Shown piece by piece: positions 1-64,000 of a stretch of DNA of 64,000 nucleotides. Each line of letters starts with the position of its first letter. Position 1 is the stretch's first letter. The position numbers and the translations under genes were made by a program. The DNA comes from a virus: IMG/VR virus record IMGVR_UViG_3300029922_000005, positions 1-64,000 of that record; one strand, given 5' to 3'. The notes below the pieces were generated by a model that saw only the letters and a program-made list of their open reading frames with translations, had not been told where the DNA came from and ran no database searches.

Positions 1-252
1 CAATAATATTGATTACAGTAAACATAGAACGATTAATACACTTTTAAATACATCTTAACAACGGACTATAATAAGTCTTAAAAATGGTTGTTCGTTATGT
101 AGTTTAAATAATTAAAAGCGACTACGATTTCTTTAAATTATTAAAGAATAGTGTGTTCGGATAAAGAATTTCATCAAACGAAATTCAAACGTCACAGCAA
201 GTACAAATTTGTATAAGTTTAAGTTGACGGTATACCTATTAATATATCAACC
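1..252. other. Gene-free left edge, possible RNA
   Basis: No ATG-started reading frame of useful length is visible. A perfect 7-bp hairpin (GAATTTC/GAAATTC with a 7-nt loop) lies at 166-186. No Bacteroidetes -33/-7 pair stands out. It may be the tail of a structured RNA or the 3' side of something outside the window; I cannot say which. Confidence 0.3.
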
Positions 253-354
253 ATGTGGATTAATCATGATATGAAAGTTATCATAAAAAAAGATTTAGTT
301 GGAAGTAAATTAAGAAAAAGAAAATTATTAAAAATAAATGAAAATAGGAGATAA
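253..354 (+). CDS. Tiny C-terminal-tag protein
   Basis: A 33-residue frame starts at ATG 253 (or ATG 271) and ends SKLRKRKLLKINENRR. This is the basic C-terminal tag (RKxKLxKIN) shared with about 20 small genes in this window. An in-frame stop at 220-222 rules out a long upstream part, so this is a very short member or the stump of a larger one. Its end overlaps the next gene's start by 17 nt, the usual junction for this set. Function unknown. Confidence 0.45.
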   Translation: MWINHDMKVIIKKDLVGSKLRKRKLLKINENRR

Positions 355-562
355 AGTTTTATTTACTGATTATTTTTATGAACATCATAAATATATAACA
401 GATAATAGATATAATATTTTTACAATCAAAGATTATTTTAGCGATAATTTCACCATTATTTCTTTATATGAACTTCCAATGTATTATTTTGAACCAAAAA
501 ATTTAATAACAGTATCAGAAATTAGAAAAAAAAAATTAAAAAAATTAAAAATATATGAATAA
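338..562 (+). CDS. Small C-tagged protein, SH3-like look
   Basis: A 74-residue protein opening MKIGDKVLFTDYF, a pattern typical of small SH3-like beta barrels (GDKV turn), and ending EIRKKKLKKLKIYE, the basic C-terminal tag. The start overlaps the preceding frame by 17 nt and the end overlaps the NadM-like gene by 8 nt, which suggests translational coupling. No known family is recognised; the fold is inferred from a short motif only. Confidence 0.7.
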   Translation: MKIGDKVLFTDYFYEHHKYITDNRYNIFTIKDYFSDNFTIISLYELPMYYFEPKNLITVSEIRKKKLKKLKIYE

Positions 563-1106
563 ATTCGGAGTAATATTAGCAAGAGTTCAGCCAGTACATA
601 ATGGTCATATGGCATTAATTAAAAAGGCATATGATGAAAATGAAAATGTAGTATTTTTAGTTGGAAGTGCGGATAAAGTTGACTCAAGAAATCCAATTCC
701 AGTTAGCATTAGAATTGAAATGCTAAAAGATGCATTAAAAGAAGCTAAGTTGATTGATAAATGTTTAATAATACCATTAGATGATTTAACTTCAGAAAGT
801 GATAATTCTATTGAATGGGGTTTTTATCTTTATACTAAAATAGTAGATCAAATTAAAGATAGTTGTTTCACTATGTATTATTCAGATGGATTTGAAATCA
901 TCACTAAATGGTTTCCAGGATTTATGTTCAAAAATAATGTATCTCTGGTGCTATTAGCAAGAGGAACTGTTGAAGATGGTGTATCTGCTACCGAAGTTAG
1001 AAAAGCTATACTGAGCAATTCTCCTGAGCTAAAAAACATGGTTCCAAAATCAGTCTATAATAACAGAAATACGATTAAATCATTTATTGAATTAAATAAA
1101 GAATGA
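555..1106 (+). CDS. nadM: NMN adenylyltransferase, NadM type
   Basis: A 183-residue nucleotidyltransferase of the HxGH superfamily. HNGH is at residues 16-19 of the N-terminal Rossmann strand (GVILARVQPVHNGHMALI), and a C-terminal VSATEVRKAI matches the ISxTxIR signature. The family joins nicotinamide mononucleotide to AMP from ATP to make NAD+. It is close to the single-domain NadM length, with no Nudix domain attached. It overlaps both neighbours by 4-8 nt, so it is in an operon. A NadD-like gene lies at 16677. Nicotinamide versus nicotinate specificity is not determinable by eye. Confidence 0.85.
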   Translation: MNKFGVILARVQPVHNGHMALIKKAYDENENVVFLVGSADKVDSRNPIPVSIRIEMLKDALKEAKLIDKCLIIPLDDLTSESDNSIEWGFYLYTKIVDQIKDSCFTMYYSDGFEIITKWFPGFMFKNNVSLVLLARGTVEDGVSATEVRKAILSNSPELKNMVPKSVYNNRNTIKSFIELNKE

Positions 1107-1387
1107 AAAATATTTATATAACAAAAGATGAACTTGATAATTTCACAGAAGAACAATTAAATAGATTAGTATTTGTTTTTTATGATGGGCAAGGAGACAC
1201 TAGCGTTATGATATGGAAAGATTTTATTGAATTATCAAAAGAATGGGAGAAAGAACTTGGAATTGGATTTCCAAAAAATTCAGATAAATTTGATTTTTTA
1301 TATAAAGATAGTGAACTAAATGGTAATATAAGTGAATTTCTATATTTTGATTTTAATAATGAATACAAAAGAATTTATTTTAAATAA
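1103..1387 (+). CDS. Unknown 94-aa protein
   Basis: Starts inside the NadM stop (ATGA overlap). Acidic and aromatic-rich, no membrane segment, no cysteine motif, no family recognised. Likely cotranslated with the NadM-like gene. Short unknown genes beside NAD+ enzymes are a feature of this stretch, but no role can be assigned. Confidence 0.65.
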   Translation: MKNIYITKDELDNFTEEQLNRLVFVFYDGQGDTSVMIWKDFIELSKEWEKELGIGFPKNSDKFDFLYKDSELNGNISEFLYFDFNNEYKRIYFK

Positions 1388-1395
1388 TAATTATT

Positions 1396-1632
1396 ATGGC
1401 AAAAGATTATTTTGATAAAGAATTTAAAAAAATGTGGATGGAAACGTGCATTGAATCTTGGAATGATCAATTTCTTGGAATATACTATACAAAACCATTT
1501 GAGGAAATTATTTATCTACATAATAATATAGAAGAATTAGAAAGATATATTTCAGCATATGAAAAAAAATATGATACTAAACTAACATATAGATTAGATA
1601 ACGGTTGCTCTTATATTTCACAATTAAAATAG
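1396..1632 (+). CDS. Unknown 78-aa protein
   Basis: Begins 8 nt after the previous stop, same strand. Soluble, charged, one cysteine near the start and one near the end. It ends with TAG, one of the few amber stops here, and the next gene starts 4 nt later, so amber acts as a stop at this site. No family recognised. Confidence 0.6.
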   Translation: MAKDYFDKEFKKMWMETCIESWNDQFLGIYYTKPFEEIIYLHNNIEELERYISAYEKKYDTKLTYRLDNGCSYISQLK

Positions 1633-1636
1633 AGAT

Positions 1637-1930
1637 ATGAAAGAGCACAATCACAATAATGATATTAATTATAATGCTGTTATTGAACAATGTGGTTTAA
1701 TATTATATAAAAAGAAAGCAATAGGTAATAAAGCAAGATTATTGTATATAATTCAAGCAAAATCTGGTAGATATGATCATCAAAGTATTATTATAATAAA
1801 AGAAATTAATAAAGATTTCATAAAAATAAATGATTCTAATGATATAGAATCAAAATTATATGAACCAGATAGATTACTTTATAACCAAATAAAAGAATAT
1901 ATAATAGAAGCAAATTATGAATATAGATAG
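1637..1930 (+). CDS. Unknown 97-aa protein
   Basis: Soluble 97-residue protein whose last 14 nt overlap the RNA-ligase start. Strand-rich first half (LILYKKKAIGN, LLYIIQAKSG) followed by a helix-rich acidic end. Also stops at TAG. Position and overlap imply translational coupling to the ligase; no homology recognised. Confidence 0.6.
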   Translation: MKEHNHNNDINYNAVIEQCGLILYKKKAIGNKARLLYIIQAKSGRYDHQSIIIIKEINKDFIKINDSNDIESKLYEPDRLLYNQIKEYIIEANYEYR

Positions 1931-2939
1931 AAAATTAGCAACAATTCAGGTAATTAAAGACATATTACCAATTAAAGGAGCAGATAGAATAGAGGTTGCA
2001 CGCATAAAAGGTTGGAAAGTAGTAGTTAAAAAAGACGAATTTAAAGTAGGTGACAAAGTTGTTTATTTTGAAATTGATTCACTATTACCTATTAGAGAAG
2101 AATTTGAATTTCTTAGAAATAGTTCATATAGAAAAACTGATGAACAAGAAGGTTTCCTCTTGAGAACGGTCAAATTACGCAAACAATTTTCATGTGGACT
2201 AATAATGTCATTAGATATTTTAAATGATACACCTTGTCATATATTTAAATTGACAGAAGGTGATGATGTATCTGATTATCTAAATGTTGTAAAATTTGAA
2301 GTTCCAATACCTGATGAACTTAAAGCTGATGTTGTTGGTCCTATTCCTTCATTCATATTGAAGACAAATGAAGAACGCGCACAAAATTTATCTGATGATT
2401 TCGATGAATGGAAAAAAGATAATGTAATATTCTATGAAACAGAGAAACTTGATGGTCAATCTACCACTATGTATTTACATAATGGAGTATTTGGCGTGTG
2501 TGGTAGAAACTGGGAATTTAAAAGAAATCCAAATAATTTATTTTGGAAATTTGCAATTGAAAATAATATTGAAGAGAAATTAAGAATATATGGTAAAAAT
2601 ATTGCTGTTCAAGGTGAATTAATTGGTTCAGGAATAGAAGGCAATAACTATAAATTAAGCCATAAAACAATAAAATATTTTAGAGTTTTTAATATAGATG
2701 AATATAAATTGGAAGATTATAATACATTCGTTGATATTGTAACTAATGTATTAAATGCTGACACGGTTCCTTTAATTTGTAGTTATTATAAATTACCTGG
2801 CACTATTGATGAAATATTAAAACATGTTGAAGGCAAATCTGTATTAACAAATTCATCAAAAAGGGAGGGAAGTGTATTTAAATCAATTGATTCATCAATA
2901 AGTTTTAAGGTCATTAACAATGAATATTTAATTAATTGA
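1917..2939 (+). CDS. RNA ligase, DRB0094/Rnl5-like
   Basis: A 340-residue covalent nucleotidyltransferase. The N-terminal about 130 residues resemble the OB-fold module that precedes the catalytic core in DRB0094-type RNA ligases (GWKVVVKKDEFKVGDKVVYFEIDS). The adenylation core follows, with motif I EKLDGQS (nucleophile Lys177), then a CGRNWEFKRN segment, GELIGSGI, and a late REGSVFKS stretch fitting motif IV/V. The family seals nicked or broken RNA using ATP. With the end-healing kinase-phosphatase at 26440 and the receiver-like protein at 28971 it makes an RNA-repair set. Exact substrate is unknown. Confidence 0.88.
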   Translation: MNIDRKLATIQVIKDILPIKGADRIEVARIKGWKVVVKKDEFKVGDKVVYFEIDSLLPIREEFEFLRNSSYRKTDEQEGFLLRTVKLRKQFSCGLIMSLDILNDTPCHIFKLTEGDDVSDYLNVVKFEVPIPDELKADVVGPIPSFILKTNEERAQNLSDDFDEWKKDNVIFYETEKLDGQSTTMYLHNGVFGVCGRNWEFKRNPNNLFWKFAIENNIEEKLRIYGKNIAVQGELIGSGIEGNNYKLSHKTIKYFRVFNIDEYKLEDYNTFVDIVTNVLNADTVPLICSYYKLPGTIDEILKHVEGKSVLTNSSKREGSVFKSIDSSISFKVINNEYLIN

Positions 2940-3032
2940 TAATCAACAAATTACGGGAAGATATTATATATTTATATTATATATCATGATCTTGCATCTT
3001 TTTTATAATACATTTAATATTAGTGAATTACA

Positions 3033-3355
3033 ATGGTAGAATTTAAATTTAAAATTAGTGATGAAGCATTTAATTTATTGATGTACATTAAAGAGCATAA
3101 ACAAGCAGAATATCGTGATTATGAATTTGAAAATATAGATAAATTTATAAAATCTAATAATGAATTTATTACAGTTGAACAATTTAAACATAGAAATTGT
3201 AATGGAACTTATTATTTAATCGACTTGAGATACATAATTTAGTTTGTAGTAATAATTTTGCATGGCATCCTACATTTATATTAACTGAAATAGGTAAAAA
3301 AATGTTAGAAAATAATTGTAGAAGAATTAAATTAGAAAATTTAAATAAAATATAA
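3033..3355 (+). pseudogene. Frameshifted paralogue of the 3569 gene
   Basis: The frame from 3033 (MVEFKFKISDEAFNLLMYIK) stops at 3242. A -1 shift near 3220 opens a second frame to 3355 that reads LTEIGKKMLENN and ends CRRIKLENLNKI, the basic C-tag. Both halves align with the intact gene at 3569 (HKLLIYIYENGSAEYKD, then LSDFGKKIL, then RKEKLKKLEKL). So a one-base indel appears to split one gene. A programmed shift or sequencing error are the alternatives. Confidence 0.7.
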
Positions 3356-3359
3356 AAAA

Positions 3360-3581
3360 ATGTTTAAACATGGTGATGTAGTAATTGCATTAGAAACATA
3401 TGATAATTTAATTGTAATAAATAATTCTTATATTATTGAACGTACTGGATATGTGAAAAATAGAAAAAAATATTATGTAATATTACAGTATCCGCCTGGT
3501 TTTTATATAGAAGAAGAAAAATTTAAATTAGATATAAAATATCAAAGAATAGAAAAATTGAAAAAAATATGCAAAATATAA
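3360..3581 (+). CDS. Small C-tagged protein
   Basis: A 73-residue protein starting MFKHGDVVIALETYD, again the H/V-GD-V turn of a small beta barrel, and ending QRIEKLKKICKI. It overlaps the next gene by 13 nt. Function unknown; it probably belongs to the same modular set as the 338 gene. Confidence 0.65.
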   Translation: MFKHGDVVIALETYDNLIVINNSYIIERTGYVKNRKKYYVILQYPPGFYIEEEKFKLDIKYQRIEKLKKICKI

Positions 3582-3913
3582 TAAATAGCAGAAATATTAT
3601 TAATAATATTAGTCATGATGCTCATAAATTATTAATTTATATTTATGAGAATGGTAGTGCTGAATATAAAGATCCACAATATCAATCTATCTCTGATTTT
3701 ATAGGCAATTCATTATATTTGAATCTTGTTGAAGAATTTAAAATAAGAAATTGTGACGGTACACTTTATTTAATACCAGAGTTAATAAAATATTCATTAG
3801 TTGATAAATATTTTTCAGAATATACTGATAAATATATATTATCTGATTTTGGTAAAAAAATACTTGTTAGCGTTATTAGAAAAGAAAAATTAAAAAAATT
3901 AGAAAAATTATAA
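3569..3913 (+). CDS. C-tagged helix-rich protein
   Basis: A 114-residue protein with a winged-helix-like look (HDAHKLLIYIYENGSAEYKD, later YILSDFGKKIL) and a clear C-tag RKEKLKKLEKL. It is the intact paralogue of the broken gene at 3033. The DNA-binding reading is only a guess from helix pattern. It starts inside the previous gene. Confidence 0.65.
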   Translation: MQNIINSRNIINNISHDAHKLLIYIYENGSAEYKDPQYQSISDFIGNSLYLNLVEEFKIRNCDGTLYLIPELIKYSLVDKYFSEYTDKYILSDFGKKILVSVIRKEKLKKLEKL

Positions 3914-3918
3914 AAAAT

Positions 3919-4335
3919 ATGCAAAAAATAGTAATAGTAAATAGTAATAATGGTTGTACTTTTTCATTATCAACAAAAGTTATACGTAGATATTTCGAAC
4001 TTTCAAATTTGGGTAAACCATATTTTTATATCAGAGATTATAGTTATTTAAATATCACTAAATATAAAAAAATTGAAGATGCTGATGATTATTTTTATAC
4101 TTCATTTAATGATTTAGGAAAAGAATTAACAAATGAAAATAACATTTTTGATAAAGAAAATTATTTTGATCAAATGGAAATTTTAAGAGATGATGTAAAT
4201 TTAGTTAAAGCAGTGGAAGAAATAAAACCTGACGAAATAAAAATTGTTGAAATTCCAGATGATGTTGAATGGTATATTAGAGAAGAAGATGATGGACATG
4301 AATCAATAGAAGAAACACATAGATCTTGGTTTTAA
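3919..4335 (+). CDS. Unknown acidic 138-aa protein
   Basis: Soluble, with an N-terminal strand/turn region and a strongly acidic C-terminal third (EIPDDVEWYIREEDDGHESIEE). No catalytic or metal motif. Five bases separate it from the previous stop, so it is likely cotranscribed. Acidic small proteins of this sort include DNA mimics, but nothing specific supports that here. Confidence 0.6.
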   Translation: MQKIVIVNSNNGCTFSLSTKVIRRYFELSNLGKPYFYIRDYSYLNITKYKKIEDADDYFYTSFNDLGKELTNENNIFDKENYFDQMEILRDDVNLVKAVEEIKPDEIKIVEIPDDVEWYIREEDDGHESIEETHRSWF

Positions 4336-4351
4336 TTAATTAAATAAATAT

Positions 4352-4819
4352 ATGAAAAAAGAGTTTTATAGTTATTCTGATGAAGAACAAAAACAAATAA
4401 AAAGAATTCAAGCATTTAGTTTGATGAAAGAAATAGAAATTATTAATTGTGATAAATTAGATGATGAAACGCACACACAGTTAATGATATATGTTGTGTT
4501 ATTTTCTAATCCTCACTTATCATATCTTAATAAATTTAATACAGAATATACTATTGTAGGCAATGAGATTATTGAAAAAACTTATACAGTTAATAAAAAA
4601 ATCGAAAAAATCGAAAAAATAAAACCTGATTATATTTTTGAAAGAAAAGAATATAAAAGAAAAACAGTAGTAGAAGGAAAGGTAGGAATTGTAAATGATT
4701 ATGAAGAATATGTTAATAGTAAGAAATATTATGAATATTCAGATGATAGTTATGAAAGGAAAAATTGGAGAACTATTGAATATAAATGGAAAAATTACAT
4801 TAAAGAAATAAATATATGA
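4352..4819 (+). CDS. Unknown charged 155-aa protein
   Basis: Highly charged, Lys/Glu/Tyr-rich, with repeated KKIEKIEKIKPD in the middle. No membrane segment or family signature. It overlaps the downstream lipoprotein gene by 4 nt (ATGA), indicating coupling. Confidence 0.6.
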   Translation: MKKEFYSYSDEEQKQIKRIQAFSLMKEIEIINCDKLDDETHTQLMIYVVLFSNPHLSYLNKFNTEYTIVGNEIIEKTYTVNKKIEKIEKIKPDYIFERKEYKRKTVVEGKVGIVNDYEEYVNSKKYYEYSDDSYERKNWRTIEYKWKNYIKEINI

Positions 4820-5262
4820 AAAAATTATTTTTATGTGCATTGTTTAGTGTATTATTTTTGTCTTGTCAAAAATATAAAACATATGTGACAAAACCAGTTG
4901 TTTTAAGACAAATGGTTAAAACTGAAGTATCAAATAAATCAGCAAGTGGTAGTTTTTTATTGGTTTATGGGATTTATAACTCTAAAGAAAAAACCGAATT
5001 GATGGTTAGATGTTTAGGAAACGTAGATGGTATGTATAGATTAATTGAGTTGCCAATGAAGAGCGTTAGAATAAAGATCAATAACAATATAATTACTCCA
5101 ACATTACAATTTGTTTATTATAGTAATTACGAATTAAATATTAACTCTTTACTTTCTATAGGAGAATGTCCAGATCCATTTTCTAACTATAACTTCCTAT
5201 ATTATATTATAAATATTCCAGAAAAATATATTCCAGAAAAATTAATACCAATAACATTATAA
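4816..5262 (+). CDS. Predicted lipoprotein
   Basis: A type II signal peptide is plain: MKKLFLCALFSVLFLSC, with lipobox LFLSC and Cys17 as the lipidated residue. The mature 130 residues are strand-rich with no known domain. Phage lipoproteins sometimes act in superinfection exclusion at the inner face of the outer membrane; that role is inference. Another lipoprotein gene follows at 5288. Confidence 0.75.
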   Translation: MKKLFLCALFSVLFLSCQKYKTYVTKPVVLRQMVKTEVSNKSASGSFLLVYGIYNSKEKTELMVRCLGNVDGMYRLIELPMKSVRIKINNNIITPTLQFVYYSNYELNINSLLSIGECPDPFSNYNFLYYIINIPEKYIPEKLIPITL

Positions 5263-5287
5263 TAAATTAAATTAAAAAATTATAAAT

Positions 5288-5575
5288 ATGAAAAAATTAA
5301 TATTATTTAGTTGCATTTTATTATTTAGCTGTAATAATAAAATACATTATGATGGACAAGAGTTTGATAATTATGATCAATATGTAGAATATTCCATTAA
5401 TCAGTTGAAATCTCCAGTAGTAATTACTAATATTAGATCTAAATTTTATTCTAGTGATACTATATATTCTATTGTAGTTAAAGATGCCAATAATATAATT
5501 AAAGAATATGATTCACAATCAGAATTAATTGATATTATAGCAAAAACAAAAGATATTGGAGATACAATTAGATAA
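5288..5575 (+). CDS. Predicted small lipoprotein
   Basis: Signal peptide MKKLILFSCILLFSC with lipobox LLFSC and mature start CNNKIHYDGQEFD. About 80 mature residues, acidic, no known domain. It is paired with the upstream lipoprotein on the same strand 25 nt away, suggesting related envelope roles. Confidence 0.72.
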   Translation: MKKLILFSCILLFSCNNKIHYDGQEFDNYDQYVEYSINQLKSPVVITNIRSKFYSSDTIYSIVVKDANNIIKEYDSQSELIDIIAKTKDIGDTIR

Positions 5576-5586
5576 ATAATATATTA

Positions 5587-5793
5587 TGGAACAAAATAAA
5601 GAAATTATTTACAGAGTTGTAAAAAATATATAAAATTATAGAAATATTTATAATTTTATAATTATCACAATAAAAAATGCGATGTTATTATAGTTACTAA
5701 TGTAGATAATCCTTATTATAGAATTATGAATAATGATAAAGAAAATTTGGAATATGATGAATATATTGATAGTCATGATTTAAATATTTATTG
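5587..5793 (+). pseudogene. Decayed small gene
   Basis: An ATG at 5587 gives MEQNKEIIYRVVKN and stops quickly. A later frame, open from about 5657 to 5793, encodes CDVIIVTNVDNPYYRIMNNDKE and runs to TGA without its own good start. It looks like a gene interrupted by indels. No family recognised; could also be plain non-coding sequence. Confidence 0.35.
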
Positions 5794-5866
5794 ACTTATT
5801 GATTATTTAATTTATTATGGATTAATGAATAAAAATTACAAACAATTAAATTTAAATAATTAAATC

Positions 5867-6019
5867 ATGGATGATATAACAATATTATGCATATGCATTC
5901 CGCTTGCGATATTTTTTATATTTTTAGCAATATCTACTATTTTTGGTAAAAACAGAAATAGTGGAATTGGTGGATTTAAACCACCAATATCAAATAAAAA
6001 CTTAAATTCTAAAAAATAA
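5867..6019 (+). CDS. Single-span membrane microprotein
   Basis: A 50-residue frame starting MDDITILCICIPLAIFFIF: one hydrophobic segment over residues 5-26 and a basic, Gly/Asn-rich tail ending KNLNSKK. Size and form match short phage inner-membrane proteins. No function assigned. Confidence 0.5.
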   Translation: MDDITILCICIPLAIFFIFLAISTIFGKNRNSGIGGFKPPISNKNLNSKK

Positions 6020-6022
6020 ATT

Positions 6023-6172
6023 ATGGATTATACCGCAGTTTATTACGACAAGAATTTAAAGGTTATTTCTTATGAAAATTTAAAAGATTTAGAAATTTTT
6101 ATAAATCAGAACAAATCAAGTAAATTAAAATATGTTCTTTCTGTGAATTTGGACCTTAATCTATTTAATTGA
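6023..6172 (+). CDS. Possible 49-aa protein
   Basis: Begins 3 nt after the previous stop: MDYTAVYYDKNLKVISYENLKD. It ends at 6172, so it converges with and overlaps the minus-strand NADAR gene by 67 nt. It may be a truncated remnant whose 3' end was replaced when the opposite-strand gene arrived. Confidence 0.4.
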   Translation: MDYTAVYYDKNLKVISYENLKDLEIFINQNKSSKLKYVLSVNLDLNLFN

Positions 6173-6594
6173 ATTAAGAATTCACTTTTTGTTATTAATG
6201 TATTAGTTTTTCCAGATTTTCCAATAGAATGTTCTAATTTATAAGGTATTGATTCTTTTAAACTATTTCTAAAATATTCATTTTTTTCAAATAAGCAATC
6301 ATAAGATCTTGTTATTAAATTATCATATTCTTCGGATTGTCTATCAATTGGAGTAGATATCCAATATAATTTTTGCTTATCTACCCAATTTAAATATTGA
6401 CCAGCTTTCCATGCTTCAAACCCTGATAGTTTCCATATATTCTCTTTAATTTGTATATCTGGAGTCCTTAAAGACTGTACAAAGCCTTCATATGAAGCCA
6501 CAGATATACCGTCAATCTCGAATTGATAAGGATATAAATTTGATAGTTTTTTTTCTAAACCATCAGTTCTAAATTTAATATCTAATATTTCCAT
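6106..6594 (-). CDS. NADAR-like (YbiA family) protein
   Basis: A 162-residue protein with the NADAR signature near the N-terminus: LSNLYPYQFEIDGI followed by ASYEGFVQSLR, then a GFEAWKAGQ stretch matching the G-x-E-A-x-x-x-G motif. NADAR enzymes are N-glycosidases acting on ADP-ribose-linked substrates; some remove ADP-ribose from guanine in DNA next to DarT toxins, others act on riboflavin intermediates. It is the only minus-strand gene in the first 23 kb, which suggests separate acquisition. Catalytic assignment is by motif look only. Confidence 0.72.
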   Translation of the reverse strand: MEILDIKFRTDGLEKKLSNLYPYQFEIDGISVASYEGFVQSLRTPDIQIKENIWKLSGFEAWKAGQYLNWVDKQKLYWISTPIDRQSEEYDNLITRSYDCLFEKNEYFRNSLKESIPYKLEHSIGKSGKTNTLITKSEFLIQLNRLRSKFTERTYFNLLDLF

Positions 6595-6626
6595 TCTATA
6601 TTATATGGTATAAAAATAAAAAAGTT

Positions 6627-6905
6627 ATGATTAAAGTAAATATTATATTATCCGAGATTAACTATTATAAAAATAAGTTAACTGAATTTGAAAAGGAGCA
6701 TATTACAATTGAAAATAATATTAAAACAGTACATATAAAATCGGTTAATGATTGTAATAATTATGTTAATATTATGAAATCATTAAATGAATATGAAAAT
6801 AAATATAAAAATGCAATAGAATATAATGCTAAAATTGATATTAGAAAAGATAAGTTAAAACAATTATCAAAATATTATCATTATTGTAATAAAATTAATA
6901 TTTAA
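6627..6905 (+). CDS. Coiled-coil protein with tag-like region
   Basis: A 92-residue, mostly helical, charged protein with heptad-like Leu/Ile spacing, ending IRKDKLKQLSKYYHYCNKINI. The RKDKLKQL part resembles the basic C-tag but is followed by an extra 14 residues. Divergent from the NADAR gene on the other strand. Confidence 0.55.
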   Translation: MIKVNIILSEINYYKNKLTEFEKEHITIENNIKTVHIKSVNDCNNYVNIMKSLNEYENKYKNAIEYNAKIDIRKDKLKQLSKYYHYCNKINI

Positions 6906-6920
6906 AATAGTTGAGAATAA

Positions 6921-6951
6921 TTTGTGTATTTGAATTTTTTTATTATCTTTG
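6921..6951 (+). promoter_or_regulatory. Bacteroidetes-type promoter
   Basis: TTTG at 6921-6924 and TATCTTTG at 6944-6951, spaced 19 nt, matching the -33/-7 consensus of the Bacteroidetes primary sigma factor. It lies about 50 nt before the ATG at 7004 and gives that gene its own transcript. Confidence 0.75.
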
Positions 6952-7003
6952 TATTTGAAATCAATAAAAAATTGTTTTCATGTTTAATTAAAATAATAAT
7001 AAT

Positions 7004-8131
7004 ATGAATTTATTAAATGTAACACCAACAACAACAGTATCATCAACAAAAAAAGTTGATAAACTTGGATTATTAAATAAACTTAATGTAATAGAATCTG
7101 ACATAAAGGATTTTATATTAACATTGAGAGTATTAGAAAAAGTTAAAATTATTGATACCCATAGTCACTATTATTCTGATAATTCTAAAACTAATTTTTC
7201 TACTAAACAAGAAATTTTCAAACATTTAGGATATGAAATCACGGATAAAGTAAATAATTATAATAGTATATTAAGAGAATTAAAAAACTTTAATATTAAA
7301 GTACCAGATAATTTAATTAAATATGATTTAGAAGTTGAAGAAATTAAATCTGGTTGTAGATATAATGGATCATCAAGTGAAAAATATAATCAAATTTTAA
7401 TTAAAACAGATGAAAATTATAATAAATATCTAAATTCAAGATTAAATTCAAAACTTAGTTCTATCGTAGAAATAGCAGAAACATTTGGATTTATGATAAT
7501 TCCATTAGAATTAGCAAAAAATTCAATTTTAACTTGTGATCCAAAAAGAAAATCTGTAGATATTGAATCTGCAATTAACAATTATAAATTTGCAAATTCA
7601 GAAAGATATTTTTACATTTTATGTCCAATTGGATTTTATGATTTTGAAAAACATGTAAAATCTCAAAAATACTATGATGTTTATTTTCCTAGTTCATTAT
7701 CAATGGTTAGTATGAATGTTGGTATGAATTTACCATTATTCAGAAGTATGTATGAAACTATGGTAAATCTTGGTAATAGAGTAGATGCACTTGAAAATTC
7801 AACAAAAGTTTTAAAAGAGCAAGTAAAAGGAATAGAACAAAATATTTGTAGAATTCAGTCAGAACTTGAAAAAATATCAAAAGAACAAATTCGTCAGCAA
7901 CAACTAGCTATTCAGCAAGCTGAACAAATTAAAACATTAAACCTTGAAGTCCAACAAGCATTAGCAAGAAGAGAAGATCCTTTATTATTTTCTACATCTT
8001 ATAGTATAACTAATTTTTCTGAAGATTCTCATTGTGATGTTGCATTTGCATGGGGTACAGAATTTCCAAATGAATTTTTAGAAATGATGAATGTTAAAGG
8101 AATTAAAAAAAGTAATTATTGGTTAAAATAA
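7004..8131 (+). CDS. Unknown 375-aa coiled-coil protein
   Basis: The largest unknown here and one of few with its own promoter. Residues 1-250 form a soluble, mixed domain without a known motif. Residues about 250-325 are a long coiled coil (VNLGNRVDALENSTKVLKEQ onward, Gln-rich). The last 50 residues contain DPLLFSTSYS and a DVAFAWGTEFP stretch. The coiled coil suggests an oligomeric protein. Function unknown. Confidence 0.75.
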   Translation: MNLLNVTPTTTVSSTKKVDKLGLLNKLNVIESDIKDFILTLRVLEKVKIIDTHSHYYSDNSKTNFSTKQEIFKHLGYEITDKVNNYNSILRELKNFNIKVPDNLIKYDLEVEEIKSGCRYNGSSSEKYNQILIKTDENYNKYLNSRLNSKLSSIVEIAETFGFMIIPLELAKNSILTCDPKRKSVDIESAINNYKFANSERYFYILCPIGFYDFEKHVKSQKYYDVYFPSSLSMVSMNVGMNLPLFRSMYETMVNLGNRVDALENSTKVLKEQVKGIEQNICRIQSELEKISKEQIRQQQLAIQQAEQIKTLNLEVQQALARREDPLLFSTSYSITNFSEDSHCDVAFAWGTEFPNEFLEMMNVKGIKKSNYWLK

Positions 8132-8135
8132 TATT

Positions 8136-8435
8136 ATGAAATTAAATGAAACTTGGGTATTATATGATATGTGTATGTCTGAAATAGTTGAAGTATTTTC
8201 AGATAAAAATAAAGCAATTGAACTTTGTGATATAAATATTAAAGATTGTTATATTAAAAATCGTGAGTTAACTCATTTTTTTAAAGATATGTCTGATGAA
8301 CAATATGATGAGCATTTTAAAAAATATTTTTCAAATACTTTATTTAGCGTTATTACATTAGATGAAGCTATTGAAAATATAAAAGAAAAATTAACTGATT
8401 ATTTTGAATCAATAATATATCCTAATTATAATTAA
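8136..8435 (+). CDS. Unknown 99-aa protein
   Basis: Follows the coiled-coil gene by 4 nt. Acidic, helical, with LYDMCMSEIVEVFSDKNKAIELC at the start, a pattern seen in small phage proteins that pair a short strand with an alpha helix. No specific family recognised. Confidence 0.6.
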   Translation: MKLNETWVLYDMCMSEIVEVFSDKNKAIELCDINIKDCYIKNRELTHFFKDMSDEQYDEHFKKYFSNTLFSVITLDEAIENIKEKLTDYFESIIYPNYN

Positions 8436-8436
8436 A

Positions 8437-8775
8437 ATGATTGATAAAAAAAGATTAAAAGAACACCTTAATAATGGTAAAATAGAATATGTTATGTGCG
8501 CTTCTAATTGGATAGATGATGGAATAGATTATCTTTATAAGCCATATAATATAGATAAAGGAATTTGCTATAATAGCGTACGGCATCCTTGCATATATGA
8601 GCAAACAAATAAAATTTATCCTGCTGAAAAATATGGAATGTTGACTGTTGAAGGATTTTTAACTACAAAAAATAGATTTCTTAATAGAGAAGAAGCTTTA
8701 GAATTAGTTAAATCAAATGATCAGTTAAAACAAGATTTAATAGGTAGTGTATTAACATCTGAAGATTTATGGTAA
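8437..8775 (+). CDS. Conserved phage-type protein (SEDLW)
   Basis: A 112-residue protein with a recurring phage signature: GFLTTKNRFLNREEALELV, then a short helix with a Gln, and the terminal LTSEDLW. Such short proteins are common in large phages and have no established function. It overlaps the next gene by 7 nt. Confidence 0.7.
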   Translation: MIDKKRLKEHLNNGKIEYVMCASNWIDDGIDYLYKPYNIDKGICYNSVRHPCIYEQTNKIYPAEKYGMLTVEGFLTTKNRFLNREEALELVKSNDQLKQDLIGSVLTSEDLW

Positions 8776-9029
8776 ATAGAAATATAATTAAAATAGGATA
8801 TATGAGAATTAATATAGATACTATTTTATGCTATTATATTGGTAGAGGTGATAAAACTATTATAATTCAAAGATCACTAGATGATATAAATGATATTGAA
8901 ATAGATTTTGATAATAATATAGAATGTGAAAAATCATTAGCTGAATTAGATTCATTATTAGTTTTAAATGCTCATAATTATATAAGAAAATTAAAAATAG
9001 AAGAACTAAATGATAATAGAACGAGATAA
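8769..9029 (+). CDS. C-tagged protein, paralogue A
   Basis: An 86-residue protein (IIKIGYMRINIDTILCYY) ending YIRKLKIEELNDNRTR. It is paralogous to the following gene: same order of IKIG-x-x-RxxID, IIIQR/IVIER and a SLAELDSL/VLLELDKL helix. The pair overlaps by 20 nt, the downstream ATG lying within the tag coding region. Confidence 0.65.
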   Translation: MVNRNIIKIGYMRINIDTILCYYIGRGDKTIIIQRSLDDINDIEIDFDNNIECEKSLAELDSLLVLNAHNYIRKLKIEELNDNRTR

Positions 9030-9285
9030 AATTAAAATAGGTGATTATAGATTAAAAATTGATAGTATATTTGCATATTATCCTACTACAGTTGAAGAAA
9101 ATGATCGTTGGTTTATTGTAATTGAACGTGACGTACCAGATGGTATTACAGAATTAGAAGTCGAATTTGATACAGAAGAAGAAAGAGATAAAGTTTTATT
9201 AGAATTAGATAAATTATGTACTATTGATCCAATGAATTTAAGAAAAGAAAAATTAGAAGAAATAAATAAAAATGGAAAAATTTAA
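9010..9285 (+). CDS. C-tagged protein, paralogue B
   Basis: A 91-residue tandem paralogue of the 8769 gene (DKIKIGDYRLKIDSIFAYY, then VIERDVPDGITELEVEFD), ending LRKEKLEEINKNGKI. A tandem duplication followed by strong divergence is the simplest reading. Overlaps the next gene by 14 nt. Confidence 0.65.
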   Translation: MIIERDKIKIGDYRLKIDSIFAYYPTTVEENDRWFIVIERDVPDGITELEVEFDTEEERDKVLLELDKLCTIDPMNLRKEKLEEINKNGKI

Positions 9286-9520
9286 AATAATTAAACAAGT
9301 TCACACATATCAAAATAATATTACTAATTTTGTTGTATATAAAAAGAATTTTATTGGTTGGACTCCAGCAAATATTATTTACAATAATTTTAAATATCAA
9401 TATGATTCATTCTTTGAAGCTGAGATGTCAATATTTAATTATTTTGAAACTAAACATGGTGGTATAATAGATATTGATGTAAATATTTATACATACTCAC
9501 CGTATTCTTTACCAATATGA
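9272..9520 (+). CDS. Unknown 82-aa protein
   Basis: Starts within the previous tag coding region. Aromatic-rich and strand-rich (FVVYKKNFIGWTPANIIYNN), no tag of its own, no family recognised. Confidence 0.55.
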   Translation: MEKFKIIKQVHTYQNNITNFVVYKKNFIGWTPANIIYNNFKYQYDSFFEAEMSIFNYFETKHGGIIDIDVNIYTYSPYSLPI

Positions 9521-9564
9521 ATTAAAAAATAAATAATATTTTATATATAAAGATATAATTAAAA

Positions 9565-9855
9565 ATGAAAGATAATAGATTAGTAAGAACTGAGTTAGTT
9601 ACAAGAGAGATCGAAATTGATTTAACATATCATGAGATAAAAAAACTTATGATTGAAAAGTCTCCAACTGAAATTTTTGTTATGACATATAGTAGTTCCA
9701 AACCATGTATTCGTATTACTAAGCCAATATTAGATAGTGATAAAGAAATATGTGTTTGTTATGAATCATGTAAAGATAAAGATGAATATTTCCTTACATG
9801 GATAGGTTTTTATAATTTACTTGAAAAATATGGATTATCAAATATTAGATTTTAA
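9565..9855 (+). CDS. Unknown 96-aa protein
   Basis: Soluble protein starting MKDNRLVRTELVTREIEIDL, with two close cysteines (CVCYESCKDKDE) that may bind a metal. The helix YHEIKKLMIEKSP and strand IFVMTYSSSKPCIRI give an alpha/beta look. No known family. Confidence 0.55.
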   Translation: MKDNRLVRTELVTREIEIDLTYHEIKKLMIEKSPTEIFVMTYSSSKPCIRITKPILDSDKEICVCYESCKDKDEYFLTWIGFYNLLEKYGLSNIRF

Positions 9856-9885
9856 TATTTTATCAAATAAAAAAAATAAATTAAA

Positions 9886-10374
9886 ATGAAAATAAAAAAA
9901 GAAGATTATTATGAATATAAACAAAATAGATCATTATCATCATTTAAACATGCATTAATTGTTATTGGTGTAGCATTTTTAGCATTTATGGCATTCCAAT
10001 TTGGAACTAAAATTGGTCAAAATACAGAATTGAATTATTATTTAAATGTAATGAATCCTGTTGACCCAAATATTGAAGTTGGGCAAACTTGGATTTATAT
10101 TCTTAATAAAGATAATCCATTTGAAGATACAATTCAAATTAAGAAAAAAATTATAGGAATTAAAAATGATTATATTTTATATGTTCAAAGCAACTCTGAT
10201 AGTACAATAAATAGTAATGATACTATTAGTGAAAATGAATCTTATTTTATAATAGGATGTGAATTATTGAAATCAGATAGTACTAAATTTAATATTGAGT
10301 TTCCTATATTTAATGAAAATATACCTGAATATAAACCTGAATATGAATTCAAATTAAATTATATAAATAATTAA
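9886..10374 (+). CDS. Single-span membrane protein
   Basis: N-terminal basic stretch, one transmembrane helix at residues about 22-42 (ALIVIGVAFLAFMAFQFG), then about 120 extracytoplasmic residues in short strands. Topology N-in is implied by the positive residues before the helix. Two tiny membrane proteins follow, so this is a small envelope-protein cluster. Confidence 0.65.
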   Translation: MKIKKEDYYEYKQNRSLSSFKHALIVIGVAFLAFMAFQFGTKIGQNTELNYYLNVMNPVDPNIEVGQTWIYILNKDNPFEDTIQIKKKIIGIKNDYILYVQSNSDSTINSNDTISENESYFIIGCELLKSDSTKFNIEFPIFNENIPEYKPEYEFKLNYINN

Positions 10375-10378
10375 AAAT

Positions 10379-10540
10379 ATGAAAAAATTAGAATATATTA
10401 ATGTATTTATTCTGATAATATTATGTGGTATTTTAGGGTATCTAATATCTTATCCATTTGATCTCAAATTTCAAACTATAGTTATATCAGTATTATTTTT
10501 ATCATATTTAACTTTTTTTTTATATAAAAATAAAAAATAA
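10379..10540 (+). CDS. Two-span membrane microprotein
   Basis: A 53-residue frame beginning MKKLEYINVFILIILCGILG with a second hydrophobic segment at residues 33-49 and a KNKK end. It starts 5 nt after the preceding stop. Function unknown; consistent with small phage membrane proteins. Confidence 0.5.
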   Translation: MKKLEYINVFILIILCGILGYLISYPFDLKFQTIVISVLFLSYLTFFLYKNKK

Positions 10541-10557
10541 AGAAAAATTAAAAAATA

Positions 10558-10734
10558 ATGAGAATACTATTATATTTTATGTTGTTTATGCTAATGTCTC
10601 TAACTGGTTTATTTTGTTATTTAATATATTATCAGCCAAATGATAAATTACATATTGGATTATCAATAATAGCATTTTTTATATATTTAGGAATATTTAT
10701 ATATGTAGATGAAAAATCAAGAAAAATTAATTAA
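10558..10734 (+). CDS. Two-span membrane microprotein
   Basis: A 58-residue frame (MRILLYFMLFMLMSLTGLF) with hydrophobic segments at 3-25 and 33-50 and a charged DEKSRKIN tail. Same layout as the preceding 53-aa protein, perhaps a distant paralogue. Confidence 0.5.
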   Translation: MRILLYFMLFMLMSLTGLFCYLIYYQPNDKLHIGLSIIAFFIYLGIFIYVDEKSRKIN

Positions 10735-10748
10735 TTAAATGAATAAAA

Positions 10749-10988
10749 ATGAATAAAAATAATATTACAGTCAAAGTGGAGGGAGCAACTGCAATCGGCA
10801 AATCCGCTGTTACACTAGCAATAGTAAAAGCTCTTAAAGAATTTGGATTTGAAGTAGATTTAGAAGATACTGGACATAGAAATATTAATCATTTAGAGCA
10901 TTCCATGGAGCATGATATATCATTTTCTGAACGAATGAATACTATGAATAGTAATACTAAAGTGATAATAAAAGAAATAACAATTTAA
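10749..10988 (+). CDS. Short P-loop protein
   Basis: A 79-residue protein with a Walker A motif GATAIGKS near residue 10 after a VKVE strand, as in thymidylate-kinase-like or other small P-loop NTPases. It lacks the rest of a kinase (no Walker B, no lid), so it is either truncated or a minimal NTP-binding protein. Followed by a new gene 2 nt later. Confidence 0.6.
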   Translation: MNKNNITVKVEGATAIGKSAVTLAIVKALKEFGFEVDLEDTGHRNINHLEHSMEHDISFSERMNTMNSNTKVIIKEITI

Positions 10989-10990
10989 AT

Positions 10991-11293
10991 ATGAAAAGAT
11001 ATAGAAGATTAGAAGATATTTTAGTGTTTCATTGGACTGGTGATTTTTCAATTATTGATGAAATTAATAATGCAGTAAAATCATTTAATAAAGAACATCA
11101 AGATACTTTAAATGCAAGTAAAGATGTTGATAATGACGATAAAATTTTAATAATAACTCATAATGGAGAATATGGTACAATGAGTGAATCAGTTAAAATG
11201 AATGATTATATTATATTTGATGTAAATGAAATTGAAACATCATTAGGTGCATATTCTGAAGATTATTTAAATGATCATTTTATATTAATATAA
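10991..11293 (+). CDS. Unknown 100-aa protein
   Basis: Soluble alpha/beta protein, starting MKRYRRLEDILVFHWTGDFS; the middle has KILIITHNGEYGTM. Its last base is the first base of the next start codon. No family recognised. Confidence 0.55.
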   Translation: MKRYRRLEDILVFHWTGDFSIIDEINNAVKSFNKEHQDTLNASKDVDNDDKILIITHNGEYGTMSESVKMNDYIIFDVNEIETSLGAYSEDYLNDHFILI

Positions 11294-11469
11294 TGAAAAG
11301 AATAGAAGTCGAATTTAATGTTAAAATGATTATTGATGTTGAAGATAATCAGAATATAGAAACAGTTGTTAATACAATTGAAATTGGTGAATTTGATATA
11401 GATGAAGATGCCAATATTATAGCATGTAACATAACGAATAGAAATTATTCTAATTTTTTAAAAAAATGA
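11293..11469 (+). CDS. Unknown 58-aa acidic protein
   Basis: A 58-residue frame MKRIEVEFNVKMIIDVEDNQ, acidic, shares its end with the start of the phosphatase gene (ATGA overlap at 11466). The two-sided overlap supports it as a real gene. Function unknown. Confidence 0.5.
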   Translation: MKRIEVEFNVKMIIDVEDNQNIETVVNTIEIGEFDIDEDANIIACNITNRNYSNFLKK

Positions 11470-12167
11470 AAATTTTAAACATAGGGGATATTCACGGATT
11501 TGATTCATGGAAAAAATTTGTAGATGATATTTCTCAATATGATAAAATAATATTTGTAGGAGATTATGTTGATGAATATCATCTAAGTAATATTACAATA
11601 TTAAATAATTTATTAGATATCATTGAATTTAAGAAAAAATATCCAGATAAAGTTATTTTATTATTAGGTAATCATGATTATCAATATGCTATACGACCAC
11701 CTAGTATGAATATTTTAGGACATTGCTCTGGATATAGAGCAGAAATGCATTTTGATTTATATGAAATATTTCATAATAATTTAAAATTATTTCAATTATC
11801 TTATCAATACGAAAATTATATTTGGACCCATGCAGGAATTCATCGTGGATGGTATGACCATTTTTTAATAGAATTTAAAAAAGTTTCTGATTTTGAAGGT
11901 ACTATATCAGATAAATTAAATTTAGCATTTGAATTTGAGTTAGAATGCTTACTTGATTGCGGATATGTACGTGGTGGATATAATAAAGTTAGCGGTCCAT
12001 TGTGGGCTGATAAAACTGAATCATGGACTAAACCATTAAAGAATTGTCATCAAATTTGCGGTCATACCCACACAGATAAAATAGTTCATCATGAAATACC
12101 AAATATAAATTCATCTGTTACATATATTGACTCCTTGCCAGAATATTGTTACATTTTAAATATATAA
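11466..12167 (+). CDS. PP2A-like metallophosphatase
   Basis: A 233-residue calcineurin-like phosphoesterase. Motifs appear in order: GDIHG (residues 7-11), GDYVDEY (about 33), GNHD (about 68), THAGIH and CGHTHTDK. These supply the two-metal site. The GDIHG/GDYVD pair groups it with bacterial and phage Ser/Thr protein phosphatases (phage lambda type); diadenosine tetraphosphatases share this pattern, so the substrate could be a phosphoprotein or a dinucleotide. Confidence 0.82.
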   Translation: MKILNIGDIHGFDSWKKFVDDISQYDKIIFVGDYVDEYHLSNITILNNLLDIIEFKKKYPDKVILLLGNHDYQYAIRPPSMNILGHCSGYRAEMHFDLYEIFHNNLKLFQLSYQYENYIWTHAGIHRGWYDHFLIEFKKVSDFEGTISDKLNLAFEFELECLLDCGYVRGGYNKVSGPLWADKTESWTKPLKNCHQICGHTHTDKIVHHEIPNINSSVTYIDSLPEYCYILNI

Positions 12168-12170
12168 ATT

Positions 12171-12392
12171 ATGAAAATTAAAATATTTAATTACTATTTC
12201 GGTACCAGACTTGCATATGCTGATACTATTACTAAACTTGAGTATGAATTGAATCATTGGATAGAATATGATAAACCTGAAATTAAACAATTCACACAAT
12301 CAAATACTAAAGAATATTTAATATATACCTTTTTATATTACGAAAAAAAAGAATTAAGAAAAACAAAACTTGAAAAAATTAATGAATTATGA
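12171..12392 (+). CDS. Small C-tagged protein
   Basis: A 73-residue protein, MKIKIFNYYFGTRLAYADTI, ending KKELRKTKLEKINEL, a clear basic C-tag. The next gene starts inside the tag codons (4-nt overlap at 12389). Function unknown. Confidence 0.6.
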   Translation: MKIKIFNYYFGTRLAYADTITKLEYELNHWIEYDKPEIKQFTQSNTKEYLIYTFLYYEKKELRKTKLEKINEL

Positions 12393-12607
12393 AAACAGAT
12401 AAATTAAAAAATAGATTACTTGAGTTTTATATATTAGGATTCAAAAATGAAATAGATTTTTGTGATGTACCAAATAAAGAAAATCTAAAAAAATCATATT
12501 TATTAGGAAAAAAACATTCAGATGCAGGCGATACATTTGAATCTACTGAATATTTGAACGACGATATCATTGAATATTTAATAGAAAAAGAGGAATTAAA
12601 TTATTGA
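12389..12607 (+). CDS. Unknown 72-aa protein
   Basis: Starts in the stop of the previous gene. Short helical acidic protein, last gene before the RNA locus at 12.6-13.2 kb. It lacks the tag. No family recognised. Confidence 0.55.
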   Translation: MKTDKLKNRLLEFYILGFKNEIDFCDVPNKENLKKSYLLGKKHSDAGDTFESTEYLNDDIIEYLIEKEELNY

Positions 12608-12629
12608 GGATGAATAAATTATAAATAAT

Positions 12630-12653
12630 ATTTGCAATTTGCAAATTGCAAAT
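12630..12653. repeat. Perfect 24-bp palindrome
   Basis: A perfect inverted repeat with no spacer, centred on the GC at 12641/12642, composed of TTTGCAA-type units (three overlapping TTGCAA cores). It sits just after the last gene and about 70 nt before a structured RNA. It could be a dimeric regulator's operator, or a transcript-end hairpin since an A/T run follows. Which one is not decidable by eye. Confidence 0.6.
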
Positions 12654-12722
12654 TTAAAAATTTTATATATAGTTTATGATTGTGAGTTATTAATTTAACT
12701 ATCAATTAATTAAGTTAGAGAA

Positions 12723-12850
12723 GCTTAACGATTTATTATTTACGTAAAAAATGATACTGATTGTGCTATAGTTTAATAGTGCTAAATGGATAAGGAATAA
12801 CCAATTCCCCCATTTTAGGTGACTTTTTTTAATTCAGTAAGACGATTAAG
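12723..12850 (+). ncRNA. Putative structured RNA
   Basis: A long-range helix (CTTAACG near 12724 with CGATTAAG near 12843) encloses nested hairpins: AAATGG/CCATTT around an inner GGAAT/ATTCC stem, and just outside it GTTTTTTT/AAAAAAAC at 12852-12873. No protein frame fits. It precedes three tRNA-like genes. Class unknown; the strand is assumed from the neighbouring RNA genes. Confidence 0.4.
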
Positions 12851-12912
12851 TTGTTTTTTTCAAAGTAAAAAAACATTGGTTACATCTATTCATTGTATTC
12901 TCAGGTGGAGAT

Positions 12913-13010
12913 AGCTAGGTGGCGGAAAGGTTAGACGTTTGGGTAAAAGTCCCATTAGTGAGGTAGCTCAAAGATTATTTCTTATATAGGTTCGAGTCCT
13001 ATCCTAACTA
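12913..13010 (+). tRNA. tRNA-Leu-like gene, odd anticodon loop
   Basis: Class II layout: 7-bp acceptor helix 12913-12919/13003-13009 with one C-A mismatch, T8-G9, a Leu-like D arm (GCG, loop GAAAGGTTAGA, CGT), and a canonical T arm ATAGG-TTCGAGT-CCTAT. Variable region has two hairpins (TGAG/CTCA and AAGA/TCTT) rather than one. Anticodon stem TGGG/CCCA closes loop TAAAAGT, which lacks the near-universal U33. CCA is not encoded. May be a decayed tRNA or one that does not decode. Confidence 0.55.
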
Positions 13011-13020
13011 CATTTAAAAA

Positions 13021-13081
13021 TGAAAAGACGGATCTAAGCCAAAAAAGCATTAGTATGTGGGTTCAACTCCCACATTTTCAC
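13021..13081 (+). tRNA. Truncated tRNA-like RNA
   Basis: A 6-bp acceptor helix (TGAAAA/TTTTCA plus one mismatch) and a canonical T arm GTGGG-TTCAACT-CCCAC, but only 29 nt between them instead of about 41, so one arm is missing. The remaining hairpin is CTAA/TTAG closing the 12-nt loop GCCAAAAAAGCA. The same loop, except the last base, occurs in the next tRNA-like gene although the rest of the two sequences differs. Confidence 0.5.
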
Positions 13082-13097
13082 TAAATAATATTAATTA

Positions 13098-13190
13098 AAG
13101 AAAGTAAGTCAAAAGGTCAGACTAGTAAAGCCAAAAAAGCGTTTATATAAAAAATATTCATTTATGTTGGTTCGAATCCAACCTTTCTTT
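13098..13190 (+). tRNA. Class II tRNA-like gene, 12-nt anticodon loop
   Basis: Nearly everything is canonical: 7-bp acceptor AAGAAAG/CTTTCTT, 4-bp D stem AGTC/GACT with a GG-bearing loop, 5-bp anticodon stem GTAAA/TTTAT, variable arm ATAAA/TTTAT, and T arm GTTGG-TTCGAAT-CCAAC. The anticodon loop, however, is GCCAAAAAAGCG, 12 nt instead of 7, with an inner GC/GC pair possible. No CCA is encoded, so it would need the CCA enzyme. A decoding role is doubtful; a decoy or regulatory role is inference. Confidence 0.62.
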
Positions 13191-13314
13191 CAAAAATTTA
13201 AAAATATGAAATCACATACTCAAAAAAATAATTTTTTATTTAACTGAAAAGTTTGTGATGATGAAAAAACTTTTTTTGAATTTTTGAAATAATAATAAAA
13301 TATTGAATTTTTTA

Positions 13315-13346
13315 TTTGGTTAATCCATAATATAGTTGTATCTTTG
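13315..13346 (+). promoter_or_regulatory. Bacteroidetes-type promoter
   Basis: TTTG at 13315-13318 and TATCTTTG at 13339-13346, spaced exactly 20 nt. Initiation a few bases later would place ATG 13379 about 27 nt into the transcript, which is why I prefer that start over ATG 13358 for the next gene. Confidence 0.8.
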
Positions 13347-13378
13347 TAAGCTATATTATGGATTTATTAATTTATATT

Positions 13379-13615
13379 ATGAAACAAGGGGATAAAGTAG
13401 TTTGTATATGTAACACAAGAGGAGCCTTTATGGGGAGTCCAAGATTATATGTAGGTAAAACATATACAGTAAAAGATTATCATATGGTAGGATTTTCTGC
13501 AAATTTTATATGTCTTGATGAGCATCCACAATATTCATATACAGAAAAAGATTTTATAACTCAATCTGAAAATAGAAAAAATAAGTTAAATAAAATAAAT
13601 AAATGTATAATATGA
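13379..13615 (+). CDS. Small C-tagged protein, SH3-like look
   Basis: From ATG 13379 the protein begins MKQGDKVVCICNTRG, matching the MKIGDKV start of the gene at 338. An in-frame ATG at 13358 would leave a 6-nt leader after the promoter. It ends ENRKNKLNKINKCII, the basic C-tag. Probably a small beta-barrel protein of the modular set; function unknown. Its end overlaps the next gene by 13 nt. Confidence 0.68.
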   Translation: MKQGDKVVCICNTRGAFMGSPRLYVGKTYTVKDYHMVGFSANFICLDEHPQYSYTEKDFITQSENRKNKLNKINKCII

Positions 13616-13800
13616 AAAAATTTAATTTAGATAGGGAGCATGGTATTTTTTGTGGAGTGTGTGCTGGATTGTCAAATTATTTTGATATTGATAAATTATT
13701 AATAAGAGTATTATTTTTGATATTTTTTAGTTATAGTTTATTACCATATCTTATAATTGCATTAGTCAAATCAAATAATGATACTGATGAACAAACATAA
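13603..13800 (+). CDS. PspC-domain membrane protein
   Basis: A 65-residue protein matching the PspC domain: a charged start (KFNLDREHGIFCGVCAGLSN), YFDIDKLLIRVLF and then a membrane helix (LFLIFFSYSLLPYLIIALV). In bacteria PspC-type proteins sense envelope stress and control the phage-shock response; stand-alone versions also occur. A phage copy could damp that response. Start at 13603 or ATG 13612. Confidence 0.78.
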   Translation: MYNMKKFNLDREHGIFCGVCAGLSNYFDIDKLLIRVLFLIFFSYSLLPYLIIALVKSNNDTDEQT

Positions 13801-14185
13801 AAATAAAAAAGTTTCATTCGATTTTGATAGTACATTATCAAAAACTAATATTCAGGATTATGCAAAATTATTGATCGAAAAAGGAATAGAAGTTCATATT
13901 GTAACTGATAGATTTGAAAATACAACTAAATGCGCATACACAAATGATTATTTGTTTGAAGTAGTTGAAAAATTAGGAATTAATAAAAATAATATTCATT
14001 TCCTTAATATGACAGATAAACATAAATTTTTTTTAGATAATTCAGATTTTATTTGGCATCTTGATGATGATGATATTGCTATGAGTTTTATTAATGCGGA
14101 AACAAATGTTATATGTATATTAAATGATAAAATGATAGATTGGAAAGTTAACTGCAATAATTTATTACAAAAATATATAAAATGA
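13778..14185 (+). CDS. HAD-like phosphatase
   Basis: A 135-residue protein with HAD motif I as VSFDFDSTLS (nucleophile and acid Asp in DFDST), motif II region VHIVTDRFENT, and a late WHLDDDDIAMSF acidic motif. Domain size is at the lower end for the family, with a minimal cap. The substrate is unknown. It overlaps the PspC gene by 23 nt; ATG 13787 is an alternative start. Confidence 0.7.
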   Translation: MILMNKHKNKKVSFDFDSTLSKTNIQDYAKLLIEKGIEVHIVTDRFENTTKCAYTNDYLFEVVEKLGINKNNIHFLNMTDKHKFFLDNSDFIWHLDDDDIAMSFINAETNVICILNDKMIDWKVNCNNLLQKYIK

Positions 14186-14397
14186 AAAAAGGTAAAAAAT
14201 TAAAAATATTCTTATGTTTTTTCGTGATATTATTAATGTCATTTTATTTAATTGATCTTGTATCATATTATTTAATAGGCGCTGAAATTAATATTAAGTA
14301 TTTTATATTTGATACAATTGCTATAATATATTGGATTTATCTTTTGAAAAATACTATTAAAAATAAAAACAAAAAAAGTGAAACAATAACTAAATAA
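14182..14397 (+). CDS. Two-span membrane protein
   Basis: A 71-residue protein: basic start, hydrophobic stretches at about 8-31 and 41-58, Lys/Asn-rich tail. Overlaps the HAD gene stop by 4 nt. Function unknown. Confidence 0.6.
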   Translation: MKKGKKLKIFLCFFVILLMSFYLIDLVSYYLIGAEINIKYFIFDTIAIIYWIYLLKNTIKNKNKKSETITK

Positions 14398-14434
14398 AAA
14401 TATAAACCAAATAAAAAATTAAACATAAATAAAT

Positions 14435-14755
14435 ATGGAAACTAAATTATCAAAGGAAGAATTGCAAGAGCAATTGAATATAATTGAAGAAAAAGAAAAA
14501 GAATTGAAAGAAGAAATTTTTTATCAAGATTATTCTGATCTTACATTTTTTCAATTATGGAAAAATCATAACGATTGGAAAAGAATTATTATATTTGATA
14601 TTATTTATAGTATTATAATTGCTGCATTATGTTATCATACAATATTATTACCAGTAATATTTATTCCTACTGCAATTCTTTTTTTAGCTTCTTTATCAAC
14701 TGCATTAGACGTTAAGATGAAAATTAATAGCATTAAAAAGAAAAGAACAAATTAA
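14435..14755 (+). CDS. Coiled coil plus two-span membrane protein
   Basis: Residues 1-45 are a Glu/Lys coiled coil (EELQEQLNIIEEKEKELKEE), then two hydrophobic helices at about 47-70 and 72-92 and a basic end KKKRTN. Form suggests an oligomeric inner-membrane protein. No family recognised. Confidence 0.62.
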   Translation: METKLSKEELQEQLNIIEEKEKELKEEIFYQDYSDLTFFQLWKNHNDWKRIIIFDIIYSIIIAALCYHTILLPVIFIPTAILFLASLSTALDVKMKINSIKKKRTN

Positions 14756-14834
14756 AATTTAATATGAATGAAATAGAAATATATGATTATAAATTTCTAA
14801 TAGTAATTAATATTATATAATATAAAATTAAATT

Positions 14835-15233
14835 ATGGAATCAGATTCAAAATGTCCAAAATGTGGTTCATATAGATTCTACGATGGTACTAAATGTACA
14901 AATTGTGGATATAAGAATGATAATCCTGATGATGATATAATTATATGTCCTGGATTTTTTAAATATGATAAATTAAATATGATAAATATGGTGTGGGGAG
15001 TTGATAGTGGAAGTATAGATGATAAAATTTTAAAGCCATTAGGATTAGTTTGTGATGGAGGTGGATCATTTAAAAATAATGAGCTTAGTTATCATGTTAC
15101 AAATATTAATAGTAATAAAAATAAAATTGATATTTATCTTACTAAAAAAGAATTTAATAATATTGAAAATTATATGAAAAAATATAATAAAGAAATTAGA
15201 TTAAAAAAATTAAAAATATTAAATTTAAAATAA
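14835..15233 (+). CDS. Zinc-ribbon C-tagged protein
   Basis: N-terminal zinc ribbon CPKCGSYRFYDGTKCTNCGY (two CxxC pairs), an acidic linker, then an unknown 90-residue domain (VWGVDSGSIDDKILKPLGLV), ending EIRLKKLKILNLK, a variant of the basic C-tag. The ribbon is likely structural or nucleic-acid-binding. Confidence 0.65.
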   Translation: MESDSKCPKCGSYRFYDGTKCTNCGYKNDNPDDDIIICPGFFKYDKLNMINMVWGVDSGSIDDKILKPLGLVCDGGGSFKNNELSYHVTNINSNKNKIDIYLTKKEFNNIENYMKKYNKEIRLKKLKILNLK

Positions 15234-15235
15234 AA

Positions 15236-15403
15236 ATGGAAAAAGCAACTTATTGTATAGGAGTAAATGAAGTAGGAATTAATTCATATGTAGAACATGA
15301 AATTCCTGAAAACGATGTAGATGAATCAACAGTGTTAACGCCTGATGTTGATATTAATGAATCTTATAATGAAACAGATGGATTAATTAATGATGTAAAA
15401 TAA
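15236..15403 (+). CDS. Unknown acidic 55-aa protein
   Basis: A 55-residue frame MEKATYCIGVNEVGINSYVE, very acidic C-terminal half. It begins 2 nt after the previous stop and fills an otherwise gene-free gap. No family recognised. Confidence 0.45.
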   Translation: MEKATYCIGVNEVGINSYVEHEIPENDVDESTVLTPDVDINESYNETDGLINDVK

Positions 15404-15414
15404 AATTATAGAAT

Positions 15415-15828
15415 ATGAATATGAAAAAAATTATAATTCTTCTTATACTTGGATTTGGAATATTTTCAAATTCATATTCTATTGATAAATATTCTATTGA
15501 TAGCGTAAAAATAAGAGTAAATAATGTAAAATATGAAAATTGTTATACTCTATATGAATGGCAATCTTGGCAAAAAGTCAATGGTCAATTGTATATAGAT
15601 AAAGATAATAAAAGAATAACTTTAGCATTAAATATGCCTAAAGTATACATTTATATGAATGAAAAACTTGAAAGATATAGTAATAATATAAATTTTGATT
15701 GTTTTTATACGAATGATGTTTATACGCTATCTATTTATATGTATAATAATGATACATATTTTTATATTTTAGATGACTTTAATCAAATTGAAATAATTTA
15801 TAAATTAAATAAAAAATGGAAGAATTAA
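15415..15828 (+). CDS. Predicted secreted protein
   Basis: Cleavable-type signal peptide MKKIIILLILGFGIFSNSYS (from ATG 15421; ATG 15415 adds two residues). The mature 115 residues are strand-rich with many Asn/Tyr. No lipobox, so likely periplasmic. It overlaps the next gene by 13 nt. Function unknown. Confidence 0.65.
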   Translation: MNMKKIIILLILGFGIFSNSYSIDKYSIDSVKIRVNNVKYENCYTLYEWQSWQKVNGQLYIDKDNKRITLALNMPKVYIYMNEKLERYSNNINFDCFYTNDVYTLSIYMYNNDTYFYILDDFNQIEIIYKLNKKWKN

Positions 15829-16244
15829 AACAAGGCACAAGAGTAAAATATCATGAGCAATTACTTATTGGAACAGGTAAAATTGTTGGAGTGGTAACAA
15901 ATGATATGCCTTTAACTGGTAGATTATATATAGTTGAACCAGATGAAAAAGTAATTAGTGAAATTTATCATTATTCAAATATCGCAGTATTCGAAAGTAA
16001 TTTAGAAGTTATAGATGAAATAAAAATAAAAAAAGCATTTTTATCATTTGAAGATAACTTAAACATTAAAGATCTTGAAATAGAAGATGGAAACCAATTT
16101 AAATGCTTTCATATTGATTTAACTGAAGGTGAAGATAATGGTATGTATATCAAACTTTGTTCTTGGGATGAAAATTTAGAGCATAAAAATTTTGATCAAT
16201 TTATAGGCAAAAAAGTTAAAATAACTATTGAAGAAATAAATTAA
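15816..16244 (+). CDS. Unknown 142-aa beta-rich protein
   Basis: Starts inside the previous gene. N-terminal half reads like a small beta barrel (LKQGTRVKYHEQLLIGTGKI); the C-terminal half has FKCFHIDLTEGEDNGMYIKL. Soluble, no motif of known function. Confidence 0.6.
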   Translation: MEELKQGTRVKYHEQLLIGTGKIVGVVTNDMPLTGRLYIVEPDEKVISEIYHYSNIAVFESNLEVIDEIKIKKAFLSFEDNLNIKDLEIEDGNQFKCFHIDLTEGEDNGMYIKLCSWDENLEHKNFDQFIGKKVKITIEEIN

Positions 16245-16247
16245 ATT

Positions 16248-16460
16248 ATGAAAAAATTTTTAATGTCATATTTTGCAATTATTTGGGAAGTCAAATATAG
16301 TATATTGACTACATGGTTGTTTTTCTTTTTATTAGCAACGTGCAGTAAATCACCTTTTAGTTTTTTACATTTAGCGATTTCATCATTTTGTTTTGTATTA
16401 GGAATTATTTCATTTATAATTTTATTTATAACTTTATTATCAAATCATAGATATAAATAA
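16248..16460 (+). CDS. Two-span membrane protein
   Basis: A 70-residue protein with hydrophobic segments at about 17-33 and 40-64, ending SNHRYK. Three bases after the previous stop. Function unknown. Confidence 0.55.
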   Translation: MKKFLMSYFAIIWEVKYSILTTWLFFFLLATCSKSPFSFLHLAISSFCFVLGIISFIILFITLLSNHRYK

Positions 16461-16461
16461 T

Positions 16462-16680
16462 ATGAAAATAGGAGAATTAATAGATTTAAACTCAGAAGCT
16501 CATGAAATTATAAATTCCAATTTAAGTTGGAATGTTAAATATGATTTGATTTTTTCTGATGATATGTCATCAAAAGTTAAATTAGATTATTATGATCCAG
16601 ACACATCATATGAAGAAGATGTACTAGCTTGGATTGGAGCCTTTGATGAATATTTAAAATATAATAACATATTAAAATGA
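16462..16680 (+). CDS. Unknown 72-aa acidic protein
   Basis: Soluble acidic protein with a YDPDTSYEEDVLAWIGAFDEY segment. It overlaps the NadD-like gene start by 4 nt (ATGA), implying coupled translation. Confidence 0.58.
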   Translation: MKIGELIDLNSEAHEIINSNLSWNVKYDLIFSDDMSSKVKLDYYDPDTSYEEDVLAWIGAFDEYLKYNNILK

Positions 16681-17297
16681 AAAATATCGCACTTTTTTTT
16701 GGTAGCTATAATCCTTGTCATAATACACATATTAAGGTAGCTGAATGTGTATCTAAGTTAGATTATATTGATGAAGTGCAATTAGTAGTTTCGCCACAAA
16801 ATCCATTTAAGCATGATTTAGCTGATTATAATGATAGATTTAATATGTGTGAGTTATCTGTAGAAAATTATGCTAATATCACAGTAAATCATATCGAACG
16901 TTATTTACCTTTACCATCATTTACCATTAATGCATTAAATGAGTTAAGTAAATTAAATCCTGATACTAAATATTATATGATAATGGGGTTAGATATTTTT
17001 TTAGATATAGATAAATGGAAAAGTTATAAGGTTATATGTGAAAAATACCCTTTTTTAGTTTTACCAAGAGATTTTGATATAGAAACAAATGAAAAATGTT
17101 TTATTTATAAGAAAACTGAATTACTCAATAGTAATGTAATTATAAATAAAGATACTGTTTTTTTGAAAGATTTTAAAATATCATCATTATCTTCAACAAA
17201 AATAAGAAATAGTGTTGCAAATTCAGAAGATATTAGTATCTTTGTACCAGAAACAGTAAATAAATATATTCATCAACATAATCTATACAAAATATGA
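16677..17297 (+). CDS. nadD: Nicotinate mononucleotide adenylyltransferase
   Basis: A 206-residue HxGH-superfamily enzyme of the NadD type: GSYNPCHNTHI at residues 9-19 (HNTH in place of the usual HxGH, Thr for Gly), VVSPQNPFK, RFNMCELSV, YYMIMGLDIFLDIDKW (the MGLD-x-W region), and ISSLSSTKIRNSV matching the C-terminal ISSTxIR signature. It makes deamido-NAD from NaMN and ATP. Full length for the family. The Thr in HNTH is unusual and could affect activity. A second adenylyltransferase, NadM type, lies at 555. Confidence 0.85.
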   Translation: MKNIALFFGSYNPCHNTHIKVAECVSKLDYIDEVQLVVSPQNPFKHDLADYNDRFNMCELSVENYANITVNHIERYLPLPSFTINALNELSKLNPDTKYYMIMGLDIFLDIDKWKSYKVICEKYPFLVLPRDFDIETNEKCFIYKKTELLNSNVIINKDTVFLKDFKISSLSSTKIRNSVANSEDISIFVPETVNKYIHQHNLYKI

Positions 17298-17605
17298 TTT
17301 ATGTAACAACTACTTATTCCGATGATTATACCCATATTGAAAATGTATGGGATGTAAATGTAGATAATGTTGAAGAACTTTATAAAATTTTTATTACTGA
17401 AAAATCAATAGAGATGAATATTATTATAAATAAATATTGGTTAAATATAATGGATTTTGAACTTTTTCATAAACATTTAACAAAAACACAATATAATAAT
17501 TTATCTAAAAAATGGAAAAAGTTTTTACGTTTATGGAATAAAGATAAATTCATTTTTGAAAAATTAAATGGATTAAAATTAGAATTTAAATGTTTATCTA
17601 ATTAA
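17294..17605 (+). CDS. Unknown 103-aa protein
   Basis: ATGA overlap with the NadD-like gene. Strand-rich N-terminus and a basic, aromatic C-terminal half (KKWKKFLRLWNKDKFIFEKL). No family recognised. Confidence 0.58.
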   Translation: MIYVTTTYSDDYTHIENVWDVNVDNVEELYKIFITEKSIEMNIIINKYWLNIMDFELFHKHLTKTQYNNLSKKWKKFLRLWNKDKFIFEKLNGLKLEFKCLSN

Positions 17606-17611
17606 TAAAAT

Positions 17612-17983
17612 ATGCATAATTTCAGTGAACTGTTAAATTTTAATACATTAGAAGAAGGTCAAAAAAATTTGAATAAAGCGGTTGAAATTCGAGATATGAT
17701 GGGAGGAGAATTATATTGGAACATAGCTAATGATGATTGTGATGAAATTTCAAATAAGCTTGTTGATCTTAAAGTTAAATTGTTCAAAATAAAAGAAAAA
17801 CTTAACGGCATAAGTATTAAAGTTATTAAATTTTATTTAAGAATAAAAAAAATAGAATATTTAGATTCATCTTTAAATAGTAATGATAATAGATGTTTTG
17901 GATATTATATTCTAGATACTATAGAATTTAAATATATTGAAAATTTTTACAATAAAATTGATATAAATATATGGAAAATATAA
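17612..17983 (+). CDS. Unknown 123-aa helical protein
   Basis: Helical and charged (EEGQKNLNKAVEIRDMMGGE), four cysteines not in pairs. Ends overlapping the next gene by 13 nt. No family recognised. Confidence 0.58.
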   Translation: MHNFSELLNFNTLEEGQKNLNKAVEIRDMMGGELYWNIANDDCDEISNKLVDLKVKLFKIKEKLNGISIKVIKFYLRIKKIEYLDSSLNSNDNRCFGYYILDTIEFKYIENFYNKIDINIWKI

Positions 17984-18204
17984 ACGAATTATCTTTAAAA
18001 TTAAAGAATGAATTGATTAATGATTTAATGACATCTCCAAGAAATTTAGATGTAGAATATCTTCATGTTGGAATGAAAGTATACTCCAGACGAGAGTTGG
18101 CTAATGAAATTAAAAATGAAACTGAATTTGGATTAGAGTGGCTAGCAACATCAATAACTGTTGCAATAAATATAATTGCTAAGGATTCATTAAAAAATAA
18201 ATAA
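17971..18204 (+). CDS. Unknown 77-aa helical protein
   Basis: Starts inside the preceding gene. Contains a MKVYSRRELANEIKNET segment followed by a helix ATSITVAINIIA, a pattern reminiscent of short DNA-binding or regulator proteins; this is only a resemblance. Confidence 0.55.
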   Translation: MENINELSLKLKNELINDLMTSPRNLDVEYLHVGMKVYSRRELANEIKNETEFGLEWLATSITVAINIIAKDSLKNK

Positions 18205-18238
18205 AGAAAATTATAATAAACAATAAATAAAAATTAAA

Positions 18239-18577
18239 ATGAAAGAAAAAATTAAAGAATACCCAGTTATTACGACAGAAGAATTCGAAGCAAAAAAATT
18301 ATTTATGATAATTGATGTTCTTGATATATTTTATAAAAAGCATATCAAAAATAGTATAGAGTCAGTAAATATTGTTCTTAATTTTTTTGATAAATTCTCA
18401 AAAGAAAATAATATACAATGTAAAAATTTGTATGTAGTATCATTTGAATATAAAGGAGATGTAGTAGGATATTATGGATGCTGTGATATATTATCAGATG
18501 AATATTTAGAAAAATTTAGTGACTATTGCGATAATATCGGATTAGATTTAGATTATTATATCGAAGATAATGATTAA
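18239..18577 (+). CDS. Unknown 112-aa protein
   Basis: Soluble mixed protein with cysteines CC-x-D (YYGCCDILSDEYLEK). Overlaps the next gene by 8 nt. No family recognised. Confidence 0.58.
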   Translation: MKEKIKEYPVITTEEFEAKKLFMIIDVLDIFYKKHIKNSIESVNIVLNFFDKFSKENNIQCKNLYVVSFEYKGDVVGYYGCCDILSDEYLEKFSDYCDNIGLDLDYYIEDND

Positions 18578-19034
18578 TTTAAAAAAAATTAACGGAAATG
18601 AAATTATAGATTTCATTAACAAATCATATGAAGATAATGATGATCTTGATGATTGCTCACTAGGATTTCCACTTACATTTGAAAGTCAAAGAATTTTCAA
18701 TGACAGATATGAATTGAGATTTATGTCCCGTTATAATAATTGGGGTAGTAACGGTACATTACAACCTATATCTGATAATATTATTGCTATTGATGAAGAA
18801 GGTAATATTATAATAGGATTAGAAGAACCTTTTGAAGATGATGAAAGTTCTGATATATTAGAAGATATACTAAGCAAATGGTTACCTACTCATGTTTTCA
18901 GTGATCAATCTGAAAATTTTAATAATATAATGATTGACGCACGTGAAAAAATTAATAAAATTTCTATTAACGATATAAATCTTATGGATAATATAATCAA
19001 ACAATTAACCAATGCTAGAACAATGATGAAATAA
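18570..19034 (+). CDS. Unknown acidic 154-aa protein
   Basis: Acidic protein with a central beta region (YELRFMSRYNNWGSNGTLQP) and two acidic helices. Starts in the stop of the previous gene. No motif recognised. Confidence 0.58.
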   Translation: MINLKKINGNEIIDFINKSYEDNDDLDDCSLGFPLTFESQRIFNDRYELRFMSRYNNWGSNGTLQPISDNIIAIDEEGNIIIGLEEPFEDDESSDILEDILSKWLPTHVFSDQSENFNNIMIDAREKINKISINDINLMDNIIKQLTNARTMMK

Positions 19035-19035
19035 T

Positions 19036-19233
19036 ATGAATGCTACTGAAATTGTTACAAATAGAGAAGATTTTAAAGATAAATTAAAAAAACTTTTCAT
19101 TCCATCATGTATAAAGGATTTTGGTGATATAGAACCATTTAACATAGGATACGCAATGAAAAACTGGACATTTTTTTATTATTCTGTTGAAAATATTGGA
19201 ATACATACAGTAGAATTAATTGAAAATAAATAA
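19036..19233 (+). CDS. Unknown 65-aa protein
   Basis: Short soluble protein (NATEIVTNREDFKDKLKKLF) one base after the previous stop, overlapping the ART-like gene by 14 nt if that gene uses its upstream start. No family recognised. Confidence 0.5.
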   Translation: MNATEIVTNREDFKDKLKKLFIPSCIKDFGDIEPFNIGYAMKNWTFFYYSVENIGIHTVELIENK

Positions 19234-19234
19234 T

Positions 19235-19642
19235 ATGAAAAAACAATTTATATCACCTTTTAATGAGGAGTCTTTTGAAAAAGAATTTATTCAACATGAT
19301 ATTAGTAAATATGATGTTTTGTATCATGTAACAACTGAAGATAGAATAGAAAATATTAAAAATGATGGACTGAAAATTAACCAGCCTCAGTATAAATCAC
19401 TTGTTGAGACAGGGATGTTGTTCTTTTCTTATCCTATACTACATAATACTCAAGATTTATTTAGATATTATGATAAATCGTATATTGTAGCACTTGATGT
19501 ACAAAAATTGATTAAAGATGGTATTATTTTTTATGATGATAATTTCTCAAATCAAGATCAATCATCAAATAGAAATCATTTATGCTGTGAAGTAGATATA
19601 CCAGTTAAATATATTAAAAAAATTATAGAACCATTTGAATAA
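19235..19642 (+). CDS. ADP-ribosyltransferase-like protein
   Basis: A 135-residue protein from ATG 19235 (ATG 19220 would add five residues inside the previous gene). YDVLYHVTTEDRIENIKNDG matches the opening of many ART-fold proteins: a strand with an H near Y/T, then a helix, then a G-L. FFSYPI follows and a late acidic CCEVDI could hold the catalytic Glu. ART enzymes move ADP-ribose from NAD+ to protein, RNA or DNA; KptA and DarT belong to this fold. Fold call is moderate; substrate unknown. Confidence 0.5.
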   Translation: MKKQFISPFNEESFEKEFIQHDISKYDVLYHVTTEDRIENIKNDGLKINQPQYKSLVETGMLFFSYPILHNTQDLFRYYDKSYIVALDVQKLIKDGIIFYDDNFSNQDQSSNRNHLCCEVDIPVKYIKKIIEPFE

Positions 19643-19842
19643 TAATTTGCATTGAAAATATTAATTCAATTGATGCGTTCACTCGTAATTTGCCATTATT
19701 TAAGCCTTTGCATGTAGTATCTAATGATCAATTTAGAATTGAATTTAAAGAATATAAAAATAGGTTATATTATAAAAACCGTCATATATTTATTACACCA
19801 TCTGAATATAGAAAACTTAAATTAAATAAATTAAATAATTAA
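19643..19842 (+). pseudogene. Decayed C-tagged paralogue, copy 1
   Basis: Open frame with no ATG. It shares LFKPLHV and the terminal EYRKLKLNKLN with the intact gene at 20052. Its expected N-terminus (MIKPGDIL) is gone and runs into the stop of the ART-like gene, as if a junction recombination removed it. Non-ATG initiation cannot be excluded. Confidence 0.6.
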
Positions 19843-20068
19843 ATCTGGCGATATATTAATTTGTACTCAGCATAATTCAAGTTTTGGGTTCACTAACACT
19901 AACTTAAAACTTTTTACTCCATTGCATGTTAAACATTTAAAATATGGAGATACATTTGAATTTTATGAATATCCAGGTAAAACTTATATATCTGAATATC
20001 ACACTTTCATAAAATTATCTGATTATAGAAAACTTAAATTAAATAAATTAAATGATAAAACCTGGTGA
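19835..20068 (+). pseudogene. Paralogue with ATA in place of ATG, copy 2
   Basis: In-frame homologue of the 20052 gene (IKSGDILICTQHN ... LFTPLHVKHLKYGD ... DYRKLKLNKLND). Where copy 3 has ATG-ATA-AAA, this copy has ATA-ATT-AAA, a one-base loss of the start. The frame is otherwise open for 77 codons, so decay is recent, or ATA is used as a weak start. Overlaps both neighbours by 8-17 nt. Confidence 0.65.
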
Positions 20069-20288
20069 TATATTAATTTGTACTCATAATAAAGAAGGTT
20101 CAAGTAAAATTGAACTTTTCAAACCTTTACATGTTAAACTAACAACAAATGATGATCATTTTTTTGAATTTGAAGAATTTGAAAATGTTGCATACACCAG
20201 TAATTATCATATTTTTATAAAATTATCTGAATATAGAAAACTTAAATTAAATGAATTAAATGAAATCTCAAATAAAGAAATTTATTGA
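20052..20288 (+). CDS. Small C-tagged protein, copy 3
   Basis: Intact member of a three-copy tandem array: MIKPGDILICTHNKEGSS, then LFKPLHVKL, then EYRKLKLNELNEISNKEIY. The GDIL turn suggests a small beta barrel. The next gene's ATG lies in the tag codons (29-nt overlap). Function unknown. Confidence 0.65.
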   Translation: MIKPGDILICTHNKEGSSKIELFKPLHVKLTTNDDHFFEFEEFENVAYTSNYHIFIKLSEYRKLKLNELNEISNKEIY

Positions 20289-20553
20289 TTATATATTCGA
20301 AAAAATACATAAGCAAAAAATAGAATTAATTCTTAAAAAATATAAAATTGATACTGATTCATATGAGAAAGGTAGGCAATTTGGATATGAGAAAGGGTTT
20401 ATTGACGGAACAAAATCGAATCCACAAAAACATTACTCTGTACCAAAAAAAGATTATGATGACTTAATTATATATTTAGCATCTCATAATCTTGTACTTA
20501 TATATAACGTAGATTCACCAGATGGAACTGGATTAATGGTTAGAAAAATATAA
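20260..20553 (+). CDS. Unknown 97-aa protein
   Basis: N-terminal basic helix, a central Gly-rich segment YEKGRQFGYEKGFIDGTKSN and a strand-rich end. Long overlap with the preceding gene supports the start. No family recognised. Confidence 0.58.
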   Translation: MKSQIKKFIDYIFEKIHKQKIELILKKYKIDTDSYEKGRQFGYEKGFIDGTKSNPQKHYSVPKKDYDDLIIYLASHNLVLIYNVDSPDGTGLMVRKI

Positions 20554-20564
20554 AAATAATAATT

Positions 20565-20963
20565 ATGGGCCTTGATTTAACATTTTATAAAACAAAAGAT
20601 ATATATAATGAGATAACTCCAGTTATATATAAAGATAATGATTATACAGAAGATGAAGCAAAAAATTCAATAATATTTGAAGATTTTGAAAAAAAGGTAA
20701 TAGAAATTTATTATCTTAGAAATAATTACCAATTACTAACTTATTTAATTAGTGAATATGGTCAAATAAAAAATGATAAAAAATCATATTTTAAAAATAA
20801 TGAGCTTAATGATTGCATTGTTAAAATTAAAGAAAGTGATATATTAAATATTAAAGAAGTTATAAAAAATAAGCACTGGACAGATAAAGATGAAACTCAT
20901 TTCATTGATATTCTTAAAAAATCAATTGTGCACAATAGCATTTTAATACATATTAGTTATTAA
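20565..20963 (+). CDS. MGLD-type phage protein
   Basis: A 132-residue protein beginning MGLDLTFYKTKD. Phage proteins starting MGLD[LM]-x-[FY] with a later aromatic RNNY/RKxN helix recur in large phages without a known function; the YYLRNNYQLLTYL stretch fits. Recognition rests on that pattern alone. Confidence 0.55.
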   Translation: MGLDLTFYKTKDIYNEITPVIYKDNDYTEDEAKNSIIFEDFEKKVIEIYYLRNNYQLLTYLISEYGQIKNDKKSYFKNNELNDCIVKIKESDILNIKEVIKNKHWTDKDETHFIDILKKSIVHNSILIHISY

Positions 20964-21010
20964 TATTATTATTTAACTTTTAAGATACTACATATACCAA
21001 ATATATGTGG

Positions 21011-21018
21011 TATCTTTG
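21011..21018 (+). promoter_or_regulatory. -7 element TATCTTTG
   Basis: A perfect Bacteroidetes -7 box 36 nt before ATG 21054. No TTTG is seen at the proper -33 distance, so it is either a weak promoter or helped by an activator. Confidence 0.5.
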
Positions 21019-21053
21019 TATTTGAAATTTTTAAACAATTAAATCATATTATT

Positions 21054-21257
21054 ATGAGTACAATGTTAATATTATCAGTATTTTTAGGAATTATTTCTGT
21101 TATTTTTTTTGGATTTGCATTTCTTGGTAAATCAAATAGATTAATGATGTATATTATTGGATGCTTATTCTTTTGTGCTAGCATGATTTTTATGCATGAA
21201 TATTCTGATCATGTAAAATGTAATAATTCTAAATTAGAGTATTATATTAAAAAATAA
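21054..21257 (+). CDS. Two-span membrane protein
   Basis: A 67-residue protein: hydrophobic segments at residues 4-25 and 30-48, then a His/Asp-containing tail (MHEYSDHVKCNN). Has its own -7 box. Function unknown. Confidence 0.6.
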   Translation: MSTMLILSVFLGIISVIFFGFAFLGKSNRLMMYIIGCLFFCASMIFMHEYSDHVKCNNSKLEYYIKK

Positions 21258-21286
21258 ATTATTAGAGTATTTTTATTATAACTTCA

Positions 21287-21530
21287 TGTTATTCATTTAG
21301 TGAAATAACAACAAGAGATAAACAGGTTTGGTGAGGTTATGAAATAATATTTGTAAACCGAAGTGGAACTAAGATGCCATTGAAAAAAGTTAGTAAGTTC
21401 GGCGCAGGACTAAAAAGATTACAAGGTCTAAGTTAGAGAGGGATCCAAGAAAGAACTGAACTATGCCATAGTAGAAATAAATACCTGTAATAATTTATAA
21501 AAAGTGAATGATTAATCATTCACTTTTTTT
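21287..21530 (+). ncRNA. Putative structured RNA with terminator
   Basis: About 240 nt with no protein frame, richer in G than its surroundings. Hairpin TGTTATT/AATAACA at 21287-21310, GGTTT/AAACC at 21325-21359, GTTC/GGAC around 21399, and a long-range ACAGGT (21322) to ACCTGT (21483) pairing. It ends in a strong intrinsic terminator. No match to RNase P, tmRNA, 6S or a riboswitch that I know. The 5' end is not defined. Confidence 0.6.
21500..21530 (+). terminator. Intrinsic terminator
   Basis: Perfect self-complementary stem GTGAATGA/TCATTCAC with TTAA loop, extended by A/T pairs and followed by seven T. Ends the structured RNA and isolates the hydrolase gene. Confidence 0.85.
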
Positions 21531-21625
21531 GCGTATATAATAGTTATATAACATAAATTTAATATAATTTTAATAGTAAATCATCTAATAATATAGTGAA
21601 TATTAAATATATAATAATAAAAAAT

Positions 21626-22330
21626 ATGGAAATAGAAGCACTTTTTATATCAGATGTGCATCTTGGTACAAAATATACAAAAGCTACTGAATTATTAGAA
21701 ATATTAAAATATTATAAGCCAAAAAAATTATTTTTAATAGGAGATATCATTGATGGATGGGCGTTAAAAAAGAAGCATTACTGGAATCAAGAACAAACAA
21801 ATGTAATTAGAAAAATTTTATCATATTCAAAAAATGGAACAGAAATATATTACATATCAGGAAATCATGATGATTTTTTAAAACATTATATATTTGATTT
21901 TGGTAATATTCATATAATATCTGAAATGATATGGAATAATTGTTTAATTACTCATGGAGATAAATATGATACTGTAGTTATGAATAATAAATGGATTGCT
22001 CATTTGGGTAGTATTGGTTATGATATCGCTCTTTATTTAAATAAATATATTAGTAATATTAGAAAATTATTTGGTTTAGATAAAAAATCTTTCAGTAAAT
22101 GGTTAAAAAATAATGTAAAAGAAGCTATCAATTTTATATACAAATTTGAAGAAATTTTAATAACAGATACAATAAAAAAAGGTTGTGATACTGTAATTTG
22201 CGGTCATGTTCACACTCCTGATGATAAAATTATAAATAATGTAAGATATTTAAATACTGGTGATTGGATTGAAAATTGTTCATATATTATATATGATAAA
22301 AATAAATTCACTTTAAAATATTATGATTAA
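21626..22330 (+). CDS. LpxH-like metallophosphoesterase
   Basis: From ATG 21626, 234 residues. Calcineurin-fold motifs: ISDVHLG (about 7), GDIIDGW, SGNHDDFL, THGDKYD and CGHVHTPD, ending in a VRYLNTGDW segment. The pattern and length match UDP-2,3-diacylglucosamine hydrolase-like proteins, which act in lipid A synthesis at the inner membrane. It overlaps a glycosyltransferase gene by 8 nt, so the pair likely modifies an envelope lipid or sugar. A GTG at 21596 is a poorer start. Confidence 0.8.
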   Translation: MEIEALFISDVHLGTKYTKATELLEILKYYKPKKLFLIGDIIDGWALKKKHYWNQEQTNVIRKILSYSKNGTEIYYISGNHDDFLKHYIFDFGNIHIISEMIWNNCLITHGDKYDTVVMNNKWIAHLGSIGYDIALYLNKYISNIRKLFGLDKKSFSKWLKNNVKEAINFIYKFEEILITDTIKKGCDTVICGHVHTPDDKIINNVRYLNTGDWIENCSYIIYDKNKFTLKYYD

Positions 22331-23048
22331 TATAAAAGATTTATTGACAATTATTATTCCTTGTAAAAATGAAGAAAAATATATAGAAAGCACTTTAACT
22401 AATATTAATAATCAAAATAATGTTAAAGGAATAATTGTTTATATTTCTGATGCAGGATCAACAGATAACACATTAGATATAATTAGTAGTTTTGAAAATA
22501 ATTTAAAAAATAATTTAAAAATTAAAATAATTGAAGGTGGTAGAGTATCTGTAGGTAGAAATAATGGATTGAAATTAGTTGATACTCCTTATGTTTTATT
22601 TATGGACGCTGATACAACATTAGAAAATGATAATCAAATAAATGAATATTTAAATTGTATGATAAATAATGATTTATATTTAATGACTTCTCCATTATAT
22701 TGTATTGTAAATGATAAATATGCAAAAATAATGTTCAAATCTTTTAACGCTTTAAATAAAATATTATCTAATATTCAACCGTTTGCAATTGGATTGTTTT
22801 TTATGACAAAAACTGATATTATTAAAAAATTAGGTGGCTTTGATGAATCTGTTATACATTCAGAAGATTATCTATTATCTAAAAAATATAATAGAAATAA
22901 ATTTAAAATAGGTAAATATAAAGTAGGACAAGATAATAGAAGATTTAAAAGATTTGGATATTTCAAAATGATAAAATTATTATCAAATGGATTATTATAT
23001 CAAAATAATATAGATTATTTCAGAAAAGATAATAATTATTGGAATTAA
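22323..23048 (+). CDS. Family 2 glycosyltransferase
   Basis: A 241-residue GT-A enzyme: LTIIIPCKNEEKYIESTL, SDAGSTDNT (nucleotide-sugar binding), GRVSVGRNNGL and LFMDADTTLEN, where DAD is the metal-binding DxD. A later GFDESVIHSEDYLL resembles the acceptor-side E-D motif. It transfers a sugar to an unknown acceptor. Coupled to the LpxH-like gene, it may alter the host surface during infection. Confidence 0.85.
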   Translation: MINIKDLLTIIIPCKNEEKYIESTLTNINNQNNVKGIIVYISDAGSTDNTLDIISSFENNLKNNLKIKIIEGGRVSVGRNNGLKLVDTPYVLFMDADTTLENDNQINEYLNCMINNDLYLMTSPLYCIVNDKYAKIMFKSFNALNKILSNIQPFAIGLFFMTKTDIIKKLGGFDESVIHSEDYLLSKKYNRNKFKIGKYKVGQDNRRFKRFGYFKMIKLLSNGLLYQNNIDYFRKDNNYWN

Positions 23049-23063
23049 AAAATTCTGAAAGAA

Positions 23064-23375
23064 CTATAAGTTAAAATTAGTTGCAGCATTTTTTAGTTTA
23101 ATTATTTCTTTATCTTTATCAAATATTAATATAGCATCTGGATAAATGATCCATCCTTTAGTATGACTAAAATCATAAAAATTAATTGTATATGATGCCA
23201 TAGTTCCAGTTTCATAATCAATTATTTTAAAAATTTTATTTGTTAATTTTTTCAAATAATATTTTTTTAATTCTGAATTTGAAAAACTTATATTATTCAC
23301 ATCAAGAATAACATAATCTCCTACTTCAGGTTTATCAGTATTATTTATTTCTTCAAATCTTTTTAAGTATTTCAT
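23064..23375 (-). CDS. Tagged cassette protein (GDYV type)
   Basis: A 103-residue protein with N-tag MKYLKRFEEINNTDKPEVGDYVIL and C-end AATNFNL. The PEVGDYV turn after the N-tag is shared with its upstream neighbours and looks like the first strand of a small beta barrel; the rest is unique. Last gene of a four-gene overlapping run. Confidence 0.78.
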   Translation of the reverse strand: MKYLKRFEEINNTDKPEVGDYVILDVNNISFSNSELKKYYLKKLTNKIFKIIDYETGTMASYTINFYDFSHTKGWIIYPDAILIFDKDKEIIKLKNAATNFNL

Positions 23376-23740
23376 ATGTTAAATTTATTTGCATTTTTTT
23401 TAATTTCTATTCGTTGTTTTAATTCTTCTTTTGTTTTTCCAATTGCATTTATATCCTCTAAATTAAATATTTTATTATAACCTCCATAAGGTTTATCATA
23501 TGGAAAAAACTTTAATACATTTTCTGGAATTTTAAATCCATATGTTACAATTATTCTATCATCATTAAAAAATGTATATATTTGTCCAGGATGATTAAGA
23601 AGATAATCTTTTAAATTATCAAGTTCTTTTTCATCATAGTATCTTTTTAAATGATTAATATATTTTTTACTTATTATTGAAACATAATCTCCTACTTCAG
23701 GCTTATTAGTAGTATTTTCAAATGTTTTTATATATTTCAT
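23372..23740 (-). CDS. Tagged cassette protein (GDYV type)
   Basis: A 122-residue protein: MKYIKTFENTTNKPEVGDYV at the start, a unique middle (HLKRYYDEKELDNLKDYLL), a KTKEELKQRIEIKK helix and terminal NANKFNI. Overlaps both neighbours by 4 nt. Confidence 0.78.
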   Translation of the reverse strand: MKYIKTFENTTNKPEVGDYVSIISKKYINHLKRYYDEKELDNLKDYLLNHPGQIYTFFNDDRIIVTYGFKIPENVLKFFPYDKPYGGYNKIFNLEDINAIGKTKEELKQRIEIKKNANKFNI

Positions 23741-24087
23741 ATGTTAAATTTATTTGCTTGTAATATAGCTTTTAATTCTTCTTTATTTTTAGAATATTTT
23801 ATAATATCTATTGCTTTCATAGAAAATCCATATTCATTATTTGATAGAAATATTTTAAAATTATTTAATTCAAATGGAATATTATCATATTGTATAATAT
23901 AATGTGTAGTTCCAGGAAATAATTTACCAGTAATTTCAACAAGTTTACCTATATTATTATTAATAAAATCATTAAATATTTTATATTTTTCATTATTATG
24001 ACCTTCATACCATTCACATATGACGTAATTTCCTACTTCAAGTTTATCAGTATTATTTATTTCTTCAAATGTTTTTATGTATTTCAT
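23737..24087 (-). CDS. Tagged cassette protein (GDYV-like)
   Basis: A 116-residue protein: MKYIKTFEEINNTDKLEVGN at the start, then a unique middle with LVEITGKLFPGTTHYIIQYD and an end helix NKEELKAILQANKFNI. Same overlapping operon; ATGA junctions on both sides. Confidence 0.78.
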   Translation of the reverse strand: MKYIKTFEEINNTDKLEVGNYVICEWYEGHNNEKYKIFNDFINNNIGKLVEITGKLFPGTTHYIIQYDNIPFELNNFKIFLSNNEYGFSMKAIDIIKYSKNKEELKAILQANKFNI

Positions 24088-24407
24088 AAATTAAATTTAT
24101 TTGCTGCAATTTTAAGTTTCAAATCCTCTTTGGTTTTAGAAAATGCATATATTTCGTTATATTGAAAATTTTTAAAATATCCATATTTTTCAATATATCC
24201 TAATAATTCTTTCATATTATCAGGTATATTTTTACCATATGATACCTCAACGCTATGTATATTATTTCCAATACTATAAAATTTAATTATTTTACCTGGA
24301 TAATTAAGAAAAAAATCTTTATAATCTTCATATCTACTATTTATTGAAACATAATCTCCTACTTCAGGCTTATTAGTAGTATTTTCAAATAATTTTAAGT
24401 ATTTCAT
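24084..24407 (-). CDS. Tagged cassette protein (GDYV type)
   Basis: First gene of the run. From ATG 24407 it starts MKYLKLFENTTNKPEVGDYV, matching the others, whereas an upstream ATG at 24473 would add an unrelated hydrophobic 22 residues. The end is KTKEDLKLKIAANKFNL. The 108-residue protein resembles the 23372 gene most. Confidence 0.78.
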   Translation of the reverse strand: MKYLKLFENTTNKPEVGDYVSINSRYEDYKDFFLNYPGKIIKFYSIGNNIHSVEVSYGKNIPDNMKELLGYIEKYGYFKNFQYNEIYAFSKTKEDLKLKIAANKFNL

Positions 24408-24491
24408 ATTATTATATATTAAAAAAATATAATTAAATTCCTCAATTGAAATAATTATAGTATTTTTGTACATAATATTAAATATAAATAT

Positions 24492-25016
24492 ATGGAACTA
24501 AAAGTAGTAGATTATAAGATATATAAAATTCATACCACACGTGAACAATATCGTGAGAATGCTATCAAATATGATTATGCATTAAAAAATAAAAATTGGG
24601 CTAACGATTTTGAAGGAATGATTGAAAAAAAATATTCTGGATATTCTGATGAAATAGGTTCATTTAGTGAGAATCATTATTTATTAAAAACTGTATTTGT
24701 TGGTGATAAATTTGATATAAATAAAGATTTTTATGATAAATGTAAAGAACCTTACTATAATATAGTAAATATTGAATTTAGAGAATATGGTGATAATTTG
24801 ACCGATGAAATTATTAAATCTAAATTTGAAGTAGTTAAACCAAATAAACCAACTACATATCCTAAATATAATAATGAAATTAAATTTAATTATGATAAAA
24901 AAAATGTTACAATTGAAAAAATATACTTTGATGGATATCAATGGCAATATAAATTAAAGAATATTGGGCATATTTATGATTATATTTCTGAAACTACTAT
25001 CAATAAATATAATTGA
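24492..25016 (+). CDS. Unknown 174-aa protein
   Basis: Divergent from the tagged run. Soluble, Tyr/Lys/Asn-rich, with no motif. N-terminal half is helical (TTREQYRENAIKYDYALKNK), C-terminal half strand-rich with a Pro-rich linker (VVKPNKPTTYPKY). A TATTTTTG -7-like box lies at 24461. Function unknown. Confidence 0.62.
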   Translation: MELKVVDYKIYKIHTTREQYRENAIKYDYALKNKNWANDFEGMIEKKYSGYSDEIGSFSENHYLLKTVFVGDKFDINKDFYDKCKEPYYNIVNIEFREYGDNLTDEIIKSKFEVVKPNKPTTYPKYNNEIKFNYDKKNVTIEKIYFDGYQWQYKLKNIGHIYDYISETTINKYN

Positions 25017-25102
25017 ATTGTTAAAAAAATATAAAAATTATTTAATTTTTTGGTATATAATAAAAAATGTGATAATTTTGTAATGTAATTAAAAATTAAA
25101 AT

Positions 25103-25732
25103 ATGCAACCAGAATACGAGCACATTATTCAAATCTTAGCATCATTAGCCGCTGGCTCTATATTGGGATTAGAACGTGGATTTCATGGTAAGCCTGCAGG
25201 TTTTAAAACTATGATATTGATTTGCGTTAGTTCATGTTTATTCACTATACTATCAGTTAATTTAGTTAGTGGTGATCGTATAGCATCAAATATAGTTACA
25301 GGAATAGGATTTATTGGTGCTGGAGTTGTATTTAAAGAAGGTGGAAATGTTCGTGGTATAACTTCTGCAGCTATCATTTGGATGGCATCAGCAATAGGTA
25401 TGTGTATTGGGTTTCAAAATTACGCACTATCTTTCTTTGTTTTATTAGTAGTTATGCTAGTTATGATTGTACTATTTAAGTTTGAGAAATTGTTTGATAC
25501 TTTTCATCATTCTAAATTATATATTATACATTTTATATTTTCTGAATATTCATTAGAAGATTTAGAAAAAGAAATGACAGAACTTGAAATTTCATATAAA
25601 AGAAATAAAATAGGTAAAACTAATAATATTATTAATGTTGAATATAATGTAATAATTTATCCAATTGAAAATATGAAAAAAATTGATAATTTTTTAATCA
25701 ATAATACTCATATAAATAGTTTTTATGATTAA
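25103..25732 (+). CDS. MgtC/SapB family membrane protein
   Basis: A 209-residue protein with the MgtC/SapB domain: LASLAAGSILGLERGFHGKPAGFKT, four to five membrane helices, and the diagnostic GIGFIGAGVVFKEGGNVRGITSAA loop region (written here in parts: GIGFIGAGVV, then VRGITSAAIIW). The last 70 residues form a soluble C-terminal domain as in longer MgtC proteins. MgtC helps bacteria survive low Mg2+ and modulates the ATP synthase. A phage copy is uncommon and may adjust host Mg2+ or energy metabolism. Confidence 0.88.
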   Translation: MQPEYEHIIQILASLAAGSILGLERGFHGKPAGFKTMILICVSSCLFTILSVNLVSGDRIASNIVTGIGFIGAGVVFKEGGNVRGITSAAIIWMASAIGMCIGFQNYALSFFVLLVVMLVMIVLFKFEKLFDTFHHSKLYIIHFIFSEYSLEDLEKEMTELEISYKRNKIGKTNNIINVEYNVIIYPIENMKKIDNFLINNTHINSFYD

Positions 25733-25751
25733 ATAAAATAAATAAATAAAT

Positions 25752-26411
25752 ATGTGGAATATTTTAAAAAGTAATGCTCGTAAAAAACTTGACGCTGAAA
25801 AAATTAAATTTGAATCTGAAAAAATTAAGCTTGAAGCTGAAAGATTGGATGCGCTATATAATATAGAAAGCAAACGACTAAATGATAAGATATCTAATGC
25901 ATGTATCAAATTTAGAAAAAAAGAAAAAGACAGAATAAAAAAATTGAATGAAATTTGTCCAAAATGTTCTTCTAATAAAGTTGTTGATAAAATAAGTCAA
26001 TTGAAAGGAGAGATAAATGGAACATCATTTGGATCAATGTCATTTGGATCAGGATATTCTTCAGGATCAATTCATGGAAGCATGGATACGTATGAAATTA
26101 ATAAATGTAATGATTGTGGTAATGAATGGAAAAAAGTTACTTATAATAATTACGGTGAAACTTCATGGGATCAAAAAATTAGATTCTTAAGATTATCTAT
26201 ATCTAATTTTATTCAATTTCCAGATAAAAAAGAACCTTATTATGTTATAGAAACAAGAAATTTCTGGTCTGGTACTAAATTAGAAATTTTACCTTTATTG
26301 CTTGAAAAAGAACATATTGAAAATGAATATTATAGTGTTAACAAAATTATAATGGATTTAATTAAAGGTAATGAAGATATTTTAATTGATAAATTAGGAT
26401 TTATAAAATGA
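25752..26411 (+). CDS. Coiled-coil zinc-ribbon protein
   Basis: A 219-residue protein. Residues 5-70 are a charged coiled coil with repeats of EKIKLEAE type. A zinc site is formed by CPKCSSNKV and CNDCGNEWKKV flanking a Gly/Ser-rich loop (GSMSFGSGYSSGSIHGSMD). The end is helical. No family recognised; a scaffold or nucleic-acid role is possible. Confidence 0.6.
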   Translation: MWNILKSNARKKLDAEKIKFESEKIKLEAERLDALYNIESKRLNDKISNACIKFRKKEKDRIKKLNEICPKCSSNKVVDKISQLKGEINGTSFGSMSFGSGYSSGSIHGSMDTYEINKCNDCGNEWKKVTYNNYGETSWDQKIRFLRLSISNFIQFPDKKEPYYVIETRNFWSGTKLEILPLLLEKEHIENEYYSVNKIIMDLIKGNEDILIDKLGFIK

Positions 26412-26439
26412 TAAATGGAATAGTTATAGATATTAAAAA

Positions 26440-27378
26440 ATGAAAAAAGATAAAAAATTAGTCATATCTTGTGGATTACCAGCAGCAGGTAAATCAAGCA
26501 TCATTGAAAAATATGTTGATTATAAATGTACATTACTATCAAGAGATATTGAAGGAGATACATTAAGTTCTCTTAATAAAAAACTTGAACAATTAATGTT
26601 AGATGGCGTGGATATTGTATTAGATGGAACATATTCAACTAAATTATCTAGGGCTGATGTTATTGAATTAGCAAAAAAATATAATTATTATATATTATGT
26701 ATTCATTTTACTACAAAAATTGAAGATTGTATGTTCAATCAGGTAACAAGAATGATAAGAAAATATGGTAAATTATTCACAGAATTAAGTGAATATTCTA
26801 ACTCTAATGATCCACATATGTTTCCTGTTGCTGCACTTTATAAAATTAATAAAAATTTTGAAGCACCTGAATTATCAGAAGGTATTGATGATATAGAAAA
26901 AATAGATTTTAAACGTTATTCATCAGAATATAAAAATAAAGCAATTTTATTTGATTATGATGGTACATTGAGATTAACTAAAAGTGGTGAACATTATCCA
27001 ACTGATATTAGTGATATTGAAATAATTCCAGGTAGAACAGAAAAACTTTTAGAATTACAAAGTCAAGGTTATATATTACTTGGAGTTTCAAATCAAAGTG
27101 GAATAGCAAAAGGATTATTATCTAATGATACAGCAATAGCTTGTTTTGAAAAAACAAATGAAATGCTAGGAGTTAATATTGATTATAAATATTGTGGGCA
27201 TTCAGTTCCTCCAATAACTTGCTATTGTAGAAAACCAGGAGTTGGACTAGGAATAGAATTTATTGAAAAATATAAACTTGATCCATCTCAATGCATAATG
27301 GTTGGAGATTTAACAAGTGATAAAACATTTGCTAAAAGATGTGGATTCAAATATATTGATGCTGCTAATTTCTTCTAA
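26440..27378 (+). CDS. pnkP: Polynucleotide kinase-phosphatase
   Basis: A 312-residue two-domain enzyme in the T4 Pnkp order. N-terminal kinase: Walker A GLPAAGKSS (residues 11-19), LSRD, and DGTYSTKLSRA with the lid Arg region. C-terminal HAD phosphatase from about residue 165: FDYDGTLR (motif I), VSNQSGIAKGLL, a Cys/His zinc loop YCGHSVPPITCYCRKPG and MVGDLTSDK. It phosphorylates 5'-OH ends and removes 3' phosphates, preparing RNA for the ligase at 1917. The HisB-like zinc loop is not in T4 Pnkp, so substrate may differ. Confidence 0.85.
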   Translation: MKKDKKLVISCGLPAAGKSSIIEKYVDYKCTLLSRDIEGDTLSSLNKKLEQLMLDGVDIVLDGTYSTKLSRADVIELAKKYNYYILCIHFTTKIEDCMFNQVTRMIRKYGKLFTELSEYSNSNDPHMFPVAALYKINKNFEAPELSEGIDDIEKIDFKRYSSEYKNKAILFDYDGTLRLTKSGEHYPTDISDIEIIPGRTEKLLELQSQGYILLGVSNQSGIAKGLLSNDTAIACFEKTNEMLGVNIDYKYCGHSVPPITCYCRKPGVGLGIEFIEKYKLDPSQCIMVGDLTSDKTFAKRCGFKYIDAANFF

Positions 27379-27402
27379 TTAATATTAAAAAACATTAAAT
27401 TA

Positions 27403-27436
27403 AACCTTGAATATTTTATATTCAAGGTTTTTTTTA
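27403..27436 (+). terminator. Intrinsic terminator
   Basis: An 11-bp stem AACCTTGAATA/TATTCAAGGTT followed by a T run. Ends the kinase-phosphatase transcript. A TACTTTTG box at 27437-27444 directly after it may start the next one. Confidence 0.85.
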
Positions 27437-27468
27437 TACTTTTGTATTGTAATTAAAACAAACTACTT

Positions 27469-27735
27469 ATGAAAGAGCCGAAAGATATAATTGATATTCC
27501 TACAATTGATAATATTGATTTATTCTATTCAAATAGGGATAGAGCAGAACATATGAATTTAGAACATTGTCCATGCTGTGGAAAAGAATTAAAAAATCCA
27601 GAATATTTCATCAATTCTATATATGGTGGATGTATGTATAAATCTGATGATAAAGAAGTTTATTCTGACACATGGATTATGGGTGTAGGTCCAGAATGTA
27701 GAAAAAAGTTTCCAGAAGGTTATGTATTCAAATAA
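27469..27735 (+). CDS. Zinc-binding 88-aa protein
   Basis: Contains EHCPCCGKELKNPEYF and later a C (GGCMYK) and GPECRKKF, giving a possible four-Cys metal site. The arrangement resembles short phage proteins with a treble-clef-like fold. Preceded by a -7-like TACTTTTG box. Function unknown. Confidence 0.62.
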   Translation: MKEPKDIIDIPTIDNIDLFYSNRDRAEHMNLEHCPCCGKELKNPEYFINSIYGGCMYKSDDKEVYSDTWIMGVGPECRKKFPEGYVFK

Positions 27736-27743
27736 TTGGTATT

Positions 27744-28001
27744 ATGAAAGATAAACTTTTTAAAATTTTTAAAATTTTTTATAATTTCATTTTATTGATT
27801 GTATATGGATATATGTTTTCACTTACAATTGGTGCAATAAAAATTACATATAATTTATATAATATTCATTATTATTCATTAAATAAATGTATTTAGAATT
27901 ATATTGTTTTAGGATTAGTTTCATTGATAATTTTTATTATATTTATTACTATATTAGTTATTTCATATATTACATTAAAAACTAAAAAAAATAAAATATA
28001 A
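27744..28001 (+). CDS. Membrane protein with in-frame amber codon
   Basis: ATG 27744 opens a frame with one hydrophobic helix (residues 11-33), then TAG at 27894-27896 (codon 51). The same frame continues without break for 34 more codons and encodes a second membrane helix and a Lys-rich end before TAA at 27999. So an 85-residue two-span protein is cut by amber. Either a recent nonsense mutation, readthrough, or two separate products. Starts 8 nt after the previous stop. Confidence 0.5.
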
Positions 28002-28005
28002 AATT

Positions 28006-28728
28006 ATGCCAAAAATTTATGAAGTGGGCGGATGTGTACGTGACCGTATCTTAGGAGTTGATTGTAAAGATATAGACTTTACTTTTGTATTGGATGACAA
28101 GAATCAATCAGTTGAATCTGGATTCATGTCAATGGACTTGTGGTTACGTAAAAATGGCTACACCGTATATAATTCAACTCCAAGATGTTTCACAATCAAA
28201 GCAAAGTTTCCAAAAGGACATAAGCATGAAGGGTTAACTGCAGATTTTGTAATGGCTAGAAAGGAAATTGGTTATTACGAAGGAACAAGACGTCCAATTT
28301 TAGAACTTGGTACACTTGAAGATGATTTAATCAGACGTGATTTCACATTGAATGCTATGGCACTTGATGAAGATGAAAATTTGATTGATTTATTTGATGG
28401 AGTAAAAGATCTTAAAATGGGTATTCTTAGAACGCCAAGACCTTGCCAACTTACATTTGATGAGGATCCATTACGGATTTTACGTTGTGAGCGTTTTTGT
28501 ATTACAAAAGGTTTCAGAATGACTGATGATATTGAAGTTGCTATTAAAAATTATGATTATGAATCAAAAATGCAAGTAGTTTCAAATGAAAGAATTCAAG
28601 ATGAACTTACCAAGTGTTTTAAATTTGATACATTAAAAACAATTTTGATGTTGAATGAATTTCCTGAATTGAGAGATTATGTATTTAATCATACTAAGAT
28701 GTGGTTGAAACCATCATTTCAAAAATAA
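28006..28728 (+). CDS. cca: CCA-adding enzyme, nucleotidyltransferase half
   Basis: A 240-residue protein matching the N-terminal catalytic part of class II tRNA nucleotidyltransferases: YEVGGCVRDRILG with the G-G-x-x-R-D motif, DIDFTF (metal Asps), RRDFTLNAMA, and the neck EDPLRILRCERF with RRxxR-like NERIQDEL. It lacks the HD C-terminal domain found in Bacteroidetes versions. A separate gene at 48745 supplies that domain. It would add CCA to tRNA ends, which the tRNA-like genes here lack. Confidence 0.85.
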   Translation: MPKIYEVGGCVRDRILGVDCKDIDFTFVLDDKNQSVESGFMSMDLWLRKNGYTVYNSTPRCFTIKAKFPKGHKHEGLTADFVMARKEIGYYEGTRRPILELGTLEDDLIRRDFTLNAMALDEDENLIDLFDGVKDLKMGILRTPRPCQLTFDEDPLRILRCERFCITKGFRMTDDIEVAIKNYDYESKMQVVSNERIQDELTKCFKFDTLKTILMLNEFPELRDYVFNHTKMWLKPSFQK

Positions 28729-28765
28729 AAAAAGAGTTGTGATTTAAATCACAACTCTTTTTTTA
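28728..28765. terminator. Bidirectional terminator
   Basis: Perfect stem GAGTTGTGATTT/AAATCACAACTC at 28734-28757 with A run before and T run after. Serves the converging cca half and the minus-strand gene at 28763. Confidence 0.88.
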
Positions 28766-28963
28766 TTTTTTCTTTAAACGTTTATTTAAAATTTCACTTA
28801 TAACATAATTAATATCATTATTTGTTGGTTTATAACCTTCAATTGTAGTGGATTTAAAATTTTTAACTGCACTATTTATTGCAACTAAAAATTGAAGTTT
28901 TAATTCTTCTCTTATTCTCCAATTTTCAAATTCCTTTATTTCTTTTTCTTTATCTGTTTTCAT
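28763..28963 (-). CDS. Unknown 66-aa helical protein
   Basis: Helical, charged, starting MKTDKEKEIKEFENWRIREE and ending NKRLKKK. Lies directly downstream of the receiver-like gene on the same strand with a 7-nt gap, so likely in its operon. Function unknown. Confidence 0.58.
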   Translation of the reverse strand: MKTDKEKEIKEFENWRIREELKLQFLVAINSAVKNFKSTTIEGYKPTNNDINYVISEILNKRLKKK

Positions 28964-28970
28964 AATATTA

Positions 28971-29309
28971 TTAATAACAATGTTTCATGTAATTCTTTAA
29001 ATAACAATCAATATTTTCTCTACCCACTGTATTAGCTGATTGCATTGCATATGCAGGTAGTTTTATTTTTTTCATGTCACAGTATCTACATAACCATTTC
29101 GCACACTCATAGCCATCCCCATTACCTGTACCTAAGTCATGATCAAAGCATATCGCATCAGGTAATCCATTGATCATAATCCAATCTTGAAATTCAAGTT
29201 GTGATGTTACCCAGGATACATTTACGTCTTTTCCTATTGGACTAAAAACTAACCAATCATTTTTCATTGGATCACGAGAGTCATCTAGCCAAAGTAATGT
29301 TTTCATCAT
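28971..29309 (-). CDS. Cyclic-phosphate-processing receiver protein
   Basis: A 112-residue receiver-like fold: TLLWLDDSRDP at the start, AICFDHDLGTGNGDGYECAKWL in the middle, and a LPAYAMQSANTVGRENI segment. The LDD-x-R-x-P and DHDLG-x-G-DG pattern matches the receiver-derived family that Burroughs and Aravind linked to RNA-end processing (2',3'-cyclic phosphate) beside ligases. Predicted role: hydrolysis of cyclic or terminal phosphates on cleaved RNA. Fits with the ligase and kinase-phosphatase. Confidence 0.72.
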   Translation of the reverse strand: MMKTLLWLDDSRDPMKNDWLVFSPIGKDVNVSWVTSQLEFQDWIMINGLPDAICFDHDLGTGNGDGYECAKWLCRYCDMKKIKLPAYAMQSANTVGRENIDCYLKNYMKHCY

Positions 29310-29470
29310 TTTTTTGTAAATTTATTTTTAATTGATTTATATCTTTTTCTAAAAAAAGTTTTTATAATTGATAAAATAATAGAACCACATAAAGACAATC
29401 CTAAATAAATCAACATAAAAACAAAAAATATTTTAGTTAAACGATCTGATGATTTGGACATTTTATTCAT
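29306..29470 (-). CDS. Single-span membrane microprotein
   Basis: A 54-residue frame (MNKMSKSSDRLTKIFFVFML) with one helix over residues 13-38 and a basic tail ending KFTKK. Its stop overlaps the receiver-like gene's start (ATGATG), as in true coupled genes. Function unknown. Confidence 0.5.
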   Translation of the reverse strand: MNKMSKSSDRLTKIFFVFMLIYLGLSLCGSIILSIIKTFFRKRYKSIKNKFTKK

Positions 29471-29543
29471 TTATTTTTTATTACAAATATATAATAAAAA
29501 AATGAATTATTGTTGAATAATTCATTAATTTTTGTTAAATATT

Positions 29544-29762
29544 TTAATAATCTTGATAATAATTCATATTCGGTAAATTATTATCATGTGCATATTTTTT
29601 ACCTTTATTTATTATATCTTCTTCTGATGTGGAATCAAAATTATATTCAATTCCGTTTTCATCACACCATCTTTTATAATAAGTATAATATTTATCTAAT
29701 GATGTACCAGGCATCTGATTTGTATCAGCTTCGTTTAATTCTTTAAATTTTTTAACTTTCAT
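29544..29762 (-). CDS. Protein with degenerate N-tag
   Basis: A 72-residue protein starting MKVKKFKELNEADTNQMPG. The first ten residues resemble the MK-x-x-K-x-FE tag of the neighbouring cassettes, but the C-terminus (MNYYQDY) lacks NKFNL. Acidic, soluble. It follows the run of tagged genes on the same strand. Confidence 0.62.
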   Translation of the reverse strand: MKVKKFKELNEADTNQMPGTSLDKYYTYYKRWCDENGIEYNFDSTSEEDIINKGKKYAHDNNLPNMNYYQDY

Positions 29763-29779
29763 ATTTGTATATATTAAAT

Positions 29780-30232
29780 TTATAAATTAAATTTACTTGC
29801 TTCTTTTTTTAGTTTATATTGTTTATATTGTTCTGGATATTTGTCAATAATTTCTTTTCTATATTTATAATTTAAAACATCAAAAAAATCTTCATCATTT
29901 ACATTATCTTTTATGTTCCAATTTGCACCTGCTTTTATTAATTCATTCATAATTTGAATATTACTATAATATGAAGTATACCATAAAGCTGTTCTATTTA
30001 AATTATTAGTCAAATCTAAAATAGCTCCTGCTTTTATTAATTCTTTAACTCCTTCTAAAAAATCTTTATTAACTGATGTTATTAATGGAGTATTACCTTC
30101 CATTGTTTTGGAGTTTATATCAACATCAGTTTTTTCAATCAATTCCTTAATTTCTTCAATATTTTTAGTTCTAATATAAAAATATAGATTATCATTATTA
30201 TAATTATTTTCAAATTTTTTTAAGTATTTCAT
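29780..30232 (-). CDS. Tagged ankyrin-repeat protein
   Basis: A 150-residue protein with N-tag MKYLKKFENNYNND, at least two to three ankyrin units (EGNTPLITSVNKDF, RTALWYTSYYSN and KAGANWNIKDN), and C-end KKEASKFNL. Ankyrin repeats bind protein partners. It is the last of ten overlapping minus-strand genes. Confidence 0.82.
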   Translation of the reverse strand: MKYLKKFENNYNNDNLYFYIRTKNIEEIKELIEKTDVDINSKTMEGNTPLITSVNKDFLEGVKELIKAGAILDLTNNLNRTALWYTSYYSNIQIMNELIKAGANWNIKDNVNDEDFFDVLNYKYRKEIIDKYPEQYKQYKLKKEASKFNL

Positions 30233-30720
30233 ATGTTAAATTTACCTGCTTCTTTTTTAAGTTTATATTCTTCATATTTTTTAGGATAATTATCAATTAT
30301 ATATTGTAATATTATTGGATTTGAACTATTAATTCTACTAAAAATATCTAATCCTTTTATATTTTTAGTATTAAGATCAATTCCAGATTTCATTATTAAA
30401 TCAATAATATTATCAATTTTAAATTTATATGTGGTATAATTCCATTGATTATTATCTACAATATGAAATAAGCAATTTTCATTAACTCTATTTGTTAAAT
30501 TTACATCTGCTCCACTCTCAATTAACAATTTAATGATACTATAATTTAATTTAATTACAGCCTTAATTAATGGAGTTCTACTTTTACTAGAATCAAAGCA
30601 ATTAACATTAGCTCCATCTGTTATTAATTCTCTTACTTTTTGTAAAGATGATTTAGATTCAGAATATTTTAATAATTCATCATCTAATTCTTTCTGAGTA
30701 TATGTTATTAAATGTTTCAT
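30229..30720 (-). CDS. Tagged ankyrin-repeat protein
   Basis: A 163-residue protein whose N-tag is diverged (MKHLITYTQKELDDE) while the C-end KKEAGKFNI is standard. Ankyrin units: SRTPLIKAVIKLNYSIIKLL, ESGADVNLTNRVNENCLF. Overlaps both neighbours by 4 nt. Partner unknown. Confidence 0.8.
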   Translation of the reverse strand: MKHLITYTQKELDDELLKYSESKSSLQKVRELITDGANVNCFDSSKSRTPLIKAVIKLNYSIIKLLIESGADVNLTNRVNENCLFHIVDNNQWNYTTYKFKIDNIIDLIMKSGIDLNTKNIKGLDIFSRINSSNPIILQYIIDNYPKKYEEYKLKKEAGKFNI

Positions 30721-31235
30721 ATGTTAAATTTATTTGCTTCTTTTTTAAGTTTGTATTTTTCATATTGCGTAGGATATTTATTCATAATTTCTTTTGAATG
30801 TTTTATAGTTAAATAATCAAGAAATTCCAATTCATATTTATTAATAATATTCCAATCAGCTCCTTCTTCTATTAATAATTCCATAACATCATAATGATGT
30901 CTATCTGCAGCCCATATTAATGCACTTTTATTATCACAATCAACATAATCAATATTGGCGCCAGCATTCAATAGTTCTGTTGATATTTGTGCATATAAAT
31001 TATAATATTTAGATATATTATTTTTTATATAACAACTTAAAATTGAACATTTAATTAACGGAGTTCTATTCATCCAATTTACATCAATATTATCAATAAT
31101 ACATCCATTATCAATAGCATTTCTTATTTTTTTTAATAATTTTATAGCATCTGATTCATAATATATTTCATCTTCTAAAATATAATTCAAATCAGAATTC
31201 ATTATAGAAATCTCAAATTTTTTTAAATATTTCAT
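30717..31235 (-). CDS. Tagged ankyrin-repeat protein
   Basis: A 172-residue protein: MKYLKKFEISIMNSDL, then ankyrin units NRTPLIKCSIL, NAGANIDYVDCDNKSALIWA and EEGADWNIIN, ending KKEANKFNI. Its C-terminal 35 residues (MNKYPTQYEKYKLKKEANKF) closely match those of the ankyrin members at 29780 and 30229, so the C-terminal module is longer than the NKFNI tag itself. Confidence 0.82.
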   Translation of the reverse strand: MKYLKKFEISIMNSDLNYILEDEIYYESDAIKLLKKIRNAIDNGCIIDNIDVNWMNRTPLIKCSILSCYIKNNISKYYNLYAQISTELLNAGANIDYVDCDNKSALIWAADRHHYDVMELLIEEGADWNIINKYELEFLDYLTIKHSKEIMNKYPTQYEKYKLKKEANKFNI

Positions 31236-31738
31236 AAGTTAAATTGTTTTGCTAATTTTCTATCTGGATATTTATTATAAAACCAATTCCAATAACCTTC
31301 CAAATCATTATATGGTAAATTATTATTATAACATTGAAATTGTGTTACAGATTCTGGTAATTCTGGCAATTCAGATAAATTATTATTCTCGCATAAAAAA
31401 TATTCTAAATTACTTGGTAATTCTGGCAATTCTTCTAAATTATTACCACCACAAGATAAATTTATTAATGATTTTGGTAATTTAGGCAATGTTTTTAATT
31501 TATTCTCATGAATATATAATCCTGTTAATGTATCTGGTAATTCTGGCAACGTTTTTAATTCATTATTACCACAAAATAATTCTTCTAAATTACTTGGTAA
31601 TTCTGGTAATGATTTTAATTTATTGTGATGACAATCTAAATATGTTAATGTATCTGATAATTCAGGTAAAGACGTTAAACCTTTATTAGCAAGATTGAGT
31701 TTTGTTATTATATTTTCAAATCTTTTTATATATTTCAT
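31232..31738 (-). CDS. Tagged leucine-rich-repeat protein
   Basis: A 168-residue protein with N-tag MKYIKRFENIITKLNLANKG, then about six LRRs of the short bacterial type (LPELPDTLTGL-x-x-x-x-NKLKT), as in YopM/IpaH effectors, ending KLAKQFNL. There is no E3-ligase domain. The LRR arc would bind a host protein. Overlaps neighbours by 4-7 nt. Confidence 0.85.
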   Translation of the reverse strand: MKYIKRFENIITKLNLANKGLTSLPELSDTLTYLDCHHNKLKSLPELPSNLEELFCGNNELKTLPELPDTLTGLYIHENKLKTLPKLPKSLINLSCGGNNLEELPELPSNLEYFLCENNNLSELPELPESVTQFQCYNNNLPYNDLEGYWNWFYNKYPDRKLAKQFNL

Positions 31739-32112
31739 ATGTTAAATTTATTTGTATCTTTAAGATATGGTAATGCTTCTTTACTTGTTAACTTCCATTT
31801 TGAATTTAATGTTGTAATATTTCTAATTTTATCAAGTGTCATACTTGATAAAATATTAGGTTGTATATATCTATCTATCTTAAAATCAATTTTCATAAGA
31901 ATATTATATTCCTGTACATTAGCTGCATAAGCTATAATTTTAATAAAACTTTTATGATAAAATATATCATAATCTATATTATTTTCATCTAAAATATCAA
32001 TGTGCTCATATAGATCTTCATATACATTTTCATATTCAAAATATGTTTTAAACATTATATTATATCCATTTCTATCTATTTTCTTATCTTCATATTCTTT
32101 TATATATTTCAT
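31735..32112 (-). CDS. Tagged protein, unknown middle
   Basis: A 125-residue protein: MKYIKEYEDKKIDRNGYNI, a unique soluble alpha/beta middle, and DTNKFNI at the end. No repeats or motifs. Overlaps at both ends. Confidence 0.78.
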   Translation of the reverse strand: MKYIKEYEDKKIDRNGYNIMFKTYFEYENVYEDLYEHIDILDENNIDYDIFYHKSFIKIIAYAANVQEYNILMKIDFKIDRYIQPNILSSMTLDKIRNITTLNSKWKLTSKEALPYLKDTNKFNI

Positions 32113-32537
32113 AAGTTAAATTTATTTGTAGCGTTATTTAATTCCCATTGATAATATGTAGTTTCTTTTAATTCTTCAAATTTATCTTGAGAAACTTTTA
32201 ACGATGATGATATAAATATTTTTTCAAATGAAGAAGGATATGTGTTTATTATTTCCCTTCCAATATGAATTTTTTCATTTTCTTTTAATTCATGTTGATC
32301 TAGTTCACATATATAAGAAATAATATCTACATTCAGTTGAATACATTCATCAAAAATTTTTGGAGATAAAATTCTGCATAGTGCTAAATAATTATTTTGC
32401 TTGTTAAATTTCCAATTATAACTACCGGATTTATATATCATATAAAATCCTGAAGGATATTCAGTTATAAAATCATTAAATTGAATTTTTGATTTTATTT
32501 TATCTTTATAATTCTCATATATTTTAATATATTTCAT
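32109..32537 (-). CDS. Tagged protein, unknown middle
   Basis: A 142-residue protein: MKYIKIYENYKDKIKSKIQF ... NATNKFNL. The middle is helix-rich (IYKSGSYNWKF, LCRILSPKIFDECIQL) with no recognised domain, perhaps a diverged helical repeat. Confidence 0.78.
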   Translation of the reverse strand: MKYIKIYENYKDKIKSKIQFNDFITEYPSGFYMIYKSGSYNWKFNKQNNYLALCRILSPKIFDECIQLNVDIISYICELDQHELKENEKIHIGREIINTYPSSFEKIFISSSLKVSQDKFEELKETTYYQWELNNATNKFNL

Positions 32538-32878
32538 AAGTTAAATTTTTCTTCTGCTTCTTTTTTAATTAAATAGTTATTATATTCATTTGGATAATTT
32601 TTTATAATATTTTCATATTGCTTATCAGTCAATAAATATGTAAAATAGTAACCTTTATTATTTTTAACATTCCAATCTGCTCCTGCTTCAATTAAAATGT
32701 TAACTATCTGCATATAATCATGCTGTGCTGCATAAAATAATGGAGTACGACCATCAATAGCTTTAATATTTATATCAGTGCCAGTACGAATTAAATGTTT
32801 AATTCTATTAATATCACCTTTTAAAATTGCATTAAATAAATCAATGCCTTTATCTTCAAATAATTTTATATATTTCAT
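32534..32878 (-). CDS. Tagged ankyrin-repeat protein
   Basis: A 114-residue protein: MKYIKLFEDKGIDLFNAILK, then ankyrin units TDINIKAIDGRTPLFYAAQH and EAGADWNVKNNKG, and the end KKEAEEKFNL. About two full repeats only. Overlaps neighbours. Confidence 0.82.
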   Translation of the reverse strand: MKYIKLFEDKGIDLFNAILKGDINRIKHLIRTGTDINIKAIDGRTPLFYAAQHDYMQIVNILIEAGADWNVKNNKGYYFTYLLTDKQYENIIKNYPNEYNNYLIKKEAEEKFNL

Positions 32879-33186
32879 ATGTTAAATTTATTTATATTCT
32901 TCCAAAGTTCTGGATCAGTTGACATTCTAAAAAATGGTTCTTCTTTAAAATTATTATGAGTTATCCAATTTTCAACAGTAAATTTATTAATATCACTAGA
33001 TCCATTATAATATCTAAATGGTGGATATTCTAAATCTTCTATTTTTGCAAATGTATATGTGATTCCATTATAATCAATTAATTTAACTAAATATTTTTTA
33101 TTTTTATTATAATTACTATTAAAACTATAATATGATCCAATATTAAGATTTAATTCTATTTTTTCAAATGTTTTTATATATTTCAT
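32875..33186 (-). CDS. Tagged protein, beta-rich middle
   Basis: A 103-residue protein: MKYIKTFEKIELNLNIGSYY, a strand-rich middle (YLVKLIDYNGITYTFAKIED) and the end NINKFNI. A GSYYSF turn replaces GDYV, so it may be a related barrel. Confidence 0.76.
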   Translation of the reverse strand: MKYIKTFEKIELNLNIGSYYSFNSNYNKNKKYLVKLIDYNGITYTFAKIEDLEYPPFRYYNGSSDINKFTVENWITHNNFKEEPFFRMSTDPELWKNINKFNI

Positions 33187-33593
33187 ATGTTAAATTTATT
33201 TGAACTTATTATCAAATCAAAATCATCTTTATTTATTTGATTTATTATATAATCAACATGTTTAGCTGTTATGCTAAATGTATATATACAATTATATTCA
33301 TTTTTAACTAAATCTAATCCATCTATAGTTTCAAAATATTCTTCAATAATATTAAATTCATCATGAATATTTGATAATTTCAAATAAGTTTCTCCTAATA
33401 TTATAGCAAATTCAAATGTTGTTGAAGAAGGTGTCTTTGAATAAAAAGATATTTCATTATGATATTTATATATTTTATTATAATTTGAAGTTAGATTAAA
33501 ATCTAATGATAATATAAAATTTACTAAAAAATTCATAAAATAAGCACTATTATCAGTTAAATCATATTTCTCAAATGTTTTTATATATTTCAT
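33183..33593 (-). CDS. Tagged protein, unknown middle
   Basis: First gene of the ten-gene run. A 136-residue protein: MKYIKTFEKYDLTDNSAYF ... ISSNKFNI. Central YHNEISFYSKTPSSTTFEFA has no known match. No clear promoter is visible just upstream; the PPK2-HAD gene ends 19 nt before its ATG on the same strand, so readthrough is likely. Confidence 0.76.
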   Translation of the reverse strand: MKYIKTFEKYDLTDNSAYFMNFLVNFILSLDFNLTSNYNKIYKYHNEISFYSKTPSSTTFEFAIILGETYLKLSNIHDEFNIIEEYFETIDGLDLVKNEYNCIYTFSITAKHVDYIINQINKDDFDLIISSNKFNI

Positions 33594-33611
33594 ATTATTA
33601 TTTATTATTTA

Positions 33612-35261
33612 TTATTTATTATTATTATTTAACTTTTCAATTGCTTCATTCATAATATCATCTGTTATACCTAATTCATGAGTGGTTTTAACAATATGTT
33701 TTTTATTAAATACATCATATAAATCATGCTTATTATCATCTATAATTATAAAATTACTAACTATTTTATTATTTTTCAACCAATCTTTTATATCGGCACC
33801 TCTTTTTTTAGATTTGTCATTTGGAACACAGTCATATATTTTATATTTAAAACCTGCTTTTTTCATCATATCTTCTATTTTACTTTTAGGTTTATCATCT
33901 CTATATGATGAAGATAAAACAACTTTAGCATCTGTTTTTTCAATTATTGTGTTTAAATTACTCATGGCAGTTTTACTCCATTTATCAGGCTCATTAAAAA
34001 ATTTATGATAATTTACATCAGAATTTTTATTATAAGGAATAAGTGGTCCATCAATATCTTCAAATATTACTTTTATTCCTCCATCTTTTTCTTTTTCTTT
34101 ATCTTTTTCAATAGTTTTTATTATACCATTAAATGATTCTAATCTGGAATAATTTTCATCATCTGCATCTATTATTATCCAAGGAGCATTTTTAGTATTT
34201 GTTTTTTTGAAAATTTCATTTATATATTTAGTAAATTCGTCCCATTTATCTAAAGTTTGTTCATCATTCTTACTAAATTTCCAATATTTTAATGGGTTAG
34301 ATTTTCTTAATTCAAACCTCATTTTTTGTACATCCTGAGATATAGAAAACCATATTTTTATAAGTATTATATCATCATCAATTAATTTATCTTCAAAATT
34401 ATTGACTTCTTTCATGAATTTATTATATTTATCTTCATTTGAATATCCCATTACAGGTTCTACATAACCTCTTGTATACCAAGATCTATCAAAGAACACA
34501 ATTTCACCGTTTTTAGGTAACACTTTTTCATATCTTTCAAACCAATTATCACTTTCTTCTTCTGAAGGAATACCAAAAGTTTGAACTTTAAAATGCTTAG
34601 GATCAAGAAATCTTGTTATATTTCTAATTGCAGATCCTTTTCCTGCTGCATCTCTACCTTCAAATATAATTAACACTTTTTTATTATTATATACAATCCA
34701 CTCTTGTAATTTCAATAATTCTATTTGATATTTATATTTTGTTTTTTGATAATCATCAAAAGGTACTTTATTTATTTTAATATCTATTTTATTATATGGT
34801 TCATATGACTTATCAGTTTCAATTTTATTGTAGAAAAATTCATAAGTGTTATCTATATATCTATCAACATTATCAAGATATGCTTTGAAAACACTATCTG
34901 CATTCTTTATATTAATATCAAATGAATTTGTTATAGAATATATTTTTAGAATATCATTAGCAAATTTACCTAATCTCATCTGTTTAATTATATCATCATC
35001 TACATTATTTAAAAAATCTTTAAATAAATCTTTAAATTTACCCATAGTATTTTTATTATAATTATTTAATAAATATGTTTTATATGATTCTAAATCTTCT
35101 TTAATTTGAGTTTTATAGAAATCTAATGTGTATTTTTTATCAATAGATTGCTTCAAATTTATAATTAAGCTTTTAAAAGAATGAATAAGGTTTTCCAATT
35201 CATCTTTACTACGATGAAAAAAAGCTTCATTTAGTTTATTATAATCATTATAGTTTAACAT
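33612..35261 (-). CDS. PPK2 polyphosphate kinase-HAD fusion
   Basis: A 549-residue protein with three parts. Residues 1-165: helical, unknown, opening MLNYNDYNKLNEAFF, an N-tag-like start. Residues about 170-390: PPK2 kinase with Walker A EGRDAAGKGSA near 200, Walker B FFDRSWYTRG near 255, and IKIWFSIS with a late WIIIDADDENYSR. Residues about 395-549: HAD-like domain with FEDIDGPLIP, LSSSYRDD and FIIIDDNKHDL. PPK2 makes NTPs or NDPs from polyphosphate. The attached HAD phosphatase is unusual; it could act on nucleotides or RNA ends. Confidence 0.85.
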   Translation of the reverse strand: MLNYNDYNKLNEAFFHRSKDELENLIHSFKSLIINLKQSIDKKYTLDFYKTQIKEDLESYKTYLLNNYNKNTMGKFKDLFKDFLNNVDDDIIKQMRLGKFANDILKIYSITNSFDINIKNADSVFKAYLDNVDRYIDNTYEFFYNKIETDKSYEPYNKIDIKINKVPFDDYQKTKYKYQIELLKLQEWIVYNNKKVLIIFEGRDAAGKGSAIRNITRFLDPKHFKVQTFGIPSEEESDNWFERYEKVLPKNGEIVFFDRSWYTRGYVEPVMGYSNEDKYNKFMKEVNNFEDKLIDDDIILIKIWFSISQDVQKMRFELRKSNPLKYWKFSKNDEQTLDKWDEFTKYINEIFKKTNTKNAPWIIIDADDENYSRLESFNGIIKTIEKDKEKEKDGGIKVIFEDIDGPLIPYNKNSDVNYHKFFNEPDKWSKTAMSNLNTIIEKTDAKVVLSSSYRDDKPKSKIEDMMKKAGFKYKIYDCVPNDKSKKRGADIKDWLKNNKIVSNFIIIDDNKHDLYDVFNKKHIVKTTHELGITDDIMNEAIEKLNNNNK

Positions 35262-35350
35262 TAGGCACTAATATTTTTATTTGTATTATATATAAAAAAA
35301 TAAGATCGTTATTTTATATTAAACTATTTTTATTTATGAATAATTATTTA

Positions 35351-35358
35351 TATCTTTG
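35351..35358 (+). promoter_or_regulatory. -7 element TATCTTTG
   Basis: Consensus Bacteroidetes -7 box about 84 nt before ATG 35442, with a TTTT at the -33 position rather than TTTG. Divergent from the PPK2-HAD gene. Confidence 0.5.
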
Positions 35359-35441
35359 TAATCTTAAATATTTTTAATGCTTATGATAAAAAAATATCAT
35401 AAATATTATATTAAACTTTATATTAATTAAAAAATAAAAAT

Positions 35442-35888
35442 ATGAAAAATATTGAAAAAACTAAATTTGAAATTAATAGTATAGACTTTAGTAATTTGAA
35501 TGACACTGATTCAAATAATTTAAAAATAGAGTTATTGAAATATAATGATGATGAATTAAAAGAATTATTATTATATATAATGGACGATAAATTATCAATA
35601 AACATAAATATGGATAGTGATCCAAATTTAAAAATACTATTTGATGATAAAAGAATTATGAATATTCTTGAAACCATGTATGATGAAAATAAAAAAGAAA
35701 TGGATAATATAGAAAAAAATACTCCAAATTTTAAAGCTATATTATGCGTTGGATTAGGATATGATATTTCAGGGTTGACTGATGAAAATATTAAAAATAT
35801 TCTTGAAAATGAATTTGGTGATAAATCAAAAATGATATTAACAGCAATGAGATTAGCATTCAAATTTGGTAAATGCTCTAATGAATAA
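35442..35888 (+). CDS. Unknown acidic 148-aa protein
   Basis: A soluble helical, acidic protein with a repeated NDDELKELLLYIMDDKL/NDENIKNILENEFGD helix pair and a FKAILCVGLGYD segment. Single-gene transcript with its own -7 box and terminator. No family recognised. Confidence 0.65.
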   Translation: MKNIEKTKFEINSIDFSNLNDTDSNNLKIELLKYNDDELKELLLYIMDDKLSININMDSDPNLKILFDDKRIMNILETMYDENKKEMDNIEKNTPNFKAILCVGLGYDISGLTDENIKNILENEFGDKSKMILTAMRLAFKFGKCSNE

Positions 35889-35902
35889 TAAAATAATATT
35901 TA

Positions 35903-35938
35903 TTAAAAAAGTTCAAGTAAATTACTTGAACTTTTTTG
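35903..35938. terminator. Bidirectional terminator
   Basis: Stem GTTCAAGTAA/TTACTTGAAC at 35911-35931 with A run before and T run after, serving converging genes. The TCAAGTA/TACTTGA core reappears as an inverted repeat in the 39-42 kb RNA locus. Confidence 0.85.
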
Positions 35939-35941
35939 TTT

Positions 35942-36541
35942 TTATAGTTTTCTATTTTTTATTTTGTAAAATTGAAAATCATTTGGTAAATTTTTATTTG
36001 GAAAATAATAAGTTAATGTATCATTAGTAGGCGATATTATTTGTTTGTAAAATCCATTAGGAACATGAGCACCAGATTTTAGAATTAATAAATTTCCAGT
36101 AAAATCTAATACAACTTTAACTGTCAATTTTTTATATTTAGTAAATAGAGTAGTTCTTTCATAGTTTTCTAAATGTTCCCATGTTACTCTATTTAATGTA
36201 TAATATTGCAAAGAGCAATTTAAATATGAAAATGTTTCATATAAATGATTTTTAGTATCAGAAAAAGTTGCGGCTGGAGCTAAATGTCCTTTATCCCATA
36301 CATTATTCAAATAATCCGCATTAGTTGAAGTAATTATACCTGGAACTTCATAAAAATCCATTCCTGCTCTTGAAACATTCTTTGTCACATTAGTTATATA
36401 ATAAATAACCCAATTAGGTTGCTTATATACCTCATTGTATGATACAGTATAAATGTCGTTTTTGACTATAACATTAGTTCTTTGAGAAAAAGAAAATAAT
36501 GTTGCAAACATAAAAATTAATAATATTGATAATTTTTTCAT
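35942..36541 (-). CDS. Secreted NUC-type nuclease
   Basis: A 199-residue protein with a Sec signal peptide (MKKLSILLIFMFATLFSFS) and the DNA/RNA non-specific endonuclease fold: YEVYKQPNWVIYYIT-like region, then the catalytic DKGHLAPAATF (DRGH variant with the general-base His), and a metal-side NCSLQYY (usually an Asn in this place) after it. The family cuts DNA and RNA with a bound Mg2+. Export to the periplasm suggests degrading incoming or host DNA there, perhaps superinfection exclusion. Confidence 0.8.
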   Translation of the reverse strand: MKKLSILLIFMFATLFSFSQRTNVIVKNDIYTVSYNEVYKQPNWVIYYITNVTKNVSRAGMDFYEVPGIITSTNADYLNNVWDKGHLAPAATFSDTKNHLYETFSYLNCSLQYYTLNRVTWEHLENYERTTLFTKYKKLTVKVVLDFTGNLLILKSGAHVPNGFYKQIISPTNDTLTYYFPNKNLPNDFQFYKIKNRKL

Positions 36542-36599
36542 AAGATTTTTTATTTTATATATTAATATATATAAGTATCAAAAATAAAATTTATAAAAT

Positions 36600-36899
36600 A
36601 TGAAATATATAAAAACTTTTGAATTCGTTAGCAGAGAAGTAGATTTACCAATAGGATATTATGTTATTCCTGCTCTTAAAGGAATAAATTATGATATTCA
36701 ATATAAAAATAAAATCAGTAATAATATTTTTCAAATAATAAATAAAAGTAAGACACAATTTAAAATTGATTTTAAAGATTATTATCATGAAGATGGGTTT
36801 TGGATTGACAAAAAAGATGTTTATAAATTCTCAGGAAGTAAAAAAGTACTACAAGATAAATTGGAATTAATGAAACAAACGAATAAATTTAACTTATGA
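36600..36899 (+). CDS. Tagged cassette protein
   Basis: A 99-residue plus-strand member: MKYIKTFEFVSREVDLPIGY, beta-rich middle (YYVIPALKGINYDIQ), end MKQTNKFNL. Overlaps the next tagged gene by 4 nt, so the junction structure is the same on either strand. Confidence 0.78.
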   Translation: MKYIKTFEFVSREVDLPIGYYVIPALKGINYDIQYKNKISNNIFQIINKSKTQFKIDFKDYYHEDGFWIDKKDVYKFSGSKKVLQDKLELMKQTNKFNL

Positions 36900-37288
36900 T
36901 AACAAATTTTAAACTATATGAAATAATAAAAAAATCTCCAACTAAAAAAGCATTAGCAAGAGATTATAAAATAGGAGATTATGTTATATGTGAATGTAAA
37001 ACATCATTTACATTTCCTGAACTTCCTGAACTTAATGAATTTACATTGAATAATATCGGACAAATAATAGATATTTTGGATATAAGAAGACGTAGTGATA
37101 TTTATGTTGTTCAATTTGATTATATTCCAGAAATATTAAGACCTGGATTCCAAATCAAATATAATAAAGCTGATATAAATAAAAAATATGAAAATTCAAT
37201 AACTTTTAATAGAGAAGATATAAAATATTTATCAGATGATAAATCAGATTTAGAAACATTAATATCAGCAAATAAATTTAATTTATAA
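36896..37288 (+). CDS. Tagged cassette protein, diverged N-tag
   Basis: A 130-residue protein: MITNFKLYEIIKKSP (tag-like FKLYE), then YKIGDYVICECKT, the GDYV turn, and the end SANKFNL. The middle IGQIIDILDIRRRSDIYVVQ matches the SH3-like reading of other GDYV members. Confidence 0.75.
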   Translation: MITNFKLYEIIKKSPTKKALARDYKIGDYVICECKTSFTFPELPELNEFTLNNIGQIIDILDIRRRSDIYVVQFDYIPEILRPGFQIKYNKADINKKYENSITFNREDIKYLSDDKSDLETLISANKFNL

Positions 37289-37289
37289 T

Positions 37290-37829
37290 TTATTTATATA
37301 AAATATTTTTCATATTTTTTGCATTATCTGATTGACCATCAAACGCTTCTACTTCCCAAGGACGTTGATCATAATTCATATCTGATATATCAACCACTTC
37401 ATTCAACCATAAATATGCACCACTTTTGCTAATGATTAATGTTTTATCATAATATTGTTTTAAATGAATTAATTCATGAGATAATATAGTAATATTTTGA
37501 CTTCTATCATAATTTCCAATAAGAATATAATATATATCATTAGAATCCACTATATATGCTTTTAATTCAATATCTTCTCCATTAATTTCTTCTGATGTCT
37601 GTTGAATATTTTTAATTATAACAGTTACGGTATCAATTTTAAGTGATCTTAGTCCTGATTCTACTATAGTATCTAAATATGATTTATTAGTTAAATTATA
37701 AATATGATGATATTTATAAAATTCAATTTTATCAAATGGTTTATCTTTAACTGTAGATAATTTATAAATTATAAATGTAACTATTAGTAAAGATAAAATT
37801 ATTATTCCAATTTTTATTATTTTGCTCAT
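37290..37829 (-). CDS. Membrane-anchored HExxH protein
   Basis: A 179-residue protein with an N-terminal anchor (residues 5-24, IGIIILSLLIVTFIIYKL) and a zincin motif SHELIHLKQYY (HExxH) at about 135, followed by a Trp/Glu-rich end. Likely a periplasmic or membrane-side metallopeptidase-like protein. The substrate is unknown and the third zinc ligand is not obvious. Confidence 0.65.
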   Translation of the reverse strand: MSKIIKIGIIILSLLIVTFIIYKLSTVKDKPFDKIEFYKYHHIYNLTNKSYLDTIVESGLRSLKIDTVTVIIKNIQQTSEEINGEDIELKAYIVDSNDIYYILIGNYDRSQNITILSHELIHLKQYYDKTLIISKSGAYLWLNEVVDISDMNYDQRPWEVEAFDGQSDNAKNMKNILYK

Positions 37830-38353
37830 TTGTGAGTTATTTTTTTTAAAGATTCAATTATTAAATTTATATTAGCATTAATCCAACCGCATAATTGATT
37901 AGATATTATATTCTCAGTTTCTCTATCCTTTTTAGCTAAATTTAACCAATATGATAAAGGTTTTACTGCTAAATTATATTTATTACCACCTAACCATAAA
38001 GAATTGATTGTAGCAGAATATTTATTTGTTGATCTATTTATTCCATTTGGATTAACTTCTATGTTTTTTATTACATTAAATATAGTATTTGTAGGATCTG
38101 ATTTTTTTAATTGAATTATCATTGCTTCATCTTCAATAATCTCATCATTAATGAGTCTATTTAGAGAATTTATTGATATTATTGATTTAGTAACTACTTG
38201 TTCAGTTAATTTACCAATAGGTAATAATAAATTTTTAAGTTGTTCTATTAATTTATTTGCTTTTATTCCTGCGTTATACCTAGTATTTTCAGGAGTAAAA
38301 CCATCAGTTAGTACATCTTCATTGTATTTATCAAAACTTTTTATATTTTTCAT
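37826..38353 (-). CDS. Protein with N-tag only
   Basis: A 175-residue protein starting MKNIKSFDKYNEDVLTDGFT, a variant of the N-tag with D for E, but ending LKKITHK without NKFNL. Middle is helical with no known domain. ATGA overlap with the HExxH gene. Confidence 0.68.
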   Translation of the reverse strand: MKNIKSFDKYNEDVLTDGFTPENTRYNAGIKANKLIEQLKNLLLPIGKLTEQVVTKSIISINSLNRLINDEIIEDEAMIIQLKKSDPTNTIFNVIKNIEVNPNGINRSTNKYSATINSLWLGGNKYNLAVKPLSYWLNLAKKDRETENIISNQLCGWINANINLIIESLKKITHK

Positions 38354-38386
38354 AATACCATATATATTAAAAAATAAAAATCAAAT

Positions 38387-38560
38387 ATGCAGGACGATAA
38401 AAAATGGTTAGAAGATATTAATGACGATATGATATGTGAAGTTTGTGGGCATAAAAATAAAAATTGTACATGTAAAACTCAAAGAACTAATAATATAATT
38501 ATGACAATTGGCGTTATTCTTCTTGTGTTAGCTTTTCTTGCATTAGAATTTTTAGTATAA
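38387..38560 (+). CDS. Cys-rich membrane microprotein
   Basis: A 57-residue frame: acidic start MQDDKKWLEDINDD, zinc-like ICEVCGHKNKNCTCK, then one membrane helix (IIMTIGVILLVLAFLALEFL). It is 16 nt before the next start. Function unknown. Confidence 0.52.
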   Translation: MQDDKKWLEDINDDMICEVCGHKNKNCTCKTQRTNNIIMTIGVILLVLAFLALEFLV

Positions 38561-38576
38561 AAATAAAATAAATAAT

Positions 38577-38906
38577 ATGATTAAAGTTTATATTGCATCT
38601 CCTTATACAAAAGGAGATCCTGCAGTTAATGTCAAAACTCAAATTGATATGGCAGATGAATTAATAAATAAAGGATTTGCGCCATTCGTTCCATTATATT
38701 TCCATTTTCAACATATGCATCATCCCAGACCATATGAAGATTGGTTGAAATTAGATTTAGAATGGATAAAAAGTTGTGATTGTATATTAAGATTACCAGG
38801 AGAATCAAGCGGAGCAGATAAAGAAGTTGATTTTGCAACTAATAATGATACATTAGTATTTTTCTCAATGAAAGATTTATGTTTTTATTACGATATAGAA
38901 TATTAA
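38577..38906 (+). CDS. Nucleoside deoxyribosyltransferase-like
   Basis: A 109-residue Rossmann-like protein: KVYIASPYTKGD (Y/S/P signature), ADELINKGFAPFVPLYF, DLEWIKSCDCILRLPGESSGADKEVDFA. The SGADKE element matches the SGA-E motif of nucleoside 2-deoxyribosyltransferase and DUF1937/DUF4406 proteins. It may swap or hydrolyse a base from a nucleotide. Last gene before the RNA locus. Confidence 0.7.
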   Translation: MIKVYIASPYTKGDPAVNVKTQIDMADELINKGFAPFVPLYFHFQHMHHPRPYEDWLKLDLEWIKSCDCILRLPGESSGADKEVDFATNNDTLVFFSMKDLCFYYDIEY

Positions 38907-38958
38907 TTTATTGATATATAAATATTTAAAAAATATTTTAAAATTTAACACTAAAATA

Positions 38959-38989
38959 TTTGGTGATATGAAAACTTTTAGTAATTTTG
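38959..38989 (+). promoter_or_regulatory. RNA-locus promoter P1
   Basis: TTTG 38959-38962, TAATTTTG 38982-38989, 19-nt spacer. First of ten similar promoters; downstream 38990-39116 holds no clear hairpin. Confidence 0.75.
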
Positions 38990-39116
38990 CATCACAAACA
39001 AAAACAAATGTAATTATTTACAATCAAATCAACTAAGAAAAATAATAAATATCTTAGTTGATTTGATAATTTAATAAGAGGACTTGAAAAAAATTTCAAA
39101 ACTTTAACATTAAATA

Positions 39117-39148
39117 TTTGGTGAAATGAAAACATTTTTATAATTTTA
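39117..39148 (+). promoter_or_regulatory. RNA-locus promoter P2
   Basis: TTTG 39117-39120, TAATTTTA 39141-39148 (final A for G), 20-nt spacer. Confidence 0.65.
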
Positions 39149-39223
39149 TTCTACAATAAAAAAACAAAAATTTTTAAGTAATAGTATTGAAAAAAAAAAA
39201 CTTCAAAACTTTATCATTAAATA

Positions 39224-39255
39224 TTTGGTAAAACAAAAAACTTTTTGTAATTTTA
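39224..39255 (+). promoter_or_regulatory. RNA-locus promoter P3
   Basis: TTTG 39224-39227, TAATTTTA 39248-39255, 20-nt spacer; the spacer GGTAAAACAAAAAACTTTTT is the form repeated in later copies. Confidence 0.68.
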
Positions 39256-39272
39256 TTCTACAACAAAAAATA

Positions 39273-39290
39273 TCAAGTAAGAGTACTTGA
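39273..39290. repeat. Inverted repeat TCAAGTA/TACTTGA
   Basis: TCAAGTA-AGAG-TACTTGA. Further copies at 40595-40610, 40904-40921 and 41647-41664 and degenerate ones near 39170 and 39845; most lie 30-60 nt upstream of a promoter. No T run follows, so they are not standard terminators except perhaps the last. Confidence 0.6.
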
Positions 39291-39321
39291 GAAAAAAAGT
39301 TCAAAACTTTAACATTAAATA

Positions 39322-39353
39322 TTTGGTAAAACAAAAAACTTTTTGTAATTTTG
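39322..39353 (+). promoter_or_regulatory. RNA-locus promoter P4
   Basis: TTTG 39322-39325, TAATTTTG 39346-39353, 20-nt spacer identical to P3. Confidence 0.78.
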
Positions 39354-39430
39354 AACTACAACATCAAAAGAAAAGTAATTATAAAAATTATATTTTAATT
39401 GAAAAAAAGTAGAAAAAACTTTCAAAAATA

Positions 39431-39462
39431 TTTGGTAAAACAAAAAACTTTTTGTAACTTTG
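39431..39462 (+). promoter_or_regulatory. RNA-locus promoter P5
   Basis: TTTG 39431-39434, TAACTTTG 39455-39462, 20-nt spacer. Confidence 0.78.
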
Positions 39463-39540
39463 AACTACAATTCAAAAAGAAATATAGTTTTAAAAAATTA
39501 AATTTCAATTGAAAAAAGTTCAAACTTTAACATTAAAATA

Positions 39541-39572
39541 TTTGGTAAAACAAAAAACTTTTTGTAACTTTG
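39541..39572 (+). promoter_or_regulatory. RNA-locus promoter P6
   Basis: TTTG 39541-39544, TAACTTTG 39565-39572. Directly upstream of cloverleaf copy a and GNRA-hairpin motif copy 1. Confidence 0.82.
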
Positions 39573-39611
39573 AACTACAATAAAAAACAAATCAAACTTC
39601 AGATTGAAAAA

Positions 39612-39681
39612 AATCTAATGGTACAAAAACCAACTCAAAGCTTGCGAGAGTATAGATAGTGCAAATGAACACACTTAGATT
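39612..39681 (+). ncRNA. Cloverleaf-like RNA, copy a
   Basis: Outer 7-bp stem AATCTAA/TTAGATT encloses three hairpins: TGG/CCA, ACTC/GAGT around the conserved loop AAGCTTGC, and GTG/CAC. The middle stem differs in sequence from other copies (CCTT/AAGG) but keeps pairing, which supports RNA structure. Layout is that of a small tRNA cloverleaf without a TTC-type T loop. Confidence 0.65.
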
Positions 39682-39761
39682 AATGTAATAATAATTTAGT
39701 AGTAAGGAAACAAACTTTAATCTTGAAAAAGTTTATAGTGAAACTTGAAAATAAATTTAAT

Positions 39762-39827
39762 ATTACAAAAGTAAATATAGTAAGTTCAAACTTACTGTTT
39801 CTAATCTGTGAAGATAAAAAGGACTGA
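39762..39827 (+). ncRNA. GNRA-hairpin RNA motif, copy 1
   Basis: ATTACAAAAGTAAATAT lead, hairpin AGTAAG/CTTACT, then ATCT-GTGA-AGAT with a GNRA tetraloop, then GGACTGA. Follows cloverleaf copy a in the same P6 unit. Confidence 0.55.
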
Positions 39828-39895
39828 AAATGATTTGATTTTTATTTACTCTTGTAAACGTACTTGAGAAAAAATAGAAAATACTTTCAAAAATA

Positions 39896-39927
39896 TTTGG
39901 TAAAACAAAAAACTTTTTGTAAATTTA
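39896..39927 (+). promoter_or_regulatory. RNA-locus promoter P7
   Basis: TTTG 39896-39899, TAAATTTA 39920-39927. Upstream of the 39.96-40.5 kb RNA region with a tRNA-like element. Confidence 0.68.
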
Positions 39928-39959
39928 TTCTATAATAATTTAAATCAAAAAATCAGATT

Positions 39960-40500
39960 TAAACAAGAAATATCAGCGAGATTTGCGCTCTGAGTGTATA
40001 TATTTATAAGAAAATATATATCAACCAGATGAATGAGAAGCTCATAGTGGTGAGTCAATGATAAGATTATAATCTTAAATAATCAATATTATCAAAGATA
40101 GACAGTCCATTGAAACAGATATATAAGACATGTAGAACTTATCTTGTTATAAATATACAAAGCAACCACACCGTGGAGATTGAATATTGGAATTAAATTT
40201 CGAATATGATAAAATCCTAATGTTAGATGAGACGTGACTAACTACTTTCATTCCACTACAAGGACTGATTATTGATTAAATTATAAAATGTTGGAGATAA
40301 GCACACAGGGTGCATCATTATTAGAATAATCTAATTTGAAGGGGCAAGTGTCAATGACACAAGGTTCAATTCCTTCTATCTTCACTATGAATATTGATTT
40401 CAACACTGAAAATCAGAACTTGTTCTGAAAGTAAGTTCCACTATTGATATTCATAACCAACAACAAGCGAGTTTTGGTTAAATAATAAATATTAAAAAAT
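39960..40500 (+). ncRNA. Structured RNA region after P7
   Basis: About 540 gene-free nt, G-richer than flanking spacers. It includes ACAAGGACTGA (40258-40268), the tail of the GNRA-hairpin motif, preceded by hairpin GTTAG/CTAAC, and a tRNA-like element at 40293. No protein frame. The class is unknown. Confidence 0.5.
40293..40384 (+). tRNA. tRNA-like element, class II form
   Basis: Acceptor GGAGATA/TATCTTC (one G-U), D-like stem GCAC/GTGC with a GG in the loop, long variable arm GTGTC/GACAC, and T arm AAGG-TTCAATT-CCTT (4 bp). The anticodon region is abnormal: ATTAT-TAGA-ATAAT or a larger insert instead of a 5-bp/7-nt arm. No CCA encoded. Could be a degenerate or decoy tRNA. Confidence 0.45.
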
Positions 40501-40640
40501 GTATATTAATTAATTGAAATCTCTTGAAAAAGAGCTGTTAATTTAAATAATATGATTTAATAACATTATTTAATCAAAATTCCTTGGATAAAAACAAGTA
40601 GGAGTACTTGAAAAATAGTTCAAACTTTAACATTAAAATA

Positions 40641-40672
40641 TTTGGTAAAACAAAAAACTTTTTGTAAATTTG
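40641..40672 (+). promoter_or_regulatory. RNA-locus promoter P8
   Basis: TTTG 40641-40644, TAAATTTG 40665-40672. Upstream of cloverleaf copy b and hairpin motif copy 2. Confidence 0.82.
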
Positions 40673-40714
40673 AACTACAATAAAAAAGAAAATCATAATT
40701 CAGATTTAATAGAT

Positions 40715-40784
40715 AATCTAATGGGATAAAAACCACCTTGAAGCTTGCAAAAGGAAAGATAGTGCAATTAAACACTCTTAGATT
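40715..40784 (+). ncRNA. Cloverleaf-like RNA, copy b
   Basis: Same 70-nt layout: AATCTAA/TTAGATT, TGG/CCA, CCTT/AAGG with AAGCTTGC loop, and GTG/CAC with loop CAATTAAA. Confidence 0.65.
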
Positions 40785-40812
40785 GATAATGATAATAATC
40801 GTAAGATTATTA

Positions 40813-40878
40813 AATTACAAGAATAAATATGATAAATGAAAATTTATTTTTTCTAAGCTGAGAAGCTAAAAGAACTGA
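40813..40878 (+). ncRNA. GNRA-hairpin RNA motif, copy 2
   Basis: ATTACAAGAATAAATAT lead, hairpin ATAAAT/ATTTAT, then AGCT-GAGA-AGCT (GNRA loop), then AGAACTGA. Stem sequences differ from copy 1 while pairing is kept. Confidence 0.55.
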
Positions 40879-40948
40879 TAAAAGATTTTTTTTAATACTC
40901 ATTTCAAGTAAGAGTACTTGAAAAAAATGTAGAAAAAATTCAAAAATA

Positions 40949-40980
40949 TTTGGTAAAACAAAAAACTTTTTGTAATTTTG
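40949..40980 (+). promoter_or_regulatory. RNA-locus promoter P9
   Basis: TTTG 40949-40952, TAATTTTG 40973-40980, same 20-nt spacer. Confidence 0.8.
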
Positions 40981-41095
40981 TACTTAATAAATAATAATCA
41001 TCTAATTGAAACTAGTTTATTGCTTCCATGTGATACTTCAATTTATGATTAGTAAGATTATTATTAATTTAAAAAAGTATAAAAATTCAAAAATA

Positions 41096-41127
41096 TTTGG
41101 TAAAACAAAAAACTTTTTGTAAATTTG
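41096..41127 (+). promoter_or_regulatory. RNA-locus promoter P10
   Basis: TTTG 41096-41099, TAAATTTG 41120-41127. Upstream of cloverleaf copies c, d, e, f and hairpin motif copy 3. Confidence 0.82.
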
Positions 41128-41172
41128 GACTACAATAATGAAACAAATCAAATTTCAGATTGAAGCAATAAA

Positions 41173-41243
41173 AATATAATGGTACAAAAACCACCTTGAA
41201 GCTTGCAAAAGGAGATAGTGCAAATGAACACAACTTATATATT
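41173..41243 (+). ncRNA. Cloverleaf-like RNA, copy c
   Basis: Outer stem is ATATAA/TTATAT, a compensatory change from TCTAA/TTAGA in other copies. Inner hairpins as in copy b with GTG-CAAATGAA-CAC. Confidence 0.65.
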
Positions 41244-41266
41244 AAGTATCTTGCTGAAACAATTAA

Positions 41267-41336
41267 AATCTAATGGGATAGAAACCACCTTGAAGCTTGC
41301 AAAAGGAGATAGTGCAATTAAACACACTTAGATATT
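41267..41336 (+). ncRNA. Cloverleaf-like RNA, copy d
   Basis: Near-identical to copy e, 93 nt upstream of it; a recent tandem duplication. Outer stem ATCTAA/TTAGAT. Confidence 0.65.
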
Positions 41337-41359
41337 AAATATTGTATAAGTAACTAAAA

Positions 41360-41429
41360 AATCTAATGGGATAGAAACCACCTTGAAGCTTGCAAAAGGA
41401 GATAGTGCAATTAAACACACTTAGATATT
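41360..41429 (+). ncRNA. Cloverleaf-like RNA, copy e
   Basis: Same fold as copy d; outer stem ATCTAA/TTAGAT, loop AAGCTTGC unchanged. Confidence 0.65.
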
Positions 41430-41452
41430 AATGAAATTGAAAAAGTAATAAA

Positions 41453-41503
41453 AATAATCAAAGGCAATAGCCACCTTGAAGCTTGCAAAAGGAGAGATTA
41501 ATA
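41453..41503 (+). ncRNA. Cloverleaf-like RNA, truncated copy f
   Basis: Lacks the GTG/CAC hairpin. First hairpin is GGC/GCC instead of TGG/CCA (pairing kept), second is CCTT/AAGG with AAGCTTGC, and the outer stem AATC/GATT is different again. Confidence 0.55.
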
Positions 41504-41549
41504 TTACAAAAGTAAATATTGCAAAAGTAATAAAAATTCAAGGATTTAT

Positions 41550-41628
41550 ATTACAAGAGTAGATATAATGAACATAACCAAATGTTTATTGTTCCAATGA
41601 TAAAGTTCTGTGAAGAACAAAGGACTGA
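41550..41628 (+). ncRNA. GNRA-hairpin RNA motif, copy 3
   Basis: ATTACAAGAGTAGATAT lead, a GAACA/TGTTC hairpin, then GTTCT-GTGA-AGAAC, then GGACTGA. Third independent stem sequence with the same loop class. Confidence 0.55.
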
Positions 41629-41672
41629 AATAGATTTGTGACATTTTCAAGTAAAAGTACTTGAACTTTTAA

Positions 41673-41811
41673 AACAACATGAATTAATATAAAATTATGT
41701 AGGTTGAAATTCCAGGAAAGTGGATCAATAATGAGCAGAAAGTTAATGTCTTTCTATCGCTTTTGTTAAGTCTTATTTAAAATTCTTCTATATTAATTCT
41801 GTTGTTTTTTT
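41673..41811 (+). ncRNA. RNA domain closed by long helix
   Basis: AACAACAT-GAATTAATATA at 41673-41691 pairs with 41789-41805 (one bulge) and a run of T follows at 41803-41811, so the 139-nt domain could end as a terminator. The enclosed 95 nt has further G-rich short stems. Confidence 0.5.
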
Positions 41812-41839
41812 AAAGCGTTCTTTGTAAAATTGAAAATAT

Positions 41840-42722
41840 TTGGCTGTCTGTAGTCATAAATAAACTACGAAAGTAGTATAAAGTGAGTTATAGTTGTTTC
41901 TATAACTTGCGGTATTAAATGTGCAGTTGATTTTATTTTTTCGGAAATAAAATTAATTGTAAACAATAATACTTGAGCAGACAATCAGGATATCATTAAA
42001 CCTTGATTATCGAGGGTAACACTGTAGAGAAAGTGGTTTAATGCAAAGGCTATGTGGGTAGTCTGAGTGAGATGGGAACATCAATAAGAATAACCTGAAG
42101 GATTATTGCAAGAAATACGATTTCCAGTTGTGTAATTGCGTTATCCAATATAAAAGTTGACTTAAAACCGAAAGGTAAATTAGATTGTAATACAATGTAC
42201 AGGTGGTGCTGTAATTAAGGTTACCTTAACATTACCAAGTGTTACGAGAGTATCTTAGTTGACTTAAAATATGGAGGTAGGGATATCTCAGAGAGTAGTT
42301 TAGTATAGCTCAGTTCAAAAGATTGAGAAGCTGGTTGTCGAACCACTACTTTCATCATCCACAAAACAAACTTTAACTGCAAATTTAATGCAAATTAAAA
42401 TAAACAAATAAAGGAAAAGAGTTCGACTGTTGTTAGTGATAGGTGACTACTAGTTATGAGAAGCAATTCGTCGTAGCCGTGAAAGACCCCAAGTCCAACA
42501 TGATTTTTAAGAAAGTTCTCTAAATCCGCAAGATTTAATCTGGAAGGCATTCTAGATGAGTAATGATTATTAAGAGAGTAATTAACAACAAAAGGAGTGG
42601 TGAATCTAATTGACCGTCATTGGAGGAGTACCAATTCAAAAGATTGGTGGAAAAGAAGCAGAAAAAATAATAGTTTCTAAAGTTCTTCTCTATAATGCTG
42701 TATTCTCAAGCAATATAAAATA
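41840..42722 (+). ncRNA. Long structured RNA of unknown class
   Basis: Nearly 900 gene-free nt, clearly richer in G and C than the coding regions, ending at a strong terminator. Visible elements: a GTCTG/CAGAC helix near 41855/41976, a hairpin with loop TTCAAAAGA seen twice (CTCAG/TTGAG near 42310 and CCAAT/ATTGG near 42631), and a tRNA-Asp-like piece at 42291. Density of complementary segments suggests a large ornate RNA, like GOLLD-class phage RNAs; identity not established. Confidence 0.55.
42291..42353 (+). tRNA. Partial tRNA-Asp-like element
   Basis: 9-bp outer stem GAGAGTAGT/ACTACTTTC (one G-U), a tRNA-like D region (TATAGCTCAG ... GAGAAGC), and TGGT-TGTCGA-ACCA, which would place a GTC anticodon after a T. 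The T arm is missing: the acceptor strand follows at once. A CATCATCCA trailer is present. Weak call. Confidence 0.35.
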
Positions 42723-42723
42723 A

Positions 42724-42763
42724 AAATCCTATCTAATTGAAAAATTAGATAGGATTTTTTATT
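42724..42763 (+). terminator. Strong intrinsic terminator
   Basis: A perfect 15-bp stem at 42724-42738/42743-42757 with a GAAA tetraloop and a T run. It ends the RNA locus and fixes its direction as plus. Confidence 0.9.
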
Positions 42764-42807
42764 TATAAGCTATTTCACTTATAAATACACTTTATAAGTT
42801 ATTTCAC

Positions 42808-43119
42808 TTATAAATTGAATTTGTTTGCATCTTGTTTTAATTTATAATCTTTCATAAATTCTTCAACTTCGTCGTCAATAACTATATATTCTCTGTTTTT
42901 TAAACATAATCTATCATCCACGTACTTTCCTTTTTGATCTAGATACACTCCAACATCACCATTACAGGAACCAAATGGATGAGTAAGAGTACCAGTTAAA
43001 TACTCATCATCCTCTTTAAATTTGATTTTAGTGCCTACTGGATATTTAGATCTACCTGCTAATATAACATCATCATCTAACATTGTAAATTGATGCTCAT
43101 TAAATTTTAGTATTTTCAT
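42808..43119 (-). CDS. Tagged cassette protein
   Basis: From ATG 43119: MKILKFNEHQFTMLDDDVIL, an N-tag variant with FNE, then a strand-rich middle (YPVGTKIKFKEDDEYLTGTL), end KQDANKFNL. An upstream ATG at 43146 would overlap the neighbouring gene's stop. Length 103. Confidence 0.75.
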   Translation of the reverse strand: MKILKFNEHQFTMLDDDVILAGRSKYPVGTKIKFKEDDEYLTGTLTHPFGSCNGDVGVYLDQKGKYVDDRLCLKNREYIVIDDEVEEFMKDYKLKQDANKFNL

Positions 43120-43123
43120 ATTA

Positions 43124-43573
43124 CTATATATTAAATTTTTTAGCATTAAATATATCAGGATGATTTATCTCTAACCATTTGTTATATTCATCTAAATTGT
43201 TATAAGGTAGGTTATTACCTTCACATACTAATATTTCTAATGTCTCTGGTAATAATGGTAACTCAGATAAATTATTATTACTACAATTTAATGTCTTTAA
43301 TGAATATGGTAATGTCGGCAATTCTTTTAAATTATTAGAATAGCAAAATATTTTTTTTATTGAGTGCGGTAAAGTAGGTAACTCACGCAAAACATTATTA
43401 AAACAAGATAATATCTCTAATGTCTCTGGTAATGTTGGCAATTCTTTTAAATTATTATTATAGCAATATAATTCTGTTGTTGTATCTGGAATATTTGATA
43501 TTATAAATAATCCTTTATCATTTAATGTCAATACATTATCCATTATATGTTCAAATGTTTTTATATATTTCAT
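43124..43573 (-). CDS. Tagged leucine-rich-repeat protein
   Basis: A 149-residue protein: MKYIKTFEHIMDNVLTLNDK, five LRRs of the LPTLPETLEIL-x-CFNN type, ending NAKKFNI. It is related to the LRR member at 31232 in repeat type but its repeats are Cys-containing (LYCYNNNLKELP). Putative protein-binding effector. Confidence 0.84.
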   Translation of the reverse strand: MKYIKTFEHIMDNVLTLNDKGLFIISNIPDTTTELYCYNNNLKELPTLPETLEILSCFNNVLRELPTLPHSIKKIFCYSNNLKELPTLPYSLKTLNCSNNNLSELPLLPETLEILVCEGNNLPYNNLDEYNKWLEINHPDIFNAKKFNI

Positions 43574-44142
43574 ATATTAAATTTATTTGTATTTTTAACC
43601 ATTAAATAATTTGAATATTCTTCTGGATATTCTTCTATAATTTCTTTTCTATATGCAGGAGGTAAATAATCTATAAATGTATGGTCAATATCATCAGTTA
43701 TATTCCAATCTGCTCCATTTTCAATTAAAAACTTAGTTATTTTTAATGCTTTTTTATCTCTATAATTATAATTAGAATTCACAATTAATGCAGTTTCACT
43801 ATTATTATTTATTTTATTTATATCTGCTCCTGCTGTTATTAAATCTTGAATCATTTCTTCTTTTTTATTTCGTACTACTAATATCAATGGAGTATTTCCA
43901 AAATTATCAGTAGTATTAACATCAGCTCCTGAATCAATTAAAATTTTAAATATTTGATATAACCCATACCTTATAGTGATTATTAAAGGAGTATCTCCAT
44001 TACTATTTTTAATATTAAGATTTATATTTGGGATTTTAGATATCAATTCTTTAATTTTAGGTGAATCAATTTCATAAATATATTTAAATATATCTTTTTC
44101 ATCATAAAATTTTGTTAATTCAAATTGTTTTATATATTTCAT
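43570..44142 (-). CDS. Tagged ankyrin-repeat protein
   Basis: A 190-residue protein, the longest tagged ankyrin member: MKYIKQFELTKFYDEKDIF, then units NGDTPLIITIRYGLY, DSGADVNTTDNFGNTPLILV, TAGADINKINNNSETALIV, ENGADWNITDDIDH, ending KNTNKFNI. About four repeats. Confidence 0.85.
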   Translation of the reverse strand: MKYIKQFELTKFYDEKDIFKYIYEIDSPKIKELISKIPNINLNIKNSNGDTPLIITIRYGLYQIFKILIDSGADVNTTDNFGNTPLILVVRNKKEEMIQDLITAGADINKINNNSETALIVNSNYNYRDKKALKITKFLIENGADWNITDDIDHTFIDYLPPAYRKEIIEEYPEEYSNYLMVKNTNKFNI

Positions 44143-44462
44143 AAGTTAAATTTATTTGCTTGTAATTCTAATTCTAATTCTTCTTTAGTTCTAGCATATT
44201 TTTCAACATCACTTGAATTTAACTCTATATGATAAACATAATATTTTCCTTTTTTATCAAAACATTCAATTAGTTCATCTGGTACATATTCATATCCAAA
44301 CTTAATCCAAATAGGATTGGTTCCTCTTATATCAATAATTTTACAAATATTATTTTTAAAAAAAACTGATATCCCTTGGTTTCTAGGTTCAAAGTTAATT
44401 ATAGCATAATCTCCTTTTTTTATATCTCTATTTAATCTTTCAAATGTTTTTAAATATTTCAT
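44139..44462 (-). CDS. Tagged cassette protein (GDYA type)
   Basis: A 107-residue protein: MKYLKTFERLNRDIKKGDYA, beta-rich middle (FFKNNICKIIDIRGTNPIWI), RTKEELELELQANKFNL. The same layout as the 23-24 kb GDYV group although on a distant run. Confidence 0.78.
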   Translation of the reverse strand: MKYLKTFERLNRDIKKGDYAIINFEPRNQGISVFFKNNICKIIDIRGTNPIWIKFGYEYVPDELIECFDKKGKYYVYHIELNSSDVEKYARTKEELELELQANKFNL

Positions 44463-44902
44463 ATGTTAAATTTATCAGTATTTTTATTAAGTTTAAGTTC
44501 TTTAACTATTTCTGGATATTTTTTATCAAGCCATTTTTTCAATTTATCATCTGTAATTAAATCATAAAATGTTTCACCTTTATATTTTATATTATAATCA
44601 ATTCCGTTATCTAATAATAATTGAATCATTTTCTTTTTTTCATATATATCTCCTTCACCTGTTATAACAAAAAATAAAACTGTTTGATATTTTAATATGT
44701 CATTTAATTTATCAATATAATCAGGTAATAAATATATAAATCTTTTAAGATTACCATCATAAGCGGATTGCATCAGGGCATTATAACCCATTCGTATACC
44801 CATTCGTATTAAATCATTTTCTACTGCTGAATTCCACATATCTAAATCATGAGATTTAAATACGTTAGTAAACCTATTTTCAAATGTTTTTAAATATTTC
44901 AT
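44459..44902 (-). CDS. Tagged protein, ankyrin-like helices
   Basis: A 147-residue protein: MKYLKTFENRFTNVFKSHDL, helices with MGYNALMQSAYDGNLKRFIY and KMIQLLLDNGIDYNIKYKG (diverged ankyrin units), ending KNTDKFNI. First gene of a five-gene minus run. Confidence 0.78.
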   Translation of the reverse strand: MKYLKTFENRFTNVFKSHDLDMWNSAVENDLIRMGIRMGYNALMQSAYDGNLKRFIYLLPDYIDKLNDILKYQTVLFFVITGEGDIYEKKKMIQLLLDNGIDYNIKYKGETFYDLITDDKLKKWLDKKYPEIVKELKLNKNTDKFNI

Positions 44903-44986
44903 GTAACTATATATTAAATTAAGTTATTAAAAAATAAAAATAAGAATATTTTATATTAATAATAATAATCATTGAATTATATTTAT

Positions 44987-44994
44987 TATCTTTG
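44987..44994 (+). promoter_or_regulatory. -7 element TATCTTTG
   Basis: Consensus -7 box 23 nt before ATG 45017. It makes 45017 the likely start of the next gene, because an in-frame ATG at 44972 would lie upstream of the transcript start. The -33 is poor. Confidence 0.6.
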
Positions 44995-45016
44995 TATTCT
45001 AAATAATATAAATATT

Positions 45017-45349
45017 ATGAATGTAACAGATGTAATGTTAAATGTTATTTCTTTATTTGATAAAGAAGACAAAGTAAATTCAGATTATTATCATAATGGT
45101 AGTGAAACTGGACCAATATTAGAATATGATGTTAGTTATGATAATGTTATTGAAGCTACATATGGATGGAATGATTATGAAGAAGGAGAAACTACACAAA
45201 TAAAAATTTATTTCACAACAGATGATATAAAAGTAGAAAAAAATATCTCTGGTTCAAGTGTGATGTGTGATGACCCATATGATGAAGATTCGAATTTTGT
45301 ATTTTCAAATGAGATAGATTTTATAACTTGGTTAAAAGAAGAAATCTAA
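45017..45349 (+). CDS. Unknown acidic 110-aa protein
   Basis: From ATG 45017: MNVTDVMLNVISLFDKEDKV, strongly acidic, strand-rich with many Asp/Glu (WNDYEEGETTQIKIYFTTDD). Ends overlapping the next start by one base. No family recognised. Confidence 0.62.
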   Translation: MNVTDVMLNVISLFDKEDKVNSDYYHNGSETGPILEYDVSYDNVIEATYGWNDYEEGETTQIKIYFTTDDIKVEKNISGSSVMCDDPYDEDSNFVFSNEIDFITWLKEEI

Positions 45350-45639
45350 TGAATTACGATGAAACATTTGCTAAAAGAGATAAATTAATAATCAAAGCAG
45401 ATTCTATAACAGAAAATTATTTAGAACTTGCTACAGAATTATTAGAAAAATCTAATAATTTTTTACATACTTCTAGAATAACTCACACTGATATTGATTC
45501 TGATGGCATAACATTTGAATTTTGGATAAATGATTATGATTTTCCTCAAGGAAAACGTCAAATTCTTATAACTAAAGAAATTTTAGATAAAAATATTAAT
45601 TCTTTTTTAAGAAAGAAAAAACTAAAATTATTAAAATGA
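45349..45639 (+). CDS. Unknown C-tagged protein
   Basis: From ATG 45349 (TAATG junction): MNYDETFAKRDKLIIKADS, ending NSFLRKKKLKLLK, a short form of the basic C-tag. A central DIDSDGITFEFWINDYDFPQ has no match. An ATG at 45328 is possible but overlaps more. Confidence 0.62.
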   Translation: MNYDETFAKRDKLIIKADSITENYLELATELLEKSNNFLHTSRITHTDIDSDGITFEFWINDYDFPQGKRQILITKEILDKNINSFLRKKKLKLLK

Positions 45640-45959
45640 ATAAGCCAGATAGAAATCAATATTATAAATTATACTCTACTGTTATAGTTTGTAATTCAGT
45701 TGGATCATCATTATGTAATAAATGTAAAAAAAACAATCAAGAGTTTTCAGTTTTTCTTGGATCTGATACTAAACTTAGTACTTTATTTGGATATTATTGT
45801 AGTGATTGTTTACCATTACTTGTAAAAGAAGCAAATATTAAAGGTCAATATAATTTTGAAAAATATTACAATAACGCTTGTAAACGATATTATGAAGAAT
45901 GTGTTCAATATGTAAGAAAAACAAAATTAGATAATCTAGGTAATATTATAAAAGAATAA
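45636..45959 (+). CDS. Zinc-site C-tagged protein
   Basis: A 107-residue protein with SLCNKCKKNNQ and YYCSDCLPLL (two CxxC pairs 30 residues apart), ending YVRKTKLDNLGNIIKE, a basic C-tag variant. Starts in the stop of the preceding gene. Confidence 0.62.
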   Translation: MNKPDRNQYYKLYSTVIVCNSVGSSLCNKCKKNNQEFSVFLGSDTKLSTLFGYYCSDCLPLLVKEANIKGQYNFEKYYNNACKRYYEECVQYVRKTKLDNLGNIIKE

Positions 45960-45963
45960 TAAT

Positions 45964-46143
45964 ATGAAAAAAATTAAAGCTGAAGCTGAAAAAATTATTG
46001 CGATAATTAAAGATCCAATTAATGGTACAATTCAAACAATAACATCTATATCCAAAGATACGTTTGAAACAGAAGATGGTAAAATATTTTATTATGATAA
46101 AGATGCAATAGAATATGAAAAAAAATTAAAATATGTTAAGTAG
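45964..46143 (+). CDS. Unknown 59-aa protein
   Basis: A 59-residue frame MKKIKAEAEKIIAIIKDPIN, followed by a beta hairpin like region (TITSISKDTFETEDGKIFYYD) and TAG as stop. Function unknown. Confidence 0.5.
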   Translation: MKKIKAEAEKIIAIIKDPINGTIQTITSISKDTFETEDGKIFYYDKDAIEYEKKLKYVK

Positions 46144-46153
46144 ATGATATTTA

Positions 46154-46185
46154 TTTGATATAATAAATAATTAGTTGTACTTTTG
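46154..46185 (+). promoter_or_regulatory. Bacteroidetes-type promoter
   Basis: TTTG 46154-46157 and TACTTTTG 46178-46185, 20-nt spacer, 33 nt before ATG 46219. Confidence 0.75.
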
Positions 46186-46218
46186 TAGTACAAATTAATC
46201 ATTTAAAATCATATAATT

Positions 46219-46605
46219 ATGAGAATATTTAATATTGAAAATTTATCACAAAAAGATGCAATTGAATTTTTAAGTAATAAATTAACTGATAAAGTTGAAT
46301 ATGTTAAAGTATCAAATGCTTGCATGGGAAATGATACTATTATATTGACATTATCTTTTGATAAAAAAGAAAATTGGCATTATGGTTATATCCAAAACTC
46401 AAACTATTTAAGAATGAATATTGAGCAATCTGGTGAAGTAGAAATATTTGAATGTTCATTACATCAAAAAGGTTCTTCAAGAAGAGAAAGATTAAATTCT
46501 AAATTCCGTAAATGTACAGTAAAATCAATGGAAAAAGTTGTTGAAAAAATAATTATTTTTGTTGAAAAAGTAAATTCAGAATTAAAAATATGTGAAATTA
46601 ATTAA
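46219..46605 (+). CDS. Unknown 128-aa protein
   Basis: MRIFNIENLSQKDAIEFLSN, alpha/beta with a basic centre (HQKGSSRRERLNSKFRKC) that could bind nucleic acid. Own promoter. No family recognised. Confidence 0.62.
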   Translation: MRIFNIENLSQKDAIEFLSNKLTDKVEYVKVSNACMGNDTIILTLSFDKKENWHYGYIQNSNYLRMNIEQSGEVEIFECSLHQKGSSRRERLNSKFRKCTVKSMEKVVEKIIIFVEKVNSELKICEIN

Positions 46606-46614
46606 TACAATTGT

Positions 46615-46923
46615 ATGAAAAATAACTATTTAAATTTATATGTAGATGATATTAAGATAACTAATATTATATTTAATCTTTTATCCAAATATAATAGTAA
46701 TATGTCTAATCAAGATTTTAAAAATAATATTATTGAAATAGACAATATTCAATCTGATGATTTATCTGAGTATGATGATGATTTGATTTGTGATTTTTAT
46801 GACAATAAATTATCAAAAATTTGTAAAAAACAAATAGATTTTTATTTAAAAGATAATACTATGATGGCAAGAGGTGAAAAATTTTGTGATTATATGCGGT
46901 TTATTAAGGGTATAAATTATTAA
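46615..46923 (+). CDS. Unknown acidic 102-aa protein
   Basis: MKNNYLNLYVDDIKITNIIF, acidic centre (DDLSEYDDDLICDFYD) and helical end. Last gene before a terminator. No family recognised. Confidence 0.58.
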   Translation: MKNNYLNLYVDDIKITNIIFNLLSKYNSNMSNQDFKNNIIEIDNIQSDDLSEYDDDLICDFYDNKLSKICKKQIDFYLKDNTMMARGEKFCDYMRFIKGINY

Positions 46924-46955
46924 AAAATAGAGATATTAAATATCTCTCTTTTTGT
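46924..46955. terminator. Bidirectional terminator
   Basis: Stem AGAGATA/TATCTCT with TTAAA loop at 46929-46947, A run before and T run after; between converging genes. Confidence 0.8.
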
Positions 46956-47808
46956 TTTTTATTATTTTTATCCAATCTTCTAATTTATGTTCTGGTATCC
47001 ATTTTAATTCACTTTCAGTATCAGTTTCAAATTCTTCTGAAGTATATCTTTCACCTCTTCTTTTAGGAATAAATTCAAAATCTCCAAACATTTTAGCAAC
47101 ATCAATAATCGTAGTATTTATTCCAGATCTTAAATACCATTCATGATTCATATTTGTGAATGATGATAATACTACACCTCTCACAATGTCCTCAATGTGT
47201 GTAAAATCTCTACTCTGAGTACCTGGCTCAACAACTGTACATTTATTACCTTCTTTAATTTGCTGCTCAAATATACCAATTACAGTAGCATAATCACCTG
47301 TAGTTATTTGTCCTTCTCCATACACATTAAAAAAATAACAAATTTCATATTGTAAATTATACCAAGTATTATAATTTTTAATTAGTTCAACTATTTTTGC
47401 TTTCATCCATGAATAAGGAGCTAAATTTTCATTTTCTCCGTTATTTCCAAATTTAGAAGAAGATGCAGAATATATTAATTTGGCATTCCATTTTCTACAT
47501 AATTCCATTATTATTGGAGTTCCATATAAAATAGTTTTTTCTACATATTTAATATCATCAAAAGATTTTACTATTCTTGAATATTCACCAAAATGAAATA
47601 CTACATCAAATTCTTTATCTTTAAATATTTCAGGAGCATCCCATGTATTACCATCATAATATGTTACCCCATCTATATGATTTTCTTTTTTGCCTGTGAA
47701 ATAATTATCTAATGATGTTATATTTATATCTTTATAATTTTTCTTTAAATATTTAATAAGATTAGTTCCTACAAATCCAGCGCCTCCTGTTATTAATACA
47801 TTATTCAT
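46936..47808 (-). CDS. NAD-dependent nucleotide-sugar epimerase
   Basis: From ATG 47808, 290 residues of extended SDR fold: NVLITGGAGFVGTNLI (Rossmann Gly motif), a LDNYFTG adenine-ribose pocket, FHFGEYSRI, the SSSKFG / PYSWMKAK active site where Tyr and Lys (YxxxK) sit, NVYGEG and a C-terminal WIPEHKLEDW. Similar to UDP-glucose 4-epimerase/dTDP-glucose dehydratase-type proteins. It uses NAD+ and a nucleotide sugar. ATG 47847 adds 13 residues and is less likely. Confidence 0.85.
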   Translation of the reverse strand: MNNVLITGGAGFVGTNLIKYLKKNYKDINITSLDNYFTGKKENHIDGVTYYDGNTWDAPEIFKDKEFDVVFHFGEYSRIVKSFDDIKYVEKTILYGTPIIMELCRKWNAKLIYSASSSKFGNNGENENLAPYSWMKAKIVELIKNYNTWYNLQYEICYFFNVYGEGQITTGDYATVIGIFEQQIKEGNKCTVVEPGTQSRDFTHIEDIVRGVVLSSFTNMNHEWYLRSGINTTIIDVAKMFGDFEFIPKRRGERYTSEEFETDTESELKWIPEHKLEDWIKIIKNKKRDI

Positions 47809-47854
47809 TCCTATTTTTATTTTTATATATTTATTATATATGGTCATAAAAACA

Positions 47855-47884
47855 AAAAAGATGATACATATATATCATCTTTTT
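47855..47884. terminator. Bidirectional terminator
   Basis: GATGATA/TATCATC stem with CATATA loop at 47860-47879, A and T runs on the sides. Lies upstream of the epimerase and downstream of the minus-strand repeat gene. Confidence 0.75.
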
Positions 47885-48014
47885 CTAAATATGCCTGATT
47901 TTACAGGACCTTTTGAGCTTAATTGTTATTCTTTCTTGGATATCAAAAGTGCTAATTACACTACATATTATTTTTAATCTACTCAATAACTGATCATGAT
48001 GACCTTAATAAAAT

Positions 48015-48691
<677 letters not shown>

Positions 48692-48744
48692 ACGTGAATT
48701 ACAACTAAATCCACCTTCACTATTATGCGCAGCCAGCGCAACTT

Positions 48745-49503
48745 TTAGTTTTCATTTTTAAATGTTTTAATATAATTGATGGCATCTTCTTCAGTCCATT
48801 CTCCTGATTTTATTTTTTCATCAGTTACTTTCTTTATATCACCAACCATTCTACCAGTAGTAATATTTAACATTCCCATAATAATAGTTCCTGTTATTGG
48901 TGATCTCCATTTAGATTCATTATCTTTCTTACGAACTTCCAATATTCTATTTTTTATTTCATCCAATCCTGATATAATACGTTGTCTTTTATCATCATAT
49001 TTAGTGGTTATATCACACTTACAGAACTCAATTAACTCTAATACTATATCATGTCCAACTTCTAAATCTAACCTTCTTATAGCTGATTCTGTTACATCCC
49101 TATGCATCTTTACTCTACCATGATATTTGACCATTCTATAAACATAATCAATAGTTTTCTTATTAGTTATATTAAATCTTTTTAATATTTTTTTTACCAT
49201 TTTTGCACCTACATTTTCATGATCATGAAATGTCCAATTTCCATCATCATTTTTAGATCTAACAGAAATTTTACCAATATCATGTAATACTGCAACAATT
49301 TTCATTTTTAAGTTATCATTATCATATTCAATCACGTTATTAAGTACGCCTAATGTATGGTAATAATTATTTTTATGACCATTAGTAGTTGTATGTAAAT
49401 TACATAATTCTGGTAAAATTATATCTAAATCACCATCTTTATATAACATATTAATAGTATCAGTTAATTTTTTTGACCGTAATAAACTTAACGCGTTTTT
49501 CAT
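48745..49503 (-). CDS. CCA-adding enzyme, HD half
   Basis: A 252-residue protein matching the C-terminal HD region of Bacteroidetes CCA-adding enzymes: LPELCNLHTTTNGHKNNYYHTL, AVLHDIGKISVRSKNDDG, FHDHENVGAKMVKKIL, ESAIRRLDLEVGHDIV, EFCKCDITTKYDDKR and a final hydrophobic end with ITGTIIMG. The N-terminal half, in which the nucleotidyltransferase sits, is absent and encoded at 28006. HD residues (H..HD..D) are present, so phosphohydrolase activity on 2',3'-cyclic phosphates or CCA-tail-related ends is possible. Confidence 0.82.
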   Translation of the reverse strand: MKNALSLLRSKKLTDTINMLYKDGDLDIILPELCNLHTTTNGHKNNYYHTLGVLNNVIEYDNDNLKMKIVAVLHDIGKISVRSKNDDGNWTFHDHENVGAKMVKKILKRFNITNKKTIDYVYRMVKYHGRVKMHRDVTESAIRRLDLEVGHDIVLELIEFCKCDITTKYDDKRQRIISGLDEIKNRILEVRKKDNESKWRSPITGTIIMGMLNITTGRMVGDIKKVTDEKIKSGEWTEEDAINYIKTFKNEN

Positions 49504-49507
49504 TTTA

Positions 49508-50314
49508 TTAAATTAAATAGTAATTACTAAAAACATTTTTGAAAATTTCATAATTATTACCTACTGAGTTTCTATCATTGATAATGGCAAATATAACTTT
49601 TTCAAAATATTTAGAATATCCTTCATTTACTAATAAATGTTTGAACATTTTAGCCATTTCTTCAGGATCATTTTTGAATACTCCACATCCAAATGAACCT
49701 AAAATTATAATATCTACATCATTTTTAATAGCAAGAGATAGTATTAATCTTATTTTTTCTTTGGTGAGTTCTTCATAATCCCATTTCGTTATTTTTTCAG
49801 AATTAATATTAATTGATGATATATTATCTTTTGTAATTGTATCAGAATAATCATTAAAATCAACTTCTACATTATTAAGATTTAATGCTGCAATAGTTAC
49901 AACATCTGACTCAACTTCATTTATATAATTATAATTTACATCTTTGAAAAACACAGCATTCTTTGTATATAACGCTTTATCGTCTCCTAATGGATAGTTA
50001 TCAGTATTAATAACATGAGTTAAATTTGAGCATCTAAATAAGCATTCTTCTTGTGCTTTTGATCCTCTTGCAACTCCGCCACCTGGATGTTTATATGATG
50101 CCATATTAAGAACGCAAGTTTTACCTAATTTACTATATTCTGTAACTGCAGATACACTATCAGAATTTATAACCTGTATATTTTCATAACAAGGAATCCT
50201 AATATCTGACATTAATCGTTCGTCAAATAAATGTAATGTAGTTTCTGAATTTAGCATTTCTGAACTATGTGATTTGGTGTCTTCAAATACATGTATCAAT
50301 TCTTGATTAGTCAT
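49508..50314 (-). CDS. Microbial-type PARG-like protein
   Basis: A 268-residue macro-domain-type protein with the PARG catalytic signature: NMASYKHPGGGVARGSKAQEECLFR (GGG-x-x-QEE, glutamates at the active site), NAVFFKDV, and IILGSFGCGVFKNDPEEMAKMF. Family TIGR02452-like. PARGs strip ADP-ribose polymers or mono-ADP-ribose. Together with the NADAR and ART-like proteins this implies ADP-ribose signalling in the phage-host fight. ATG overlap (8 nt) with the next gene. Confidence 0.83.
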   Translation of the reverse strand: MTNQELIHVFEDTKSHSSEMLNSETTLHLFDERLMSDIRIPCYENIQVINSDSVSAVTEYSKLGKTCVLNMASYKHPGGGVARGSKAQEECLFRCSNLTHVINTDNYPLGDDKALYTKNAVFFKDVNYNYINEVESDVVTIAALNLNNVEVDFNDYSDTITKDNISSININSEKITKWDYEELTKEKIRLILSLAIKNDVDIIILGSFGCGVFKNDPEEMAKMFKHLLVNEGYSKYFEKVIFAIINDRNSVGNNYEIFKNVFSNYYLI

Positions 50315-51077
50315 TTTCTATATTTTTTACTGATTTAAGGCTTAAAACTCTAAAATATTTATCTCCAAAAGTTTTATCTTCTTCTGTAATAACTTCCATT
50401 TCGAGAACTTTATTTTTTATTCTTTTTGATTTACCATTCATTAATGGTAATCCATAATCATAACCAGAATAAGATTGTTGAGAATATTCATTGAATCTGA
50501 ATTCAAATGAATTGTCTCTATAATTTCCTTCACTATTTAAAGAATGATAAAAATTATGTGAAAAAATACCAGAAATTTTATATTTTTCATAAGTTTCTGC
50601 AATTATTTTTTTATTATCAAATTCTTTTTTTTCATGTTCAATATTTTGATCAAGTAATTCTTTTGATGTAAATAATATATCATTATAAAAATAACAACCT
50701 AATTCAATTAATCTATTTTTAACTATTTCATAACGTTCACCATAAACACCAGTTTCAAAATACCATATCAAGTAAGATTGATCTTTACATTCACTAATAA
50801 GTTGACTTTCATATTTACCAAAATGAAAATATTTATCTGGATATTCAAATTTTGGCTCTTTTGACCAACTTTGACTTTTTCCTTTTAATTCTTCATCAAT
50901 TTTCACGTCAGGGTAAAGTTCTTTTACTTTATCTAAATCAAAAGAAATATTTTTTATATAATTATAATTCTGTTTAATACCATATTGATATGATTCAGTG
51001 TTAATTGTTCTATACAAAGGTTCTTCTGAATAACTCCAAAGAGTATAAAATTTATTTGCAAATCCAATTAGTTTCAT
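50307..51077 (-). CDS. Unknown 256-aa protein
   Basis: From ATG 51077: MKLIGFANKFYTLWSYSEEP. A centre FHFGKYESQLISECKDQSYLIWY resembles the FGKY-x-G ... YLxW motif of DUF3820-type domains. It is linked by overlap to the PARG-like gene. A CAAAGATA (TATCTTTG on the minus strand) lies at 51105-51112, right upstream, supporting this start. Function unknown. Confidence 0.62.
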   Translation of the reverse strand: MKLIGFANKFYTLWSYSEEPLYRTINTESYQYGIKQNYNYIKNISFDLDKVKELYPDVKIDEELKGKSQSWSKEPKFEYPDKYFHFGKYESQLISECKDQSYLIWYFETGVYGERYEIVKNRLIELGCYFYNDILFTSKELLDQNIEHEKKEFDNKKIIAETYEKYKISGIFSHNFYHSLNSEGNYRDNSFEFRFNEYSQQSYSGYDYGLPLMNGKSKRIKNKVLEMEVITEEDKTFGDKYFRVLSLKSVKNIEND

Positions 51078-51104
51078 ATGTTTATGTTTTAAATTATTGA
51101 TACA

Positions 51105-51112
51105 CAAAGATA
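51105..51112 (-). promoter_or_regulatory. -7 element on the minus strand
   Basis: TATCTTTG read on the minus strand, 28 nt upstream of ATG 51077. No clear -33. It would drive the 51077 gene, the PARG-like gene and the HD gene. Confidence 0.5.
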
Positions 51113-51229
51113 CTACAAAAATCTGATATATAAAAATATATAACAATTATTACCATTATATTGTAGTTAAATATTATTAAATATAAAACATATCAATCTA
51201 ATATTTATATAAAGTAAAAATATAAAATT

Positions 51230-51433
51230 ATGGGATTCAATAAAAGATTTATATCAAAAGATTCACTTAGAAACATTGCAAATTTAGATGATTATTTAAG
51301 TTTTTTTAATTATTTTAAAAGTGATGTAGTATTATTTGAAGATACATTCTCTCTTAATATTATGAAAGATTTAAAAAAATATAATATTACTGATAAATAT
51401 GAAATATTAAATATAATGAATAAGTGCAAATGA
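51230..51433 (+). CDS. Unknown 67-aa protein
   Basis: MGFNKRFISKDSLRNIANLD, helical, overlaps the next gene by 10 nt. Divergent from the minus-strand operon. Function unknown. Confidence 0.55.
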   Translation: MGFNKRFISKDSLRNIANLDDYLSFFNYFKSDVVLFEDTFSLNIMKDLKKYNITDKYEILNIMNKCK

Positions 51434-51645
51434 AATATTTATGCAAAAAAACATACTCAAAAGAAATTATAGCTGGAAATTTTTATGATTATTATTTAAC
51501 ATCTACTAAAAATTATGTTAAAATTGAAGAGTTATATTTCGTTGCTAATAATAATATGTTATCAGAGCCAAAAATTTATAAATATTTTTATACCGAAACA
51601 GAAATACGAAAAATAAAATTGGAAAAATTGAAAGAATTTAAATAA
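51424..51645 (+). CDS. C-tagged protein, MKYLCKK family
   Basis: A 73-residue protein. From ATG 51430 it starts MKYLCKKTYSKEIIAGNFYD and ends EIRKIKLEKLKEFK. The MKYLCKK start with a G-x-Y-Y turn is shared with the genes at 51679, 51899, 52137 and 54010. A small beta-barrel reading is likely. Function unknown. Confidence 0.68.
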   Translation: MQMKYLCKKTYSKEIIAGNFYDYYLTSTKNYVKIEELYFVANNNMLSEPKIYKYFYTETEIRKIKLEKLKEFK

Positions 51646-51652
51646 TTTATTG

Positions 51653-51660
51653 TATCTTTG
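51653..51660 (+). promoter_or_regulatory. -7 element TATCTTTG
   Basis: Consensus -7 box 18 nt before ATG 51679; only a TTG near the -33 distance. May start the three-gene MKYLCKK array. Confidence 0.5.
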
Positions 51661-51678
51661 TTTCAAATAAGATAATTT

Positions 51679-51915
51679 ATGAGATATCTATGTAAAAAAT
51701 ATTATATTGATTTTATTGTAGGAGAATATTATTATTCTGATAATATATCATATAGAAATATTAACTATAATTATAAATATATTTTAATTAATAGCACTAA
51801 ATTTATTTTAGATGATGATGACACTAGAATAGATCCAAAATTATATGAATATTTTAGTAATATTCAAGAACTACGAAAACTTAAATTAAAAAAATTAGAT
51901 GAAATATCTATGTAA
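51679..51915 (+). CDS. C-tagged protein, array copy 1
   Basis: MRYLCKKYYIDFIVGEYYYS ... ELRKLKLKKLDEISM. 78 residues. Its middle is nearly identical at DNA level to the next copy (YRNINYNYKYILINSTKFIL), so the array is recent. The last 17 nt encode the first residues of copy 2 in another frame. Confidence 0.7.
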   Translation: MRYLCKKYYIDFIVGEYYYSDNISYRNINYNYKYILINSTKFILDDDDTRIDPKLYEYFSNIQELRKLKLKKLDEISM

Positions 51916-52153
51916 AAAAGCATATAATGAAAATTTTATTGTAGGAAAGTATTATTATTCTGATAATAATATTCATTCTGATAATATGTCATATAGAAAT
52001 ATTAACTATAATTATAAATATATTTTAATTAATAGCACTAAATTTATTTTAGATAATAACACTATAATAGATCCAAAATTATATGAATATTTTAGTAATA
52101 TTCAAGAACTACGAAAACTTAAATTAAAAAAGTTATATGAAATATCTATGTAA
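51899..52153 (+). CDS. C-tagged protein, array copy 2
   Basis: MKYLCKKAYNENFIVGKYYY ... ELRKLKLKKLYEISM, 84 residues. Same architecture as copy 1 with an added HSDNMS segment. Its end again overlaps copy 3 by 17 nt. Confidence 0.7.
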   Translation: MKYLCKKAYNENFIVGKYYYSDNNIHSDNMSYRNINYNYKYILINSTKFILDNNTIIDPKLYEYFSNIQELRKLKLKKLYEISM

Positions 52154-52346
52154 AAAATCATATCCAGATTTTATTGTAGGAAAATATTATTATAGTGAGA
52201 ACTATGATTATGAAGGTTTTATAATAATAAATCAACATATGTTTTTTGACTTTCCTGAAATTAAAACAGGAAATATTCATGACTATTTTGAAACAATGCC
52301 AGAAATTAGAAGAAAAAAGCTAGCAAAATTACAAGAATTCAAATAA
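52137..52346 (+). CDS. C-tagged protein, array copy 3
   Basis: MKYLCKKSYPDFIVGKYYYS ... EIRRKKLAKLQEFK, 69 residues. More diverged middle (DYEGFIIINQHMFFDFPEIK). Last of the array; the following minus-strand gene converges on it. Confidence 0.68.
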   Translation: MKYLCKKSYPDFIVGKYYYSENYDYEGFIIINQHMFFDFPEIKTGNIHDYFETMPEIRRKKLAKLQEFK

Positions 52347-52400
52347 TTTAAACATTCGTTTATTTTTTGTATATAATACAAATTTAAATCGGTTTTTTAT

Positions 52401-53846
52401 TTAATAATTTATCAATGATGTTGTAGTTAATGTCAACCATATTTTTTCTTTATCAGTATCAAATAATACTTTATTATTTTTTTCTAAATAATTATGAAAA
52501 TCTTCACTTTCTATAATTTCAATAAATGAGTCAACATTTTTTTTATCCATAACAACAGATAATCCAGATAATATTAACGTAGGAGATTTCATTATTTTAT
52601 AATGAATTTTGCCCTTTATAAATGTAATAGGTAATATTATCTGAATCTCATTTTCATTCAGTTCTTTTAATAAGCCTTGTTTTCTACCGTATCCGTACCA
52701 TGCATCATATTTAGATAATTTAGTAATATTACCATTATCTCTTTTATTTAATTCATATTTATTATCTAATAGATATTTATATGCTAACGGAAAATCTTCA
52801 ATTAAAATATCTTTAGTTATAATTTTATTATTAATATAAGGATATATGAACCAATAATCTTTTTTAGTAGTTGATTTATATGCCTTTTTACAAATATTTT
52901 TTTCTATTTTAATATTAGAATCATTTTTATAAACATAATTATCATCAGAATAATCAAATTTGTAAATTTTATCTCTAAGTGTTGCTATTCCGCCATTTGC
53001 ATATTTAATTATATTTTTTAAATTATTTGATGTCTCTTGTTTAAACCAATTACAATTTTTCTTACTTAATATCTGTGAAACTGATTCTGTTTCATATTCA
53101 AAAGTATCATTAATTATATCATTACAAATTATTATACATGTATAAGCTGAAATATTATCCCAAATTTTATTATTTTTATTATCATATATTTTTAATAATC
53201 TATTATTTATAATTTCTCTTAATATTTCTCCTGTTTTATTTATTAAAAATGAATTAGGTATAATAAATCCTACTTTCTTACTAATTTTTAATGATTTTTC
53301 AATAAATGCATAATATAAATCTATATTTCCTTTTTTAATAGTTTCAAAATTTAATTCTTTTAATTTATTAACATAATCATTTTCTAAATTTTGAATTCTT
53401 ACATATGGAGGATTTCCAAATATGATATCAAATTTCATGTCAACAAATAAAAAATCACTATTTTGTATATTTACTAATAATAATTGATTATTATATCCTA
53501 ATACATTAAAATATCTATTTAATAATTCTTTTAAAATATTTATAAAATTAATATCGATATCATAACAATATAATCTATTTTCAACAAAAAATATCATATC
53601 ATTTAATTCGACATTTTGTTTTCTAAAATATTCTAAAAGACTAAACACAAAAGAACCTTTACCAACACTTGGTTCACAAATAATATCTGTTATTTTTGGC
53701 TCTAAATATTCAATTATTTGTTCACATACTATACTTTTTGTAAATACAACTCCTTGTTTTTTTATTAATTCAATATCATTTGAATCAAAATTATTACTTT
53801 CATTTATTATTTCACTTATTATTTCACTTATTTCATTTTCATTCAT
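52401..53846 (-). CDS. Adenine-N6 DNA methyltransferase
   Basis: A 481-residue class I SAM-dependent enzyme: FTKSIVCEQIIEYLEP and CEPSVGKGSF (motif I-like), CYDIDINFI, and IIFGNPPYVRIQNLENDY with the NPPY catalytic motif near residue 142. The C-terminal 250 residues form a target-recognition-type domain. Eco57I/TaqI-like. No paired restriction gene is visible, so it likely protects phage DNA from host restriction. Confidence 0.86.
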   Translation of the reverse strand: MNENEISEIISEIINESNNFDSNDIELIKKQGVVFTKSIVCEQIIEYLEPKITDIICEPSVGKGSFVFSLLEYFRKQNVELNDMIFFVENRLYCYDIDINFINILKELLNRYFNVLGYNNQLLLVNIQNSDFLFVDMKFDIIFGNPPYVRIQNLENDYVNKLKELNFETIKKGNIDLYYAFIEKSLKISKKVGFIIPNSFLINKTGEILREIINNRLLKIYDNKNNKIWDNISAYTCIIICNDIINDTFEYETESVSQILSKKNCNWFKQETSNNLKNIIKYANGGIATLRDKIYKFDYSDDNYVYKNDSNIKIEKNICKKAYKSTTKKDYWFIYPYINNKIITKDILIEDFPLAYKYLLDNKYELNKRDNGNITKLSKYDAWYGYGRKQGLLKELNENEIQIILPITFIKGKIHYKIMKSPTLILSGLSVVMDKKNVDSFIEIIESEDFHNYLEKNNKVLFDTDKEKIWLTLTTTSLINY

Positions 53847-53987
53847 TCATGTTAATTATTTTTATCTATTTAGTATATTTTCAACATTTTGTTTATATAT
53901 TTAATATGAATTTGTTAATATATTTTACATCGTAATAATATTTATAATAATAATTTATAAAAAAGTCATATTTTTAAAAATTTATTG

Positions 53988-53995
53988 TATCTTTG
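53988..53995 (+). promoter_or_regulatory. -7 element TATCTTTG
   Basis: Consensus -7 box 14 nt before ATG 54010; -33 not conserved. Confidence 0.5.
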
Positions 53996-54009
53996 TAAAA
54001 AAGATTAAT

Positions 54010-54222
54010 ATGAAATATCTATGTAAAAAGACATATTTATCATATTTTATATTTGGTGAATATTATGAAAGTGAATTAGGTAGAGATAATACTATAAACA
54101 TGATCATTGATAGTAACTCATGGATACATTTTAAGTTAGATAAAAATTCAAAGTTATATGAGTATTTTTATGATGAAAATCAAATTAGAAAAATGAAATT
54201 AAAAAAATTAAAAATATTTTAA
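54010..54222 (+). CDS. C-tagged protein, MKYLCKK family
   Basis: MKYLCKKTYLSYFIFGEYYE ... NQIRKMKLKKLKIF, 70 residues. Separated from the array at 51.4-52.3 kb by the methyltransferase; same start and tag, different middle. Function unknown. Confidence 0.68.
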   Translation: MKYLCKKTYLSYFIFGEYYESELGRDNTINMIIDSNSWIHFKLDKNSKLYEYFYDENQIRKMKLKKLKIF

Positions 54223-54223
54223 T

Positions 54224-54913
54224 ATGAAAGTAAGAATGTCAAGCAAAAATGATTATGATTCTAAATATGATTGGAATTGTTTTTGTCAAGGTGGAGAATC
54301 TGGAATCGTTTTACCATCAGGTAGTTTTGATAAATTATTTTCTGGAAATCCAATAGAAGGATTATCAGAAGGAATATCAAGTAAAGAAACTTATACTACC
54401 GCATTTTTTGAAGCATTTCCTAAAACTCCAGATTGCTTTATTCGTGGAGAAGGTAAAACAATTGAAGAAGCTGAAGAAAGTGCTTGGAAAAAATTTCAAA
54501 AGATTATAACTTGTAATCATGAAATGGAACGTAGAGATAGAACAGATGGTTATGCATATTGTAAACATTGCTCATATTCAGCGACTGTATTTGAACCTTT
54601 AACTAAATGTTGTAAATGTGGTAAACCAACCGCATATAGTACTGATTATAAAGGTAATTATTATTGTAAAAAACATCACTTTACAAAGCCAAAAAATCCA
54701 AATCATTCAATGTGGGAGATTGAGCATAAAAGACTTTCAAGAAAGCATAAGAAATTATTAAAAATATGTGCTAAAAAAATGTTTGAATCAGAAGGTCATT
54801 ATGGTAAAATTAAATTTAAATACTTTGCAGGAAAAATTCTTACTTGTGATGGGTATAGATTAGATATTTTATTTAGAAGTCAAGAAATAAAGTTTATACA
54901 AAAATGGAAATAA
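54224..54913 (+). CDS. Zinc-finger phage protein
   Basis: A 229-residue protein. N-terminal segment CFCQGGESGIVLPSGSFDKL, then GEGKTIEEAEESAWKKFQK, a recurring phage motif, and a Cys/His-rich zinc region (CNHE ... YCKHCSY ... CCKCGKPT ... YYCKKHH). Probably nucleic-acid-binding. It follows the C-tagged gene by 1 nt. Confidence 0.65.
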   Translation: MKVRMSSKNDYDSKYDWNCFCQGGESGIVLPSGSFDKLFSGNPIEGLSEGISSKETYTTAFFEAFPKTPDCFIRGEGKTIEEAEESAWKKFQKIITCNHEMERRDRTDGYAYCKHCSYSATVFEPLTKCCKCGKPTAYSTDYKGNYYCKKHHFTKPKNPNHSMWEIEHKRLSRKHKKLLKICAKKMFESEGHYGKIKFKYFAGKILTCDGYRLDILFRSQEIKFIQKWK

Positions 54914-54948
54914 TTAAAAAAAGCATCAATTAAATTGATTCTTTTTTA
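54914..54948. terminator. Bidirectional terminator
   Basis: ATCAATT/AATTGAT stem with A and T runs, between converging genes. Confidence 0.75.
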
Positions 54949-55452
54949 TAAGTTAAAGTTTGAAGATGCTAAATGAAGAGGTAAATTTTCAGTTATAACA
55001 TCATATAAAATTTTGAATTCATCAATTATATCACCCATTGTTTTAGATTTTTTAATAATATTTTCTATTATAGGTGAATATATTTCAGTTAATTCAGTGT
55101 ATACGTTATCTGGCATTTTCCTAATCTCAATTTTTGATGGACCTCCTATAAATCCATTAATTGGTGATGTATGATATTTAATTCTATTAACTGAATATTT
55201 TGGATTCATTGATTGCATAGCTGATTCCCTCTCTTTTTCTGTTATTATAATTTTTCTTAATTCAGGATCATTTAAGCATTCAGATTTTTCTATTATTTGT
55301 TCAATAATACCATAAATTGGAGAGCATGACCGATAATTAGTACCATAAGTCATATTTCCGTTACTGTTATTTATAGTAATATTAAAATCTTTATTCTTAT
55401 ATAAAGTAATTTCTCTCTCTTTCTGTTTTTCAAACGTTTTTAAATATTTCAT
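54946..55452 (-). CDS. Tagged protein, unknown middle
   Basis: A 168-residue protein: MKYLKTFEKQKEREITLYKN, a mixed middle (TYGTNYRSCSPIYGIIEQII) and the end LASSNFNL. It ends near the terminator; not overlapped by neighbours on its 5' side. Confidence 0.75.
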   Translation of the reverse strand: MKYLKTFEKQKEREITLYKNKDFNITINNSNGNMTYGTNYRSCSPIYGIIEQIIEKSECLNDPELRKIIITEKERESAMQSMNPKYSVNRIKYHTSPINGFIGGPSKIEIRKMPDNVYTELTEIYSPIIENIIKKSKTMGDIIDEFKILYDVITENLPLHLASSNFNL

Positions 55453-55461
55453 ATAAATAGT

Positions 55462-55671
55462 TTATGATAATTTTTTATATTGATTATCTGTTATTATTAA
55501 TATATAATCACCTTCAGTGGTTGATATATTATATACACTCTGATTATTATTTATAGCAGATAAGATATCAAGATATTCATCTATCATATCCAAATCTAAA
55601 TTTTTTTCAGATAATTTAGATGTCACGATTTCTTTAGTTATTTGTGATAACTCTAATATTCTAACTTTCAT
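55462..55671 (-). CDS. Unknown 69-aa protein
   Basis: MKVRILELSQITKEIVTSKL, helical acidic protein, 9 nt upstream of the tagged gene on the same strand. No tag. Function unknown. Confidence 0.55.
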   Translation of the reverse strand: MKVRILELSQITKEIVTSKLSEKNLDLDMIDEYLDILSAINNNQSVYNISTTEGDYILIITDNQYKKLS

Positions 55672-55734
55672 TAGTGTATATTAATATTAATTTTTAATTG
55701 TAATACTTTGTTAATGATTATTATATATTAATTT

Positions 55735-56073
55735 TTATAAGTTGAATTTATCTGATGTCAGTTCAAAATCTTGAAGTTTAACCTTTCCCATAAATAATGC
55801 ATGATCTCTATTATCTGGTTCTAATTTTAAAATCCATTCAAAATATTCATCATAATCATCTGTTAAGCTATTATATTGTTTAACTTTTTCTTTATAAATA
55901 TATACAAGAACATTTTCATTAGTATACCAAAGGCACCAATCTTCAATTAAATCATCTGGTACTCCTATCTTTTTTAAAGACAATCTAAAATATGGTTGCA
56001 ATAATGTTACTTGCCAATATTTATCCTCATATTTCCAATCACCATATTTTTCAAATGTATTTATATATTTCAT
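55735..56073 (-). CDS. Tagged protein, unknown middle
   Basis: A 112-residue protein: MKYINTFEKYGDWKYEDKYW, aromatic-rich middle (LLQPYFRLSLKKIGVPDDLI), end LTSDKFNL. Last in an eight-gene overlapping run to 58252. Confidence 0.76.
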   Translation of the reverse strand: MKYINTFEKYGDWKYEDKYWQVTLLQPYFRLSLKKIGVPDDLIEDWCLWYTNENVLVYIYKEKVKQYNSLTDDYDEYFEWILKLEPDNRDHALFMGKVKLQDFELTSDKFNL

Positions 56074-56405
56074 AGATTAAAATTTTTTGCTTTTATTTTA
56101 TATTCTAAATCTTCTTTATTTTCAGAATAATCAATAATACTACTATATAAAAATTCTCTAAATCCAATATTATGATTAAGATTATAATTCTCATATCCAA
56201 ATAAACTTGCAATCTCCATAGGTATATCTTCGTATTCAACACTTACTGTATTGAAATGATATTTTATTTCAATTTTTATAATTTTACCAATAGTATTATC
56301 AATAAAATCAGTCATTTCTTTATTCTGCATGGAAGATTTCATTAATACATAATCTCCTACTTTTGGTTCATCTTTAATATTTTCAAATTTCTTTATATAT
56401 TTCAT
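56070..56405 (-). CDS. Tagged cassette protein (GDYV type)
   Basis: A 111-residue protein: MKYIKKFENIKDEPKVGDYV, DTIGKIIKIEIKYHFNTVSV, ENKEDLEYKIKAKNFNL (KNFNL in place of NKFNL). Same family as the 23-24 kb run. Confidence 0.78.
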   Translation of the reverse strand: MKYIKKFENIKDEPKVGDYVLMKSSMQNKEMTDFIDNTIGKIIKIEIKYHFNTVSVEYEDIPMEIASLFGYENYNLNHNIGFREFLYSSIIDYSENKEDLEYKIKAKNFNL

Positions 56406-56713
56406 AAGTTAAATTTATTTGCTTGTAATTTCAATTTTAATTCTTCAATTGTTTTTCCATATTCCACTAATAATTCGATATCAAAAATTCTTGTACCATC
56501 ATGAAAAAATAAATCTATATTATCTGGTATATTTTCATATCTAACTCTACATTTATATTTTTTTAAATTTGGATCGAATTCTACAGCTGTTAATCTACCA
56601 AAATTTTTAGTTACAAAATTTATAACGCTATTAGTACTATAACTATTCATTAAAACATAATCACCAACTTCTGGTAAATCAATATTATTTTCAAATTTCT
56701 TTATATATTTCAT
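56402..56713 (-). CDS. Tagged cassette protein (GDYV type)
   Basis: A 103-residue protein: MKYIKKFENNIDLPEVGDYV, KNFGRLTAVEFDPNLKKYK, KTIEELKLKLQANKFNL. Confidence 0.78.
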   Translation of the reverse strand: MKYIKKFENNIDLPEVGDYVLMNSYSTNSVINFVTKNFGRLTAVEFDPNLKKYKCRVRYENIPDNIDLFFHDGTRIFDIELLVEYGKTIEELKLKLQANKFNL

Positions 56714-56961
56714 AAATTAAATTTATTGGTATTTAATAATAATTCAAAATTTTCAATTTCTAATGAAGTTAAAAATCTTAAAATTTGTTCTTTAATAATT
56801 CCAATTTTACATATTTCATTTTGAACTAAATAAAATGACTCGTCTTTTTTAATTATTTTAGCATCAAATGTATAGTTATTTTGTCTATATTTTATATAAT
56901 CACCAACTTTACAATCGTTAGGATTAAATAATTTCTTTTCAAATCTTTTTATATATTTCAT
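56710..56961 (-). CDS. Short tagged cassette protein
   Basis: An 83-residue protein, the shortest complete member: MKYIKRFEKKLFNPNDCKVG, DYIKYRQNNYTFDAKIIKKD, then FELLLNTNKFNL. Confidence 0.76.
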   Translation of the reverse strand: MKYIKRFEKKLFNPNDCKVGDYIKYRQNNYTFDAKIIKKDESFYLVQNEICKIGIIKEQILRFLTSLEIENFELLLNTNKFNL

Positions 56962-57455
56962 AAGTTAAATTTATCTATATTATTATATAATCCAGGAATA
57001 CTATAAATATTTCTAAAATATTTCGGAGTCATAAATTTTTCCTTCTTACAATCATAAACAAAAACTACTTCAATTTTTCTATAATCTTTTAAAAATACAT
57101 GAATATCTCCAAATTCTGCTGATTCACCATCGTAATTGACTCCTAATACAAAATCTGGTCCTTCACTTACATAATCAAATTCATATTGATTGATAGCATT
57201 TACTCCATCTTTTATTGATTTTGGAGTACCATCAAACCAATCGCAAACATCTATAGCAGCAGAGATATAATCATTATCTGTTACATCATCAGCCATTCCA
57301 AATGCATATTCTAAAATTTGATGATTTAATGGTATAGGATCATCAGAAGGTAACGGCTTACCATTACAAAAACTAAGTGCAATTTCTGGTGTAACTTCTA
57401 AATAAAATTCAGCATCATTTTGATCTAAACTTTCAAACCTTTTTATATATTTCAT
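56958..57455 (-). CDS. Tagged protein, unknown middle
   Basis: A 165-residue protein: MKYIKRFESLDQNDAEFYLE, an acidic alpha/beta middle (SAAIDVCDWFDGTPKSIKDG; FVLGVNYDGESAEFGDIHVF), and NNIDKFNL. Confidence 0.76.
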   Translation of the reverse strand: MKYIKRFESLDQNDAEFYLEVTPEIALSFCNGKPLPSDDPIPLNHQILEYAFGMADDVTDNDYISAAIDVCDWFDGTPKSIKDGVNAINQYEFDYVSEGPDFVLGVNYDGESAEFGDIHVFLKDYRKIEVVFVYDCKKEKFMTPKYFRNIYSIPGLYNNIDKFNL

Positions 57456-57697
57456 AAGTTAAATTTAATTGTTTGATTAACTTGTTCAGGATCTTTTAAT
57501 ATTCTATATAATTCTAACCATCTTGTTATTTCTTCATATTCATCATCATCATATCTCCATTCATTTGGTAAAGTTGGATCATGAACTATTTCGTCATCAT
57601 CATAAAGAATTTCAAATTTTTCTCCTATTAATACATTGAGTTCTTCCTTCGTAACTCTTATTATTTTTTTGCTACTCAAAGCATATAACGCTATCAT
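57452..57697 (-). CDS. Half cassette with C-tag only
   Basis: An 81-residue protein: MIALYALSSKKIIRVTKEEL ... NQTIKFNL. It has the C-end but not the N-tag. Its body is paralogous to the next gene (KIIRVTKEELNVLIGEKFEI against KIIKVTQEELDALIDNDFTV; EWRYDDDE against EWRYDSDE). Confidence 0.7.
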   Translation of the reverse strand: MIALYALSSKKIIRVTKEELNVLIGEKFEILYDDDEIVHDPTLPNEWRYDDDEYEEITRWLELYRILKDPEQVNQTIKFNL

Positions 57698-57941
57698 GCC
57701 TTCTAAATGATTTTAAAAACTTTTTTATATCATCTTCTTCATCTGAATCATATCTCCATTCATCTAGATGATTTGAATCATATCTAATTCTTTCATTATC
57801 ATAAAGAACTGTAAAATCATTGTCTATTAATGCATCAAGTTCTTCTTGAGTTACTTTTATAATTTTAGAATCATTATCTAAATTTATTAAATTAATCATA
57901 TTTTCTTTTTTCCTTGATTCAAATGTTTTTATGTATTTCAT
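57672..57941 (-). CDS. Half cassette with N-tag only
   Basis: An 89-residue protein: MKYIKTFESRKKENMINLIN ... KKFLKSFRRHDSVICFE. It has the N-tag but lacks the C-end. It overlaps the half cassette by 26 nt. The pair reads as one cassette whose core was duplicated between the ends. Confidence 0.7.
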   Translation of the reverse strand: MKYIKTFESRKKENMINLINLDNDSKIIKVTQEELDALIDNDFTVLYDNERIRYDSNHLDEWRYDSDEEDDIKKFLKSFRRHDSVICFE

Positions 57942-58252
57942 AAGTTAAATTTATTTGCACTATCATTAAGTTCAATTCGGTTATATAATTCTTCTGTTGT
58001 TATTTCTTTACCAAATTCATCAACTAATTTATATGAAAAATTTAATAATCCTTCTTCAAGAATAATATGCTCAATTGTATATTGTATTAACGATTTTTTA
58101 TCATTTTTATAATCCTTTTCATATTGTATATAATAACTATCTTTAATCAAATCATCAAAAGGAATATGACGTTTATCAACTGGTATAGTAACAATAGCGA
58201 ATATTCCTGTAATGCTATCAGTTGAATTTTCATTAAATTTTTTTATTTTCAT
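57938..58252 (-). CDS. Tagged cassette protein, N-tag variant
   Basis: A 104-residue protein: MKIKKFNENSTDSITGIFAI ... LNDSANKFNL. First gene of the eight-gene run; divergent from the plus-strand pair at 58312. Confidence 0.75.
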   Translation of the reverse strand: MKIKKFNENSTDSITGIFAIVTIPVDKRHIPFDDLIKDSYYIQYEKDYKNDKKSLIQYTIEHIILEEGLLNFSYKLVDEFGKEITTEELYNRIELNDSANKFNL

Positions 58253-58311
58253 ATTAATAATTGATTTTATCTATATATAAAATTTATAAGTTATTTTTTA
58301 TATATAAAGAT

Positions 58312-58827
58312 ATGAAACATTTGAAATTATATGAGGAATTAAAATTCAATGAGAAACAATACCATACTTATGAACTATTGAATCTTGTTCAGATGCATGA
58401 TTTAGGTTCAAAAGGAGAAGCTGAAATGATTGATATGATAAATTCTGGACAAATAGATTTAAATTTACAAGATCAACTAAGTTATAGAACAGCTTTAATA
58501 TATTCTATGATTAATAGATATGAAAAAGTATTTGATGAATTGATAAAATCAGATGTGAATTTAGATTTACAAGATGATAATGGAAATACAGCATTAATAA
58601 TCTCAGCAATAGGTAGCACTGGAAGTAGTAGTGATTATTATAAATCTATAATGGAAAAATTAATTGATGCAGGAGCAGATTGGAATAAAACACAAAATTA
58701 TGGACGTGAAAAAGATTTTCTTGAACATATACAAGATAACGAATTTAAAAGACATATATTAAAGAAATATCATAAACAATATGAAATATATTTAATGATA
58801 AAAACTTCTGAAAAATTTAATATATGA
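58312..58827 (+). CDS. Tagged ankyrin-repeat protein
   Basis: From ATG 58312: MKHLKLYEELKFNEKQYHTY, ankyrin units LQDQLSYRTALIYSMI, LQDDNGNTALIISAIG and DAGADWNKTQNYG, ending KTSEKFNI, 171 residues. The TTG at 58261 would add 17 hydrophobic residues and is unlikely. Confidence 0.82.
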   Translation: MKHLKLYEELKFNEKQYHTYELLNLVQMHDLGSKGEAEMIDMINSGQIDLNLQDQLSYRTALIYSMINRYEKVFDELIKSDVNLDLQDDNGNTALIISAIGSTGSSSDYYKSIMEKLIDAGADWNKTQNYGREKDFLEHIQDNEFKRHILKKYHKQYEIYLMIKTSEKFNI

Positions 58828-59297
58828 AATATATAAAAACATTTGAACAAAATTTAGATTTAAATAATGAATTAATAGACTCTTGTATAAATAATAATAT
58901 AAAAAAAGTTGAAAGTTTAATAAAACAAGGAGCTGATGTTAATTATATCAATAAAGATGGTTTCAACTCATTAATATATTCTGTTAATAATATTGATATT
59001 TTAAAAATATTAATTAAAAACGGAGCGGATGTAAATATCCAAGATACTACAAATCAAGGTTATACACCATTATTACTAGCATCCTCTAATAGATTTATGT
59101 TTCCTTATATCGAAAATTATGATACTATAAAATTATTAATAGATTCAGGAGCTGATTGGAATGTTAAAGGTAGAATTGTTAAAATTACTTTTTTTGATTA
59201 TTTACCTACTGAAATTAAAGAAAAAATTAAAAAAGATTATCCAGATAAATATGAAGATTATTTATTACAACAAGAAGCTGAAAAATTCAACATATAA
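58824..59297 (+). CDS. Tagged ankyrin-repeat protein
   Basis: A 157-residue protein: MKYIKTFEQNLDLNNELIDS, ankyrin units KQGADVNYINKDGFNSLIYS, KNGADVNIQDTTNQGYTPLL and DSGADWNVKGRIV, ending QEAEKFNI. 4-nt overlap with the preceding gene, then terminator. Confidence 0.84.
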   Translation: MKYIKTFEQNLDLNNELIDSCINNNIKKVESLIKQGADVNYINKDGFNSLIYSVNNIDILKILIKNGADVNIQDTTNQGYTPLLLASSNRFMFPYIENYDTIKLLIDSGADWNVKGRIVKITFFDYLPTEIKEKIKKDYPDKYEDYLLQQEAEKFNI

Positions 59298-59328
59298 AAA
59301 AAGACTCAATTAAATTGAGTCTTTTTTA
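59296..59328. terminator. Bidirectional terminator
   Basis: GACTCAATT/AATTGAGTC stem at 59303-59321 with A and T runs. Confidence 0.85.
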
Positions 59329-59350
59329 AATTTTAGAAATATATTAATTT

Positions 59351-59551
59351 TTAATTTATTACTTCTACATTAGAACAATTCAGTCCTTTTTTACCTTCAA
59401 CTAGATCAAAACTGACTTCGTCATTTTCATATATTTTGTCTATCAAATTTGTGATGTGAACAAAATATTCCTTACCTGTTTCTTTTTCGGCTACGAACCC
59501 ATATCCTTTTTCCGAATTGAAAAATTTTACGGTGCCATTTAATTTACTCAT
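59351..59551 (-). CDS. csp: Cold-shock domain protein
   Basis: A 66-residue CSD: MSKLNGTVKFFNSEKGYGFV with RNP1 (KGYGFV) and RNP2 (EYFVHITNL), ending GLNCSNVEVIN. Full-length for the family, which binds single-stranded RNA/DNA and melts RNA structure. In this window with many structured RNAs it could act as an RNA chaperone. Confidence 0.92.
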   Translation of the reverse strand: MSKLNGTVKFFNSEKGYGFVAEKETGKEYFVHITNLIDKIYENDEVSFDLVEGKKGLNCSNVEVIN

Positions 59552-59618
59552 TATTTATTATTATTTTTATTATTGTGGATAAATTCCACATTCTATATAG
59601 TAATAAAAAATAATAAGT

Positions 59619-60494
59619 TTATAAATATTTGAAATAATTATTTTTATAAGATTTTTTGTTACCTGATAATACTTCCCATATTCTATTAGTTTTAGTATTA
59701 AAATACGACGCACAATTTTTTACACTATTAAATTCTTTAATTATTTCTCCACTTTCTGATATTTGAGCAACTTTTTTAGATCTTAATAATTTATATTCTT
59801 CAGTCATAGGTCTTTTTTTTACACCAATCATAGCTTTACTCATTTTCAATTTAACTTCATCTGTTCTTTTTTGACCAGTATTCTTTTTTACCCTTTTTTC
59901 AATAGTTTCTTTACTTTGCTGTTTACCTTTTTTTGAAATGCTTATTTTTAATTTAGCTTCATCACTCATTTTTTTACCTTTATTTAATATACTTAATTTT
60001 AATTTAGTTTCATCACTTGTTATTCTACCTTTTTGTGATTTACTCATTTTTAATTTAGTTTCATCTGAAATATTTATTCCTTTTAATTTTTCTGATATTA
60101 TTTTTTTTGTTTCTTCACTTTGTTTTATACCAAAGTGACTTTTGTTTCCAATACTTTTTTGCCTTAATATATCTTTTGTTTTGTCACTATGTTTCATTCC
60201 TAAATTATGTCCAGCATTAGGTAAAATATTATATCCATTTTTACAGCAATCAAAAAAATCAATATAATATTGTTCTCTAATTAAAATTTCATTAATACTA
60301 CATTCTTCTAAAATTGTATATGTAAAATTTTCAATACCATATTTATCATAAGCTCTTTGTAATTTAATAGAATGATGTTTATTCTTTTTTAATTGATTCT
60401 TATGTTGAGTAAATCTTCCTTTAACATTTATTGATGATCCAACATAACATTTATTATTTATTAAATTTGTTATTTTATATACACCAATAATCAT
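59619..60494 (-). CDS. GIY-YIG homing-type endonuclease
   Basis: A 291-residue protein: GIY-YIG core MIIGVYKITNLINNKCYVGS, with R and E of the active site in the next helices; then seven NUMOD3-type repeats (SDETKLKMSKSQKGR and relatives), and a C-terminal IENR/NUMOD1-like DNA-binding part (GEIIKEFNSVKNCASYFNTK). Free-standing Seg-type endonuclease, a selfish element in large phages. It overlaps an RHH-like gene by 4 nt. Confidence 0.9.
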   Translation of the reverse strand: MIIGVYKITNLINNKCYVGSSINVKGRFTQHKNQLKKNKHHSIKLQRAYDKYGIENFTYTILEECSINEILIREQYYIDFFDCCKNGYNILPNAGHNLGMKHSDKTKDILRQKSIGNKSHFGIKQSEETKKIISEKLKGINISDETKLKMSKSQKGRITSDETKLKLSILNKGKKMSDEAKLKISISKKGKQQSKETIEKRVKKNTGQKRTDEVKLKMSKAMIGVKKRPMTEEYKLLRSKKVAQISESGEIIKEFNSVKNCASYFNTKTNRIWEVLSGNKKSYKNNYFKYL

Positions 60495-60634
60495 TTTTGA
60501 TTTATTATTTTTTCAATAAAATCTTTCATAGCATTTTCTATGAATAATGATTTATTAATTGATTTCTCTTTTGAAATCTTATCAAATTCTTTTGATATTT
60601 CTTTTTCTATTGTAAATGTTTTTTGAACTTTCAT
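60491..60634 (-). CDS. Ribbon-helix-helix-like protein
   Basis: From ATG 60634: MKVQKTFTIEKEISKEFDKI ... IENAMKDFIEKIINQK, 47 residues. The strand-helix-helix layout with a final amphipathic helix matches Arc/MetJ-type regulators. It is coupled to the endonuclease gene by ATGA overlap and might repress it. Confidence 0.6.
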   Translation of the reverse strand: MKVQKTFTIEKEISKEFDKISKEKSINKSLFIENAMKDFIEKIINQK

Positions 60635-60681
60635 ATATTGTTTTATCTGTATATATAAATATAATAAAGTCAAAAACAGGC

Positions 60682-60717
60682 AAAAAAAAAGACTACAGAT
60701 ATTTCTGTAGTCTTTTT
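60682..60717 (-). terminator. Terminator, minus strand
   Basis: GACTACAGA/TCTGTAGTC stem with A run on the left of the plus strand, hence a T run for minus-strand transcripts; ends the 60736-61656 operon. Confidence 0.8.
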
Positions 60718-60735
60718 AAATAAATAATAAGTTTA

Positions 60736-61092
60736 TTATATTTTAGATATTTTATTTAATTCGTTTAATTTGAATTTTCTTTCTAATTGTTTAGGAATTT
60801 CATATTTGAATTCGTAACCTTGACTTCTCAAATAATCTATTGCTATTAAAGGAGATATACTTTCAGTTATCATTCCGCCCCAATTGCCATTGTTTCTATG
60901 TAAGTTAATAATACCATTATAATATATTGTGATATAAGAATCATTCACATTATTATATGCAGTTGATGTTGTATTAATTTGAACTGCTAATCCATAATTC
61001 CATTCACCTGCAAGATAATCAATAAATGGCTCACCGTACATTTCGCATATTATTTCAACTTCTTCTTTGGTTATATTTTTTAAATCTTTCAT
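60736..61092 (-). CDS. C-tagged protein
   Basis: A 118-residue protein: KDLKNITKEEVEIICEMYGE, a beta sheet with NWGGMITESISPLIAI, ending QLERKFKLNELNKISKI, the basic C-tag. One of the few C-tagged genes on the minus strand. ATGA overlap with the next gene. Confidence 0.62.
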   Translation of the reverse strand: MKDLKNITKEEVEIICEMYGEPFIDYLAGEWNYGLAVQINTTSTAYNNVNDSYITIYYNGIINLHRNNGNWGGMITESISPLIAIDYLRSQGYEFKYEIPKQLERKFKLNELNKISKI

Positions 61093-61280
61093 TTTTTAGG
61101 TTTTTTATTTTTTATTATTAATTCAACTATATAAAAAAAACTTACAATTATTATAATATCAAATGTTAAGCAGAATCTCCACCATTCAAAAGAATATGCT
61201 TTTATATTTATAAAAATAGCAATTTTACTTATAATCATGCCTATAATAATGCTAAAAATATACATTGTTTTATTTTTCAT
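61089..61280 (-). CDS. Two-span membrane protein
   Basis: A 63-residue protein: MYIFSIIIGMIISKIAIFI and FDIIIIVSFFYIVELII helices, with a basic end KNKKPKK. Function unknown. Confidence 0.58.
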   Translation of the reverse strand: MKNKTMYIFSIIIGMIISKIAIFINIKAYSFEWWRFCLTFDIIIIVSFFYIVELIIKNKKPKK

Positions 61281-61539
61281 AACTATTTTTTAATTTTAAA
61301 TAAATTTGATAATATTCTTCTTCTGAAATTTTATCAATTTCATTATTTATCAATTTAGAATCTTTAGGTTCAGATATTACGTTATCACGTTCAATTTGTT
61401 TTTCCTCATATTTCTTCAATTTTACTTGAATTGCATCATGTTCATTTTTTTGTTTAAGACGTCTTTTTTCATGATAATCTATTGAATTAATCAAATGATT
61501 ATATAATTTAGTTTCTTTATATCTTAAAAATCTATTCAT
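61270..61539 (-). CDS. Charged coiled-coil protein
   Basis: From ATG 61539 (ATG 61656 would add 39 hydrophobic residues and cross a minus-strand -7 box, CAAAGATA at 61565-61572): MNRFLRYKETKLYNHLINS ... KKYEEKQIERDNV, 89 residues. Charged helix, acidic end. Confidence 0.6.
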   Translation of the reverse strand: MNRFLRYKETKLYNHLINSIDYHEKRRLKQKNEHDAIQVKLKKYEEKQIERDNVISEPKDSKLINNEIDKISEEEYYQIYLKLKNSYEK

Positions 61540-61647
61540 ATTATTAGTATTTAAAGTTAATGTGCAAAGATACAAATAAAAATTGAATATAATATAAAAA
61601 TTAATAATATTTAATATAATAGGACAGCAATAAAAATATATATAATA

Positions 61648-61752
61648 ATGTCGCACTTAAAGTGACGAGGTTCATTTTTTGGGTTATGTTAGTTTAGAGT
61701 CATTATGACTTTGGAATTGTTGAAAAGCAATGAATGAATTAGCAAACTAAAA
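61648..61752 (+). ncRNA. Structured leader RNA
   Basis: Upstream of the plus-strand pair. First a TCG/CGA-closed hairpin CACT/AGTG, then a three-way junction: TTAGTTT (61689-61695) with AAACTAA (61744-61750), arm AGTCA/TGACT and arm ATTGTT/AGCAAT closed by a GAAA tetraloop. A cis-regulatory leader or riboswitch-like element. Class not identified. Confidence 0.55.
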
Positions 61753-61772
61753 ATAAAAAAAATAAAAAAATT

Positions 61773-62660
61773 ATGACAAACAACAAACTGTTGGACAGGA
61801 ACCCTTCTGTTCAAATTTCTAGCAAAAGAAACGAATTGAAAATTTATCAAGGTAACATTATTTACTTAAATAATGGTGATAACTTTGAACTTAATTTTTT
61901 CAATCCAACAAATGAAAAAATTGGAGTTAGTATCGAATTTAACGGAATCAAAAAAGGAGATTCTTATTTAATTTTAAATCCTGGTCAAAATGTATTTTTA
62001 GATCGGTTTTTAGATGAACAACGTAAAATGTTATTTGAAACTTATAACATTGATGGTAATAATAAAGAAGCGTTAGAAGCGATTGAAAAAAATGGATTAA
62101 TTACCTTTAATTTCTATAAAGAATATTGGAGAAGTAATAATACTAATGAAGTAAATGTAAATTATGAATTTCCACCTAAGCCTTATAATTATAATAATCT
62201 TAATAACACTGGAACATATTATGGAAATTATTTTGGAAATTCTTCAATAACATCATTAACTGGAAATTCTATAAGTTTTTCTGGATTTTTTGATACTAAT
62301 AATTCTAATTCTAAATATAATTCAGATACTAGTTGTGTTTATACTCAAAGTTGCAATTCATTAAATAATAATATATTTAATTCATCAAGTAATATTGGAG
62401 GATCAACATTTACATCTAGTTTAAATATTAATTCTATTGAAACTGGTAGAGTTGAAAAAGGAGAATTATCAGATCAAAAATTAAAAAATGTAAACGTCGA
62501 ATTTTCAAATACATCATTCTATTCAATATCTTATAAACTTATGCCTTATTCTTCTAAATCTCAGAGTATCAATGAGATACGTGAATATTGTAATGAGTGC
62601 GGATATCGTTTAAGAAAAAGTTCTTGGAAATTCTGTCCGAAATGCGGAACTAAAATTTAA
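61773..62660 (+). CDS. Secreted-looking zinc-ribbon protein
   Basis: A 295-residue protein: N-terminal beta domain (LKIYQGNIIYLNNGDNFELN), long Asn/Ser/Gly-rich low-complexity middle (GNYFGNSSITSLTGNSISFS), and a C-terminal zinc ribbon CNECGYRLRKSSWKFCPKCG. Paired with the vWA gene 9 nt downstream. No membrane segment. It may scaffold with it. Confidence 0.62.
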   Translation: MTNNKLLDRNPSVQISSKRNELKIYQGNIIYLNNGDNFELNFFNPTNEKIGVSIEFNGIKKGDSYLILNPGQNVFLDRFLDEQRKMLFETYNIDGNNKEALEAIEKNGLITFNFYKEYWRSNNTNEVNVNYEFPPKPYNYNNLNNTGTYYGNYFGNSSITSLTGNSISFSGFFDTNNSNSKYNSDTSCVYTQSCNSLNNNIFNSSSNIGGSTFTSSLNINSIETGRVEKGELSDQKLKNVNVEFSNTSFYSISYKLMPYSSKSQSINEIREYCNECGYRLRKSSWKFCPKCGTKI

Positions 62661-62668
62661 TTTATAAT

Positions 62669-63277
62669 ATGAATAAGGTAGATATAGTTTGCATATTGGA
62701 TATGTCTGGCTCAATGGGGTCGATAATAGTAAAAGCGAGAGAAGGATTTAACAAATTCTTAACGGAACAAAAGGAAAATGGAAATAAAATAAATTTTTCA
62801 TTGATGTTTTTTGATACAAGTTTTTATATGCCATATAAAAACGTTGACATTAAAGAAGTAAATGAACTTAATGAAAACACTTATTATGCTAATGGTGGTA
62901 CTAGTTTATATGATGCGTTAGGATTTGCTTCAGATAATTATATAAAGCAACTAGGATCAACTAAAAAAAGTAAAAGAAGTGATAAAACATTATTTGTTAT
63001 ATTAACAGACGGAGAAGAAAATTCTTCTACTATATATAGTCGTGATATGATTAAATTAATGGTGACAGATATGAGAGAAAATTTAAATATTGAATTTATT
63101 TATTTAGGTGCAAATCAAGATTCATGTTTTGTCGCAGAATCAATGGGAATGAGTAGAAGCAATTCATTTAATTATGATGCTACGAATGACGGAATAATAG
63201 TAGCATATTCAAATATTTCTGCTGCAACGACTTATTATACCGAAAATAATGTAAAGGATAATCTTTTCCAAAAATAA
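62669..63277 (+). CDS. von Willebrand A domain protein
   Basis: A 202-residue vWA domain with a full MIDAS set: DIVCILDMSGSMGS (DxSxS, with M at x), FFDTSF, ANGGTSLYDAL (the Thr), and FVILTDGEENSS. Similar to TerY-type and other vWA proteins, which bind a metal ion and mediate protein assembly. Coupled to the zinc-ribbon protein; TerY systems also combine vWA and zinc-ribbon proteins, which makes a link to stress or chemical-tolerance modules possible. Confidence 0.82.
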   Translation: MNKVDIVCILDMSGSMGSIIVKAREGFNKFLTEQKENGNKINFSLMFFDTSFYMPYKNVDIKEVNELNENTYYANGGTSLYDALGFASDNYIKQLGSTKKSKRSDKTLFVILTDGEENSSTIYSRDMIKLMVTDMRENLNIEFIYLGANQDSCFVAESMGMSRSNSFNYDATNDGIIVAYSNISAATTYYTENNVKDNLFQK

Positions 63278-63311
63278 AGATAAAATAGTGAGATTTAATG
63301 AACCTTAAATA

Positions 63312-63344
63312 ACAAAAAAGAGAATCAATTGATTCTCTTTTTTT
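63312..63344. terminator. Bidirectional terminator
   Basis: AGAGAATCAA/TTGATTCTCT stem at 63320-63339 with A and T runs; ends the vWA operon and the minus-strand genes. Confidence 0.85.
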
Positions 63345-63753
63345 ATAAATTAAATTTTAATGCATTTAGATAAATTTCGTAATTTTCTTTTGATATATCA
63401 TTTATAATATTATCTATTTCTGTGATTTTTATTCTACCTAATTCTGAATATTTATCCATTATATATTTTATAAATTTTGATATTTTTTCTATTTCTGAAT
63501 CTATCCATCCTGGATTATCTAGTATAGTATTAATATCAAACAAAAAATAATCATTATTTGTGGATAATCTTAAATTTAAAAAATAATTTCTTTGTATATC
63601 ATTTTTATTATAACTAAACGCATAATCACAATTATATTCATATGAATAAATAATTTCATTTTGATTTTTATTTATAAAATTATGTATATAATAAGCGAGT
63701 TCTTGAATTTTCTCTTTACTATTTGATTTTTCAAACTTTTTAATATATTTCAA
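63343..63753 (-). CDS. Tagged protein, unknown middle
   Basis: A 136-residue protein: MKYIKKFEKSNSKEKIQELA ... LNALKFNL. Helical middle. One-base gap to the next gene. C-end is ALKFNL. Confidence 0.74.
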   Translation of the reverse strand: MKYIKKFEKSNSKEKIQELAYYIHNFINKNQNEIIYSYEYNCDYAFSYNKNDIQRNYFLNLRLSTNNDYFLFDINTILDNPGWIDSEIEKISKFIKYIMDKYSELGRIKITEIDNIINDISKENYEIYLNALKFNL

Positions 63754-63754
63754 T

Positions 63755-64000
63755 TTATTTAAATTTTATTTTTCCTTTTGCATTGGTTTTTTTATCTATT
63801 TCTTCTTCATCGATCCATATTTTAACTATTTCTTGAGTTTTAATATTAAATGCTTCAATATAATAATCTGGTGATTTTAACTCATCATTTACATCTAAAA
63901 TATGTACTAAATTTTCAACTTTCAAATTATTCTCAATCAACTTAACGAAATCTCCTTTCTTATATTTAGGATTTTTTTCTATGTATTTAGCATTTTTCAT
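63755..64000 (-). CDS. Small beta-rich protein at window edge
   Basis: An 81-residue frame: MKNAKYIEKNPKYKKGDFVK ... KTNAKGKIKFK. The KKGDFVKL turn is SH3-like, as in the GDYV tagged group, but neither tag is present. It reaches the right edge, so an upstream extension cannot be excluded. Confidence 0.55.
   Translation of the reverse strand: MKNAKYIEKNPKYKKGDFVKLIENNLKVENLVHILDVNDELKSPDYYIEAFNIKTQEIVKIWIDEEEIDKKTNAKGKIKFK

What the first reader, a model, noticed from the sequence alone, without database searches (positions are those of the whole stretch)
23064..63753. About 30 proteins with common N- and C-terminal tags and unrelated middles
Seen: on both strands, genes start MKY[IL]K-x-[FY]E and end [NS]-K-F-N-[LI]. 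The middles are ankyrin repeats, leucine-rich repeats, small GDYV beta domains or unknown. Known: T4 internal proteins share a short N-terminal capsid-targeting sequence that the prohead protease removes after a Glu, and are injected with the DNA. Inference: this may be an analogous tag for packaging variable effector proteins into the head. The T4 analogy is mine and the conserved C-end has no T4 counterpart.
Basis: partly seen in the sequence, partly recalled or inferred. Interest (0 to 1): 0.92.

Follow-up and report, generated by a model that had tools for sequence, protein, structure and literature searches.

The report
Two-ended cargo tags in huge phages
A huge bacteria-infecting virus makes about 70 small, otherwise unrelated proteins that share the same short start and the same last few letters; the start closely resembles the address label that phage T4 uses to load proteins into its head, while the shared ending is a second label with no known counterpart.

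Summary
32 genes in the window (68 in the 181-kb record) carry MKY[IL]Kx[FY]E-like starts and/or K-[FY]-N-[LI] ends on unrelated middles (ankyrin, LRR, SH3-like barrel, unknown). Related contigs add up to 480 non-redundant C-tagged proteins in about 114 groups.

The record is a fragment of a T4-related huge Bacteroidetes-type phage. Tag-bearing relatives encode a T4-type prohead protease fused to a scaffold made of 14-residue repeats, YSEYIAE|N, nearly the T4 capsid-targeting sequence MKTYQEFIAE|A. Orthologous cargo genes swap the short tag for T4-like tags (MKYIKEYE for MKTYQQFNE) and keep the C-end. In the related phage PAU, three of four annotated 'internal capsid proteins' start MK[ST][IL]xxLYE. 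Tag operons share a late-like promoter motif with tail-fibre and endolysin genes.

It is not supported for hypervariability, and cleavage after Glu8 is untested. The C-end is under protein-level selection: 0 of 51 orthologs lost it, and synonymous sites are free. It is absent as a shared end from the 735-kb relative and PAU. I infer a second, lineage-specific sorting or retention signal. No virion proteomics was available.

The parts
23064..23375 (-). tagged gene, GDYV barrel; terminal gene of its operon, end NFNL kept
23372..23740 (-). tagged gene, GDYV barrel, KFNI
23737..24087 (-). tagged gene, GDYV barrel, KFNI; AF2 model has disordered residues 1-11 and a C-terminal helix
24084..24407 (-). 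tagged gene, GDYV barrel, KFNL, leader of its operon (start at 24407)
24413..24427 (-). late-like promoter motif TTTTTTTAATATATA before the 23064-24407 operon
29780..30232 (-). tagged gene, ankyrin repeats, KFNL
30229..30720 (-). ankyrin protein, diverged N-tag MKHLITYT, KFNI
30717..31235 (-). tagged gene, ankyrin, KFNI
31232..31738 (-). tagged gene, leucine-rich repeats, KQFNL
31735..32112 (-). tagged gene, unknown fold; relatives replace MKYIKEYE by the T4-like MKTYQQFNE
32109..32537 (-). tagged gene, unknown, KFNL
32534..32878 (-). tagged gene, ankyrin, KFNL; AF2 model has disordered residues 1-7, fold starts at residue 10
32875..33186 (-). tagged gene, KFNI
33183..33593 (-). tagged gene, unknown, KFNI
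33612..35261 (-). PPK2-HAD enzyme with targeting-sequence-like start MLNYNDYNKLNEAFF, no KFN end; possible cargo
35287..35300 (-). late-like promoter motif before the PPK2-HAD gene and the 29780-33593 tag operon
36600..36899 (+). tagged gene, GDYV-like barrel, KFNL
36896..37288 (+). C-tagged gene, N-tag variant MITNFKLYE, KFNL; convergent gene follows
37826..38353 (-). N-tag-like gene MKNIKSFDKYNED without C-end
38361..38374 (-). late-like promoter motif before 38353
42808..43146 (-). C-tagged gene (likely start MKILKFNEH), KFNL
43124..43573 (-). tagged gene, leucine-rich repeats, KFNI
43570..44142 (-). tagged gene, ankyrin, KFNI
44139..44462 (-). tagged gene, GDYA barrel, KFNL
44459..44902 (-). 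tagged gene, leader, KFNI
54946..55452 (-). tagged gene, unknown, NFNL
55735..56073 (-). tagged gene, MKYINTFE, KFNL
56070..56405 (-). tagged gene, GDYV barrel, NFNL
56402..56713 (-). tagged gene, GDYV barrel, KFNL
56710..56961 (-). tagged gene, GDYI barrel-like, KFNL
56958..57455 (-). tagged gene, unknown, KFNL
57452..57697 (-). C-tagged paralog without N-tag
57672..57941 (-). N-tagged paralog without C-end (neighbour of the previous)
57938..58252 (-). C-tagged gene, N-variant MKIKKFNEN, leader, KFNL
58294..58306 (+). late-like promoter motif TTTTTTATATATA before 58312
58312..58827 (+). tagged gene MKHLKLYE, ankyrin, KFNI
58824..59297 (+). tagged gene, ankyrin, KFNI; terminal gene of its operon

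Best explanation
These genes encode the internal-protein cargo of a T4-related huge phage head. The N-terminal 8-12 residues act as a capsid-targeting sequence: a flexible peptide resembling one repeat of the phage's own protease-scaffold core, by which each cargo protein joins the prohead core and which the prohead protease may then trim after a Glu. Genes are transcribed late in polycistronic, translationally coupled cassettes together with virion genes. The C-terminal helix ending K-F-N-[LI]-COOH is a second, lineage-specific linear motif on the same cargo, most likely recognised by another head, portal or ejection component, or by a stability factor. Shown: tag identity, coupling, protein-level constraint on the C-end, presence of a T4-type protease and repeat scaffold on tag-bearing relatives, tag interchange with T4-like sequences, and a shared promoter motif. 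Inferred: packaging, cleavage, ejection, late timing, and the role of the C-end.
For: (1) Ortholog swap: the 31735-32112 protein (MKYIKEYED) is 55% identical in body to L066 (MKTYQQFNE) and has the same KFN end. The L013:17008 family carries MKTYLQYIKEA, MKKYKEFINEA and MKIQKYSQFNEA. T4 ipII and ipIII start MKTYQEFIAEA. (2) Tag-bearing contigs G029, G022 and G027 encode the T4-type prohead protease (E <= 2.5e-82), fused to a scaffold with 12 repeats such as YSEYIAEN; the 735-kb relative has the same architecture (phrog_207, 1.3e-27). (3) Cleavage logic: N-terminal sequencing gives mature PAU capsid protein as 520 of 585 residues (PMC5646251), i.e. a cut near ALME|NYQ; in the capsid alignment of relatives the first invariant residue after Met1 is a Glu (E44), which lies in the corresponding N-terminal region, and the lineage sequence there reads SMNE|N, like scaffold IAE|N and tag E|N. 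(4) In PAU, 3 of 4 proteins annotated 'internal capsid protein', and the annotated scaffold, begin MK[ST][IL]xxLYE (about 18 such genes; p about 8e-4). (5) The 735-kb phage LR756501 has 59 starts of the form [FY]xx[FYLI][ILV]xE, with P3 I/L/V in 55 and P1' mostly A/N/S/E. (6) Late-like motif T5+A0-2TATATA precedes 9/14 and 10/22 leader genes of tag operons (p 2e-5, 5e-6), plus a collagen tail fibre, an M15 endolysin and a 1061-aa virion-like gene, and 0 of 24 leaders of the other C-end class. (7) AF2: residues 1-7 or 1-11 disordered, fold begins right after; the C-tag ends a helix in two unrelated folds. (8) C-end: 0 of 51 ortholog pairs lost it; identical-residue codons drift as in the body (0.79 vs 0.78).
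Against: No virion data exist for this phage. The record itself lacks the protease and the full capsid gene. In the short tag MKY[IL]Kx[FY]E the P3 residue is unconstrained, unlike [ILM]xE sites, so cleavage there is doubtful. The N-tag is hardly better conserved than the body by raw identity between G000 and G001 (0.70 vs 0.64), and 6 of 29 orthologs vary from the pattern. PAU annotations come from a GenBank record whose evidence I could not see, and gp70, also annotated 'internal capsid protein', has no tag. About 10 C-tagged ORFs lack a recognisable N-tag. KFN codon bias (AAC; ATA as last codon) suggests some nucleotide-level constraint too.
Confidence: 0.72

Rival explanations
1. The conserved ends are nucleic-acid signals: AT-rich start codons and the AAATTTAAYNTATGA junction serve translation initiation or coupling of ATGA-overlapping genes, and the protein motifs are by-products.
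For: 22 neighbouring tagged pairs overlap as ATGA; Asn codon AAC and last codon ATA are over-represented; N-tag codons drift slightly less than body codons (0.86 vs 0.78).
Against: Terminal genes followed by terminator-like hairpins keep KFN[LI]; Tyr replaces Phe in 77 of 480 and L/I/V/M exchange at the last position; C-end codons drift like the body; T4-like N-tags with different DNA occur in orthologs.
Confidence: 0.08
2. Recombination cassettes: shared ends are homology arms that let accessory genes be shuffled, with no address function.
For: Modular operons, unrelated middles, about 114 similarity groups with the same ends.
Against: Synonymous sites in the ends are not specially conserved; tagged genes are as syntenic as other small genes between 76%-identical phages (59/66 vs 141/171).
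Confidence: 0.07
3. N-tag is a capsid-targeting sequence as proposed, but the C-end is a stability or solubility element (for example protection from host C-terminal degradation) rather than a sorting signal.
For: C-end caps a terminal helix in two unrelated folds; it is lineage-specific, which fits a host-specific proteolysis context; a different C-end (R..KL.KL) marks other small proteins of the same genome.
Against: Strict K-[FY]-N-[LI] specificity exceeds what a generic cap needs; coupling with the N-tag suggests a cargo-specific role.
Confidence: 0.3
4. Tagged proteins are not virion cargo but late cytoplasmic proteins steered to another phage structure (assembly factory, membrane or replication compartment).
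For: No proteomic proof of packaging; some phages build such compartments (general knowledge).
Against: Tag resembles both the T4 targeting sequence and the phage scaffold repeat; PAU internal capsid annotations.
Confidence: 0.15

Closest known systems
T4 internal proteins IPI, IPII, IPIII and their capsid-targeting sequence (PMC3012670)
   Same: short N-terminal tag ending in Glu, unrelated bodies, T4-type prohead protease and scaffold in the lineage; orthologs here use near-T4 tags (MKTYQQFNE)
   Different: dozens of proteins instead of three, including ankyrin, LRR and barrel folds; main tag form MKY[IL]Kx[FY]E; extra conserved C-end; scaffold fused to the protease and built of tag-like repeats
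Sphingomonas/Sphingobacterium phage PAU internal capsid proteins (GenBank JQ362498)
   Same: about 18 small genes start MK[ST][IL]xxL[YF]E, many inside the head gene cluster, three annotated internal capsid protein
   Different: no shared C-end seen among those genes; no ankyrin or LRR cargo recognised
735-kb uncultured huge phage LR756501 and relatives
   Same: homologous protease-scaffold repeats, capsid protein and 1144-aa virion-like protein; 59 starts of the FINEA type
   Different: no KFN[LI] ends as a class; instead a YGEExW (mostly DPYGEE[DNE]W) motif in 84 proteins
Ejection proteins of SPN3US/phiKZ-type giant phages (PMC10052503)
   Same: internal cargo processed by a prohead protease after Glu
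   Different: mostly long propeptides (over 100 residues), A-x-E site; no short universal tag
Encapsulin cargo-loading peptides
   Same: short terminal peptide loads unrelated cargo into an HK97-fold shell (general knowledge)
   Different: single-ended system of cellular shells; no sequence relation tested

Membership tests
T4-type capsid-targeting sequence / internal proteins | shared short N-terminal tag on otherwise unrelated bodies | tested here: met
T4-type capsid-targeting sequence / internal proteins | tag sequence of the T4 kind ([FY]xx[FY]IxE, or interchangeable with it) | tested here: met
   ortholog swaps MKYIKEYE / MKTYQQFNE, and the MKTYLQYIKEA family; the dominant short form differs from T4
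T4-type capsid-targeting sequence / internal proteins | phage encodes a T4-type prohead protease and scaffold core | tested here: met
   on tag-bearing relatives G029, G022, G027; not found on this fragment
T4-type capsid-targeting sequence / internal proteins | tag ends in a prohead protease site | tested here: inconclusive
   long tags fit [ILV]xE|[ANS] and match the capsid protein site; short tags have Glu but free P3
T4-type capsid-targeting sequence / internal proteins | proteins present inside virions and ejected | not testable with these tools
   only indirect: PAU annotations
T4-type capsid-targeting sequence / internal proteins | bodies evolve faster than other genes (a usual trait of T-even internal proteins, not a strict criterion) | tested here: not met
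   median identity 62.9 vs 64.1, presence 59/66 vs 141/171 between G000 and G001
T4-type capsid-targeting sequence / internal proteins | expression with virion genes in time for head assembly | tested here: inconclusive
   shared late-like motif with tail fibre, endolysin and a virion-like gene; portal, protease and capsid genes were not among motif-bearing leaders; no transcript data
Encapsulin-like C-terminal loading peptide | C-terminal peptide binds shell interior | not tested
   no complex prediction available

The most novel reading that the evidence does not exclude
Cargo of these huge phages carries a two-ended address: an N-terminal peptide that mimics one scaffold repeat and drives co-assembly into the prohead, and an independent C-terminal K-[FY]-N-[LI]-COOH motif read by a second phage component that retains or ejects the cargo. 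Different huge-phage lineages use different second motifs (DPYGEE[DNE]W in the 735-kb phage), and another class of small proteins in the same genome bears yet another end (R..KL.KL).
Probability: 0.35. Interest if true: 0.87.

Novelty: new variant of a known kind. Interest (0 to 1): 0.74.

Why it matters
If the tag is a capsid-targeting sequence, huge phages deliver tens of different proteins with their DNA, so a simple N-terminal (and C-terminal) profile turns many hypothetical genes of huge phages into predicted virion cargo, directly testable by mass spectrometry. The match between cargo tag and scaffold repeat offers a concrete mechanism for how T4-type tags work. A universal C-terminal motif on phage cargo would be a new kind of sorting signal and a possible loading tag for engineered phage heads in laboratory strains.

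Tried and rejected
Megablast of the cluster against named phages: no match. T4 gp21 Pfam and phrog_207 family searches on this record and relatives: no hit over cut-off; replaced by an alignment search, which found the protease on three tag-bearing contigs. First viral-contig scan with the protease alignment returned only closer relatives of LR745206. The idea that tags are only translation signals or recombination arms was tested by codon and ortholog analysis and mostly rejected. Hypervariable-effector idea tested and not supported. Foldseek of the GDYV barrel: only weak chromo/tudor/SH3-like and phage hypothetical matches, none below E 0.001. Pfam and PADLOC on the barrel family: nothing consistent. 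Literature: no paper found in the held library describing these tags; the library excludes most subscription journals.
Full report
1. What is there. The window is bases 1-64000 of a 181,039-base virus record. ORF analysis confirms 32 genes with the shared start and/or end between 23064 and 59297: 24 match MKY[IL]Kx[FY]E, 30 end in [KNQ]FN[LI], 23 have both, and 22 neighbouring pairs overlap as ATGA. The rest of the record raises the count to 68. Chance expectation for the C-end is below 0.1 gene, and the motif is almost never internal. N-tag and C-end are strongly associated, p = 3e-34.

2. Where it comes from. A 1144-aa protein (L013:6469-9903), probably a virion protein (inference), matches uncultured huge phages of 634-735 kb, Prevotella Lak phages and Tenacibaculum phages. 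The record is thus a fragment of a T4-related huge phage of the Bacteroidetes-infecting kind (host inferred from relatives). A DNA pattern for the end/start junction found over 100 stretches in IMG/VR contigs, up to 330 kb. From those, 480 non-redundant proteins with the C-end fall into 114 similarity groups. The logos are K 468/480, F or Y, N, I or L at the end, and M-K-Y-[IL]-K-x-[FY]-E at the start.

3. The middles. Pfam gives ankyrin and leucine-rich repeats. The largest recognisable fold is a barrel with GDYV; its AlphaFold model (pLDDT 84) has a disordered residue 1-11 segment and a C-terminal helix, and only weak SH3, chromo or tudor-like matches. The ankyrin model (pLDDT 90) is disordered exactly over residues 1-7, folds from residue 10 and ends in a helix carrying the C-end.

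4. N-tag as capsid-targeting sequence. T4 ipII and ipIII, read from the T4 record, start MKTYQEFIAEA. Three observations link the window tag to it. First, orthologs interchange tags: 31735-32112 (MKYIKEYED) and L066 (MKTYQQFNE) are 55% identical in body and both end NKFN[LI]; another family carries MKTYLQYIKEA, MKKYKEFINEA or MKIQKYSQFNEA. Second, the 735-kb relative has 59 proteins starting with [FY]xx[FYLI][ILV]xE; residue P3 is I, L or V in 55 of them and P1' is mostly A, N, S or E. Third, in phage PAU, three of four proteins annotated internal capsid protein plus the annotated scaffold begin MK[ST][IL]xxLYE, with about 18 such genes, many between portal, protease and capsid genes.

5. Machinery. 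The 735-kb phage encodes portal, prohead protease fused to a scaffold, and a gp23-like capsid protein in a row. Tenacibaculum phage PTm1 has the same genes, annotated as portal, prohead core scaffolding protein and protease, and major capsid protein. Three tag-bearing contigs carry the protease. Its scaffold part contains 12 repeats at mostly 14-residue spacing, such as YSEYIAENLDKSI, which match the T4 tag YQEFIAE in five of seven positions. The reading that the cargo tag imitates a scaffold repeat, and so co-assembles, is my inference. PAU capsid protein loses about 65 residues by N-terminal sequencing (PMC5646251), placing the cut at or next to ALME|NYQ. In the capsid alignment the first invariant residue after Met1 is a Glu, and the lineage sequence SMNE|N there resembles scaffold IAE|N and tag E|N; that this Glu is the cut site in the relatives is inference. 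For the short tag, P3 is free, so trimming after Glu8 is possible but not shown.

6. Expression. Upstream of leader genes of tag operons a motif T5+A0-2TATATA is enriched (9/14 vs 12/111 in this record; 10/22 vs 14/213 in G001; p 2e-5 and 5e-6). The untagged leaders with it include a collagen-repeat tail fibre, an M15 endolysin, the 1061-aa virion-like gene and the PPK2-HAD gene with a targeting-like start. None of 24 leaders of small genes with a different C-end (R..KL.KL) has it. The motif was found by k-mer comparison on the same data, so its p-values are optimistic. I read it as a late promoter; this is inference.

7. The C-end. It is kept in terminal genes followed by hairpins, with free Phe codons and Tyr replacing Phe. 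In 51 ortholog pairs between this phage and a 76%-identical relative none lost it, while identical-residue codons drift as in the body (0.79 vs 0.78) and untagged controls have only 58% identity at the last four residues. So selection acts on the peptide. A bias to AAC and ATA codons remains unexplained. As a shared ending it is absent from the 735-kb relative and from the tagged PAU genes. Its function is open; sorting or retention is my first guess, stability the second.

8. What is not supported. Tagged genes are no more variable or less syntenic than untagged genes of the same size between G000 and G001, so the hypervariable-effector part of the idea fails in this comparison; against more distant contigs tagged homologs were somewhat less identical. 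No known effector domain was identified in the tagged proteins scanned.

9. Verdict. Works like the T4 internal-protein system: likely (0.72). Membership is formally incomplete, because virion presence could not be tested and cleavage of the short tag is inconclusive. New variant of a known kind, with a possibly new C-terminal signal.

Noticed in passing
window 338-562, 3360-3581, 51430-52346 and others; L011:14126-18027: A second class of small proteins (44 in the record, 52 in G001) shares a different C-end, R..KL.KL, has no N-tag, and none of 24 leader genes has the late-like motif; tandem arrays of GDKLLCKK-type proteins belong here.
   Followed up: partly
L149-L185 (LR756501, 735 kb): 84 proteins contain YGEExW, mostly DPYGEE[DNE]W at the extreme C-end or just after the N-tag.
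   Followed up: partly
window 33612-35261: PPK2 polyphosphate kinase fused to a HAD RNA-repair-type domain, with a start MLNYNDYNKLNEAFF resembling a targeting sequence and a late-like motif: possibly a packaged enzyme.
   Followed up: partly
window 57452-57941: Adjacent paralogs in which one copy has only the N-tag and the other only the C-end.
   Followed up: no
L009:11208-12062: Protein matching the C-terminal part of the gp23-like capsid protein (E 6.5e-6), possibly a capsid paralog or vertex protein; similar copies in many tag-bearing contigs.
   Followed up: no
C-ends of tagged genes: Asn codon AAC (genome 9%) is strongly over-represented in KFN, and ATA rather than ATT is used as last codon even in non-overlapping genes.
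   Followed up: partly
L013:17005-17826: C-tagged protein with a T4-like targeting start and a conserved body (73% identical in a relative), matching only PHROGs of unknown function.
   Followed up: partly
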